DNA from: Lactarius indigo
Taxonomy: Eukaryota; Basidiomycota; Agaricomycetes; Russulales; Russulaceae
NCBI GenBank assembly: GCA_025766275.1
Contig: JAFKAC010000021.1
Span: forward strand, 372,001 to 436,000
DNA length: 64,000 nucleotides
Direction: 5' to 3'
In this document: in pieces, positions 1 to 64,000 of the stretch
How the letters are laid out: each line of letters opens with the position of its first letter
How positions within the stretch are numbered: position 1 is the first letter of the stretch
Translations under genes and position numbers: made by a program
The notes under the pieces: generated by a model
What the model saw: the letters and a program-made list of their open reading frames with translations, nothing else
Told to the model about the DNA's origin: nothing
The model's database searches: none

Positions 1-1000
1 TTGTGGGATAAGTCTGAGTCAGGGTTAGGCTGTCGCCAAACCGGTTTAGTTAGTAGGTCTGCGGCTATGTAGAACGAGCGGCAACTGGCACTGGTAGGAC
101 TCGGAAGAACGTATTAGTGCACTGACGAAGGTCCTCCAAATTCTGCCGGACTTGTTCTGCGCTACCTTGTACTGCTATACTCCGACTCGGAGTCTTTCCT
201 GTACTGTAGTACCGTCTTGCCGCGGCTGCACAGTACACCACCGCCTACTTCCAGCCCAGCGTCGAAACTGACGTAATGCTACCTCCTTCTGTCCCGCCCC
301 CTTGCCCGCCCCCTTCAAGAGCGGTGTGGTCACGCGTCACGTTTACAAGTTTGGACATGGCCTTTTATTTATTCTGTTTCTCACTGCACTCGCGGTTACT
401 GGACCTTCCCTGCACTTCAGGCTAACCACAGTCCGACGGACCAGGTCGTCCCAGTCTGTCCCAATATCGGCCATCTGCATACGGAGGTGGAGATGGACCC
501 TCACATGACCATTCAATTCCTGATCCAATATGCGTCCAGAGCGAGTACTTGCTTTGTCCGCGATCCCTTCCGTCCAACGTTCATCACCACAGGGCATGAG
601 CCGGGATGGCTGGAGCCCGGCGATGTTGCTGAGAGGAGCCTTCTGTCGGCTTTTTGTGCCGCGGTATCCACCTGACATGATGATTATATTCTCATCTGTA
701 GCTCACTCTGAATATTAATATTACGGACTATTGCCAGAATTAAAGATTTGACCAGGTTATGCTGCCAGTATAAGCACCCCGTGCTGTCCAACTTTCCTGT
801 TTTGTAAGTTACACCTACATGGGTACTGAGATTATCAAGGGGTTCGTACGATCAGCGATTGTTCCACCAGTCCAATGATTCTCTCTGCATCTCATGAAGG
901 GGAGCAAAAAAAGTGGTAATGTGCTGTAAGAGAACTACCAGGTGAACCATTACGATTAACCTTACGTTTATGGGCATTTGCCAGTGTCATTCTCCCATAC
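1..1000. other. No recognisable gene
   Basis: Only short open frames without recognisable domains are present. I see no tRNA, repeat array or retroelement motif. From about 1015 to 1090 the sequence resembles the spacer found between each NLR start and the next Lon copy (a 'ctttcattaa' block followed by 'gtactt'-like text), which suggests the array once continued further left. Confidence 0.5.
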
Positions 1001-1261
1001 GAAATCATCGCTCGACATGTGGCTTTCATTAAGTGACGCACTAACTTACATGTACTTGACACGTGCACACTGTAAAAATGAATACATGGGAACAAAAAGA
1101 GAAGAGGAACGTTGGAAAGTCATCAGTGCGTAGAATCCGAGTTACACAAGATGAGCGAAGAGATTGAGACTGATTAAGGTTAGATTAGGCGGGAGCTAGA
1201 GCGAGGGAGAATTAAGGCCGGTGGCATCGTATGTATGCGCACGGAAAAGGAGCATCCGATT

Positions 1262-3395
1262 TTAACCTGCTCTCGATAAGCGGCGCCAGCTGTGCGCTAC
1301 GACTGCGTCCCTTCGCCAAATGCAGCGCCGAGCGCCGAGCGCACCCTCGGCGCTAAAGACGAACTCCATACACTCGCGCACTTCCTTCGGGAAGTCGTGC
1401 TCGACGCCCCTATGGTCCGCCTGAGGTGCACCTTGTTCGCGCCGAGCGCGACATACACCCAGTACTTTCTCTTGGCGCCACCAGCAAGTGAGACGCGTCC
1501 TCGGAGCGTGATTACATTAGAACACGTGGGGAGTCTCACCTCGCCGAACATTGCCGTCAAGAGCGATACGATCGCGCAGACCTACCCATTCTCTCGTTGA
1601 GGAACCGAAATTGGCGGGAAAAAGTGCACGTCGACCATGGCGTCCGGTATCTGCAGTCGGGTCCTGCGCAACGCTTATTCATTATCCCTAGATCGTACGA
1701 GTGCGACTTGACCCAACTGAACGCAAGTTCCGCGTTCTCCTTGATTACCTGAAAACACGACATTTTAGTCAGCATACATGCGAAGAGTAAGGGCGTCCAC
1801 GTTCGGGGCGCGTACGATCAAGTAAACCGGTGGGCTCGAGATGCCCACAACTGGGAGTCGCTCGACGGCTGTGATCTTACCAAAGCCCCCCAGTCACAAC
1901 TCTAAACGACTCCCCGCCACGCCTCGCACTCACAGTGATCGCCGTCGTACGCGACAGCCCCTGGGACCTTCTCCAGACCGACCGCATATGGGACAGGGTT
2001 GTGACCAGTGTCGCCGTCCTTTCCACGCTTGGCCACCACATCTGAAGGTCCGAGGCATCTGACATGTTCGACAAGGGATGGTAATGTGGAAGGCGGCAGC
2101 GTTGCGCGTTGACGTGCGCGGCTCACTCACCGCCTCGAAGTATACAATTTTGTCGATGGAATGCTCGAGTGAACGCCCTCCCACCTTGCGCGAGTACTGC
2201 GTGGTCGTTGGGAGAAGAGCAAGCTCAGTCAGTTGAACGTGCGCTACTGAAAGTGGAGTTGCCTAGGGAGAAGGAACCGCCTAGCAGTGTGAAACCTCGC
2301 GTCGTGCGAGTGCTCACATCGACCGAGGAATGGCGATGCAATAGTGACCAACGATTTGGCCGAGCCGATGAACAAAATTTGTAACAGGTTGAGTCGGGAC
2401 GTTCAGGTAGTCGTCCCACTGGCCGTCTATGTCAGGGGAGAAAAAACTCGAGGTGAGGGGTCTGAAGAATAGTACGTCAAGAGCCACATTTTGGTCCGGA
2501 TCGAAGACAGACCTCGGGCAATGCCGCGGGCGGGTCACTGAGGTAAACCGACTGACCGACCTCATCGATCTCGCCTCTGCCGTCATTGTCATCAAATCTG
2601 CGAACCCCAGAGAGTGGGACAAATGCCCACAATGGAAGCACCGGATTTATACGACCAACCTTGCGCAGAACCTGCGCAGGTAAATCAGGTCGGTGAGCAA
2701 CATATGTCCGACGGTGACCCTGGAACAGTCGACTGAGGGGTGCGAGCGAATTGATTGACCTAGAGGTGTCTTTCTCGTATTCGGTGGCCCAACAGAGCTA
2801 GACCCATGCTCGATGACGTCGTCAAAGGGTGAGAAAGGTGATGATAAACTTACAGTAGCACTGATGACGGAGAGTTGTTGGGGCAAAAGGTTACTTTTTG
2901 TTCGGAGATTCGTCGACGGTAGAAGCTACCTTGGAGTTGATTTGGACGATGGGGAGTTGCTGGCCAGAACATTAGGACAGCTGAAAACACAGGAGGTGAT
3001 TCGGTAGAAACGAGTATGTTACTGTGGATGTCAGCCCTTTCCTTGGCATGAAGTGCAACCGGAAGAGAGAGGGTTGTTCGCCACGAAAGGGTAGAAATTA
3101 TGGACAGGGAAACCGCGTACCAGAATGCGTGAGGACTCCAGAATTAAACAAAAGGCGGTCCTTGGAGAAGGGAAGATTGGAACAGAATGATGCACTCACC
3201 GAATTTATCAGCGTGTTCTGTGTCGACTGTGGAAATAATAGTATGAGCCAGAGTTGTGGCCTTGCGTGGTCACCGGTCAGCTCTCGTCGAAAAGGCAAAT
3301 TATGTGATGTGGGACCAGCTCAGTCGCTTGAGGGTGCTGCAAGGTATCGAAAGGGCCCCACGAGGCGGATGATAGGCATCCTGGAAGACGTCTGA
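1262..3395 (-). pseudogene. Lon protease (LONP2-like) copy 1, heavily decayed
   Basis: This is a relic of an ATP-dependent peroxisomal Lon protease, recognised by alignment by eye to the better copies at 10158, 21027 and 33208. Stretches matching the C-terminal protease domain (1262-1900), the AAA+ core (about 2050-2850, including a damaged Walker A read as PPNTRKTPLGQS) and the N-terminal substrate-binding region (about 2850-3395) are in the right order on the minus strand. The C-terminal ESRL is still visible, but the stop after it has changed to a lysine codon. The segment that would hold the catalytic serine is missing, the Lys motif is broken, and no frame stays open for more than about 90 codons. 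It is the most degraded of the four copies and has no NLR gene to its left inside the window. Confidence 0.75.
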
Positions 3396-4040
3396 GATCT
3401 GAGATCTGAGGTCCGGGGAAGTGGGGGGTCGGCAACTGGTCGGCATCGGATAGGGGTTGGAGCCTTGGAGCTTTGGAGACGTATGAACAAGGGTGAGTGC
3501 AAGTGCATGCATGGGTCGTTGACGCGACTTGCGACTCGCCCGCGTCGGGTTGAAGAACTGTTGGATTACGTGTTTTGCGTTTTGCCGATGGTCACGGTCC
3601 CAGGCTGCATCCGAGTCACCATCTGCAGGAGCTCGAGCTCGAGTTTGGCAGGCTCCAAAATTCGAGTAATGTTGATTCGATTCCGGTAGGATTATGCTCT
3701 GTGCTTTGGAACAAGCCGGGCGAAAAATACAACAGCTCTCCATTAAGTGCTACGGTAAAATGTATTTGACTTGATCGGCTAGTCATAGTTTTTCGCGCCT
3801 TTCTCTTGACACAAGGCCATGGCCTCGTCACTCTCTGCGTCGACATCCACGTTATCCTCAAGAGGAATCTGCGCTGCGCAATTCCGTGCTGATCATAATA
3901 CCGTAGCATGCGTAAGTAATTGAGCTGTATGACCCTTGTTTCGTGTGTTCATATCCGTGCCTTGCTGTAAAAAGTGGGTAACAGAAACTCTCCGCGTGGA
4001 CAGGATCTCACTTGAGCCACAGGTGAAATGGGACCAAATC
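3396..4040. other. Spacer between Lon relic 1 and NLR A
   Basis: No gene is recognised. A short direct repeat of 'gagatct' lies near 3393-3410. Weak ankyrin-like text may continue from the NLR A tail down to about 3900, but stops interrupt it. Confidence 0.4.
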
Positions 4041-7000
4041 TTAGTCGTTCTCCGCCTGGGCTTTCGCGTCATAATCGAGCAGGACGCTTGCAATATCGAG
4101 CAGTCCGCGGCAGCGCGCTAAATGTAACGGAGTTGCATGGTCCTTATCTTGCAAATTCATGTCCGCGCCGTGCTCCAATAATAGCTGTGTGATGCCGACA
4201 GCGTGTTCCTGGGAGCCGTATTTGCCTCGTGTCACTAAGTGCAATGGGGTCTCGCCCTTGTCGTTCTTCGCGTCCACATTTGCGCCATGGTCGAGAAGCA
4301 CCTGTGCGACCTCGAGTCTCCCAGAGTAGGAGGCGGAATGTAAGTGGGGTGTCATGGTCCTTGTCCGGGGCGTTGACATTCACGCCACGCTCCAGCAATA
4401 GCTGCGCAATGCTGGCGCCGTCTCCTCCGGAGTCGTATTCGCCTCGAGACACCAGATGCAATGGAGTCTCGCCCTGGTCGTTTTCCGTGTTCGCGCTTGC
4501 ACCACGGTAGAGAAGCATGCTTGCGATCTCAAGTCTCCCCCTGAAAGCTGCCGAGTGTAAGGCGGTGTCGTGGTCCTTGTCTTGAGTATGGGCCTTTACT
4601 CCGTGCTTCAACAATAGCCGTGCAATGCCGACACCGTGTTCTTTGGAGTCATATTCACCTCGTGACACTAGGTGCAATGTGGTCTCGCCCTGGTCGTTCT
4701 CCACGTCTGCGTTTGCACCATGGGCGAGAAGCACCTGTGGTCCCGAAGTATAAATGGATTGAAAAAAGGGAGAGGGACAGAAGCACCTGTGTGATCTCAA
4801 GTCTCCCTCCGAAACTTGCGAAATGTAACGGGGTCCACTCGCTTTCCGTCTGCGCATTCACGTCCCCACCACGCTCCAGCAATAGCCGTGCAATGTCGAT
4901 ACCGCGTTCTTGAGAGCTATATTTAACTTGTGACACGAGATGCAATGGGGTTTCACCCCCTCCGTTCTCCGCGTTCGGGTTTGCCCCATTATCGAGGAGC
5001 ACCATTGCGATCCTGAGCCTCCCTCTGAAAGCCGCTGCGTGCAGCGCGGTGCTGTAGTGTTCGTCCTCGGCATGGACATCCGCGCCGTGCTCCAATAATA
5101 GTCGTGCGATACCAACACCATGTTCTTGAGAGTAATACTCGCCTCGAGACACTAGGTGTAATGGGGTCTCACCCTGGTCGTTTTCTACACCTGTGTCTGC
5201 GCCGTGGTCGAGAAGCACCTGTGGTCCCAGCATATAATGGATTTAAAAAGAGAGAGAGAGAGAGAGAAGTACCTGTGCGATATGGAGCCTCCCCCCGAAA
5301 CCTGCAAAGTGTAATGGTGTCCACTCGTTCTTCGTCTGTGCGTTCACGTCCGCACCGCGCGCCGATAATAGCCGTGCGATGTTGGCACCGCTTTCTTGGG
5401 AGTTATATTCGCTTCGTGACGCCTAGGTGCAATGGCGTCTCTCCCTGGTCGTTCTCTGTGTTCGGGTTTGCACCATGGTCGAGAAGGACCTTCGCTAGTT
5501 CGAGCCTCCCTCTGAAAGCTGCCGAGTGTAATGCGGTCTCGTGGTTTTTGTCTTGGGAATTGACATCCACACCGTGCTCTACAAATAGCCGTGCGATGCC
5601 GACGCCCTGTTCTTGGAAGGGGTGTTCGCCTCGTGACAATAGATGCAATGGGGTCTCACCCAGGTCATTCTTTGCGGTCGTGTCTGCGCCATGGCCGAGA
5701 AGCACCCTTGCGATCCCGAGCCAACCTCTGAACGCCGCTGAATGTAACGGGGTGGTTTTGTCCTTCTCCCGTGCGTTGACATCCACATCGTGCTCCAGTA
5801 ACAACCGGACAAAATCGGCATCGCGTTCTTTGTAGTTATGTATGCCTTGCGACACTAGGTGCAACGGCGTCTCGCCGGTGTTGTTCTCCGCGCTAGCATC
5901 TGCCCCGTTCTCAAGAAGAATCCGAGCGCACCTGTACATCCGACGGCGCAGTGCCAGGTGTAACGGAGTATTGTTGTGGTTATCCAGTCTATTCGCGTCC
6001 GCCCCATGCTCCAGTAATATCCGCGCAAGATCAAGAACATCACCGTTTTCACGCTCCTTGTGTTCAAATAGTAGGTGCAACGGGGTCTTGTCATTGAAGT
6101 CCCGAGAATCGACGTCCGCTTTATGCTCGAGTAGCACTCGAGCTACCTCGAGCTCTTCGTAATGTACCACCAGATGTAGCGGAGTACGGAGGTCACCCTT
6201 CCGGCAATTTACATCCGCGCCATATTTGAGTAAGAGTCGAACTATGCTGACGTCTCTGATTGCCTCGTGGAGTAGCGTCTGTTCTCCCATTCCTCGAATA
6301 TCGACATTCGCGCCATGCTTAAGTAGGCTCTCCGCAGCCTTGATGTGTTTCCTAACAACTGCTGCACGCAGCGGAAACCCGTACTGGCCACCAATGGCAT
6401 TTAAGTGTTGCGGGTGTTTGATGGCGAGGTGTTCGGCCAAGTCGGAGAATCCACAAAGTGAGGAGTAGTACAAGGGGGTAGGTATATCTGACTCCCGGTA
6501 GGCCTGGTCGAACCTATCTATGTTGTATATTCTGACCCACGCCGTAAAATGAGGTTTGTCATAGTCAAAGAGAGTCTCCATCCCATCCTTTACACGTGAC
6601 GCGACATCCTCGAATTGCGCATGCGTGACCCAGTGTTGAGCCGCATATCCTGTCAGAGGGAAGCTCTCGACGTTCTCTTCATCGGCATGATCACCCAAAT
6701 GGAGAAGAAATCCGAGACATGCTTGAGCGAGGATCGTGTGCGCGGGTACGGGATTGATCTGATATCGAGAGAAATCTCCAAGTGAGGAAGTGAGGCGGTC
6801 CGACGTCAAGAACTCCTTCACAGAGAAATGCGAAAACTGGACGACCTGGGAACCGTTGTCGTCGACAATGGCGATCAGACTTGAGCATGTGGACAGCACG
6901 GCCTGTTCTTGGTCATTCGACCGCCAACCCGCGCGGTATCTCGGAACTGCTCCTTTGACTATATCGAACTCGAATGCGAGCACTTCTGCAAGCTCTTCAA

Positions 7001-9169
7001 CACGAAGCGGACGGACCGCCACCATGAGGCACTGTAGCATACGATGGGCGTGTGCTTGGTTCGCCAGGGGGATTTGACTGAGTACGCGTGCATACGTCTC
7101 GTCTAACGACTCCGGTAACCGGTCTAGGACTTGCCGAATACTCGCGGTGATACAATGCTGCAGCACCTCTAGCTGACAGTATACCCATCGAAACCTGCAT
7201 GACAGAAAATAAGAGGACCGATCGCCGAGGATGGAGTGATGCCCTTACATTCCGTCCGCTTTTTCGGACAGCACCTCAACAACCAGCTTCTTATCCGCAT
7301 CGCGCCATCTCCGCATCTTCCTGTCAGAGTTTACGACGGTGTTCACGTAGTCGGAAATATCCTTCTTTTGTCCACTTTCTTCATGAAGTGATACAGCACT
7401 ATAGGCAAGTGGCTCGAGAACAATTTTGATGTCAGCCTCCGGGCGGCTAGTAACACAAATATGCAAGTTTGGAATGCACAAGCCGAGAATGTCCTCCAGA
7501 AGGTCAAGGAGCACCGCTCGTGGAGTTGGCAGCCCAGAGATGTTGGGACACTCATCAAGTGCGTCAATGATGATGTAGACCGGCTGCTGGGCGACAACTT
7601 TGAGCATCTCCTTTAGGCAATCGATCAAGACACCGATGCTCGGTTGCTGCGTGCCTTTCCCGTGTGCGGAATAGAGACGGAATATTATGTTACAGCAAGG
7701 TTCCGAGCAGGCAGAGAATTGAGTGAGAAGTGAGGTGACAAAGTTGCGAACGTTTTGTTTTTGCTTGTCTCGAAAGTCAAAGAAGAAATATGCTAGGGAG
7801 GCTTGTCCGGCATCGCGTAACGATATAACATGTTTGATTATCGCAGAGCTTTAGTCAATATGAGCTCCGCTGCCTGGGACGATAATAGAGAAACGACGAA
7901 CCAAAGGATGCTCTTGCCCGAGCCCGCTAGGGAAAAGGGAAGACCATCAGTAGTTTATCGGTGAAAGATGGGAAGAACACACGTTTTCCATGTATCCAGA
8001 GGAGGGAACCGATTAGTTCCCACTCCTTGAACATACTCCCTCGAAAGAACCACGCGGCAGTTCCCTCTTGGTAAGCCTCACGCGCGAAGTTGTAATTTAC
8101 GGACGGGTCGGGGGCGGAGAACCATTTTCGGACGTCTTGTTCTATCTGGTTCCCTGCGGCAGAGTTTCAGTCTTCATGACGGGGGTAAAGGAGTGAGCCA
8201 ATCACGAACACTTTATTTTTCCCACGTCGTCCTTTATTTCGTCCACGTCATTCGCTATTTGTTGCACAGCTTCATTAGCATTCTTGGCACCTAGAAAGAC
8301 AACAGTTGAGTGAGGAGTGAGTTTGTCAGTGGGATTGCGCACTATATTTTAGCTCATTGATACCCTTTAGAACCTGAGATATCGCCATCCGAACCTCCTC
8401 CTGTGTCAAGTTATCTAACCTCTTTAAGGCGTCCTCGATATCCGACCTCCCCACTAACTTCTTGAAATATGATCCTGGTTAAACAGGAGAGCTGTCAGGT
8501 GTTAATTAAGCATATCTCGTAGAAATGACCTACTTGTCCGACTTTGTTGCATTTCCTTCGTCGCGATGGTGAGTACGGTGAGTACCTCAGCCATGATTTT
8601 TACCAGTATCTCCACCATATCCTCGGTTGGTGAAATCTGAGCATGAACGCCAAGGCGCTTGAGGAAGAATTGAATGCGCTCAAACAGGTCGGCTAGCGCA
8701 TCGTGGCTTCCCCAGACATCCTTTGCTGCCTGTAATCGTTGTTAAAAGGACCGATAAGAAAGAACGCGAATGAACGGACAGTGAGGAGGATACCAATTCC
8801 GGCAAAGACAGCTTTCGCAGAGGGAAGCGCCTGCACATGATGTTAGAATGCATCTCGAGTTGTCTTCCTGATACCACATACCATGCCAACACCCTCGCCA
8901 AGAGTCGCGGAAAGTGTGTAGAGGACGTGCACAGATGGTCGGATCCACTTCATTAGGCCCTTATCGGCCCGCCTAAACCTATCAAATGCCTTAGTTTGGT
9001 GTTGAATTATGGCCAGGACGGCCTCGACGGACTCGCAGCCTTGGAGTTCCTTGGCGAGAGGGCTGTCTAAAAGGTCATTCCCGGTCTTTTTATTGTACTC
9101 GGTCAAGGCAGCATCAAGGATTGATTTGAATCGAGAAGATGACACCGGTGTTTGGGATGGTGAAGCCAT
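4041..9169 (-). CDS. NLR A: Goodbye-NACHT-ankyrin STAND protein, two apparent frameshifts
   Basis: This is a fungal NLR-like signalling ATPase. From the ATG at 9169 the order is: a Goodbye N-terminal domain (exon 8882-9169, then a 51-bp exon 8780-8830 and more exons to about 8380); a NACHT domain with Walker A GKPGSGKS assembled across an intron near 7920, Walker B VYIIIDALDE near 7565 and the sensor-like CVTSRPE near 7440; a winged-helix/VKEFL segment (about 6750-7190); and many ankyrin repeats to 4041. Introns at 8831-8881, 8730-8779, 5219-5272 (with an AG microsatellite) and 4735-4786 are directly visible. The frame breaks at about 5421 and about 4345, each time by one extra base compared with sister repeats. 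The gene stops early at 4041 and lacks the basic C-terminal tail of NLR B and C. It may be a real pseudogene or a victim of assembly insertion errors. The family function (ligand-triggered oligomerisation, incompatibility or immunity) is inferred. Confidence 0.8.
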
Positions 9170-10157
9170 AGCGCTGGTGATGGGTGGTTTGTTGGTGAAG
9201 AAGGCAGATCGGCAAGCGTGCCTGGGCGGGTCCGAGCCGATGGGAATCGGAAGCATGATCGCCACAGCGTCTTTGGCCGGGAAAATCCGCGCTACGTTTG
9301 CCTCATGTTGTAGAGCGTAGTCTTTGAGTGAACGAACCAGGCAGCACGTGTTCGTTCCTCTTTTCCGTCTTGCCACCTGTCCACCCAAATTCTCGGCGAG
9401 TTCAAGGAACCAGACCACTTTTATTTCGCCCGCCCTACCACGCCCAGTAATTGTCAGGATCGGTGATGAGGCTCCATGTATTTCCGACCTTCATCAGCTC
9501 GCTCCGGGAGGATCCCACCTACGCAATGCGTAGAGCGTCCGAGCGGTTATCGAGGTCTTCCACCCACTGGTATTCCCAACTATCTAGGAAGGAGGATTTA
9601 CATAATGAGGCCGAATAGTCAGCATCTTTATACAAAGAGATACATCCGAGGACAAGAGACTACTCTGATGCGTGAACGCTTGAATCCAAAGTGGCAATAG
9701 TCGCCGAGGGCGATGGTCTGAGTCCGGTGACGCGTGACGCGTGACGCTTTACCTAGAAGCAGCACTGGTCCGCCAATTCCCACTCACCTCTAGGCTAGCA
9801 CCGCTACTGCATTCGGTGACGCACCGTACGAAACCGTCACTTGACAACAATATTTCGGAGTTAGACTACAAGGCCGAAATACCGTGGAGCGTTCCGCATT
9901 CCCCAGGAGTGGCTACATGCTAGGAAAACAGTGATAGGAAACGACGTGGCTTTCATTAAATGGTACAATAGTACAAGTATTTAAAGGGGATTGCGTTGTT
10001 GTCCCTCAGAAATATTTATGAAAACGTCAAAGGGAAATTCGTACATGAGAGCATCAGGAAAGAACAGCGTTGCGACAAAGACATCCAAGCGAACGATCCG
10101 ACGGGTTACAGAGGCTTCGTCATGTATAACCATGCGCACGAGAAACACGCGTCCAGT
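9170..10157. repeat. NLR-Lon spacer, array copy (also at 20449-21026 and 32618-33207)
   Basis: This is the intergenic block between an NLR start codon and the stop codon of the next Lon copy. The part from about 9740 to 10157 is clearly similar to 20640-21026 and 32800-33207: it shares a 'ttcattaa' motif, a 'gtacaagtat' motif and an A/T-rich 'aatatttatgaaa' stretch before the Lon 3' end. It should contain the NLR promoter and the Lon 3' UTR. I cannot point to a specific transcription start. Confidence 0.6.
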
Positions 10158-12100
10158 CTATAGCCTGCTCTCAACAACCGGCGTGAGCGTGCGCCACGGC
10201 AGAGCCCCTTCGCCAAACGCCGCATCAAGCACCTCGCGCATCGTCCGCGCAGACACGAATTGCATCCGCGCCCGCACCTCCTTCGGCACATCGTGTTCGA
10301 CATCTTTCCGATCTGCCCAAGGTACAATTACCTTGTTCGCACCTGCACGATGCGCGCCCCAGAGAGAAATGCGTACATGAGAGCGTTACTAAACCAGGAA
10401 CGCTAGCGACGTATGTCCGATGGTGACTCCGTATCTCGGCCCCATCGCGCACGCCATCAAGAGCGAGGCGCTAGAACGGCCGACCGAGGGCGCAAGCGAT
10501 AGATTGACCTAGAGAAGTCTTTCCCGTCCCCGGCGGTCCAATGAAGCTAAATACACGCTCAATGGCATCTTCCAATAAGCATAAGAGGTAATGAACAAAC
10601 TCATAGCAGAATCGGGGCCCTTGGCCCTCAACACGCTTTGCAGGGGTGGTACCGGAACGGGTACTCGTAGTAGAGCCAAGATTTCACCTGCTTCGATGAG
10701 GGCCCTGCACGCGTTCTCCTTCTGGCTATCGGCTTCGTTTGCACCTGCGGCTGGATCGTCGATGACCTCCTTGGGGGAGACTTCCTGCGCCTTTGCCTGC
10801 CTCTTACGCGATCAAGGCGCGCAGCTGGACGACAGGGAGGTACTCCATCAATCGACGCTTGACTTTCTCGAGGCAGTAATGGTCTACGTTGAGCTGTGAT
10901 TTGGAGGTGGTGAGGAAATCCGATCGTGAGTGTTTCAGAGGCGGTCGCAGGGGGAGTCCAGGGTAGAGAAGTAAGCCATTACGAGCTGCGGTAGCAGGTC
11001 GGGGCAATGAAGCTACGAAAGATGGGTCTACGCACGTGTGTCCTTTCGACTCCATGTGCTGCATTCTGAGGAGGGATCCGCTTCAGGGGCGCGCCTCAGC
11101 GGTGGCGGCGCGCCGCACTTTGCTGCCCACGGGGAGAGTGTCAACGCGACAAATGAGTAAGTCCAGCTCATCCTCATCTTCTACGCCATCTCCCGTGCCA
11201 TGTAAATTGGTATTTCCAGGCTCGAGACGTAGCTTGGCATTGATAATGGTGAGTTGTTGCCGCAAGAAGACCACCTTTTGGCAATAGCAATCTTGGAGCT
11301 GACTTCGAAGATTGAGAGTTGCTTCGCGAGAACATTCGTGAAGAACCAATGATAGTGATTCGGTGGAAATGAGTACTACGGAGGATGTCAGCCATTTCCC
11401 ACAGAGTTGCGAACGGAAGAGAGGAGGCTGGTGCGTCACGGGATAAAGGTGGGTGCCAACTGTGAGCCCGCGGAGGGGGGAAACCCTGCATGAGCGTGCA
11501 TGGGGACTCCAAAAATACAATATGAAGTGGCAACAGCATCAGGGATGATCGGAACAGAGCATCGGACTCACCAAGTTTATCAGCGTGTTCAGCGCCGACC
11601 ACGGAGACGATAGCATCAGCGAGAGCGGCAGCCCTGTGTGGTTCGCTCTCTTCGACGAGATGGGCGATACGGGACCATCTCTCGCGCTTGCGGGCAGACT
11701 ACAAAGTGTCCTGCGAGAAGCACTCTAGCAGGCAGATGACGGCGGCCTTGAAGTCCTGGACGACGTCTGTGGCTAGGGGCGAGTCAGCATCGGGTGGACG
11801 GTGGGAGACGTTGAGGCGGCGTAGGGGTAAAGGGTCGCTGACGAGTTGTGGGGTCACTCAGGCGGACGCGGGCGATGCCAGTGAAGGTGGGGCTATCAGA
11901 GCTAGTGCAGAGACGGACGAAACGGGTGACGCAGGTAGTGACGGCCCACTTGAGGACGAAAGTGGTTCCTTCATTCTAGACGAGGGGAAGGGGTTGCTAG
12001 AGGAAGATTCGATGAGACGAAGGAGGGTGTCTGCGCGGTTTACAGCTATAGGAAACTTGAAGGTGGCGCATAGCGTACTGAGAACAATAGGAGGAGTTTT
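10158..12100 (-). pseudogene. Lon protease (LONP2-like) copy 2, internal deletion
   Basis: This is a broken copy of the peroxisomal-type Lon gene. The C-terminal piece ends in VVESRL and a stop at 10158-10160 (a PTS1-like tripeptide SRL). Near 10355-10400 the sequence jumps directly from the conserved AHRAGANKV region to the RRTYVAS segment of the AAA+ domain. Compared with the 33-36 kb copy, about 1.4 kb is lost, including Walker B, the sensor region, and both the catalytic serine and lysine motifs. The N-terminal part (11640-12100) is recognisable, but an in-frame TAG interrupts it near 11970 in the VQNEG region. It cannot make a protease. Reading minus, NLR A lies downstream and the unidentified plus-strand element lies upstream at 12190. 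Confidence 0.8.
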
Positions 12101-12189
12101 GCCTTTTTTGCTATCCACACGTGACCTCGACGCGACCATTCTCCCAAGGATCATCGACGTCGTGCTTCATATATTTATAGGCCACACCC

Positions 12190-13480
12190 ATGTCTGGCGA
12201 TTCATCGCGCCCCTTTGTGATGCCTTGCCCTGCATCAAAGCGTCCCTCCAGCACCGTCACTCCATGCACGTTCTCGTCTCTCCATCCGCGCACGCAAAAC
12301 CCAAGCGGTCCCCTCCTCTCTCTTGCGCAGGCATCCCCCAGTATCTCCTGCACAAAAAGCCCAAACACGATGCAGGCGCAGATCGCGGAAAAGAAGGCTT
12401 AGATGGATAAAGAAGCCCATTATACCTGACACTACATACGCTCTCCGCGACTGCACCCGTAAGGCGCTGGGCCGGCATCACGCTGCACACGCACACCTTC
12501 CGCTTGGTGTATTCGTCGCTCATGGCGCGTGCTCCTCCTCCCACGCATGCCCGCTTCACCAGCTAGCCACAGTAGGCTCTTCGCTGGGGGACACACCCAT
12601 GCGCCGCGTCCCGGAAGAACAACAATAACAACGGCGTTGGCGTTGGCGCGGGTGCGGCGAAGGGAAAGGAGGAAGAGAACGCACGGTTCGAGCTGACCAG
12701 CTTGCTTCCCCAGGCAGGTGCGGTCTCGCGCCTTGCTCTCTACCACTCTACAGTCAGTCATATCTACCCACGTATGCTCTACACCCTCGTCTCTCCCCCA
12801 AATAGGTACTCCCCCATCAAGTGCTTCTCCCCCTCCGCTTTTCTCTCTCCACCACCGCTGACAAATCGAGCGTGGCACGGCGCTCGCGGGAATCACCACC
12901 TTCCGGAGCGTGCGAGACGACACTCTGGCTCTTCGACACCCCCACCGCAGGTAGGGCAGCGGGGATCCTGGCGGATGCCCCGCTCGGCCGAGCTCTGACC
13001 GCTTGCCGCTTGCGTGGGACGATGCGAGCGTGCGTGTGCGCACTGCACGTATGTCGTCACCCTCACTAAGTGCCCCGCTCCCCGTACCACCTCAAGCGAA
13101 GAAGACGAGGGAGAAGAGATGGTGTTTTAGATATGATTGAGAAGGGGAGAGGATCGTAGAGTGGGTGCGGAGGCATTAGTCCGCGTGATGGGGTGTCCCT
13201 ACCATTCAGCGGCTCCAGTTCTGGCTATGGCGAGCACAAGGAGTGACAACGAAGGCAAGGCCGGTGAATGTGCCAAGGGTGATGCCAAAGAAGGATGACG
13301 GCGACAACGAAGGAGAAGGATCTGGTGAAGAGTGTATCGAGGCCTGGGCCAAAGTTGCCCCCACTCTTATGCGCGGCAGGAGCGGGCGCAAGGGGTCGTG
13401 TGCGGTGGTAGACGCTGCCGGCGGACTTGTCGTTGACTACCTTGTCAGACGCGGACCTTGTGGACCCAGAGCGCCGGCAC
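12190..13480 (+). pseudogene. Unidentified plus-strand element, copy 1 (divergent to Lon copy 2)
   Basis: This stretch is homologous to 24555-25830. Both have a 'caagcgtccctccag' block, a codon run reading KKPK, a GAGRGAAKG-like low-complexity stretch near 12640, and a shared 3' part at 13230-13480. No single frame stays open across it: frames change every 100-300 bases, and the best pieces are about 12323-12628 and 13243-13704. I do not recognise the protein. It is either a decayed gene transcribed away from the Lon gene or non-coding. It is absent beside Lon copies 1 and 4. Confidence 0.4.
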
Positions 13481-13829
13481 TACCCGCTATTCGTGATGAG
13501 AACAGTCACAGGCATGAGGTAGAAAGGGGTGTATGTGCGGAGGGTAATCCCGTCACCCTCGATATAGAGTGTACGTCCGGTCGGTCGCTGGGCCTGGTGA
13601 CGGCGCTGGTGACGGGCGGTCACGTCACCGGGGGGTCACCACCGCGGGACCCCCAAGATACGTGCACCCAAGCCTTTGCTTACGATAGCATGCTTAGCAC
13701 TTAGCGTCCTTAGGACGTTTCGAACGTTTTCCATTTTCGTCCTGACTGTCCTTAGCGCCCTTAGGGCTCTTTGCACATTTCGACTTTTTAACGTTCCCCC
13801 TCGCGTTCCCCGGTTTCCCCAGCGTGCCG

Positions 13830-14280
13830 CACCCACGCGCGGCCTTACTGACTCTAGCGCGACCCATCAAAGACCGAGGAGGCTATCTCCGCGAAGTTTC
13901 GCGTCCCGCGGAAGCGTGCATGACCATTTCCGATCACTATTGACCATAGCCCACTGTTCATATTCCCGATCTCGCCACACTTGCGCGCGGCCTTAGGAAA
14001 TTGCGCATGACGCGTCTACGACCAAGGCACCCACGTCTGTGAAGTCTTGCATTGTGCGGAAGCATGCACGACTGTTTCCGATCACCTGCAACCACCCAAT
14101 CCAGCGGGGCTCCATGTAGCTCACCATTCCCTTTACCGACCCTGCAGCACTCGTGTGCGGGCTTAGCTATTCAACACGGGCGCGGCCACAACTGCCACGG
14201 ACCTACATACGACATCTCTTGCCCCGCGGAAGCCTGCGCGCCCACTTGCGCCGCATCACGCCTGGGCACTTGCAACATCT
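13830..14280. repeat. Degenerate tandem repeats of about 147-170 bp
   Basis: A 'gcggaagc(g/a)tgca' block followed by 'tttccgatcac' starts at 13908, recurs at 14056 and appears in a shorter form at 14226. A 'gcgcggcctta' block at about 13840 recurs at about 13983. The period is about 147 bp and then 170 bp. The surrounding 13.65-14.65 kb has no counterpart in the other array units, so it looks like an insertion unique to this unit. No coding content is recognised. Confidence 0.5.
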
Positions 14281-14784
14281 TAGACGTGTTCTCTGATGAT
14301 CAAGGATGGTTAATGGTATCAGTGTATTGGATGTTTTTACACTTTCAAGTCTATTGACGGGTTTTGTGGGTACAGTGAGACTGATTTTGGACCAAGGGCT
14401 GATGTCCGCACACCATACATGGTGTACTCCACCCAGAGGTGGCGTCACCACGCGTGTATTTACACTTGCGTATGGTGGGTCACGACATTACCAGTCACGG
14501 GCACCCAGATCACCCTGGTGATCATCACGACGCAGGGACATATGGCTTCCACGCGGCACTGACAAAGGGGCCCGTGCTCGATCGTTCTCTGAACAGGCTT
14601 TTACGTTTTTTCAATGCTTTCGTTCAGGTTGGCGCCTACTGGTGAGGGTAGATTACCTATGTAGCGTCTCACCGTGACTTTTAAATAAACTAGCCATCCT
14701 CGCATCATAACATAATAACTATGTTTTCCTTCCCTTTCGTCATAAGCGCCCACTTCCCGAAGTAGGGAGTATCACAACTTCCTG

Positions 14785-17700
14785 TCAAGCATTGAGATCG
14801 GTGGGTTGTGCGTGCCGCCATGGCGCAAGGTGCATGTCTTCGTGGAGTTTGGGCTTCTTCCCGGACCTGCTTCCCACATCGTCTGCGTTCCTCTTCGTCC
14901 CTCGACTGATAGGTTCGGCATCTTCTGCGCCATGCTCGAGTAGCAGCCGTGCGATATCGAACCTCCCAAAGTAGGAGGCAGAATAGAATGGAGTATAGTT
15001 GTCCTTGTCCGTGGCGTTGACATCTGCACCGCACTTAAGCAATAGTCGTGCAAAGGCCAGGCCAGGTTCTCTGAAGTCGGATTTGCCTTGTGACACTACA
15101 TGCAACGGTGTCTCTCCCTGCTTGTTCTCCACATTCACGTTTGCACCATGGCCGAGGAGCACCTGTAGTCCCGGAATATGAATGGACGATTGTTTTTTAG
15201 AAGAAAAAAAAGGTACCCGAGCGACCTCGAGCATCCCCTTGAAAGCTGCCAAATGTAAGGGGGTCATGCCCTGGTCGTTCTCCATGTCCGTGTTTGCGCC
15301 ATGGTCGAGAAGTACCTGTGCGGTCACGGAGCTCCCTGTGAAAGCTGCTGAGTGTAACGGGGTGGTCTTATTCTTATTCCGTGTGTTGACATCTGCACCG
15401 AGCCCCAGCAATAGTCGTGCAACGCTGGCATGGTCTGCGTTGTAGGAGTATTCGCCTCGTGCCAGTAGGTTCAATGGGGTCTCACGCTCGTCGTTCTCCG
15501 CGACCGCGTTCGCACCACTTTCGAGAAGTACTCGCGCGATCTTGAGCCTCCCCTTTAGAGCTGCTGAGTGTAACGGGGTAGTGTTGTCCTTCTTCCGTGC
15601 GTTGACATCTGCGCCGCGCTCCAGCAATAGTCGAACAATGCCGACACCGTCGTCGTCGATGTAATATTCACCTCGTGACACAAGGTTCAATGGCGTCTCG
15701 CCCTCGTCGTTCTCCGCGTCCGCGTTTGCACCGTGGTCTAGAAGCACCTGTGGTACCGAAATATAAATGGAACTTTGTTTTTTTTAAAAAGAGAAGTACC
15801 TGTGTAATCTTGAGCCTCCCATTGAATGCTGCTGAATGTAATGGGGTAGTATGGTTCTTCTTGCGTGCGTCGACATCCACACCACGCTCAAGTAATAGCC
15901 GCGCTATGACGACATAGTCGTCATTGGTGCCATATCCACTTCGTGACACAAGGTTCAATGGTGTCTCGCCCTCGTCGTTCTCCGCATCGGGGTTTGCACC
16001 ACGATCAATAAGCGCCCGCACGATATCGAGCCGCCCCTTGAGAATTGCTGAATGTAACGGGGTTGTCTTGTTCTTCTTGCATGCGTCGACATCCACGCCG
16101 TGCTCCAGTAATAGTCGAACAATGCCGACACCGTCATCATCGGTGTAATATTCACCTTGCGACACAAGGTTCAATGGCGTCTCGCCCTCATCGTTCTCCG
16201 CGTCCGCGTTTGCACCGTGGTCGAGAAGCACCTGTAGTACCGAAATATAAATGGAACTTTGTTTTTTGAAAAAGAGAAGTACCTGTGCGATCTCGAGCCT
16301 CCCCTTGAAAGCTGCTGAATGTAACGGGGTAGTCTTGTTCTTCTTCCGTGCGTCGACATCCGCGCCGCGCTCCAGCAATAGTCGAACAATGCCGACACCA
16401 CCTTTTTTGGAGCGATGTTCACCTCGTGACACAAGGTTTAATGGCGTCTCGCCCTCGTCGTTCTCCGCACCGGGGTTCGCACCATGATCAAGAAGTACCC
16501 GTGCGATCTCGAGCTTCCCCTCTAAAGCTGCTGAATGTAACGGGGTAGTCCTGCTCTTCTTTGCGTCGACATCCGCGCCGCGCTCTAGCAATAGTCGAAC
16601 CATGCCGACACTGCCTTCTTTGGAGAGATATTCACATTGTGACACAAGGTGCAAAGGTGTCTCTCCCTCGTCATTCTCTGCGGTAGGGTTTGCACCATAG
16701 TTGAGGAGCACCCGTGCGATGTCTAGCCTTCCCCTGAAAACTGCTGAATGTAATGGGTTGGCCTTGTTCTTCTGCCGTGAGTCGACATCCGCGCCGTGCT
16801 TCAGCAATAGCTGTGCAATGTTGTCCTCATCTTCAATGTCTTCGTCTTCAAATGGGTGTCTGTATTTGCCTGACGCTAGGTGCAACGGTGTCTCTCCCAC
16901 GTCGTTCTCCGCGGCTGTGTTTGCGCCATGCTCGAGAAGCACCCTTGCGACCGCGCGCCACCCCCTGAAAGCCACGTGATGTAACAGGGTCCACTCATTC
17001 GCCATCCGAATGTTCACGTCCATTCCGTGACCTAGTGAAGCCCGCGTAAGGTCGAGAATATTGTCTTCTTTGCAATCATTGCAATAGTAGGCTCTGGGGA
17101 AGTGCTCGGCTTCGCCGTCATCGTAGTCTTCGAACAATAGGTGCAATGGGGTCTTGCCCCTGCTGTTCTCCACGCTAGCACCTGCGCCATGCTCGATAAG
17201 AATCTTCGCGCACTCGTACATCTGCCTGCTCATTGCCAGATGTAACGGAGTATTGTTTTCTTCGTCCCGTCTATTCACGTCCGCGTCATACTTCAGTAAT
17301 AACCGCGTGAAACCAGGAAAATCGTCGTCGTAGGGATCTTCGTCCCCGTCATACAGTAGGTGCAACGGGGTCTTGCCGTCGCAGTCACAAGAGTCGACGT
17401 CTGCCTCGTGCTCAAGTAGCACCCGAGCTACCTCGAGTCGTCCTTGCAATGCCGCCAGATGTAGTGGAGTACGGAGATCATCGTCCCGGTAATTTACATT
17501 CGCGCCATGATTGAGCAGGAACCTCACTATCCCGACGCCTGGGCGTGTGTCGCCTATGTGGTATTGGTCCATTTGCCAGCTATTGACATCCGCACCATGC
17601 TTAAGCAGGATCTCTGCAACTCCTTTGTGTTCCCCATCGAGTGCTGCAAGCAGCGGAATACCATAATGGCCACCACTAGCATTTACGTGCAGCGGGCGTT

Positions 17701-20448
17701 CGAGGGCGAGGCGTTTAACCAAGTCGGAGAATCCAAAAAGTGAGGAAAAGTATAAGGGGGTAGGTCTCATCTCTAGCCACTGCTTCCAACAGTAGTCCCT
17801 CTTGTTTATTTTACTTATTCGATTCCATGCAGCGATACGAGGTTTGTCGCAGCCAAAGAGAGACTCCATCCCGTCTTTCAACCGTAATGCGACGTCCTGG
17901 AATCCGGTATGCGTGGACCAGTGAGCAGTCGCATATTGCGCCAGAGGACAGTCCCAAACGCTTTCGTTGTCGACATCATCTAAATGGAGAAAAAATCCCA
18001 GACAGGCTTGGGCGAGGATCGTATGCGCGGCTCGGAGATTGATCTGGTATCGAGAGAAGTTTCCGAGTGGGGATGTGAGGCGATCCGACATCAAGAACTC
18101 CTTCACGGAGAAGTGCGAAAACTGAACAACCTGAAAACCGTTGTCGTCGACTATGGTGATCAAACTTGAGCATGTGGACAGCACGGCCTGTTCTTGGTCA
18201 ATCGACCGCCAACCCGCGCGGTATCTCGGAACCGCTTCTTGGGCTGTATCGAACTCGAATGCGAGCACTTCTGCAAGTTCTTCAACACGAAGTGGACGGA
18301 CCGCTGCTATGAGGCATTGTAGCAGACGATGGGCGTGCGCTTGGTTCGCCTGAGGGATTTGGCTGAGCACGCGCGCATACGTCTCGTCTAACGATTCGGG
18401 TAACTGGTCGAGGATCTGCCGAATACTTGCAATGATACAGTGCTGCAGCACCTCTAGCTGACAGTATACCCATCGAAACCTGTATGATAGAGGTTAAGAG
18501 GACTCATCGCCGAGGATCGGGTGATATTCTTACATTCCGTCCGCTTTTCCGGACAACACCTCGACAATCAGCTTCTTATCCGCATCACGCCAGCTCCGCA
18601 TCTTCCTGTCTGAGTTTACGACGATGTTCACGTAGTCAGAGATATCCTGCTTTTGCCCGCTTTCGTCATGAAGTGAAACAGCACTATTGGCGAGTGGCTC
18701 GAGAACAATTTTGATGTCAGCCTCCGGCCGGCTTGTAACACATATATGCAAATTTGAAATGCGCAGGTCGATAAGGTCCTCCAGAAGGCTAAGGAGTATC
18801 GCTCGTGGCGTCGGCAACCCAGAGATGTTGGGGCACTCATCGAGTGCGTCGACAATGAGGTAAACTGGCCGTCGAGTCACGACAAAGAGCATGTCGTGAA
18901 GGGATTTCTTCAAGTCACCAATGCTGGGTTGTTGCGTGCCGTTCCCGTGTTTTAAATAAATATCGATAATTATCTTGCGACAAAGGTCCGAGTGGGCAGA
19001 AAGTTGAATGAGAAGAGAGGTGAGAAAGTTGCGAGCGTCTTGCTTTTTCTCCTTGTCTCGAAAGTCAAAGAAGAAATATGCTAATGAGGCGTGTCCGGCA
19101 TCGCGCAACGATATAACGCGTTTGATGATCGCCGACCTTTAATCAATGTGAATCCCGCATTTGGTGGCGTAATAAAGAAATAACGGACGAAAGGATGCTC
19201 TTGCCTGAGCCCGCTAATGAAACGGGGAGACCATCAGGAGCTGAGCAATGAAAGATAAGGAGAACACACGTTTTCCGTGTATCCAAAGGAGGGAGCCGAC
19301 TAATTCCCACTTCTTGAATATGTTACCTCGAAAGAACCACGTGGCAGTTCCCTCTTGGTAGGCCTCTCGCGCGGTGTTGTAATTTACGGACGGGTCCGGC
19401 GGGGAAAACCATCTTCGAATGTTCTGCTCAACCTGGTCCCCTGCGGCAATGCTTCAGCCCCGGAAACGGAGGTAATGGAGAGAGCAGATAACAAACACTT
19501 AATTTTCCGCACGTCATCCTTTATTTCCCGCACAGCCTCGTTGGCTTCCTTGACATCTAGCAGGATAAAAGATCAACGAAGAGTAGTCGCTCGTCAACGG
19601 GGCCACGCACCGTCTTTGAGTAATTTGATACTCTGCAGAACCTGAGCTATCGCCATCCGAACCTCTTCCTGTGTCAACCCATCCAACCTCTTCAAGGCGT
19701 CCTCAATATCCGTCCTTCCCAGTAGCTTCTTGATATATATTTCTGATAAAATATGAGAGCGGTTAAACACGACTCAAGTATATCTCATGGAAACAATAAC
19801 GTACTTGATCGACTTTGTTGCATCTCCTTCGTCGCGATGGAGAGTATAGAGATCACCTCGGCCATGATTTTCACCAGTATTTCGGCCATATCATCGGCCG
19901 GTGAAATCCGAGTATGAACCCCAAGACGCTTGAGGAAAAATTGAATGCGCTCGAAGAGATCTACGAGTGCGTCATGACTCGCCCGGACATCCTTTGCTGC
20001 CTGTAAAATATCAGAGTTAAGAGGACCAACAAAAAGGAAGTTAGACAAACAAACAGCGAGGAGGACACCAATTCCGGTAAAGACTGCTTTCGCTGAAGGG
20101 GCCACCTGTGCACGATGTTGGAATACACCTCAAACCTGTTTTCCTGATACACACCACGCCAACGCCGTCGCCAAGAGCCCCAGAAATCGCATGGAGAACG
20201 TGCACTGACGAATAGATCCATTCCATCAGCTTGCTACCACCATTCTTGAATTTATCAAATGCCTCGGCTTGACCTTGAATTATGTCCATGACGGCCTCGA
20301 CAGAGTTGCAGCCTTGCAATTCCTTGGCGAGCCAGTCGTCTAAAAGGTTTTTCCCAGTCTTTTTCTTGAACTCGCCCAAGGCGGCACTAAAGATTGATTC
20401 GAATTGCGACTCGGCGGATGGCATAGCAGTTTGGGAAGATGAAGACAT
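14785..20448 (-). CDS. NLR B: Goodbye-NACHT-ankyrin STAND protein, intact
   Basis: This is a full-length fungal NLR-like protein of roughly 1,700 residues. The ATG at 20448 opens a Goodbye domain (exon 1 20155-20448; intron 20106-20154; 51-bp exon; intron 20001-20054). The NACHT domain follows, with Walker A GKPGSGKSIL joined by splicing near 19205, Walker B VYLIVDALDE near 18855 and CVTSRPE near 18730. Intron 18480-18533 precedes the winged-helix/VKEFL region. The ankyrin array then runs from about 17700 to 14900 and is cut by introns 16232-16282, 15748-15799 and 15163-15216. Exon 15800-16231 is exactly 144 codons, in phase 0 at both ends. Ankyrin units alternate a 33-residue and a longer variant (ENDEGETPLNLVSRGEY type) and are very alike. 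The C-terminus after the repeats is basic (TKRN, then KKPKLHED), a possible bipartite nuclear signal. No frameshift is seen. Ligand and partners are unknown. Confidence 0.9.
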
Positions 20449-21026
20449 AGTGATAGTGATGGGGGGTCTCTTGGTGAAGACAGCAGACTAGGACGAGCAA
20501 GTATAAAGTGGAGTAGGATCGCCACTTGTTCTTCGGCTGGGAGCACTCAGGGTCACACCGCCTGATATGTCTCGTGTATGAATGATGGCCGCGGCGTGGG
20601 CCCGGGAGTGGTCAAGTGACAGTCCTTTACCTGGAAGCACTGGTCAGCCAATTCTGGGTCACCTACTACTAGTATAGCCTAAAGTTGGCACTGCTACACC
20701 GCATTTGCATCGTACGAGACCTACAACGATGTATCGAAGTTGGGCTATAAGGCCGAGATAACCCAGCACGGCTGGACCTTCCCGCATTCCCCTAAGAGGC
20801 CACATACAAGGAAACGACATGACATTCATTAAGTGGTACAATAGTACAAGTATCTAAAAAGGATTGCGTTGTTCCCAACAATATTTATGAAAGTGTCAAG
20901 GGAAATTCGTACATGAGAGCGTCAGGAAAGAACAGCGTTGCGACAAAGACATCAAAGCACATGACCCGATAGGTTACAGAGACTGCGTCATCTGTAACTA
21001 TGCGCGCGAGAAATCCCGCGTCCAGT
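20449..21026. repeat. NLR-Lon spacer, array copy
   Basis: This is the spacer between NLR B and Lon copy 3, similar to 9740-10157 and 32800-33207. It holds the presumed NLR B promoter and the Lon 3' flank. No gene is seen. Confidence 0.6.
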
Positions 21027-24000
21027 CTATAGCCTGCTCTCAACAACCGGCGTGAGAGTGCGCCACGGCAGCGCCACTTCGCCAAACGCCACATCGGGCG
21101 CCTCGCGTACCGTCCGCGCAAACACGGATTGCATCCGCGCCCACACCTCCTTCGGCACGTTGTGTTCCACATCTTTACGATTTGCCCAAGGTACGATTAC
21201 CTTGTTCGCACTTGCACGATGCGCGCCCAATACTTTCTCTTTGACCCCACCGACAGGTGAGACGCGTCCACAAAGCGTGATCTAGAACAGACCTTACTTT
21301 AGAATACCTTGTCGGTCCGTCTCAGGCACACGCACCTCGCCGGTCATTGCTGTAGTTGGTGGGACGCACTTGCCCGTCAAGAGCGATACCATCGCGCATA
21401 CCTGCCCAATCTCTCCTTGAGTAACTGAAATCAGAGGTGAAGACATATCTGTGTGCGTACCATGGCGACACCCACTGGTCCATCCTTCTGCGCACCTGCA
21501 GGGAGGTGCAAATGCACGTCTATCATGGCGTCCGGTATCCGCAGTGGGTCCTGCGCCCGCTTACTCGTGATCCCTAAATCATACGAGTGCGTCTTGGCCC
21601 AACTAAGCGCAAGTTCCGCGCTCTCTTGATCACCTGAAAACCCGACCGTTTCAGAAAAGCTACCTGAAAACAAGGACATCCAACCTTGAGACATACATCA
21701 CCAAATGAACCGGTGAGCTTGAAATGCCCACTACCGGGAGTCGCGATGCTCTCAACGGGCATGATCTCACCCTCGCCCATCCCAGTCACGACAAGTCCCC
21801 AAGCGACTCCTCGCTGCGCCTCACGTTCACGGTCCTCACCGTCATAACGCGACAGACCTAGAATTTTCTCCAGCTCGTCCGCTTCGACGACGGGGTTGTA
21901 GCCCTTGTCGCTGTCCTTGCTACGCTTAACCAACGCATCTGAGGCCTCCGACGCTGGCAGCAAGGGAGTCGGCAATGAGGAAGGCGCCAAGCCCTGCGCA
22001 TCGACGTGCGCTGCCCACTCGACCGCCTTGAACCGCACGATTCCGCCAATCGAACGCTCCAGTGAACGCACTCCAGCCTCGCGCGTATAATGCGTGACCG
22101 TTTTGGGAAGCGCGGGCTCGGTCAATTGAACGTGTGGCTCTGAAAGCCCGTTTTGCGTGAATTGCTTTGGGAGAAGGAACCGTCGCGAAATGTGTAGCTT
22201 CTCGTCGTGCGTGTACCCAGACAATTGGATTACCTCACACCGATCGAGGAGAGGCGGTGAGATGGTGTCTAGGGAATTGGCAATGCAGGTGAACAAGATC
22301 TGTGACAAATCAATCGGAACGTTAAGGTAGTGGTCCTAGAACCGGAAATCTGTGTCAGAAAAAGAGGTTTCAGGCCGGGTGTTTGAAGAAGCACATACAT
22401 TGAAGGCCACATTTTGTTCCGGGTCGAGGACCTCGAGTAACGCCGCGGACGGGTCACCGTGGTAATTCGACTGACCGACCTTATCGATCTCGTCTCTGCC
22501 GTCATCACTGTCGTTAAATCTGCGAACTCCGGAAACTGGGGAAAAACCTCACAATAATAGAACCGGATCCATACGGTCGGCCTTTCGCAAGGTCTGGGAA
22601 AGTAAACCTGGCCCGCTGGCAACGTATGTCCGACGATGACCTTGTATCTCGGCCTCATCACGTACGCCACCGAGAGCGATGCGCTGGAACGGCCGACCGA
22701 GAGCGCGAGCGATCGATTGACCTAGAGAAGTCTTTCCTGTACCCGGTGGCTCGATGAAGCTAAACACATGCTCGGTGACATCGTCCGATGATGTGTAATG
22801 AACGAACTCACAGCAGAGTGGGGCTTTGATGCCCTTAGCCTTTGACAGGCTTTGCGGGAGTGGTACCGGCACGGGTGCTTGTGGTAGGGCCGGAAATTCA
22901 CCTGCATTGATCAGGGTTCTGCACGCGTTGTCTTTCTGATTATCGGCTTCGTTCGTACCCGCGGCTGGATCATCGATGACCTTCTTGAGTGTGACCTCCT
23001 GTGCCTTTGCCTGCTCTGCCTCTGCATCTTGTGTGATCAAAGCGCGCAGCCGGACGACGGCGAGGTATTCCATCAATCGACGCCTGCCCTTTCGAGGCCA
23101 TAATGGTCCGCATCGAGCTGTGATTTGGAATTGGTGAGGAAATCCGATCGTGTGAGAGTTTCTGAGGCGGTCGCAGGGGGATTCCAGGATAGAGAAGCCA
23201 ATCAAGCTGCGGTGGCAGGTCGGGGCAATAATACTACGAAAGATGGGTCTACGCACGTATGTCCTTACGACGCCGTGCTCTGCATTCTGAGGAAGGATCC
23301 GCTTCAGGCGCCGCACCTCACTGCCCACGGGGAGAGTGTCGACGCGACGAATGAGTAAGTCCAGCTCGTCCTCGTCTTCTACTCCATTTTTGTGCCGTGT
23401 AGGTCGGTATTTCCTGGCTCTAGACGTTGTAGCTCGGCGGCAAATTGTTGACGCAAGAAGAGCGCCTTCTGTTGTTTGGAGAGTGACTCATCGACGGCGG
23501 TAGCGATCTTGGAGCTGACTTCGACGATTGAGAGTTGCTTCGCGAGAACATTTGTGACATGTTGGAGACGCAATGATGGTGATTCGGTGGAAAGGAGTAC
23601 TACGGAGGATGTCAGCCATTTCCCACGGAGTTGAAAGCGGAAGAGAGGAGGCTGGTGCGTCACGGGATAAAGGTGGGTGCCAACTCTTGAGCCCGAGCAG
23701 GGGGGAAACCCCGCACGAGCGTGTATGCGGACTCCAAAAATACGATATGATACCGCAACAGCATCATGGAAAATTGGAACAAAGCATCGGACTCACCAAG
23801 TTTATCAGCGTGTCCAGCACTGACCGCGGAGATGATAGCATCAGCGAGAGCGGCAGCCTTGTGTGGTTCGCTCTCCTCGACGAGATGTGCGATACGGGAC
23901 CAGCTCTCGCGCTTGCGGGCATCCTGCGAGAAGCGCTCTAGCAGGTCGATGGTGGCAGCCTTAAGTCCTGGACGATGTCTCTGGCCGAGGGCGAGTCATC

Positions 24001-24360
24001 ATCGAGTGGAGGGTGGGAGACATCGAGGCGGGGTAGGGGTGAGGGGTCGTTGACGGTTTGCAGTGGATCAGTCGGGCGAATGCGGGCGATGCCGGTGAGA
24101 GTGAGGTGGTGGAGTTCATCAGAGTTGGCCGGGGGCGGACATAGCCTAGTAGCAGGTGATGCGGGTCACCTGACACCCCACTTGTGGGCGGAGTTGTCTC
24201 CTTCGTTCTGGACAAGCGGTATGACTACGAGGCTGGGGTTGCTGGGAGAAGATTCAATGAGGAAGGGGTCTGCGAGGTTTGCGGGTATAGGAAAGGTGGC
24301 GCGTGCACCTGGAAGGAGAACTAGTAGGAAAGGTAAATGATGAGTGGGTTGTTTAATGTG
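21027..24360 (-). pseudogene. Lon protease (LONP2-like) copy 3, catalytic serine lost
   Basis: This is a nearly full-length copy of the peroxisomal-type Lon gene with several disabling changes. From the 5' end: the ATG found in copy 4 has become ATT; the N-domain is frameshifted near 24170; the coiled-coil region ([20 protein letters not shown], about 23500) is present; a one-base deletion lies just before the P-loop (about 22810); and the P-loop reads EPPGTGKT instead of GPPGTGKT. Another one-base deletion lies at about 21625. At 21470-21490 the catalytic box reads AQKDGPVGVAM where copy 4 has [13 protein letters not shown], so the nucleophilic serine is gone through in-frame loss. The lysine box [11 protein letters not shown] and the terminal VVESRL remain. 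The missing serine cannot be a single-base sequencing slip. I judge it non-proteolytic and probably not expressed. Confidence 0.8.
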
Positions 24361-24554
24361 TGTTGTCGTGAGAGACGAAGAGCTCGGATGGTTCAAGTAT
24401 CACACACAGCAGAATAACCACATGACCCGGGTCGACAGAGTTGATGACGTAATAATTCGGCCTCGGCCATTCCCTTACTGTCTCCTTTGGTTCCGCCTTT
24501 CCCAACCTCCATTACCACAATACGCCATACCTCGACTCCTTCAACGCCGTCTAT

Positions 24555-25830
24555 GATGTCGTCTTTTCAACCTAAAGATCGCTCAGAGCGTCCCAAAGTT
24601 ACACCGACGTCCGACTATGCCTCGCGTCTGGCAGCTCATTGCGCCCAGACGGTGACGCAGATCTCTGCGACGCCTTGTCCCAGAACCAAGCGTCCCTCCA
24701 GAACGCCCTGCACCCCCTCGGCTCTCTACCCGCACCCACAATGCAAGCGCTTCCCTTCGCCCTTTCTCACACAAGCGCCCCTTCGAACAAAAAGCCCAAA
24801 CGCGAGGAAGATGAAGATGGGGAGGAGGACCCCCCGTACCTGACGCCACACGCGCTCTCCGTGATTGCGCCAGTTTGGCTCAAGTTCGATATCATACTGT
24901 ACTCGTGCTCCCTCCCTCTCACACATGCTGCTACTGATGCACCCTCGTATGCTGCACGTGCGCAGTGCTCACACGCTTGTTCTTCCTCCCAAGGCGTGAC
25001 TCACTCTCGTTGCACTTCCTCGCTGGGGGCACGTCCATGCCCATGTCCCGCCGCCTGCCGCGTTCAAGAAAGGAAACAACAACAATGGTCCTGGTCCTGG
25101 TGCGGGACGCGGCGCGGCGAAGGGAAAGAAGGGTGGCGCGCAGTCCGAGCTTGCTTACTTAGTTCCTGAGGCAGGCGCGGTCCTGTGCCTCGCTCTCCAC
25201 AGTTACACTCACACCAATACCCACCTCTCGCCCTCACCTTCATCTCTACGTCGAAATACGTGCTCTCCCATCCCGCACCAGGCGCCTCTCTCTCGTCTCG
25301 CTTTTCTCTCCACCTCTACCCCACCCTCGTACAAATTGGGCGCCGCGGGCCACTCGCGGGGATCACCGCCTCCCGTGGCGTGGGACGTCACATTGGTTTC
25401 TCGATAGCTCGGGGATCCTGGCAGATGTGCGCCCGGCCGAAATCTCGGCGCTTGCGAATCTCACGCCGGGCAACCCTGGCATACCCGTATGGAGCATGTG
25501 CGGTGGCGAGAAGAAAATCGGAGACGGACTCGGGTTTCGAGCAGGAGAGCGGGGAGAATGACAGCGGATTCCCGTCGCCCTGCAGCTGCAGCTCCAACCC
25601 GGACGATTACGAGGGCAGCGAAGTGAGTGACAACAACGGCGGGGGGCGATGAATGTGGGAGACGATAAATGAGACGAAAGAGAGATAGTCAAGCTTGGCT
25701 CAATGCACCACCCGCTCTTGCGCGCTGCGGCAGCGGGCGCAATACCCAAGATGTCGCAGACGCTGCCGTCGGATTGTCGTTGACGACCTCATTGGACGGT
25801 GGCCTGGCGGACCCCGACCGCCAGCACCAC
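24555..25830 (+). pseudogene. Unidentified plus-strand element, copy 2 (divergent to Lon copy 3)
   Basis: This is homologous to 12190-13480 and is the better preserved copy. An ATG at 24555 begins MSSFQPKDRSERPK. After one apparent frame change near 24640 the frame reads LSQNQASLQNALHPLGSLP and then KKPKREEDEDGEED, an acidic/basic stretch typical of nuclear proteins. Further pieces (SELAYLVPEAGAV near 25150) follow in shifting frames. I do not recognise a domain. It may be an ordinary gene captured when the NLR-Lon unit duplicated. Confidence 0.4.
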
Positions 25831-26076
25831 TACACACGACGAGAAAAGTGAGGAAGACAAGTTTGAGAACCGAGCACCGAATACCGAGTCAGTGTGTCAC
25901 AATATTGTTCCTACATCCTATATATTGACGAGGTCTTATACAGTAATGGGCCTCATGCGCGAGTCTCGAGTAATTAGTTCAGGGATCCTTAACAAAAAGC
26001 TTGTCTTCCCTTCCCTTTTATAATCCTCCCCACTCCCGAAGTAGGGAGTGACATAGTTTCCCAATATAGTTTCCCG

Positions 26077-29000
26077 TCAAGCATTAAGGTTGGTGAAGTC
26101 CACGTGCCGCCACGGCACGAGATGCATGTCTTCGTGGAGTTTGGGCTTCTTTTCTTCGGACCTGCTTCCCTCGTCGCCTGTTTTCCTCTTCGTTCCTCGA
26201 CTGGCGCGTTCGGCATCTTTTGCGCCATGCTCGAGCAACAGCCGTGCAATATCGAACCTCCTAAAGTAGGAGGCAGAATAGAATGGGGTGTATTGGTCCT
26301 TGTCCGGGGCGTTGACATCTGCACCGCGCTCTAACAATAGTCGGGCAATACTGACACCGTCTCCTTGAGAGGAATATTTGCCTTGTGACACGACGTGCAA
26401 CGGTGTCTCACCCTGTTCATCCGCCGCGTTCGGATTTGCACCGTGGTTGAGAAGCGCCCTTGCAATCTCGAGCCTCCCCTTGAAAACTGCTGAATGTAAC
26501 GGGACCCACTTGTTCTTCTTTTTTCCGTTCACGTCCACGCCACGCTCCAGCAGTAGCCGCGCAATACCGACATGTTCGGGGGAGTCATATTTGCCTTGTG
26601 ACACTAGGTGTAATGGGGTCTCACCCTGCTCGTTCTCCGCGTCCGCGTTTGCACCATGGTCGAGAAGTAGACTTGCGATCTTGAGCCTCCCCCCGAAAGC
26701 TGCTGAATGTAATGGGGTGGCCTTGTTCTTGCCCCGTGCATTGACATCCACGCCGTGCTCCAGCAATAATTGGGCAGTGTCGACACTACCTTCTTGGGAG
26801 TCATATTCGCCCCGTGAGACTAGGTTCAATGGGGTCTCGCCCTCATCATTCTCCGCGTCCGCATTTGCACCATAGTTGAGAAGCACCTGTACGATCTTGA
26901 ACTTTCCTTTGAAAGCTGCTGTGTGTAACGGGGTAGTCTTTTTCCTATTCCGTGCGTCGAGATCCGCGCCGTTCCCCAGCAGTAGCCGTGCAATGCCGAC
27001 ACCGTCTTTGTCGGAGCCGTATTCGCCTCGCGACACTAGGTGTAACGGTGTCTCTCCTTGGTCGTCCTCCGCGGTTGTGTTTGCATCGTAGTCAACAAGC
27101 ATACTTGCAACCTTGAGACTCCCGTTGAAAGCTGCTAAATGTAACGGGGTGGCCTTGTTCTTGTTCCGTGCGTTGACATTTACGCCGCAGTCCAGCAACA
27201 GCTTTGCAATGCCGACACCGTCTTCTTGGGCAGCGTATTCGCCTCGTGACACCAGATGCAACGGGGTCTCTCCCTGGTCGTTCTCTACGTCTGCATGTGC
27301 ACCATGGTCGAGAAGCAAACTTGCGATCTTGAACCTCCCCCTGAAAGCTGCTGAATGTAGCGAGGTGGTCTTGTTCTTGCTCCGTGCATTGACATCCACG
27401 CCGTGCTCAAGCAATAATTGGGCAGTACCGACGCCATCTTCTTGGGAGTCATATTCACCCCGTGAGACTAGGTTCAATGGGGTCTCGCCCTCATCATTCT
27501 CCGCGTCCACATTTGCACTATGGCTGAGAAGCGCCTTTACGATCTTGAACCTCCCCTTGAAAGCTGCTGAATGTAATGGGGTCCACTTGTTCTTATTCCA
27601 TGTGTCGATATCCCCGCCGTGCTCCAGCAATAGCCGTGTAAGGCCGACACCGTCTTCTTGGGATTTGTACTCACCCCTTGACACTAAGTTCAATGGGGTC
27701 TCGCCCTCATCGTTCTCCGCGTCTGCGTTTGCACCATGGTCCAGAAGCACTCTTGCGACCTTGTACCTCCCGCTGAAAGATGCCGAATGTAATGGGGTGT
27801 TCTTATTCTTATTCTGTGCTTCGACATCCTCACCGCGCCCTAGCAGTAGCCGTGCAATGCCGGCACCGTCTTCTTGGGGGTTGTATTCACCTCTTGACAC
27901 TAGGTTCAACGGGGTCTCGCCTTCGTCGTTCTCCGCGCCCGAGTTTGCGCCGTGATTGAGGAGCATCTGTAGCCCTGGGATATGATGGTGTTGTTTTATT
28001 TCGTTTAAAAGATGACAAGTACCTGTGCGATCTCAAGCCTCCCCTTGAAAGCCGCCGAATGTAATGGGGTCCACTTGTTCTTATTCCGTGCGTTCACACC
28101 GACGCCGTTCCCCAGCAGTAGTCGTGCAATGCCGACACCGTCTTCTTGGGAGTTGTATTCACCTCTTGACACTAGATTCAATGGGGTCTCTTCCTCGTCG
28201 TTCTCTGCGTCCGCGTTTGCGCCGTGGTTGAGGAGCATCTGTGGTTGTAGTGTGATGGTATTGTTTTTTGTTTTAAAAAAGACAAGTACCTGTGCGATCT
28301 CGAGCCTCCCCCTGAAAGCTGCCGAATGTAATGGAGTCCACTTGTTCTTATTCGGTGTGTCGACATCCACGCCGCGCTCCAGTAATAGTCGTGCAATTCC
28401 GACGCCATCTTCTTGGGAGTTGTATTCACCTCTTGACACTAGATTCAATGGGGTCTCGCCCTGATCGTTCTCCGCGTCCGCGTTTGCACCGTAGTTGAGG
28501 AGCATCTGTGGTTGTAGTGTGATGGTGTTGTATTTTTGTTAAAAAAGACAAGTACCTGTGCGATCTCGAGCCTCCCTTTAAAAGCTGCCGAATGTAATGG
28601 GGTCCACTTGTTCTTATTCGGTGTGTCGACATCCACGCCGCGCTCCAGTAATAGTCGTGCAATGCGGACGCCATCTTCTTGGGAGTTGTATTCACCTCTT
28701 GACACTAGATTCAATGGGGTCTCGCCCTCGTCGTTCTCCGCGTCCGCATCTGCATCGTGGTCGAGAAGCATCTATGGTCCGGGGATATAAACGGTTTGTT
28801 TAAAATGAATAAAGAGAAGTACCTGTGCAGTATTGAGCTGCCCCTTTGAAGTTGCCGAATGTAATGGGGTGTTATGACCCCCGTCCACGGCGTTAACATC
28901 GGCGCCGCGCGACAACAATAGCCGTGCAACACCGCTTTGGTCTCTTTGGGCGGGATGTAGGTCTCGTGATGCTAGGTGCAAGGGCGTTATACCCTGATCA

Positions 29001-32000
29001 GTCCTCGCGTTCACGTGTGCGCCGTGGTCGATGAGCACCTCTGCGATGTTGAGCCAACCCTTGGAGGCCGCATCATGCAATAGTGTCCACTTGTTTGCCC
29101 CTATGTTCACGTTCGCGCCATGCTTTAGCGATGACACTAAAGTATCGAGAATATGGCCTTCAAGTTCAGGTTTGTTGTCATATCTGCGGTCCGCGGAACC
29201 GTCGCCTCCAAGCAGTCGGTGCAACTTTGTATCGCTAGCGTATTTCTCCGTGGAACCACTGCTTCCAAACAGTTCGTGCAATGGGGTCTTTCCAGCGTAG
29301 TTCTCCGCGCTAGCATCTGCGCCAAACTCAAGAAGAGCTTTCGCGCGACTGGAGCCCCGCTCGCCCATCGCCATTGCCAGATGTAACGGGGTATTGTGGT
29401 CCTCGTCTCGTGTGTTCACATCCGCGCCATGTTCCAGTAATAACTGTGCAAGACCGAAAAAATTGTCGTTTTTAAACAGTATGTCGCTTTTAAACAGTAA
29501 TCCAACATTATCTTCAAACAATAATTGGAACGGGGTCTTGCGCCTGTTATCCCGAGAATTGACGTCTGCCTTGTGCTCAAGTAGCACTCGTGCTTCCTCA
29601 AGCTCTCCGTCACGTACTGCTAAATGCAGTGGAGTATGGAGATCATCCTCCTGCCGATAATTTACATCCGCCCCATGGCTGAGTAGGAACTGAACTACGC
29701 TGATGATCGTGGTTGTTATTCTGGGCATTCGTTTCCGGCCTCTCATTCCGGTATTGACATTCGCACCGCGCTTAAGCAGGATCTCCGCGACCCCGACGTG
29801 CCTTTCAACAAGTGCTGCAAGTAGGGGCGAATTGTACGTGCCACCAACAGCATTTAGGTGCTGCGGATATTTGATGGCGAGGTGTTCAACCAAGTTGGAG
29901 AATCCACAAAGCGAAGAATAGTATATGGGCGTGGGCAACTTTTGACGGGTCCGGGTCCGGGTCCAGGGCCGGATCCAGGTCCTGGTCTGGTCTATGTCGT
30001 ATATTCCAACCCATGCCGCGAAATGAGGTTTGTCGCAGTCAAAGAGAGCCTCCATCCCATCCTTCACACGTGAAGCGACGTCCTCGAATTGCGCATGTGT
30101 GATCCAGTGTTGAGCCGCATATTGCGCCAGAGGGGAGCTCTTGATGCTGAGTTCATCGGTGTGATCATTCAAATGAAGAAGAACTCCGAGACAGGCTTGA
30201 GCGAGGATCGTGTGCGCAGGTCCGGGATTGATCTGATACTGAGAAAAGTTTCCGAGTGAGGATGTGAGGCGATCCGACATCAAGAACTCCTTCACGGAGA
30301 AGTGCGAAAACTGGACGACCTGAGAACCGTTGTCGTCGACAATGGAGATCAAACTTGAGCATGTGGAGAGCACGGCTTGTTCTTGGTCATTTGACCGCCA
30401 ACCCGCACGGTATCTCGGAATCGCTCCTTGAGCTATATCGAACTCGAAGGCAAGCAGTTCGGCAAGCTCTTCAACACGAAGCGGACGGATAGCCACAGTG
30501 AGGCATTGCAGCAAACGATGGGCGTGCGCTTGGTTAGGCTGGGGGATTTGCTTGAGTACGTGCGCATACGTCTCGTCCAACGATTCGGGCAACTGGTGAA
30601 GGGTCTGCCGAATACTCGCTGGGAGACAGTGCCGCAACACCTCCAGCTGACAAAAAACCCATCTGAACCTGTATGATAAAATTAGGGGAGTTTTCTCAGA
30701 GAAAGGTGAGATGCCCTTACATTCCCTCTGCTTTGTTAGATAGCCCCTCGACAACCAGCTTCTTTTCTTCATCCCGCCACTTCCGCATCTTCCCGTCTGA
30801 GTTTACGACGGTGTTCACGTAGTCAGAAATATCCTGCTTTTGCCCACTTTCGGCATGGAGTGAAACAGTACTATAGGCAAGTGGCTCGAGAACAATTTTG
30901 ATGTCGACCTCCGGCCGGCTAGTGACACATATATGCAAGTTTGGAATGCGCAGATCCACAAGGCCCTTTAGAAGGCCAAGGAGTACCGCTCTCGGGGTCG
31001 GTATCCCAGAGATATCGGGGCATTCGTCGAGTGCGTCAATGATGAGGTAAACTGGCCGTTGAGTTGCGACAAATAGCATGTCGTGAAGACACTTCGTCAA
31101 GTTGCCAATGCTGGGTTGTTGCGTACCCTTCCCGTGTTTAGAATAAATATCGAAAATTATCTTGCGACAAGGGTCCGAGTGGGCAGAAAGTTGAATAAGA
31201 AGGGAGGTGAGAAAGTTGCGAGGGTCTTGCTTTTTCTCCTTGTCTCGAAAGTCGAAGAAGAAATACGCTATGCAGGCATCTCCAGCATCGCGCAATGATA
31301 TGACGTGTTTGATAATAGCAGAGCTTTAGTCAATGTGAGTCCCGCACCTGGGGACGATAGTAGGGAAATGACGAACGAAAGAATGCTCTTCCCTGAGCCC
31401 GCTGCGGAAACAGGGAGACCATTAAGAGTTGGGTAGTGAAAGATAAGATGATGGACGCACGTTTTCCGTGTACCCAGAGAAGAGTACCAACTAACTCCCA
31501 CTCCTTGAATATGCTACCTTGAAAGAACCACGCGGCAGTTCCCTCTTGATGAGACTCGCAGGCGGTGTTGTAATTTACGGACGGGTCCGGCGGGGAAAAC
31601 CATCTTCGAACGTCCTGTTCTATCTGGTTCCCTGCACCGAGGTTTCAGTCTCCACAGCGGAGGCAATCGAGGTCGTAGATCACGAACACTTTATTTCACG
31701 CAGAGCCTCCTCGACTTTCTTGGCATCTGTAGAATAAAACTCAGCGAGGAGTGGGTGCTGTGTAATGGGCCCCGCACCGTCTTTGAGTAATTTGATACCC
31801 TGCAGAACCTGAGCTATCGCCATCCGAACCTCCTCCTGCGTTAGGCTATCCAACTTCTTTAAGGCGTCCTCGATATCCGTCCTTCCTAGTAGCTTCTTGA
31901 GATATGTCTCTGTTCAAATGCGGAGCGGTCAAATGCTAATTATGAATATCTCGCAGAAATAACCTACTCGTTTTACTTTGTTGCATTTCCTTGGTCGCGA

Positions 32001-32617
32001 TAGAGAGTATAACGATCACCTCGGCCATGATTTTCACAAGTATCTCCAACATATCTTCGGTCGGTGAAATCCGAGTATGAACGCCGAGACGCTTGAGGAA
32101 AAATTGAATGCGCTCAAAGAGGTCGACGAGCGCATCGTGGCTCGCCCGGACGTCCTTTGCTGCCTATTAAAACATCAGGATTGAAAGGGTCGACAAACAA
32201 AAAGGAAGACAGATGAACGAACGGCGAGGAGGATACCAATTCCTGTGAAGACTGCTTTCGCAGAAGGAACCGCCTGTACACCGTGACAATGTCGTTACAG
32301 TAAATTACTTTGCCGATACGTACCACGCCAACGCCGTCGCCGAGAGCTGCAGAAATCGTATAGAGGACATGTACCGATGAACGGATCCATTTCATTAACT
32401 TGCTACCGCCATTCTTGAACTTATTAAACGCCTCGGCTTGACCTTTAATTATGTCCATGACGGCCTCGACAGAGTCACAGTTTTGCAATTCCTTAGCGAG
32501 CCAATTGTCTAAAAGGTTTTTCCCAGTCTCTTCCTTGAACTCGTTCAAGGCGGCACTAATGACGGATTCGAATTGCGAAGAAGACGCAGGTGTTTGGGAA
32601 GATGAAGACCGTGACAT
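26077..32617 (-). CDS. NLR C: Goodbye-NACHT-ankyrin STAND protein, intact, recently expanded repeats
   Basis: This is the largest of the three NLR genes, coding for about 1,950 residues. The ATG at 32617 opens a Goodbye domain (MSRSSSSQTPASSSQFES start). NACHT motifs: Walker A GKPGSGKSIL formed by splicing near 31395, Walker B VYLIIDALDE near 31035 and CVTSRPE near 30920. A winged-helix/VKEFL region lies at about 30280-30660, then ankyrin repeats run from about 29900 to 26250. Introns at 28772-28822, 28506-28555, 28239-28289 and 27967-28022 all lie between phase-0 exons; the three exons between them are each exactly 216 bp (72 codons). The C-terminus is basic (TKRK, then EKKPKLHED), a candidate bipartite nuclear signal shared with NLR B. 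No frameshift is seen. It presumably acts as a cytoplasmic or nuclear sensor, with the ankyrin array as ligand-binding surface (inference from the family). Confidence 0.9.
27967..28822 (-). repeat. Tandem exon-intron units encoding paired ankyrin repeats
   Basis: Intron left edges lie at 27967, 28239, 28506 and 28772, giving periods of 272, 267 and 266 bp. Each unit is one 216-bp exon (two ankyrin repeats) plus one 50-56 bp intron. Introns and exons are both very similar between units, so whole units were duplicated. All three exons start and end in phase 0. Confidence 0.85.
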
Positions 32618-33207
32618 GGCGTTAGCGACGGGGGGGTTGTTAGTGAGGGCAGCAGACTAGCAAGAGCGAGTAAAGAGCGAAACACGAACACCGCATGTTC
32701 TTTGGCGCTGGAAGCACTCGCACCGCCTGGTTTGCCTCGTGTATGGACAATAGTCGCCGGGGGCGGTGGTCCAGGTCGGGTGGCGCTTTCGAGTTACCTG
32801 GAAGCCGCAGCACTGGTCAGCCAATTCCAACCCACCTCTAGGCTAGCACCGCTACACTGCATTCGGTGACGCATCGTATGAAACCGTCAATTGACAACAA
32901 TATTTCGGAGATGGACTACAAGGCCGAAATACCGCAGAGCGTCCATTCCCCAGAGTGGCTACTAGGCTACGTCCTAGAAAAAAACAGTAATAGGAAACGA
33001 CGTGGCATTCATTAAATGGTACACTAGTACAAGTATTTAAAAAGGATTGCGTTGTTGACAATATTTATGAAAACGTCAAAGGGGAATTCGTACATGAGAG
33101 CGTCAGGAAAGAACAGCGTTGCGACAAGGACATCAAAGCGAATGATCCGATGGGTTACAGAGACTGCGTCATCTCTAACTATGCGCGCGAGAAAACCCGC
33201 GTCCAGT
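32618..33207. repeat. NLR-Lon spacer, array copy
   Basis: This is the spacer between NLR C and Lon copy 4, matching 9740-10157 and 20640-21026. It contains the presumed NLR C promoter and the Lon 3' flank. No gene is seen. Confidence 0.6.
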
Positions 33208-36200
33208 CTATAGCCTGCTCTCAACAACCGGAGTGAGCGTGCGCCACGGCAGCGCCCCCTCGCCAAATGCCGCATCGAGCACCTCGCGCACCGTCCGCGC
33301 AAACACGAATTGCATTCGCGCCCGCACCTCCTTCGGCACGTCGTGTTCCACATCTTTACGATTTGCCCAAGGTACGATCACCTTGTTCGCACCTGCTCGA
33401 TGCGCGCCCAATACTTTCTCTTTGACCCCACCGACAGGTGAAACGCGTCCGCGGAGCGTGATCTAGACCAAAAGACTAAGTTGGAACATGTCCTGTGGAG
33501 GGTCCCAGAAACACGCACCTCGCCAGTCATTGCCGTAGTTGGTGGGACGCACTTGCCCGTCAAGAGCGATACCATCGCGCATACCTGCCCAATCTCTCCT
33601 TGAGCAACTGAAATCAGAGGCGAAGACATCTGTATGCGCACCATGGCGACACCCGCACTCGGACCGTCCTTCTTCTGCGCACCCGCAGGGAGGTGCAGAT
33701 GCACGTCTATCATGGCGTCCGGTATCCGCAGTGGGTCCTGCGCCCGCTTACTCGTGATCCCTAGATCATACGAGTGCGTCTTGACCCAACTAAGCGCAAG
33801 TTCCGCGCTCTCCTTAATCACCTGAAAACCCGACCGTTTCAGAAAAGCTACCTGAAAACAAGAACATCCAACGTTGAGACATACATCACCAAGTGAACCG
33901 GTGAGCTTGAGATGCCCACTACCCGGAGTTGCGATACTCTCGACGGGCATGATCTCACCCTCGCCCATCCCAGTCACGACAAGTCCCCAAACGACTCCTC
34001 GCCGCGCCTCGCGTTCACGGTCCTCGCCGTCATAACGCGACAGTCCAAGAATTTTCTCCAGCTCGTCCTGCTTCGACGACGGGGTTGTAGCCCCCCTTAT
34101 CGCCGTCCTTGCTACGCTTGACTAGGGCATCTGAGGCTTCTGACGCTGGCAGCAAGGGAGCAGGCAATGAAGAAGGCGCCAAGCCCTGCGCATCGACGTG
34201 CGCTGCCCACTCAACCGCCTTGAATCGCACGATTCCGCCAATCGAACGCTCCAGTGAACGCACTCCAGCCTCGCGCGTGTAATGCGTGACCGTTTTGAGC
34301 AGCGCAGGGTTCCGTCAGTTGAACATGGGGTTCTGAAAGCCCGTTCTGCGCGAGTTGCTTTGGGAGAAGGAACCGCCGCGCAATGTGCAACTTCTCGTCG
34401 TGCGTGTACCCAGACAATTGGATTACCTCACACCGATCGAGGAGAGGCGGTGAGATGGTGTCAAGCGAAGTTGGCGGTGCATATGAACAAGATCTGTGAC
34501 AAATCAATCGGGACGTTGAGGTAGTGGTCCTAGAACCGGAAATCTGTGTCAGAAAAAGAGGTTTCAGGCCGGGTGTTTGAAGAAGCACATACATTGAAGG
34601 CCACATTTTGTTCCGGGTCGAGGACCTCGAGTAACGCCGCGGACGGGTCACCGTGGTAATTCGACTGACCGACCTTATCGATCTCGTCTCTGCCGTCATC
34701 ACTGTCGTTAAATCTGCGAACTCCGCGAACTGGGGTAAAAGCTCACAATAATAGAACCGGATCCATACGACCGGCCTTCCGCAAGGCCTGGGCAAGTAAA
34801 CCTGGCCCGCTGGCAACGTATGTCCGACGGTGACCCCGTATCTCAGCCTCATCACGTACACCACCGAGAGCGATGCGCTGGAACGGCCGACCGAGAGCGC
34901 GAGCGATCGATTGACCTAGAGAAGTCTTTCCTGTACCCGGCGGCCCGATGAAGCTAAACACATGCTCGATGACGTCGTCCGATGATAGGTAATGGATGAA
35001 CTCACAGCAGAATGGGGGCTTTGATACCTTTGGCCTTTGACAGGCTTTGCGGGGGTGGTACCGGCACGGGTACTTGTGGTAAGGCCGGAATTTCACCTGC
35101 TTTGATCAAGGCCCTGCACGCATTCTCCTTCTGGCTATCGGCTTCGTTAGCACCCGCGGCTGGATCTTCGATGACCTTCTTGAGCGTGACCTCCTGTGCC
35201 TTTGCCTGCTCCGTCTCTGCCTCTTGCGCAATCAAAGCGCGCAACGGACGACGGCGAGGTACTCCATCAATCGACGCTTGACCTTTTCGAGGCCATAATG
35301 GTCGGCGTCGAGCTGTGATTTGGAAGTTGGTGAGGAAATCCGATCGTGTGAGAGGTTTCTGAGGCGGTCACAGGGGGAGTCCAGGGTAAAGAAGTGAGCC
35401 ATTCGAGCTGCGGTGACAGGTCAGGGCAATGAAACTACGGAAAGATGGGCCTACGCACGTATGTCCTTACGACGCCGTGCTCTGCATTCTGAGGAGGGAT
35501 CCGCTTCAGGCGCCGCGCCTCAGCCGTAGCCGCCCGCCGCACTTCACTACCCACAGGGAGAGTGTCGACGCGACGAATGAGTAAGTCCAGCTCGTCCTCG
35601 TCCTCCACTCCATTTCCCGTGCCGTGTAGGTCGGTATTTCCTGGCTCTAGACGTTGTAGCTCAGCACTGATGGCGGCAAGTTGTTGACGCAAGAAGAGCG
35701 CCTTCTGTTGTTTGGAGAGTGACTCATCGACGGCGGTAGCGATCTTGGAGCTGACTTCGACGATTGAGAGTTGCTTCGCAAGAACATTTGTGACATGTTG
35801 GAGACGCAATGATGGTGATTCGGTGGAAAGGAGTACTACGGAGGGCTGTCAGCCATTTCCCACGGAGTTGGCAGCGGAAGAGAGGAGGCTGGTGCGTCAC
35901 GGGATAAAGGTGGATGCCAACTGTGCGTCCGCGGAGGGGGAAAACCCCGCTCGAGCGTGCATGCGGACTCCAAAAATACAATATGATGCCGCAACAACAT
36001 CAGGGAAGATCGGAACACAGCATCGGACTCACCAAGTTTATCAGCGTGTTCAGCGCCGACCGCGGAGACGATAGCATCAGCGAGAGCAGCAGCCTTGTGT
36101 GGTTCGCTCTCCTCGACGAGATGGGCGATACGGGACCAGCTCTCGCGCTTGCGGGCGGACTGCGAAGTGTCCTGCGAGAAGCGCTCTAGGAGGCGGATGG

Positions 36201-36614
36201 CGGCGGCCTTGAAGTCTTGGACGACGTCTGTGGCCGGGGGCGAGTCGGCATCTGGTGGAGGGTGGGAGACATCGAGGACGGGGTAGGGGTAAGGGGTCGT
36301 TGACGACTTGTGGGGGATCGGTAAGGCGGACGCGAGCGATGCCGGTGAGAGTGAGGAGGTGGGGTTCCTCAGAGTTGGCTCGAGGACGGACGAAACGGGT
36401 GATGCGGGCGGTGACGGCCCACTTATGGACAGGAGGTAGTCCCTTCGTTCTGGACGATGGGTACGGCGGCGAGGATGGGGTTGCTGGGAGACGATTCGAT
36501 GAGACGAAGGAGGGCGTCTGCGAGGTTTGCAGGTATAGGAAAGGTGGCGCGTGCACCTGGAAGGAGAACTAGAGGGAAAGGTAAGATGATGAGTGGCAGA
36601 GTGGGTTGTTCCAT
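33208..36614 (-). CDS. Lon protease, peroxisomal type (LONP2 family), copy 4, motifs complete but frameshifted
   Basis: Lon family AAA+ serine protease degrading damaged matrix proteins; the C-terminal SRL is a PTS1, so the peroxisome is the expected site. The ATG at 36614 starts the N-domain ([13 protein letters not shown]). The coiled coil ([19 protein letters not shown]) lies near 35750. The P-loop [12 protein letters not shown] lies near 34940, interrupted by an intron just upstream. Walker B LLLDEIDKVG is formed by splicing near 34690-34750. The catalytic box [11 protein letters not shown] is near 33660 and the lysine box [11 protein letters not shown] near 33415. At least five single-base insertions break the frame (about 36432, 36277, 34468, 34310 and 34075), all relative to copy 3 or family expectation. 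If those are assembly errors this is the one functional Lon gene here; if real, it is a pseudogene. It abuts the conserved KAP95 block, so it is probably the ancestral copy. Confidence 0.75.
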
Positions 36615-37345
36615 GTATGCTGTCGTGAGAGATTCAGAGCTCGGAGGATTCAGGTATTAAAGGAGCACAAAGTCCAGATAATCACATGACCCGAGTCGAA
36701 ACGAAACACAGCACCGTGACAGTGGCAGTTCGTTTCATCAAAACAATCTTCGCACCCGTTCGGCTTTTGTTATATCCACGGCGTTCCAAGGTAAAGTAGC
36801 ATGTGCAACTGTGCCGGTGACACGTCTCTCACTTTGCAAGAAAAGAAAGTGTGTATGGAGTCTGGAGCACAGTCTGCTCAAGGTAATGATATCGATCGAT
36901 ACAGGTGGGGTAGAGAAAGAGAGAAAAGAGCACAGAAACCAAAAAGAAGAGGGAAACAAGTGGAAAAAAAAATGGAATATTCAGAGTGGGAAGAGAGAAA
37001 GACCGTGGCTAGTATACCTTGTAATCTGAGTCTGGGGAATTTGGTCTACGTAACGTACTACTACGACTATAACAAACACTGACTGACTTTGAGCTTGAGT
37101 AACTATGACGTTTGCAGAGATCGCGATGCTATTGAATTGTGCCTCCTTCAGATGGCGAGTGATTGTGATGATACGCTTGCATAAAAAGTAGAGAAAAAGA
37201 AAAAGAAAAAGAATTGACAAGTGACGGAAGGAACGGCAAGTCAGGGTGACGGTGGGAACATCGTCAGCTAAAAGAAAAGTGTAGAAAAACAGAAACAAAA
37301 AGAGGAAACACGTTGGGAGCGGAGATTAGCAAACCGCTGCTCCAC
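36615..37345. other. Intergenic between Lon copy 4 and KAP95
   Basis: This should hold the Lon promoter and the KAP95 3' flank. It has a purine-rich stretch (about 36910-37010) and an A-rich region around 37180-37310. No gene or recognised repeat is seen, and the plus-strand element found beside Lon copies 2 and 3 is absent. Confidence 0.5.
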
Positions 37346-40300
37346 TTACGCGGTTGCGCGCTTTACCATCTAGCGACCGAAACTAAGTAAATGATAATAA
37401 GCCTTGAAATGGAAAGAATCACCTCGCGCGCCCACTTGACTGTTGTCTTGGTTTCCTTATCGTAACCCTTCCGCAAAACTAAGCTCGCGGCGATCCACTC
37501 TGCCAGCAGAATCGGCTTAATCTCGCCGTTCGGGAACGCATCAGCGAGGTCGCCAATCACGCCAAATGCGAGCTTGTCTAGCGGCTTCTCCACTGTTGTC
37601 GTCTGCAAGAACCTTTTGCACAAGCTCGAAAATTGCAGGCACATGGGTAACTAGTAATTGGACTAGCTGCAAAGTAAGCACATGTAGAACCAAAAAAAAA
37701 ATAGGGGAAACGTAGACGTACCCCGCTCAGTCTTCTTGAAGCCAGTAATAATGCCGGTATGGGCTTCGAGAATACCCTCGCGCAAGTTGGCGATGTAGTC
37801 GATGGATTCGTAGTCGAGCTGTAATACTTCAGTAATTCTACAAGGGTAGCCCTTGAGAGAACACGCACTGGGTTCGCTTGCAAAGCCGCCGCCTGTCTGA
37901 GCACTGTCATTGCCGTCTCTAAGTATGGCTCAAACTTGGGTCCAATCGCTAGCGCAATGTCGCCGAAACAAGCCAAAATAGAGATCTTCACGTTCCGGTT
38001 CAGAACCTCGCTCGACAAGTTCTCCAGCAGAACGGTCACAAATGCTTGCGCATATTGTTCCGTCTGGTCGCCAAGCGCACGCGTAATGTCACCGATGAAT
38101 GCCCACGGCGACCGTGCACAGCTGCGTGTCCTCGTACGCCTTGAGAGCCGGGTACAGGAATGGTAAGGAACGCGGGAATATAAGGTGCAAATTTGACTTC
38201 GATGGCAGCAGACAACGAGCCAACGACGAGAAAAGCATCTTCTAGAATCGTCGAAGTCTTTCCAGCTGATTGTATCAATCGAAGAACGAGAGTCATGATG
38301 CGATCGGCAAGGGGGAGGATACCCGCGCCTAGTTTACGAATCACGCTCTATGGATATACGAGAGTTACGTCAGAGGAAATGCGTAGCAGGAAGGAGAACG
38401 ACGGAAATGCGTACAACGGTGACACTACACAAATTACTCTGTAGGTCGTTCCAATTATTGCGGTCGTCGGCGCCCAAAATCTGGTTCTAAACGCAACGTC
38501 GTTAGCCATACGCAGTGCACTTATAAGTGCCGACGATGCTGTACCTGAACGTTGAGAAGATGCTCCATGCGATCCAAAATCTTGAGTGTCGTGCTGGACA
38601 CGACCTGCACGCAATCTTGTGTAGCCTGCTGGACAAATGACGTGATGGCTTCGTACGCGGAGGTACGGTAAGTTTGACTCGTTGCCCGCACTAGCAGGTA
38701 AACAATAATTAGTAAGGTAATCGTACAGACGGGAAGGTCACTCACGTCTCTGTGACCTGCAGCAACGCACCGACGATACCCTCAAAGTACGGCGAAAGCG
38801 GGCCAGTGCTCTGCTCCTCACTTGATTCGTATAGCTCGTACAGCCCATCCGCAAGGTTCATCAAGGCCCAACAACAGTTCGCAATGATATGCGGGCTATC
38901 TTGCAATCCTGCCACGAGCGCACTCACGAGCGCATGCAGATGTACGTCAGGCTTGATCGACGTAATGAGGCTCTCACAGATGCGACCAAGCGTCCAGGCG
39001 GTCGTATCCTTCACTTGTGGCTGCGGGTCTGACATCATATTGATTAAAATAGGTAGCGCTTGGTTGACGAGTGGGGTAAGCACGACGGGATCCGGCCCAA
39101 CCAGGATGGAGCCGAAGGCCATCACAGCGGCCTCACGTTGATGCCAGTTTTCTTGCTTGATGTTCGCTTCGATGAAGGGAATTACGGCGGGGACAATCGG
39201 GTCGTGTACTGCCTGAGCAAGGAAGGAAAGGCAAGTGCCCGCGGCCATCGAAACGTTCCATTCGCCTTCATCGGCATCCTCGTCTTGGCGAGTGAGGAGT
39301 TGGAGTAGTACGGGGACGACCTCTGGCAGAGCGATCTTCGCAAAGTACTTGGGGGCATCAATTTCTCCATCGAGGAGACCCTGAGGATGCGTAAGCTAAG
39401 TCACGTGAGACCGGCGAACAAAGCAGTAGCGCACCTCCTGGGCGTCGAGATAATCACTCTCAAGGTTGGTTTCCTCCTCGGCAACGGATGTCCAGAACTC
39501 AATTGCCTGCAACGCAACAGCCTCCTCTTCGGATTTCATACCCATTACGGTTAGCTATGACATGTGGTCAGTTGGAGCACATGAGGTAAATTTTAAAAAA
39601 AAATACCCCGAAGAGTGCGCGTTCCATGTAATAGGCCATCTTGTTATAATACAATGACATTATCCGGACCAGACACTCGAAGGCTGTGGCCTGCACTTGA
39701 ACGGATGAGCTCTGGGTAGCCTCGCATACGACCTGCATGATGTAATTGCGCTCGCCCTGCGGAGTTAGTTGAGCGGCTAAGCCAGGGTCGAAAGTGGTAC
39801 GAGCACGTACTTCTCGCTCAAAGTTTTCACGAATGAACGAGAGTGAGTTGAACAAGGCCTGCATGGCTGCGAGCTGGACATCTGTCGAGGGCTCCTCTTT
39901 CCTCGCCCCATGGACGACCGCAGTCAAGATCTCGTCCGCGCACGCACTCAGCACCTCAGGGTCCTAAATAGCGAGATTGGGTGTTGAACGGGGATCAAAA
40001 AAAACCTAAAGACGGAACAAAGACGGACCAGTGACTCGCAGATAAATCCGATTGCGCTGAGGGTCGACTGCCGTAAGGGCACGCTCGTACCAGTGTTAAC
40101 AAAGCGCAGGAGGATCTCGATTAGATCCGGCCACTGGGCATGAGGGAGTTCCACGGTTGCGATAGCTGCGACGCTCTGCGCAGCGACGGTTCCCGCTTTG
40201 ACCTGTTCGGAGTGAAGGCCGCGAAGGACGAACTCCTTGATCTCGTTGCGGATCTTGACATCGAGGGCAAGCCATCGGTTTGAGTATTCTGCCTGGCGCG

Positions 40301-40771
40301 TACTCTCCTGTAGGGGCCAAAATAGGAGTGAGTGGGGAGGAAGAATGGACGCGATAGGGTGCGGAGTGGGTGGGGTAAGGGGGTGAGGAGCCGAAGAGGG
40401 AGATGGAGGAGGGCGCAACGTACGCGGGCAGTGAGAGCATTCTTTAGGGCGAGGCCGGCAGGCATTGCGGACGAAGACGGGGGTGGCCTCGTTGGCGAGC
40501 TCAGAGGCGAGCGTGTGCATGTACCCGGGCTACGCGCACAAACGTCATCGGGGGTGTAAGAGAGGAGGGTAGCGATAGCAGGTTCGGGGCGACGCACGTA
40601 GTTCTCCCGGGAAGGCCTGCTCGAGCTTTTGGGTGGCATTTTCACGCGTAGCCTGATCTGAGAGTTGGAGACGAGGATCAGAGATTTGACGCGCGACGGA
40701 GGGAGACCGAGAGAAAAGAGGTTGACTATACCTGGTGATAGGGAATTGGCAAGGAGCTCGCCGGCATTCAT
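37346..40771 (-). CDS. KAP95: Importin subunit beta-1 (karyopherin beta, Kap95), apparent +1 frameshifts
   Basis: Nuclear import receptor: binds importin-alpha and nucleoporins and releases cargo with RanGTP. Built of HEAT repeats, about 860 residues expected. The first exon 40733-40771 encodes MNAGELLANSLSP and the next continues with DQATRENATQKLEQA. Further clear exons include ESTRQAEYSNRWLALDVKIR (about 40270), QEGERNYIMQ-type HEAT text (39570-39950), NWHQREAAVMAFGSI (39130) and ESIDYIANLREGILEAHTG (37780). The last exon MVKRATA and its stop lie at 37346-37369 after intron 37370-37422. Five single-base insertions break the frame at about 40612, 40460, 38165, 38097 and 37600; removing each in thought restores the family sequence. 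Because this is an essential gene and no second copy is seen, I read these as assembly errors. It is divergent from LSM7 across 204 bp. Confidence 0.92.
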
Positions 40772-40975
40772 GGTCGTAAAGTGAATCGGAAGCACGAAGA
40801 TGTGAGAGAGGAAAGGAGAGAGAGAGAGACGGGGCGACGGAGAGACGGAGACAGGGAGAATGTGAGTGCAAGGAGGTGGTCTGAGCGACTTTGATTCACT
40901 TCACCACAATAAAAAAATTATTAAAAAAATTATTAAGGCATTTATCACAATATCACTTCTTCCGCACAAAAGGTC
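40772..40975. promoter_or_regulatory. Bidirectional promoter KAP95 / LSM7
   Basis: This 204-bp interval lies between two divergent start codons. It contains CT/GA-rich text on the KAP95 side (40815-40860) and an A/T-rich 'aaaaaaattatt' stretch at about 40910-40935 nearer LSM7. Both promoters must lie here or overlap the genes. No specific factor site is claimed. Confidence 0.6.
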
Positions 40976-41548
40976 ATGGCAGATCGGGTGCGCGGTTCTC
41001 CTCCTGTTCCACCCAAGCTGATCGTCAACCTTACTTCGTTCATAGGGCCGTGGCACATCCCGAGGTCCTCAGCGAGGCACTTCTGCACCGCGTGGCGGAC
41101 GTCACGGCGGGCCTCAAGGACCCCAGCCTACTCTCGACAAACCCAAACGCGAGGCGATTCTCGATCTTTCCAAGTACGTCAATGCGCGTATCCGTGTAAA
41201 GTTTACAGGCGGGCGTGAAGGTACGTTCCCTCTTCACCAATACCGTATATGTCGTCACTCACGGAATCTTCTGCCGTATCTCCCGATGAACAGTGACAGG
41301 CGTGCTCAAGGGGTTCGACCAGCTGCTGAACCTCGTACTCGACGATGTCGAGGAACAAGTCCAAGGTAGCGTCCCGATTGCACCCTATCACCTTCTCTCG
41401 TCATCCATTTGCTTATCCACCATCTGCAGATCCAGAACCTCGCACACGCACACTCGGTCTGGCCGTTCTCCGTGGACCCACAATTACCCTGCTAAGCCCC
41501 GTCGATGGGCTTGAGGAGATTTCCAACCCCTTTCTTGCTCAAGAATAA
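40976..41548 (+). CDS. LSM7: U6 snRNA-associated Sm-like protein LSm7
   Basis: LSm7 is a subunit of the LSm2-8 ring that binds the U6 snRNA 3' end in the nucleus and of the LSm1-7 ring that promotes decapping of mRNA with short or oligo-U tails in the cytoplasm. Four exons join cleanly: 40976-40987, 41046-41220, 41294-41365 and 41430-41548, giving 125 residues with no frame problem. An Arg/Gly-rich N-terminal extension (residues about 4-35) precedes the Sm1 motif (AILDLSKYVNARIRVKFTGG, then VTGVLKGFDQLLNLVLDD) and the Sm2 motif (LGLAVLRGPTITLLSP). The last residues NPFLAQE match LSm7 orthologues. The Arg/Gly extension is longer than in the human protein, a feature I see directly and cannot explain. 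Confidence 0.93.
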
Positions 41549-42268
41549 GCGGATAGACCCTCTTTCACGCAATGATACGGACCACCCCTTATTTCACCGG
41601 CCTTCCTTTTCTTTTCCTCATTGCAATCAAAAAGAGATGTATGCGCGCCTATCTACTTGTCTACAATGCACGTGCATGCATACATATTGATTGAAAAACA
41701 CGGGCATGCGGCCTTGTTCCATAAGGCATTGTACGACCATGTGTCTAGTCTTATCTGCAGTTCCAACACTGTGCGCGCCAATGATGCGAGAGTGACGACA
41801 CGACACGACACTACGTAACGCCGGTAGCCGAAAATGGGAGGGCGAAAACGGGGGGTTGTTGGGGTGAAGATAACATAGGAGTAGGGTAGCAAGCAGGATA
41901 TCGGAACGAAGCCTGGATGTCAGAAACAAATGGGACATCGGTACGAAGACGATATCGAGAGCACTGGTGTGAGACCACTACGGAGCAACGAAAGAAAAAC
42001 AAACACGTTGGAGGGGGGGGTCGATGTAGGTCGATGCAACAGATGTGATGTGGAAGGCGTGCACACGCAGGACGCGAGACAATAAGGTATGGGTGATCAG
42101 ACAGCTATGCCCTTGCGCTCGAAGGTGGAATTGGGGGGGTTATGATAGTGGTGACGGTAGCTCAGACGAGTGAGAGAAGACGAATTTGTCGTTTCCCGCT
42201 GCTGCCCGGGACTCGGTAGCACAGCGGTCCTTACGGCAGCAGCAATCATCCTTCGGTTGTCGGAAAGC
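41549..42268. other. Intergenic, convergent 3' ends
   Basis: This lies between the LSM7 stop and the probable end of the minus-strand nucleotidyltransferase gene, so it should contain two 3' UTRs. No open frame here looks real. A G-run lies near 42013-42020. Confidence 0.5.
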
Positions 42269-45200
42269 CTATGGGGGTGGTGTCCCACGCGTGGGGCGCG
42301 GTACAGTTTCCTTGCCTTGTTCCACATAGGGATGTGAAAGAACATCCGAGGGCACCTTTGTCGCCTGCACTCCTCTCCACCCACCGACTTTCCCTCCTCC
42401 ATCCACATCCGGAGCCCCGTCCTCATCACCTTCCCATCTAACTGAATCAGCGCCAGCATCACACTGCGAACTCAGCGACGACGGCGCGGGCGAGTCGCTC
42501 CCGGCAGAGAGTGAGTCTGGCGGAGAGGGCGATGCCGAGCCTGTACTTTGGGCGCAGTCCCCACGTGATCGACTGGTGAACATGCCCGTTCTCGGGGATG
42601 GCGTCCGCGCATGCACCGTTGTCATCGAGTGCGAGTGCGCATGGTGAGTATGGAAATGCGAGTGGGCAGTGGGCGTGGCAGTGGGCGATGGCGCCAGCCG
42701 CACACGCGCAGCAACCGACGCCGCGGCTATGGCGGCAGCATGAAAACGTGGAGGGTAGCGTGGTGATACGGGATAGGCTATCGTTGGTGACGGCGCACTT
42801 TCATAGTATACATACGGCTGGGAGGATGTGGGTGGTGGGGGGGAAGGTGAGGGAGGAAGTGGTGTCATTACTGCCCTTGTCAGCAGTGGGAATGGCTTGG
42901 TATTGAGCCCCGCGGATGAAGGACCTGGAGGACCTGAGTGAGAACGACGTGGTGAATTTAGACGAGGCGAGGTCTGAATGAAATCGAGGTGGCGTGGCGC
43001 CCGGCCGCGGAGCCCCGCGAGGGTGTTCGGGAATGCTGGAGGCTGGTAAGACTCGCGTGGTGGGACATGGGATACCTTTGTGGGGACGAGAATCCCTTCG
43101 GGTATAGGGTAATCGTGGTGAGAACGTAGGCGCACTATACGGGGATGCCTGTGGGGAGGAGGATGCCGGCGACAAACTAGGGAGTGACTCCGATACACCA
43201 CCGCGGCGATCTCGTGAGCGCTCTGGCGCTTCGGAAAGTGACAGCGATTGTATCGATTGAAGATCGTCCCCGTCATCTGTGAGAATCTCACTATTATTCG
43301 ACGAAGAGGCGTAGCCAGCATTGGTTTGCCGGGCGTCCGTCGGCAGGGTCGCAAGGGCTAGACCCAGATCGAGTTGCCCTTCGAACTCGGAACGGTCTTC
43401 GGCCGAAGCAGAGGGTGGCGGTGGGGAGGTCCACTTGAAGCGCTTTGGTGCCATATGATCAGGTGTCGACGTGGATGGGCACGGGGCAGGTGAAACTTCT
43501 GATGGGGGCGGCAGTTTCGACGGTGCCTCCGAAACGTTCTTAGGATCTGGTACATCAATCTTTGTCTGGCGCATGGGACTTGAGCCAACCGTGTAAGGGG
43601 TCTGAGGAGGGAATGGCGATAGCCGGGGCGGCACAAATGCCGCGGTGGGTGATGTTGCGGGGATCAGGGCCTCCATCCGTTCTTCGCACAACTGCGCGAT
43701 GGCGTAGATAGCGCGCTCGGGCCGCGTACTTAGGATCCTGGACGCCCGCATAAACTCACCACGAATCTGATCGAAGAAAGTCAGAAGATAGCCGCGGAAA
43801 GAAAAGAGACTAGAGTAAATGCGCTTACCGTGTATAGGCCGTCTCTTGTGACGCATCGTGCCACATTGAAATCAGTCTCAAAGGGATCCTTTCATACATG
43901 ACGAATCAGTACCTATACAATCGTATGTTTCAAAATGCACTGAGGTCCTTACCTCAATGCAGAAGCGATTTCGTTCACGGGCATCTTTATAACGCGCAGG
44001 ATCGAGCTAGAGGGACGACGAGCATGAGGAATTATACCACCGAAGTCAAGAAGATATTACATCGTTCTGCCAGCCTTTGCTGTCTTTCTTGAGTAGACCC
44101 GCTCGGATCGATGCGACGCCAGTATTGTACAAAAAGTCACGGGAGAAGTATTTGAAGAAGTCTATTAGTCTGGGAAGACCAAAGAGAGTTCAGGGACTAC
44201 GGTCATCGCCGAAGTGACAAAAAGAGGCGTACAATTGGCCAACGCTATCGGTATTTGCGGACTGCCATCGCTGTCGCAGCAGCTCGACATCGTCGAAAAA
44301 CCTGTAAAAGATCCTCAGACCCAAGAGTACTCGCAGTATTGCGTGCACGCAAGATATGTACCAAGTGTTGTGCCCTCCGATGTGAGTATCCTCCTGTACG
44401 TGCATGTAAGCGAATAGTCAAGAAAAACGGAAGGAGATGGTGCGGACATGTGAAATAGGCCGCAGTGGCGGCATTTGTTGTAAGTTAGGAAGTACGGGTG
44501 GGTTCTTGACATGAACCAGAAAATAGATAACGAGGAGGACATATCCATACGACGACAGGGTCCCCTTGTATGGAGAGTTAATTTTCCTGGGGCAGAGGGG
44601 AAATGATTGTGAGCACGTAACGGCGCTAATTCAAAAAAACACGCGAAAACGGTACCTTCGCTTGCACCACACCTTGACTGATTGAGAGGGTGAAGAGGCG
44701 TTAGCATGTCCAAGATGTGATCAATTACAAACTCACGGAAGAGAACCAAGGTTCGCACGCGGGCGGGATCGATCATGGCATAGCAGTATAATAAGCGTGT
44801 GTTCTCTAGAGCCAGTCTATTTTCGAAGCCAATGTCACAAGCGATGCCAAGAGGGAGTGCAGGAGAAGGGTCAAGGGAGAGTTTGACAATGGGTATACGC
44901 GCATGGGGTAGTGGCTTGACATGGAACTTCGTTTCTATGTTCCGAGATGGAACGAATGAGCAGATATCCGAGTGGAACGGACATGATGCATACGTACCTC
45001 GCTCAAGTAGGTCACCGAGCATAGTGACAAGGTCAGTTGCAGCGAGCCGCTCCTCCGAGTCGATTAAACAGCAGAGATCCATATCTAGGTTGGAGGTGGC
45101 ATCCACGCGGGGGAGCGCGGAGAGGTGCAGGGTGCTTACCGGAATTGCGCAGGCTGAAGCCATTAGCGGTACTGCCAAAGGAGAGCAGACGGCTGTCTGG

Positions 45201-45425
45201 CTCTATGGTGCGGATGAGGCGCTCAAGGAGCTTGCGAACATCCTCTTTAACGGCGAGCTCCTCCACCGTGGGGAGAAGCTGGACGACAAACTCAAAAAGA
45301 CATTGGGAGAAGTCAGTAACGAAGCGTTGCCTGGACGCGCGGGGTTGGGCAGGGTCTGGGTGGGAATGCGGGACATGACGGGAGGCTGCCTTTGTGGAGT
45401 GCTGCGTCGCAACGGCCATGTGCAT
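42269..45425 (-). CDS. Cid1-like non-canonical poly(A)/poly(U) RNA polymerase
   Basis: Nucleotidyltransferase adding A or U to RNA 3' ends. Exon 1 (45140-45425) ends in FGSTANGFSLRNS and joins, across intron 45085-45139, to DMDLCCLIDSEERL, giving the G-S...D-x-D catalytic motif. The third catalytic aspartate is likely in LGIACDIGFENRLALENTR (about 44830). The central domain (KVWCKRRKINSPYKGTLSSY near 44570-44700; LLIDFFKYFSRDFLYNT near 44150) and PAP-associated domain (DPARYKDARERNRFCIEDPF near 43980, DGLYTIRGEFMRASRI near 43790) follow. After about 43650 the protein is Ser/Pro-rich and then His-rich with no known domain. The 3' end is uncertain: one frame stops at 42801, and an overlapping low-complexity frame runs to 42269 and would need one more splice or frame change near 42890. 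Introns are short; no frameshift is needed in the catalytic part. Confidence 0.85.
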
Positions 45426-45822
45426 GCGAGTGTGGCAAAGTGAGGGGGAGAAGGAAGAGGGAAGAGGGAAGCAGGCAGAAGGAGATTTGGGGCCAAAGCC
45501 GAAGGAGGGACGGAGGGATGCCCTTGCTTGGTGGAGGAACCAGCCAAGGTGAGAGATGAGATGGGTGAGAGAGCCGCTGGGTTTGGCAACAATTATCTCA
45601 TTTTCGATTTCTTACTGTGACTTTCTCGTCCACGTCAACAACCATTATTGTAACATTTATAGATATGTAAAGTATTTTTGGGCGGTCCCATCACCGCTGC
45701 ACGTATCGTGATTCGTGCTGTAGGGGCAAGAGGGAATGACCCTGCGCCTGTGACTCGCGTGATGCCCTTCTTTCATGATTGCGCACGTTGGTCCGTTGGT
45801 CCCTCACACTAGGCCTCACTCG

Positions 45823-46569
45823 TCACCTCCCCAAAATGTCGAGCATACGGGCGCAATGTGGATCTGTCCGTGAGTCACAAGCCTGTCCAACGTAATCCGG
45901 CGGACCGAAGTCAATTAGAGATTGTTGGCTCGTGTTACCGTTACTCGACTTTCGCACGTAAACAGCATTGTCATGAGTCTGTTTTGTAAGGACTCTATTG
46001 TGAACGGGGTGCATTCGCCTGGAGAGATGCCGGAAGTTCAGATCTTTCAGAGATTGCTTACGGATCATAATCAGCACACTTGTAAGGCGCCGGAGTGGCG
46101 GTCGGGGGTCGCAAGGGGCATCTAGGGCGGGGTTTAAGACGGCGAGCGCTTCTTCTGGGGTTGTAAGAAAATATCGCTCGGCAGTAAGAATTTCGGGATC
46201 GGCTGTACCCATGTGGTCCATGGTGTGTCCCAGACAGTTCCACCCAGATTGGATAGGTGTACCCACTGAAGATTTTATCAAACGAATTTATTCCAGTTGT
46301 ATAGTTTACAGCCACATGGTTTCATACGCAATGGTATGCCGTAATGAAAATTTAGGGGAGTACACTTTGGTCGCAGAGATCCGGCCCAATGAAGACCCCA
46401 ATGCCCAAATATAATACCACGTGAACTCTTGCATGAACCTGAACTCTGCGGCGCCTGCATCTGGGCATTCAACGTGACCGCGGCTCCGCTGCCGGAAGTA
46501 TACAATATGGTACACGGTCAAATGAGCTGTATCAGGCTCACCCTCGAATTGAAACGCGGATGTGGCCAC
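45823..46569 (-). CDS. Small hypothetical gene, doubtful
   Basis: Two open frames on the minus strand (46306-46569 and 45823-46281) could be exons of one gene between the nucleotidyltransferase and PAN3. The second reads SGWNCLGHTMDHMGTADPEI and later LPDEEAL-like text, without a domain I recognise. There is no supporting homology and antisense frames of similar length exist, so this may not be a gene. Confidence 0.25.
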
Positions 46570-46902
46570 AGTTCTGTTCCCGAAAGAACAAGGATGTGCG
46601 CTTTACCCATTAAGGGAGGTGGGTCTCACTGGGAAGGGCCTGTCCCCAACACTCAGGCCTTCGCTCACACCCATGACGGCACGTCAAAACATCAAAAGCA
46701 ACGATCCTGACACGAACTAGTTCACGACAGTAAATGACGGAACAGAAGTGCAAAATATTTTTGGTAGTTTTCGAGTCTTTTTTCCATATCTACCTATTTT
46801 CTTCATCCTGTAGCGCATACTTACCCGCGGGTGTCCAGATAGGTAAGAGTGTTCATCTTTGCGACAGCTCCCTGAAGACCAGAATCGTTTAGAAAAAGAG
46901 TA

Positions 46903-49574
46903 TCAAGATTTATGGGAGCTAACATACGCAAACGCCGATGCAACGCATGCCTTGATGTCTTTGTAGCTCACAACGAGCACGCTCTGCTCGTCGCGCGACA
47001 CAAGCATGACGCGCTCTTCCGTCCCTGCATCCAACTTGATTCGATCAAAACCGTCAGTCCAAGTCAGGTAGGGCAGGAACTATGCTTGCCTTGTTGAGAC
47101 ACGAAAGTACATGCGAAAGACTTAAAACGGGCCGCCCGCGCTCGTCGACTTGATGGAAAACGTAGTCGCGGAAGAGCTTGATGATGTACCGATCGCCTGT
47201 CTCGCTCCACCGCGAATCGCGCGCGAAACCTGCCAGGAACAACTTTAAACAGAAGGACAGTTTTGGATACTGCTGAGCATACTCAGGGTCTTTCATTGAT
47301 AAAACCAAATTTAGTGAGTAAGCGGACGAGCCGTGCGTTCTCGAGCTCAGACAGCAGTTGACCCTCAAGAAAGTCCATGCCACTGCGCCGAAGCCACTTT
47401 AGATCATAGTCGCAAGGTTGAGGTTCTGACTTACTTTTGCAGATCATCCATTTCCGTGAGAAGCCTCGACCCGATCATGTCAAACAATTGTCCGATATGC
47501 TTTCGGTATTTGAATCGCGTGTTAGCACCTAATAACCCCGACTGGCAAGAGCAAATGCAAAAACATTACCTTAGTGTGCACCCGGCTTCGAGAGACAAAA
47601 CAATGCGACGTTCTTGAGGTCTGCACTGTAGTGCTGCGTGACTACCTCGAGCGATTTCGCAAAGTTGCTCGTCGCTGCGACGTTGTTACAGCACAGCGAC
47701 ATGATGAGCTTCCCAAACATCACCAGGTCTTCCTGTATCTGTGCTGCAGATACGGACACGCCGGGCGAGGCGGGGTTGTAGGTGAGCACGTCCGCGAGTC
47801 CACACGAGCTGATCCGCACGCGGTTCCGACCCGTAACGATCACTTTGGTGACGTCAATCATGCGCACAGCCAAGCCCTGGTCGTGGGCGGCCTTCATCGC
47901 GCCCGCAATCTGGATGATGTAACTCCAGAGCGTCCGCTCAGGCACGTGAGGCTGGGCGACCTGCAATCGACCATGTACGAACGTTGGCGGCCGTGGCTTG
48001 ATGTGCGCAGTCGTACAGCGTTTGAGCATTCGGATGGTAGGTGTAGGCAACAACGAGTGCTGGGATTGGTTGAGAAAGCGCCAGGAGAAGTGAGTGACGG
48101 ACGGACAGTTGTCACCAAAGGAGCGGGTCGTGAACGCTTCGTGCACTGGGACGATATTGGGGTGCCGGAGTTGTGACCACTGTTCGATTGATTGGAACGC
48201 AGCTTGATGCGCCAAACGGAAGTCTTTTCTTGTGGTTCATTGGAGCTCAATGCGGAATGTGGACACGGGGGGCATACCTGATACCCGTCGCAAGACGTAG
48301 CTACGGCTATCTTTACCCGTCGCTCGGTACACTGTACTGTACCAATTACCAAACTTACGTCGCTCGCCTGTCGTGCTTTCGAGAGGGACGAGTGTGTGGT
48401 AGCCTTGTATTTCATCCGGAAGATTCAGCCCCGGCGCAGGCGCCGTGTGGACTATCTCTGAACGCAACAAGAGATCGGTATGTAGGTTTGGAGAGATGAA
48501 ATGCGAAGGAGGCGGTGAGGGCGGGGGGTGAGCATACAAGTGGTAATTGAGCTATAAAAAGAAAAAAAAAAAAACTTGGTGTGAGACATTGTGAACGGAA
48601 TGTTGAGGTGAAATTATGAGCAAGCTTACCGGCTGGCGGATGAAAGTAGACTGCGGTGGGTAATATTCAAAACTTTGATCGTACTCGGGCTGGAACTGCG
48701 ATTCGTATAGCTTGTCATATGGATTCACGTCGAGCTGAAAGATATTACGTCCATCTCAGACATGACATAGCACACACGCCATACGCACGGCTTGCATCTG
48801 GGGAACCACGGTTTCTGCAGTGTACATGTTATACAAGCCGTTGTTATCACTCGAAATATAATAGTTGGGATCGTAAGGGTCGTGTTCGTCGTACTCGGTC
48901 GCGGGCGGGGAAGTCGACAGCGAGCTTTTGTCCTTAGTCAGCAGCCCGTCCTAACCGAGACTACCTAGCAGAGACCAGGACGAAGGATGACTCACGCTGG
49001 AGGTGGGGTCTGCGCCTGCGCACGGGAAAGAGTGGGAGATGCAGGAGGGAGTGACGAGGATCTTGGAACGAATACAGGGGCATTGACGGCCTGAGAAAGC
49101 TTCGCAGGTGGATGTAGGCGTTTCGGGTTGAGGCCTGGGTAGATTTGGTTGGCCCCTGCGACAGGAGCTACTTGCAGAAACAAAAGACAAAGGTGCTCAC
49201 GTCGACGTAGAAGGTGGGGTTGTTGGACGCTAGCGATTTGTTCGTTAAGATCAGGTACCACATCGGCAGTGAGCTCACCGGAGGATGAGAATAGATACAG
49301 CCTTTATCTTGAAATTTACATGAACTACGCGGCGAAAAACTCGAAACAGTCACAGATGATGGGTCTGATACACTCACCCGTAGATGAGAATATTCCTACA
49401 TTGTCGTTGGGTAGAATCTACAAAGGCGGAGGTCCGGGTGAGGACAAAGAGAAAATAAACAGAAAGCAGATTACCTTTCTTCGGAGACGTTTTAGTCGGG
49501 TCGCCCGAGACCGTGCTCGGGGCAACGATCTTTACAGCAGCACTGGCGGACTGTGGCCTAGCAAAAAAGGCCAT
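46903..49574 (-). CDS. PAN3: PAN2-PAN3 deadenylase subunit PAN3
   Basis: PAN3 recruits the PAN2 nuclease to poly(A) via PABP and starts mRNA deadenylation in the cytoplasm. The ATG at 49574 begins [25 protein letters not shown] zinc finger follows, split by an intron ([10 protein letters not shown] + [13 protein letters not shown], about 49300-49420). A PAM2-like PABP-binding motif [11 protein letters not shown] lies near 49075. The pseudokinase domain begins at [15 protein letters not shown] (48440) and runs through [20 protein letters not shown] (47920) and [14 protein letters not shown] (47800). The C-terminal knob domain carries [14 protein letters not shown] (47460) and [20 protein letters not shown] (47190), ending [16 protein letters not shown] at 46903. 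Two single-base insertions break the frame, at about 48009 (after the TLYD segment) and about 47227 (in EFARDSRW); both look like assembly errors. It is divergent from TFA2. Confidence 0.92.
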
Positions 49575-49719
49575 GGTCCCCTGTGAGGTGTAGGAGAGGG
49601 AGAGGCGAAGCGAAGCGCGGCGGGGCTGAGCGCTCGGGGACTGTTGACTCACAGCAAACAAGGGCCCACAACGGTCTCGGCTACGATTACAGTACCATAC
49701 ACGCCACTGTACACATTCA
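49575..49719. promoter_or_regulatory. Bidirectional promoter PAN3 / TFA2
   Basis: Only 145 bp separate the two divergent start codons, so the promoters overlap. The PAN3-side half is G/A-rich (49590-49640). The interval has no clear TATA box. Confidence 0.6.
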
Positions 49720-50896
49720 ATGTCCAGCTTAGCCAGAGATGCCGCAGCATTCAAGAATACCCTCCAAAGTGCCAATATGACCTCTTGGCATTCTAGTCAA
49801 GCTTCTGCGTCCTCATCTCAACCTACAACTCCACCAGACAGCGACGCGAGCAAGAAGAAGAAGCGGCCAAAAGCGAGCATGTCTCGTTCTTTGCCTCTCT
49901 TTCTTCTGCTTCATTGACCTTCGCGCTTAAGCCGTCGTGTACTCTCAACCCGCTGACACCGGGACAGGCACCGGATGTGAACACTCAGTTGCTTTATGCG
50001 ATCAATCATCTCAAGGTATGTTACCTCTCCTCGGAGCTTTCTGAGAGTGACGTTCGCTGCTAGGCAAATAATGGCCCTATGCGCCTGGATGATCTAGCAA
50101 TTAGGACCCAAACGCCTCTTGACACTGACAAGGTCCTCTTTGAAAAGTTTAAATCCCACGAGCGGGTGGAATTTGACCCGAAGACCAATCTATACTCATT
50201 TAAAGTGAGTCGCCCCTCTCCCCTGTCTCTGAGTCCTGACACGCAGTCCAGCATGACTACAGCTTTCGGAGTAAAGCGGCCTTGCTTACGGAGATTCAGC
50301 GCGCTACACGACGCGGCGGTGGCATCTCCGTGCGCACGCTCAAAGAGTCCTGGAAAGATTCACCTACCGCAGTCGAAGAACTCGAGAAGGAAGGCGAGGT
50401 ATTCGTCACACGCACGCTCAGAGATGGCCAGATGCGTATGGTATTTTGGAACGAGCTCAAGGCGGATCCCGCCGAGTTGGCAGAGGAAGGACCCTGACGC
50501 GGTCGCGAAGCGGGACGCCAGCAAGAATGGAACAGGACTCAGCGTTGAGAAAGGTGCGGCTTCAGAACAATGGTGAAAGTTCGCTCTCGTCTGACACATG
50601 GTAGAATTTTACGATTTGTGGCACAACCTGACCGTACCGAATGACGTCGATCTACTCAAGCAACTCCAATCTGGTATGCCATCGCCTTCCACGGCGGCTT
50701 ACTCTCTGACCTATGCCATCATCTTCAAGGTGGGTTACAGGAGACGGCCTCGGAGGCCCCGGTCATAAAGGCACCACTTGGAAAGAAGAAAGGCAAAAAA
50801 TCGGCGACACGCCAGCGCACCGCCCGACTCACGAATACTCACTTGAAGGATACGGGGATCGACCTGAGCAAAGATTATGTGGCACCTGGAAAATGA
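49720..50896 (+). CDS. TFA2: Transcription initiation factor TFIIE subunit beta
   Basis: TFIIE-beta joins TFIIE-alpha in the RNA polymerase II pre-initiation complex and helps recruit TFIIH. Exons: 49720-49885, 49932-50015, 50064-50204, 50252-about 50550, 50605-about 50670, and a last one to 50896. The basic N-terminus (SKKKKRPKAS) precedes the winged-helix core: LLYAINHLKANNGPMRLDDL, YSFRSKAALLTEIQRATRRG, GGISVRTLKESWKDSPTAVE, and then EFYDLWHNLTVPNDVDLLKQ. The C-terminus is the usual lysine-rich KKKGKKSATRQR followed by DLSKDYVAPGK. Two single-base insertions break the frame, at about 49973 (before DVNTQLL) and about 50486 (before KDPDAVAKR). Both restore the expected sequence if ignored, so assembly error is the simplest reading. 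Confidence 0.9.
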
Positions 50897-51210
50897 TGTG
50901 TTTAGTTCCATCCCCAGGCCAATAAGTACATTTAATTACATGTATTCTACCTTTGACTCTTATCTTCTATTCCATCCAAACGATCTTCTTCACGGACAAC
51001 TCCATTCGTGATTAGTGCTCACGGTCTTGCTCTCAAGCTCAATTAACATAATCGAGCCCTGGCGTTGGTCGGTAAGCGTGACGGACACCCATTCCCCCTT
51101 CACAACACAGCAACGTTTTTACAAGAAGAGTACATCAATGAGTATAACCAAAGGTCATGCATCATTCGAGTTTGATAGTGTTTGAGTGAGCGAGATATTG
51201 ATATTTGGCG
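50897..51210. other. Intergenic after TFA2
   Basis: A/T-rich 3' flank of TFA2 (50930-50960), then unremarkable sequence. No gene is seen before the tandem unit that begins near 51212. Confidence 0.5.
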
Positions 51211-51358
51211 TGTCCGAAGGATACATCCACCCGGCCGGTACCGGAACTCTAATCGGCGCTTACAAACTGATCAGTACTCTCAGGCTCCATGATAGACTAG
51301 TCCCGTTTTGTGACCCATAATGGTATGGGCACTCGCGAATGGTAATTTAGGTGGGTTG

Positions 51359-51392
51359 AGATAAGACCACAAGACGGGCGCGCGATATATAC
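51359..51392 (+). promoter_or_regulatory. Promoter block of secreted gene copy 1: GATA-type site and TATA box
   Basis: A 'gagataag' (WGATAR-type) motif at 51359-51366 is followed by 'tatatac' at 51386-51392, about 175 bp before the ATG. The same pair is at 53759 and 53786 before copy 2. Copy 3 keeps 'gagataag' at 56478, but its TATA region reads 'cgatacac'. Conservation across the three copies supports function; the binding factor is inferred. Confidence 0.45.
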
Positions 51393-51565
51393 ATCCGAAT
51401 CTCGACTATTTCTCAGGGCGGTAAGCTGCAATCTCTGATTTGTGATGTCGCGGAGTAGTGACCAGTGCTGCGCAAATGCCGGGCATCGCTTTCAGTCAAC
51501 TTTCAGTGGTCATCGTTCAAGCGTTCAACCTCCCAGTCTCTCTTATCTGCTGTCCATCTACCGCC

Positions 51566-53369
51566 ATGGTGCGGCAACTATTCTGTGTCCTCTCGCTCCT
51601 GCTAGCAGCAACGGCCTTTGTGCTCCCATCAGTGCCTTCTCGTTCTAGCGGCAGTCCACTTCGGGCCACTTTTCAAGTACAGTCCGGGAGCCCGGATGTG
51701 TCGGGTCGGGAGTGGAACTCGCCCCCGGACCCGAATTCAACCTACCACCTCATTTTCAACAGCGTAAGCGGTTTGCTTCATCGATGGCCTAACACTCTCC
51801 GCAGAAATGGTGCGTTACATTTTCATTCATCTCACGTAACGGTGAGCCTACACCCGCTTCTTTTACTAGGTCACAGTATTGTACCCGCGACAATCCCAAG
51901 AGGGACAATTTTATACCACGGGCGCACAGACAATCGGATCCCGAATGAACCCGATTGGCTTGCGTTCGACTTTGAACACGCTTACTTGTTCAGCCGGGGG
52001 CCCAGCTACGTGATCTCGCTGCAAGCAAAGCGCGATCTCCTTCTTGTATACTTTGATGGATCGAGCGCGGCGAAAATGAAGGACGGCCCTATGGACGCCC
52101 AGGATGTTATTTTGTGGGGACGGCCCCGACCAGACAAGCACTCAGAACAGGAGCGCATCAAGAGTTTGTGTGATTGGGGCAGGGCATTTGGCCTAGATGG
52201 CTTCGTTCGAATGGAATTTCATTTGTGTGTACATGCTATTGCTAGATGCCCTACCCCGAGTGCTGATTTAGGACAGCGAGGTTATGATATGCGATGTTCT
52301 GGACCCCATGGAAGTCGTCACCTTCCTCGATCTTTTACCCAAGAATCAAACGTCCAGACCCAGGCGCCCCCCGGGTTTTCTACCCCTTCCAGAGCGTCCC
52401 ATTCCATTCCTCTCACCACCTTCGTCAAAGCCTCCATCCGGCTGGCGTGGCTCACTCCTGAGTGGCTACCGCAGTTTCCTCGAGGCGTATCTCGCTGGAG
52501 GTTGGCACGACCGCGCGCCTGGAGAAACGCGCGTGCATCTAGACTACTCTGGCCTCGTCACCTTTTACGATCCTTCTCTGACGAGCCTTGTCCAATCGCG
52601 CTACGGCAAGGATAGGTTACACATCCGTTTGGAAGGCATTTCGATACTCGATTCTGAGCAAGTACGTGCCGAGCTGCAGACGGTACTCACCCGGAAGCAA
52701 GATGGAGGGAGCGGCGTTGACTGGAGCAGCATCATACGAGTCGTCACGGAGCGCTATGCTGATCGCCTCGAGTATCTGCGTTTCCTTCTCTCGCCCAACA
52801 CGACCTTCGCGGATCCTCTCGAGCGAGTTGCCATAGCGCGCTGCGCAGCTGCTCGTCATGCTCGCGCCGTATATCACAACATCGGACGTCCCAGTGCGAC
52901 TGCCCGCATCGGCCGATTTGAGTTGGGCGGCACCAGGTCGTTCAACGCTTGCGCAACGACGCAGACGTCACTTATTCCACTGGGCATGCTCACGCCGCAG
53001 GAGGCACTGATTCATGCTGCAGTGGAGAACACGGTTCAAGAAATATGTCGGCGGCTGGTGCTTGTGTGGGTCGAGTTCTTCGACGTGGAGGCGGCAGATG
53101 AGGCGAGAGCTACGGATGCTTCTGAGAATGGCGTATAAACACATTTCTGAGCTGATGGCGTGGCTTGATTGGTCGGTGTGGGTGCGGTGCGAGCCATCGT
53201 GCGGTTTTGGGGTACGTCGCTTGGTTCTCTATTTTTATTGACGCGGACTGACAGGGGCGTTGACGGTGAACAGGAGGTTTGTTACCTTTCATCGTGGCCG
53301 TTCTCAATAGGAGTTGACCCGGATGACATGACGCCTCGATGTGTATCACTCAAAGACACGACTGATTAG
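51566..53369 (+). pseudogene. Secreted protein of unknown function, tandem copy 1 (frameshifted)
   Basis: Same gene as 53958-55757 and almost identical to it in sequence. Signal peptide MVRQLFCVLSLLLAATAFVL, then the LYHG and WLAFDFEHAYLF region, splice sites as in copy 2, and the C-terminal tail from the last exon to the stop at 53369. Compared with copy 2 there are four extra single bases: near 52841, 52951, 52967 and 53126. The first three cancel in frame but scramble about 40 residues. The last gives a stop at 53136-53138 and removes the EHISELMAWLDWSVWVRC tail. No deletions are seen. It could be a young pseudogene or an intact gene with insertion errors in the assembly. Confidence 0.7.
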
Positions 53370-53957
53370 TATTGCCCGCAAACCATATGACTTCCTTTTT
53401 TATCATCGCAACATTGTTTACTCCTCTTAACCAGATGAAAGAGCGCACATAGGAGAATGTACTGCGATGTATGACGTCAAATGACCTCCACCCATAAAGG
53501 GGACTACGTTTGTTCCGATTTATACTTGTTTGAAGCTGTTGTCGATCCATGCAACATGTCGACTTCCTTGACAAGCAAGGTGACCAAATCGTTACTGGAA
53601 GTTATCCATTTGGCATGTCCGAAGGATACATCCACCGGTACCGGAACTCTTATTGGCGCTTACAAACTGATCAGTACTCTCAGCTCTATGATAGATTAGT
53701 CCCGTTTCGTGACCCATAATGGTATGGGCACTCGCGACTGGTAAATTTAGGTGGGTTGAGATAAGACCATGAGACGGGCGCACAATATATACATCCGAAT
53801 CTCGGCTATTTCTCCGGGCGGTGAGCTGCAGTCTCTGATTTGTGATGTCGCGGAGTGTCGCTGAGTAGTAACCAATGCTGCACATGTGCCGGGCGTCGCT
53901 TTCAGTGGTCATCGTTCAACCCCCACAGTCTCTCTTATCTGCTGTCCATCTACCGCC

Positions 53958-55757
53958 ATGGTGCGGCAACTATTCTGTTTCCTCTCGCTCCTGTTAGCAG
54001 CAACGGCCTTTGTGCTCCCATCAGTGCCTTCTCGTTCTAGCGGCAGTCCACTTCGGGCCACTTTTCAAGTACAGTCCGGGAGCCCGGCGGATGTGTCGGG
54101 TCGGGAGTGGAACTCGCCCCCGGACCCGAATTCAACCTACCACCTCATTTTCAACAGCGTAAGCGGTTTGCTTCATCGATGGCCTAACACCCTCCGCAGA
54201 AATGGTGCGTTACATTTTCACCCGTCTCACGTAACGGTGGGCCTACACCCGCTTCTTTTACTAGGTCACAGTATTGTACCCGCGACAATCTCTAGAGGGA
54301 CAATTTTATACCACGGGCGCACAGACAATCGGATCCCGAATGAACCCGATTGGCTTGCGTTCGACTTTGAACACGCTTACTTGTTCAGCCGGGGGCCCAG
54401 CTACGTGATCTCGCTGCAAGCAAAGCGCGATCTCCGTCTTGTATACTTTGATGGATCGAGCGCGGCGAAAATGAAGGACGGCCCCATGGACGCCCAGGAT
54501 GTTATTTTGTGGGGACGGCCCCGACCAGACAAGCACTCAGAACAGGAGCGCATCAAGCGTTTGTGTGATTGGGGCAGGGCATTTGGCCTAGATGGCTTCG
54601 TTCGAATGGAATTTCATTTGTGCGTACAAACTATTGCTGAATGCCCTACCCTGAGTGCTGATTTAGGACAGCGAGGTTATGATATGCGATGTTCTGGACC
54701 CCATGGAAGTCGTCAACTTTCTCGAACTTTTACCAAAGAATCAAACGTTCGCACCCAGGCTCCCCCCAGGCTTTCCATCCCTTCCAAATCTTCCCATTCC
54801 GATCCTTTCACTACCTCCATCCAAGCCTCCACCCGGCTGGCGTGGCTCACTCTTGAGTGACCACCGCAGTTTCTTTGAGGCGTATCTCGCTGGAGGTTGG
54901 CACGACCATGCGCCGGGGGAAACTCGCGTCCACCTGGACTACTCTGGCCTCGTCACCTTTTACGATCCTTCTCTGATGAGCCTTGTCCAATCGCGCTACG
55001 GCAAGGATAGAATACACCTTCGTTTGGAAGGCATTTCGGTACTCGATTCTGAGCGAGTACGTGCCGAGCTGCAGACGGTACTCACCCGGAAGCAAGACGT
55101 AGGGAGCGGCGTTGACTGGAGCAGCATCGTACGAGTCGTCATGGAGCGCTATGTTGATCGCCTCGAGTATCTGCGGTTCCTTCTCTCGCCCAACACGACC
55201 TTCGCGGATCCTCTCGAGCGAGTTGCCATAGCGCGCGCGCAGCTGCTCGTCATGCTCGCGCCGTATATCACAACATCGGACGTCCCAGTGCGACTGCCCG
55301 CATCGGTCGATTTGAGTTGGGCGGCACCGGTCGTGCAACGCTGCGCAACGACGCAGACGTCACTTATTCCACTGGGCATGCTCACGCCGCAGGAGGTACG
55401 AATCCATGCTGCAGTGGAGAACACGCTCCATGAGATATGTCGGCGACTGGTTCTTGTGTGGACCGAGTTCTTCGACGTGGAGGCGGCAGACGAGGCGAGA
55501 GCTACGGACGCTTCTGCGATGGCGCACGAGCACATTTCTGAGCTGATGGCGTGGCTTGATTGGTCGGTGTGGGTGCGGTGCGAGCCGTCGTGCGGTTTTG
55601 GGGTACGTCGCTTGGTTCTCTATTTTTATTGGCGCGGATTGACAGGGGTGTTGGCGGTGAACAGGAGGTTTGTTACCTTTCATCGTGGCCGTTCCCAATA
55701 GGTGACCCGAATGACATGACTCCTCGATGTGTACCACTCGAAGACACGACTGATTAG
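53958..55757 (+). CDS. Secreted protein of unknown function, tandem copy 2 (intact, 541 aa)
   Basis: Four exons join without a break: 53958-54204, 54265-54619, 54672-55602 and 55665-55757, giving 541 residues. Residues 1 to about 22 form a signal peptide with a hydrophobic core (LFCFLSLLLAATAFVL). A conserved block GTILYHGRTDNRIPNEP, DWLAFDFEHAYLF, KRDLRLVYFDGSSAAKMKDG and DAQDVILWGR spans about residues 95-175. The rest contains GETRVHLDYSGLVTFYDPSL, an all-helical-looking stretch, and the tail ELMAWLDWSVWVRCEPSCGF. I recognise it as a family conserved in Agaricomycetes but know of no assigned function. The LYHG...WLAFD...A pattern resembles the core of ADP-ribosyltransferase-like folds; this is a hypothesis only. 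There are no transmembrane segments beyond the signal peptide. Confidence 0.85.
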
Positions 55758-56320
55758 TAGTACCCGCAAATCAGATGACTTCTTTTCTCTTTGTGCTGTC
55801 GAGAGCGGACCCCCAGTCCATCATGGCCTACTCAGTGCGGAGGCTTCTTGTTTCGGCGACCCTGATCAGTACTGCGACAGAATACGATCGTGGCAAACGA
55901 CGGATGAAGCTTTCTCCATATCGTGCCAGGCTGCAACAATGATTTCGTAAGCTATCTAACAGTCGACACAGGAAGAAATGACCCCTGTGAAGAGTACTCG
56001 TAGCCTAAGATGCTTCGACCTTAGGGGTTGCTACTGCACGCTTTGCGAAGTCTCGTCCTCGATGAAAACCTGCCGCGTCCATTTCCCTGACCGCCCTGGG
56101 TTTCAGGACCGGGCTCAAGTAGCGGTGAAATAGGACGTCAGCAGTCAGCCAGGCTCGAAATATGCTCTAGTCTCGAAAAGCTATGGCAGACGCGACAGTG
56201 TGATACTGTATAATCTTTCTCGTGTTTATATCGCCTTATATCATATCATAAGAATTTTACGATTGGTTATAAGTACTACATGATGTGTGCCGTTTGTCAG
56301 GTTGCTTATTAATTCCCACT
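55758..56320. other. Intergenic between secreted gene copies 2 and 3
   Basis: Longer than the spacer between copies 1 and 2 and not alike in its first half. It contains A/T-rich text with repeated 'tatatca' near 56230-56250. No gene or mobile-element motif is seen. Confidence 0.5.
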
Positions 56321-56682
56321 TGCCAACATCTGCTGGAACCTCTTATCGGCGCTGACAGCGCCAACACACTGATCATCAGGCCGTTACAGTTTACTTCAGA
56401 AAGGTTAGTCCCGTCTTGTAACTCACTGGCACTGTGATGGTCTGGGGGAACTCTCAGTTGATAAATGTAGGTGAGTTGAGATAAGACCACAAGACGGGCG
56501 TGCACGATACACATTCGAGTCTACTACGGTATTTTTCAGGGCGGCAAGCTGCCAAGCAAGCTACAGTCCCCGATTTGTGATGCTGCGGAGTAGTAACCAG
56601 CGCTGCGCAAATGCCGGGCGTCACTTTCAGTAGTCATCGTTCAACCCCTACATTCGCTCTTATCTACTGTCTGTCTACCACC

Positions 56683-58487
56683 ATGTTGCGACAACTGTTC
56701 TGTGTCCTCTCGCTCCTGCTAGTATCAACGGCCTTTGTGCTCCCATCAATGCCTTCTCGTTCTAGCGATGGTCCACGTCAGGACACTTTTCGAGTGCAGT
56801 CCAGGAGCAATGAGTCAGATTGGGTGTGGAACTTACCCCCGAGCCCGGATTCGACCCACCACCTTATTTTCAACAGTGTAAGTGGTTTTCTACGACGATG
56901 GCCTAACACTCTCCGCAGAAATGGTGCGTTACATTTTCACCCATCTCGCGCAAAGGTGAGCCAACACCTGCTTGCTACTAGGTCACAGTCTTGTCCCCGC
57001 GACAATCCCCAAAGGGACAATTTTATACCATGGGCGCACAGACGGTCGAATCCCAAATGAACCCGATTGGCTTGCGTTCGACTTTGACCACGCTTACTTG
57101 TTTTGCCTTCAGCCCTGTTATGTGATCTCGCTGCAAGCAAAACGTGATCTCCGTCTTGTATACTTCGATGGATCGAGCGCGGCGAAAATGAAGGACGGTC
57201 CTATGGACTCTCAGGATGTTATCTTGTGGGGGCGACCTCAACCGAACAAGGTGTTTTCAGAACAGGAGCGCATCAAGGCCCTATGTGATTGGGGCAGGGC
57301 ATTTGGTCTAGATGGTTTCGTGCGAATGGAATTTCATTTGTGTGTACATACTATCGCTGAATGTCCTACCCCGAGTGCTGATCTAGGACAGCGAGGTTAT
57401 GATATGCGATGTTCTGGACCCCATGGAAGTCGTCACCTTTCTCGGTGTCTTACCCAAAGACCGAATGTCCACACCCAGGCGTCTCCCGGGCTTTCCACCC
57501 TTTCCAAAGCTTCCCATTCCGATCCCTTCACTACCTCCATCCAAGCCTCCACCCGGCTGGCATGGCTCACTCCCGAGTGACAGCCGCGGTTTCTTCGAGG
57601 CATATATCGCTGGAGGTTGGCACGACCGCGCGCCTGGAGAAACGCGCGTGCACCTAGACTATTCGGGCCTCGTCACGTTTTACGATCCTTCTCTGACGAG
57701 CCTTGTCCAATCGCGCCGCGGCAAGGACAGATTACACCTTCGTTTGGAAGGCATTTCGGTACTCGATTCTGAGCGAGTACGTGCCGAGCTGCAAACCGTA
57801 CTCGCGCGCGAGCAAGACGGAGGGAGCAGGCGTCGATTGGAGCAGCATCAGTGCGAATCGTCACGGAGCGCTATGCTGGTCGCCTCGAATATCTGCGTTT
57901 CTTGCTCTCACCGAGCACGGCGTTCACGGATGCACTCGAGCGGGTTGCCATAGCGCGCGCACAGCTGCTCGTCATGCTCGCGCCGTATATCACGATAACG
58001 GATGTCCCAAAGCGACTGCCCGCATCGGCTGACTTGAGTTGGGCGGCACCAGTCGTGCAACGTTGCGCAACGACGCAGACGTCGCTTATTCCGCTGGGCA
58101 TGCTCACGCCACAGGAAGTACGAATCCATGCTGCAGTGGAGAACACGATTCAAGAAATATGTCGGCGACTGGTGCTCGTGTGGGTCGAGTTCTTCGACTG
58201 TAGAAGCAGGCAGACGAAGTGAGAGCTACGGACGCTTCTGCGATGGCGCACGAGCACATTTCTGAGCTGATGGCGTGGCTTGATTGGTCGGTGTGGGTGC
58301 GGTGCGAGCCGTCGTGCGGTCTTGGGGTACGTCGCTTGGTTCTCTATTTTTATTGACGCGGGCTGACAGGGGTGTTGGCGGTGAACAGGAGGTTTGTTAC
58401 CTTCCATCGTGGCCGTTCCCAATAGGAAGTGACCCGTATGACATGACACCTCGATGCGTATCATCACTCAAAGACACAATTCATTAG
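56683..58487 (+). pseudogene. Secreted protein of unknown function, tandem copy 3 (diverged, frameshifted)
   Basis: ATG at 56683; signal peptide MLRQLFCVLSLLLVSTAFVL; the same exon structure and LYHGRTDGRIPNEP / WLAFDFDHAYLF block as copy 2, but clearly more diverged. The frame shifts near 57828 and again near 57851 (one extra base each), and near 58199 (two extra bases), so no full-length product results as sequenced. The final exon is still readable to a stop at 58485-58487. The TATA box of the other two copies is not conserved. It may be a true pseudogene, although all lesions are insertions, as elsewhere in the window. Confidence 0.65.
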
Positions 58488-58931
58488 TGAGACCTGCATA
58501 TTATATAGCTTTTTTTCTCTTTGTGCTGCTTGAGAGGGAGGAGTCCTAAAGAAGTTGAGATTGAATGGATGTTCCGACGACAACTACACAGGTCAATGTT
58601 TTTCTCATTGTCAAAAGCCCACGATAACGCGTAAGATAATGATAAGACCGACACTGGCAGACCGAGAGTTACAACTGCTCCATAGACCTTTTCCCTTTCT
58701 TTTGGACCGAACCGGGTTAATATTCCTATTTTCTCATCACTGTAACTATGGTCTTTACTCCCGGTACTAACTTAGTCGGGGAAGTAAGTCTGCTGACATA
58801 GACAAGGGCTTATAGTGTGAGATCATACTACAATAGATGCTGATTTTAAAAAGTGCGCTTTGCTAGATTAGTACCCCACCCACAACAGCAGAAAGAAAAG
58901 AGAAAGAAAGTAATGTGATGCGGGTATCATT
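58488..58931. other. Intergenic before the retrotransposon
   Basis: The 3' flank of secreted gene copy 3 and unique sequence up to the LTR edge at 58932. No gene is seen. Confidence 0.5.
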
Positions 58932-59475
58932 TGTTGAAGCGCAGAACTAACAAGCAAAGAATAAGCTGTATAAGCTAGGGCGACAAGTTAACTTCAGAGG
59001 TGAAGGGAACTCTATTACAACTGCATACCTAGGGCGACAAGTTACTATAGAGAAGCAACGTCTATGAGTAAAGGTACTAGGAGAAGTAAAGAGAAAGGGA
59101 ACTTACACTTCAGAGGTGAAGGGAACTCTGAAGTGTAGAGGTGAAAACAGCAGTCCTTATATACAGGACGCTTAGCTAATAATGGTCTGTGCGCACTGGT
59201 GACCCAAACACAATACAGGTGGTCTGTGCGCCAGAGGGAGAAAGGCCATTGGATGGCAGAGAACAATGACTGCCTAAAGCAGACAATACCGGTATCTAAA
59301 TAATAGAAAGAACAATAAGAACCATTTATGGATCTAACAATAAAGATAAACAAAAGCGGTCCGTATGAGTCCGGAGTGTCCATAAGTCCATAAGGGACAG
59401 ATACCGTTTATAGTATGTGGGCTGACTCAATCAGATCCCACGAGACATGTGACTTTTAACAGTCGCGTCTCAACA
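58932..59475 (-). repeat. 3' LTR of the copia element (544 bp)
   Basis: On the minus strand it starts TGTTGAGACGCG at 59475 and ends GCGCTTCAACA at 58932, giving the TG...CA ends with short inverted termini (TGTTGA / TCAACA). A TATA-like 'gtatataagg' (minus strand, near 59155-59164) lies before the hairpin at 59105-59136. A 23-bp direct repeat 'acttcagaggtgaagg...' is at 58991 and 59107, and 'ctagggcgacaagtt' is also doubled. Confidence 0.8.
59105..59136 (-). other. Perfect 11-bp hairpin just after the LTR TATA box
   Basis: Arms 59105-59115 (acacttcagag) and 59126-59136 (ctctgaagtgt) are exact inverse complements around a 10-base loop. It lies about 20-50 bp downstream of the TATA-like box, so it would fall at or near the 5' end of the element's RNA (R/U5 region). 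Confidence 0.6.
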
Positions 59476-59486
59476 TCCCTCCATGA
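59476..59486 (-). promoter_or_regulatory. Polypurine tract for plus-strand DNA priming
   Basis: Directly before the LTR start, the minus strand reads CATGGAGGGA. This is the expected place and composition for a copia polypurine tract. Confidence 0.6.
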
Positions 59487-59825
59487 TAGAGACAGTCCAC
59501 AAGAGTGGTGCAAGCATCGAGTGAAAGTGCCTTGGCAGGACACTTTGTTGCTTTACTGTACTATGAGGAATGTTTTGATTCTCTGGTTAGAAAGAATCTA
59601 TGTACGCAGAAGTCCTGGTAAAGGACAACTTTTTGGAGGTCTTCATGCACTGCTCTATGAGGATAATGTAGTTCTGAAGAACTACTTTTTGAAGAGCCAT
59701 GAGCTGGGAGCTAAGATGGAACAAGGTCCAACTTCTTCAGTTCTCTAAGAAGGGTTTTTCTTAGCTATTAAACTAGGAGGTCTATTGCAAGTATACACAA
59801 TAGTTCGACGTCCTAGAACCCATCT

Positions 59826-62800
59826 TTACAACATTCCTAGATCAGCAACCATTTTTTCAAAGGGTTCTCTGGGCAGTGACTTAGTGAGTCCATCTGCAAC
59901 CATTTCCCCTGTGGGTGTACGTATCAGGTGTATGACCTTGTTTTCTACGTATTCCCTGACTACATGGTGCTTGATCAGGATGTGTTTGGAACGTCTCCCA
60001 GTGACAGGGTTGAGGGCTAAGTCCACAGCACCCTTATTGTCACAGTGCAGAGGAATGGGGGAGGATACCTCATACCCCAGTTCTCCAAGGAAGGTGGTAT
60101 ACCACTGAGCCTGGTTAGAGGCGTCTGAGAGGCTCATATATTCTGCCTCAGTGGTAGACTGCGCAATTGTCTTTTGCTTTCTGGTACACCAAGAAATGGC
60201 TCCATTTGCAAGCAGGTAGACAAAACCTGAAGTGGAGTGCTTTTCTTCCTGATCTCCCCAGGAAGCGTCGCAGTAGCCATGAAGGCCTTCTCCACCATTG
60301 CCATTCCCTCCAGCATAGCGTAACGAGTAGTCCTTGGTGCTATTAAGATAGGCTAGGACATACTTGGCTAGGCGTAAATGCTGGGGTGAAGGGTTGGAAG
60401 CAAATTGGCTAAGGCGCGCAACAGCGAAGGAAATATCGGGTCTGCTTCCAATCTGTGCATATAGCAGAGACCCAATAATCTGTTGATACTTCTTAATCTC
60501 AGAAGTAGAGGCCTGATCTGTGTACTTGATCAAGTGTGCCTCGGCGCCAGAGGGAAGAGGGGTATATACCGGATTGGAATCAGACATTCCAAAGCGTTCC
60601 ACCACATCGCGGATGTAGTCTGACTGGTTGATCTCCATAGTGCGGTTGGCACGATCTCTGGTGATGTTAACACCAAGATAGGATTGGATTTCTCCCAGAT
60701 CAGTCATCTCATATCGACTAGATAGAGAAGCCTTCAGATCTTTAATCTTTGATAAGGAACTTCCGAGTATAGTGATGTCATCTACATATAAGATCACGAA
60801 AAGTGTATCACCCCCCTCTTGAAGATGATACATGTATACTCCTGCATCAGAGTACGTCCGCGTAAAGCCTAGGTCAACTAGGACCCCATGGAACTGTACG
60901 TTCCACGCGCGGGAAGCTTGTTTCAGGCCGTAGAGAGCCTTCTGTAGCCGGCACACAAGGTGCTCGGAGCCAGCTGTGACGAAACCGACTGGTTGCTCCA
61001 TGTAAATTTCTTCCTCCAGTTCCCCATGAAGGAATGCCGATTTGACATCCATCTGGTGAATATGCCAGTCTTCAAGCGTAGCCAACGCAAGAAGGAGTCG
61101 TAAGGACTCAAAGCGGGCGACTGGGGAGAATGTTTCGTCAAAATCCACCCCCTCTAGTTGGGTGAACCCTTTTGCCACTAGCCTAGCACGAAAGCGTCCA
61201 TCCGCTTTCTTTTTAAACACCCATTTGCACTTGACCACCTTCCTTCCTTCAGGGAGGGGTTCAAGTCTCCAGACATCAAGCTTGTCGAGAGCGTCCAGTT
61301 CATACTGGCATGCTTCAAGCCAATCGACAGCTTGGTCAGACTCCATGGCCTGCTTAAAGGTCTGCGGGTCCTTGTAGCCAGGAACCTCGGCAGCGTTCAG
61401 CAGGTCCATCATCCCCAGCCTACTGCTCCCAGGCACAAATTCATCGTTCTCCTCTGTGTAGTAGCGAGGATTTGTGAATCGTACCCTTGTCCCACGCCTT
61501 GGGCGAGGGGGTGAAGTAACTGGCCCATTCCTCGGAGATCTAGGTGTTTCCCTAGGAGGAGAGATGTCCCTATTGAAGTTAGGGGCAGGGATGGGGGCAG
61601 TTACTACGGGCGGTCTCCCTTGCGAGCGAGTGCGAGGGCGCCTAGGAGTTGTGGGAGCAGGAGCTTGGGAGGGAGGAGTGTGATAGATTGTCTGGTCGGC
61701 GGGGTTTGGAGAGGTGTTGGGGGGTGTGCTAGGCTGTTGTACTGGTACTGCGGGCACCTGGACAGGTGGTAAGACAAAAACTGGTGTCTGAGGTGCCGCA
61801 GGGGCAACAGCTGGCGTAGGCTGACTAGGCACTACGAAAAATATCTCACCGGCAACAGCAGCCCCTTTAACAGGTTCGCCGGACACGGGAGAAGTGATAG
61901 GTTGTTTGGAGTGATTAGTCAGGTCACTCAGGGATGGGAAGGTAGCTTCGTCAAAAGTAACATCTCGTGAAGAGACGAAGCACCGGCTATGTCTATCCCA
62001 GAGTTTGTAACCCTTTGAATTGGGTTCATAGCCCACAAACACGGCTTCCTTTGATTTAGGATCTAATTTGCGCCGGTTGTGTTCTGGTACATGATAGTAG
62101 GCTTTGCAGCCAAATACTCTAAAGTAAGAGACATCTGGGACTGTACCATCCCAGAGCTCCAGCGGAGTTTTCCACTCATTGGAACGGGTGGGAGTGCGAT
62201 TATAGATGTGCACTGCAGTTTGAACTGCTTGTTCCCAAAAGCCGAGGCTAAGACCGGCATGATGAAGCATGCTGGTGCCTTTTTCCATGATGGTGCGGTT
62301 GAACCGCTCGGCTCTCCCATTCTGTTGTGGAGAATAAGGCATCGTAAGCTTATGCTCAATCCCTTCTTCCAGAAGAATGTCTTTAAGGACATTGTTGACG
62401 TACTCGCCACCACGGTCTGAGTGAAGGGTTTTAATGGGCTTGTTTTGTTGTTTTTCAGCCCATGCCTTGTAGTGTAGGAAGGCACCCGTGAACTCGTCTT
62501 TAGACTTCATGGGAATGACAACTGCAGCTTTTGAGAAGTCATCTATGAAGGTGGCGAAGTATTTGTTGCCCTGGATAGAGTTACTCTGTAGTGGGCCAAC
62601 TAAGTCACTGTGCACAAGTTCAAGGGATTCTTGTGCACGCTTCTGAGAAGGAGGAAAAGGTTTGCGGGTGGACTTGCCAAGCTCACACCCATAGCAGGGA
62701 CCTTCTTCCTCAGGGGATTCATCTATGTTAAGTCCTTTTACAGACTTTGGAGCATATCTTTGTAGCGCTTCTTTGGACATATGTCCCATGCGCTGATGCC

Positions 62801-64000
62801 AGACATCAAGGCTAGCAGATGCAGTTGCTTGGGCATTTACTTTATGGTGCCCATCAAGCCAATATAGGCCTGAAGCCTTGTGTCCTTCCGCAATGGTTTT
62901 CCCATCATACCTTATAGCAAAGGTAGTGGCATCAAAACTTACTATGGCCCCCTTTGCTGTTAGGGCAGGGGTGGACAGTATACGCGAGTGCGTATTGGGT
63001 AGGTGCAGCACATTGGAGATTTTCAGGTCATACCCGAAGTTGGTGTGGATTGTTACTGTTCCAGTACCAACACTCCTTAGCAAGGAGTTATCTCCTAGAA
63101 GTACTTCAACACCTTTGTGAGGAGTATAGGTGTCGTAGTCTTCTATGTGGGGTGTAAAGTGTGCTGATGCCCCGCTGTCCATCATCCATTTTGATGCAAT
63201 CTGGGTACTGTGTGTACCCATCGTGTAAAGGGAAACCTGAGGTACTTCATGTACCTCCTCTATTTTGCCAGAGCCATTGACTATAGTAAATAATCGGCTC
63301 TTTGGTACAGGTATACTATTTAACCTGTTTGCCGGAAGTGAGTCCGGCACCTCTACTGTGGTATTCTGGGCAGCCTTTGCCCGCTGTCCTGCCTTCCCCT
63401 TCTTGGCATTTTCCTGGTCCCGTTTAAGTTTGTAACATTCTGGCTTTTTATGGCCAGGTTTTTTGCAGTAGTGGCAGATTATGTCCGAAGACACAGAGCT
63501 GCCCGATGGCCTCGCCTCATGAGCGTGAGGGGCCGAAGATTTCTTGACGGGGGCGACCTTATTGTAGGACGCCACGGGACCAGCGAGACGTGATTCCTCA
63601 TTGATGAACCTGTTGATGAGGTCCTGAGGTTGGAGATTAGAGGGGGGGCCAGAGGCCAGGATGGTACCAGCTATGGTGCTGTACGATGGGGGGAGCGCGT
63701 CTAAAAGTATGAAGGACATTTGCATGTCCGAGACGGGCATTCCCTGCTCCACCAGGGTGTTTCTCAGGTCCAGCATTTTTTGGAGCTGAGGTAGGAAGGG
63801 GCTTCCTTCCTGAAGCTTGGTGTTTGCCAAGCCCACCCAGATATTGAAGGTGGCCATAGAGCCAACCTGACCATAGAGGTTCTCCAACTCCACAAATTTG
63901 TCATGGACTGTTGGAAAGATGTGGGAGGAGTGAATACCAGATAGTACCTCCGTTGTCACTGATAAGAATAGGAGGCCAGTGATGACCTCTTCTTGTTTTG
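59826..64000 (-). CDS. Copia Gag-Pol polyprotein, open to the window edge
   Basis: One frame of about 1,390 codons runs from the edge at 64000 to the stop at 59826. Domains in order: a Gag capsid region (LLDALPPSYSTIAGTIL, about 63700); a CCHC zinc knuckle CHYCKKPGHKKPECYK (about 63460); aspartic protease WMMDSGASAHFTP (about 63180); integrase HHCC (WHQRMGHM to CYGCELGK, about 62680-62810) and D,D-35-E core (HSDLVGPL, LHSDRGGEY, SPQQNGRAERFN; 62310-62620); reverse transcriptase (KCKWVFKKKADGRFRARLVA, MDVKSAFLHGEL, LYVDDITILG; 60770-61240); and RNase H (GYCDASWGD, ISWCTRKQKTIAQSTTEAEY; 60140-60280). All active-site residues are present. The first in-window codon of the frame is not a start, so the 5' end is missing. 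Nothing is broken; it is probably autonomous. Confidence 0.93.
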   Translation of the reverse strand, partial: KQEEVITGLLFLSVTTEVLSGIHSSHIFPTVHDKFVELENLYGQVGSMATFNIWVGLANTKLQEGSPFLPQLQKMLDLRNTLVEQGMPVSDMQMSFILLDALPPSYSTIAGTILASGPPSNLQPQDLINRFINEESRLAGPVASYNKVAPVKKSSAPHAHEARPSGSSVSSDIICHYCKKPGHKKPECYKLKRDQENAKKGKAGQRAKAAQNTTVEVPDSLPANRLNSIPVPKSRLFTIVNGSGKIEEVHEVPQVSLYTMGTHSTQIASKWMMDSGASAHFTPHIEDYDTYTPHKGVEVLLGDNSLLRSVGTGTVTIHTNFGYDLKISNVLHLPNTHSRILSTPALTAKGAIVSFDATTFAIRYDGKTIAEGHKASGLYWLDGHHKVNAQATASASLDVWHQRMGHMSKEALQRYAPKSVKGLNIDESPEEEGPCYGCELGKSTRKPFPPSQKRAQESLELVHSDLVGPLQSNSIQGNKYFATFIDDFSKAAVVIPMKSKDEFTGAFLHYKAWAEKQQNKPIKTLHSDRGGEYVNNVLKDILLEEGIEHKLTMPYSPQQNGRAERFNRTIMEKGTSMLHHAGLSLGFWEQAVQTAVHIYNRTPTRSNEWKTPLELWDGTVPDVSYFRVFGCKAYYHVPEHNRRKLDPKSKEAVFVGYEPNSKGYKLWDRHSRCFVSSRDVTFDEATFPSLSDLTNHSKQPITSPVSGEPVKGAAVAGEIFFVVPSQPTPAVAPAAPQTPVFVLPPVQVPAVPVQQPSTPPNTSPNPADQTIYHTPPSQAPAPTTPRRPRTRSQGRPPVVTAPIPAPNFNRDISPPRETPRSPRNGPVTSPPRPRRGTRVRFTNPRYYTEENDEFVPGSSRLGMMDLLNAAEVPGYKDPQTFKQAMESDQAVDWLEACQYELDALDKLDVWRLEPLPEGRKVVKCKWVFKKKADGRFRARLVAKGFTQLEGVDFDETFSPVARFESLRLLLALATLEDWHIHQMDVKSAFLHGELEEEIYMEQPVGFVTAGSEHLVCRLQKALYGLKQASRAWNVQFHGVLVDLGFTRTYSDAGVYMYHLQEGGDTLFVILYVDDITILGSSLSKIKDLKASLSSRYEMTDLGEIQSYLGVNITRDRANRTMEINQSDYIRDVVERFGMSDSNPVYTPLPSGAEAHLIKYTDQASTSEIKKYQQIIGSLLYAQIGSRPDISFAVARLSQFASNPSPQHLRLAKYVLAYLNSTKDYSLRYAGGNGNGGEGLHGYCDASWGDQEEKHSTSGFVYLLANGAISWCTRKQKTIAQSTTEAEYMSLSDASNQAQWYTTFLGELGYEVSSPIPLHCDNKGAVDLALNPVTGRRSKHILIKHHVVREYVENKVIHLIRTPTGEMVADGLTKSLPREPFEKMVADLGML

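Follow-up and report, generated by a model that had tools for sequence, protein, structure and literature searches.

Introduction

Three NLR genes, similar in appearance to immune receptors, and four copies of a peroxisomal-type Lon protease gene (LONP2) alternate in a 64,000-nucleotide stretch of Lactarius indigo DNA (here the window; C124:372001-436000 in an assembly of 90.3 Mb and 291 contigs). The locus raises the question of whether receptor and protease form a functional pair, or whether the protease gene has simply hitch-hiked on the duplication of its neighbour. The preliminary description of this DNA left both answers open. Decayed copies of Lon, and of a second neighbour that we call X, now favour hitch-hiking and speak against a functional pair, and the adjacency of NLR and protease is most likely a by-product of copying, not a working partnership.

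Architecture of the array

Self-BLASTN and reading of the frames place three Goodbye-NACHT-ankyrin NLR genes in alternation with four LONP2 copies, all on the minus strand. The repeats are far above chance: LonA and LonB, together with some of the spacer, match at 89.4% over 3.7 kb, and NLR1 and NLR2 at 79.3% over 3.3 kb. The tandem NLR/Lon array proposed earlier is real. The order along the contig is X, a place from which an NLR gene has probably been lost, LonD, NLR3, LonC, XC, NLR2, LonB, XB, NLR1, LonA and importin beta, with the following features in the window.

LonA, 33208..36614, minus strand: peroxisomal-type Lon (LONP2), apparently constrained, C-terminal SRL; several one-base frame interruptions as assembled
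NLR1, 26077..32617, minus strand: Goodbye-NACHT-ankyrin gene with introns
XB, 24502..25843, plus strand: decayed Rtt106-like histone chaperone relic, whose parent lies outside the window, to its left, at about C124:367.1-368.8 kb
LonB, 21027..24357, minus strand: LONP2 pseudogene; start codon and catalytic serine gone, frameshifts, deletions, neutral substitution pattern
NLR2, 14785..20448, minus strand: Goodbye-NACHT-ankyrin gene with introns; contains one 941-aa open frame
XC, 12206..13519, plus strand: decayed relic of the Rtt106-like gene
LonC, 10158..12055, minus strand: LONP2 pseudogene that has lost the region from the AAA lid through most of the protease domain, retains its 3' end and contains in-frame stops
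NLR3, 4041..9169, minus strand: Goodbye-NACHT-ankyrin gene; its long frame ends within the ankyrin region, at 5406, and the conserved C-terminal tail is missing
LonD, 1262..3300, minus strand: most diverged LONP2 relic, heavily eroded; stop codon lost
Importin subunit beta-1 (Kap95-like), 37346..40771, minus strand: right neighbour of LonA; sole copy found in the assembly; one-base frame interruptions

The NLR starts reported before (32617, 20448 and 9169) are exact start codons, and exact stop codons mark the Lon ends at 33208, 21027 and 10158. At 1262, the end given for LonD, the stop codon has mutated. The unit period, given as 11-12 kb, is not uniform: the Lon ends are spaced by 12.2, 10.9 and 8.9 kb. 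All four LONP2-like copies are present but are not equivalent, B, C and D being relics and A frame-interrupted as assembled. A third repeated component, absent from the preliminary description, consists of the Rtt106-like relics XB and XC (24502-25843 and 12206-13519), each of which lies between a Lon copy and the neighbouring NLR.

NLR genes

Pieces of NLR2 match Goodbye (PF17109, 27.3 bits, cut-off 24.8) and NPHP3_N (PF24883, a NACHT-type P-loop family, 76.4 bits, cut-off 24.8), the generic NACHT family (PF05729) scoring 23.4 bits, under its cut-off of 26.7. Goodbye is matched above cut-off in six-frame translation for all three array NLRs, and the NACHT-type domain of NLR1 and NLR3 is assigned by alignment to NLR2. 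Ankyrins (PF12796 and others) are very strong on NLR1 and NLR2 pieces and were read by eye in NLR3. The long open frame of NLR3 stops at 5406 inside an ankyrin repeat, reflecting either a frameshift or an unrecognised intron, and NLR3 is missing the C-terminal tail common to NLR1 and NLR2. At least 138 Goodbye matches, alleles included, occur in the genome, as counted in the best 150 of 967 candidates scored; PMC9815663 ranks Goodbye-like, with the related HeLo and MLKL-like domains, as the most frequent NLR N-terminal superfamily in Basidiomycota.

The compared blocks of the three array NLRs (688-689 codons per copy) are free of stops, and all indels that separate the copies are triplet ones. 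Private changes at codon positions 1/2/3 number 41/23/77 for NLR1, 43/29/61 for NLR2 and 59/42/110 for NLR3, and dN/dS for the three pairs is 0.28, 0.23 and 0.31. Judged by these patterns, all three genes remain constrained, and by analogy with the role proposed for other fungal NLRs they may serve in non-self recognition.

Lon copies

Not one of the four Lon copies has an open reading frame as assembled (0/4). When its blocks are joined by hand, LonA, the copy submitted to the Pfam scan, carries the Lon N-domain, AAA, Lon lid and Lon_C (PF02190, PF00004, PF22667 and PF05362) above cut-offs. Its KDGPSAG aligns with KDGPAAG of PDB 3m6a, in which alanine occupies the serine place, and its GGVKEK with GGLKEK; we take these to be the catalytic serine and lysine motifs, respectively, of the Lon protease domain. 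LonA, LonB and LonC end in SRL-stop, the stop of LonD being lost. Sordaria macrospora LON2 is a peroxisomal/glyoxysomal Lon whose PTS1 is SRL (PMC7911957), and LonA is like it in having the Lon N-domain, AAA, protease domain and SRL end; unlike that single gene, the locus described here has one constrained copy and three relics.

We aligned LonA-D and counted changes private to A, B or C by codon position, the phase being assigned manually from the blocks of LonA; the three-way comparison covers 497, 497 and 494 sites at positions 1, 2 and 3. LonA has 5/1/33 private substitutions at these positions (6 of 39 at positions 1 and 2, p=6e-11 against 2/3) and LonB 21/34/31 (55/86, p=0.65), the two patterns differing strongly (Fisher p=3e-7). 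LonC has 47/48/70 (95/165, p=0.016), a mixed count that includes a deeper branch. The LonA pattern is the mark of purifying selection, and LonA appears to be the only constrained Lon copy; the LonB pattern is as expected without selection, and that of LonC looks partly neutral.

The lesions also differ between copies. LonB contains zero stops in the compared codons, and its faults are frameshifts, deletions (10, against 5 insertions) and the loss of the catalytic serine of KDGPSAG. LonC has four in-frame stops and, in the alignment, is missing the stretch from the AAA lid through most of the protease domain; its indels comprise 30 gap pieces against 2, many of the former being largely one big loss split by the aligner. 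Erosion extends over the whole of LonD, which has five in-frame stops. In LonA, on the other hand, six coding-block joins leave no room for an intron, and the alignment holds 15 A-only runs (11 of one base, the others of 3, 3, 6 and 8) and one one-base deletion. Two of the 11 one-base runs are better read as losses elsewhere, one base being common to LonD and the other preserving the frame of A, and the longer A-only runs may equally be LonB losses.

These interruptions, together with the fact that the assembly yielded no LONP2 beyond the array, could mean that all four Lon copies are dead and that the species has lost peroxisomal Lon. We regard this as highly unlikely, since private changes in LonA are so rare at codon positions 1 and 2, since its private one-base indels are 11 insertions to 1 deletion where B and C are dominated by deletions, and since the sole importin-beta gene found is interrupted in a similar manner, which points to errors of assembly. 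In that gene two frames match residues 594-652 and 672-750 and are separated by 59 bases where 57 are needed, with no room for an intron. Further one-base interruptions of the same kind were read by eye in importin beta. With one 217-aa exon as query, the assembly yields one copy, four other matches being only 24-28% identical. Importin beta-1 is essential in yeast.

The interruptions of LonA and of importin beta are thus likely to be local assembly insertions, a reading we adopt for LonA because the only importin-beta gene of the assembly is interrupted likewise. The coding blocks of the array NLRs are free of one-base interruptions; such errors, if errors they are, must therefore be patchy, and this counts against the assembly-error reading. 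Programmed frameshifting was considered for LonA and dropped, as visual inspection showed no context common to the interruptions and as the array NLR blocks are free of them. LonA would then make a working peroxisomal protease, a function for which we rely on the substitution pattern because the frame is not open as assembled. At some loci the assembly carries both haplotypes: another Lon gene, on other contigs, is present in two copies 98.8% alike, and four of its exons (301, 348, 260 and 175 residues) are open. With the importin-beta exon and LonA as queries, a second copy of the array region was not found in the assembly.

A second neighbour in the repeat

An Rtt106-like histone chaperone gene lies in the 8 kb to the left of the window (PF08512, 37.8 bits, cut-off 25.5, on one of the frame pieces scanned). 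Private changes in this X parent, 14/8/35 at codon positions 1/2/3 (p=1.6e-5), indicate constraint, while those in XB (26/32/30, p=0.91) and XC (43/31/32, p=0.54) indicate none, and the compared blocks hold 9 and 15 non-triplet indels relative to X in XB and XC, respectively. The frame of the X parent shifts along the gene, through introns or through interruptions of the type seen in LonA.

A constrained X at the left end and a constrained LONP2 at the right end are what would be expected if an X-NLR-LONP2 unit had been repeated between two fixed flanks. At the leftmost unit, neither NLR2 nor Lon as query found a match in the 8 kb left of the window, the single piece scanned from the stretch in place of the leftmost NLR had no Pfam match, and the interval from LonD to NLR3 yielded no X relic.

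Lon sequence near NLR genes elsewhere in the genome

The search for NLR relatives gave 117 entries from the best 40 of 569 candidates, 42 of which are main NLR bodies, the shorter ones having been left out. Lon sequence lies within 1 kb of three of these 42 listed NLRs, all of them array members, although very diverged older relics could escape a DNA search of this kind. Within 20 kb the number rises to six of 42, the three outside the array having small Lon matches at 5.9 and 15.7 kb (the same piece on C285) and at 8.6 kb (C227). Neither the C285 piece, at 5.9 kb from its NLR, nor the 170-bp match on C227 was counted as an NLR-Lon pair, and recurrence of the pair at independent loci is nil among the 42 listed NLRs. 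For two relatives the upstream DNA was inspected: the 3.7 kb before the one at C124:336 kb (78%) and the 2.7 kb before the one at C1:3.88 Mb are free of Lon and X relics.

Across the whole 90.3 Mb assembly, all eight Lon_C matches are either pieces of array copies (six) or the two alleles of the other Lon gene, which on reading by eye is the mitochondrial one. The DNA search for Lon returned 16 matches and 12 candidates. These include three pieces about 575 bp long, two on C79 and one on C285, which lie inside a repeat whose copies are about 95-97% alike; shorter matches occur on C112, C68, C228, C220 and C227. The C79/C285 repeat also includes a stretch that by eye is hAT-like transposase.

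Do the Lon remnants have a role beside the NLR genes?

The 3' ends of Lon might have persisted as upstream regulatory DNA of the NLRs, relics with a new role. The last ~200 bp of LonC and the next ~370 bp are 0.90-0.92 identical to LonA (33408-32840 in LonA coordinates) in spite of the deleted core, as such reuse would have it; other parts of LonC, however, reach 0.90-0.92 likewise, the last block before the NLR start falls to 0.78 (A-C) and 0.66 (B-C), and the relatives at C124:336 kb and on C1 have only short spacer matches of at most 73 bp, so that we consider regulatory reuse highly unlikely as well.

Very unlikely, too, is a functional pairing of LonA with NLR1, in which the NLR might, for example, guard or control the peroxisomal protease and of which the other pairs would be decayed copies. 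In favour of it, LonA is constrained and stands ~590 bp upstream of NLR1, with both genes in one orientation, and linkage of fungal NLRs to partner genes is known (NWD2/het-S, PMC3321046). Against it, the constraint on LonA is explicable without the NLR, NLR2 and NLR3 are still constrained with no working Lon alongside, two close NLR relatives lack an upstream Lon, Lon within 1 kb is confined to array members among the listed NLRs, and X, which flanks the NLR opposite Lon, decays likewise. Were NLR1 nevertheless to guard or control LonA, this would be the first connection of a fungal NLR with a peroxisomal quality-control protease, and only the founder pair would work. Nor is the partner under selection in every NLR-Lon pair, LonB being neutral and LonC and LonD broken. 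By its title, PMC3321046 reports clustering in various fungal genomes; the array is like the NWD2/het-S type of pair in that an NLR gene adjoins a different gene, and unlike it in that the partner copies have decayed and the link is found in a single array of one genome. In a title-level literature search no fungal NLR-Lon pair was met, the sole Lon-centred match being on plants.

Discussion

We thus return to hitch-hiking, which is preferred because three of the four Lon copies are broken, X has decayed likewise and the NLR relatives examined are without comparable Lon sequence. Very probably an X-NLR-LONP2 segment was duplicated in tandem, with the NLRs kept by selection and the extra copies of their neighbours, two unrelated housekeeping genes, left to decay. 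The segment was likely copied about three times, presumably by unequal crossing-over; selection appears to have retained the NLR copies as the surplus Lon and X copies became pseudogenes, and NLR and X may since have been lost from the oldest junctions.

The locus is a tandem NLR array, of a known kind, with hitch-hiking pseudogenes of two neighbours. A survey of Sordariales NLRs (PMC12258605) describes clustered NACHT NLRs with Goodbye-like N-termini and ankyrins. It mentions that clusters might arise through unequal crossing-over, and it makes a case for processes other than tandem duplication as the means of diversification. The present array is like those clusters in all three of these gene features; unlike them, its units also hold pseudogene relics of two neighbour genes. 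A false lead, that of an NLR-protease partnership, is thereby removed, and the array illustrates how fungal NLR arrays can grow by copying of a whole neighbourhood. Moreover, the relics of two neighbours in several units provide a built-in, near-neutral clock beside the NLR genes, with which the sequence of unit births, conversion between genes and faster change in the NLRs could be measured within one locus.

Two observations fit less well. First, dS between NLR1 and NLR2 is 0.44, against 0.20 for the linked LonA and LonB. Second, an unrooted tree of five NLR copies places NLR3 with the C1 copy (support 99), and the array NLRs are therefore not a tidy clade. Both may be explained by exchange of the array NLRs with other paralogues or by conversion among the Lon copies. 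The units have thus not behaved as simple evolutionary blocks, but this does not rescue the idea of pairing.

LONP2 copies and the linked NLR genes

Pieces of LONP2, the peroxisomal-type Lon gene, of about 575 bp lie within a repeat at three loci (L053, L054 and L055) on two other contigs of the assembly, C79 (two loci) and C285 (one). Copies of this repeat are about 95–97% alike and, by eye, it contains a hAT-like transposase stretch; the LONP2 pieces are thus apparently a gene fragment captured, and then spread, by a transposon. Within the array, dS is 0.20 between the constrained copy LonA and the pseudogene LonB vs 0.44 between the Goodbye-NACHT-ankyrin genes NLR1 and NLR2, so that, as estimated by dS, these segments differ in age although they are linked. 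The ankyrin regions of the NLR genes are as follows.

4117–5892, minus strand, NLR3
14779–16990, minus strand, NLR2
26071–28870, minus strand, NLR1

Self-BLASTN gives 70–87% DNA identity among their repeats, both within and between genes, as if these had been homogenised or recently amplified.

Right part of the window

44318–51000, genes including a poly(A)-polymerase-like gene, PAN3 and TFIIE-beta
51203–58539, plus strand, gene in three tandem copies (86–92% identical, self-BLASTN)
59829–63998, Copia-type retrotransposon at the right end

In the triplicated gene, a Pfam scan of two frames of the first copy gave no match. By eye, the frame changes at one common position in all three copies, which therefore marks an intron or a shared frameshift. 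The retrotransposon retains an intact 1390-aa frame. Frame changes also seem, by eye, to interrupt the poly(A)-polymerase-like gene and PAN3, as in LonA and its right-hand neighbour, importin beta.
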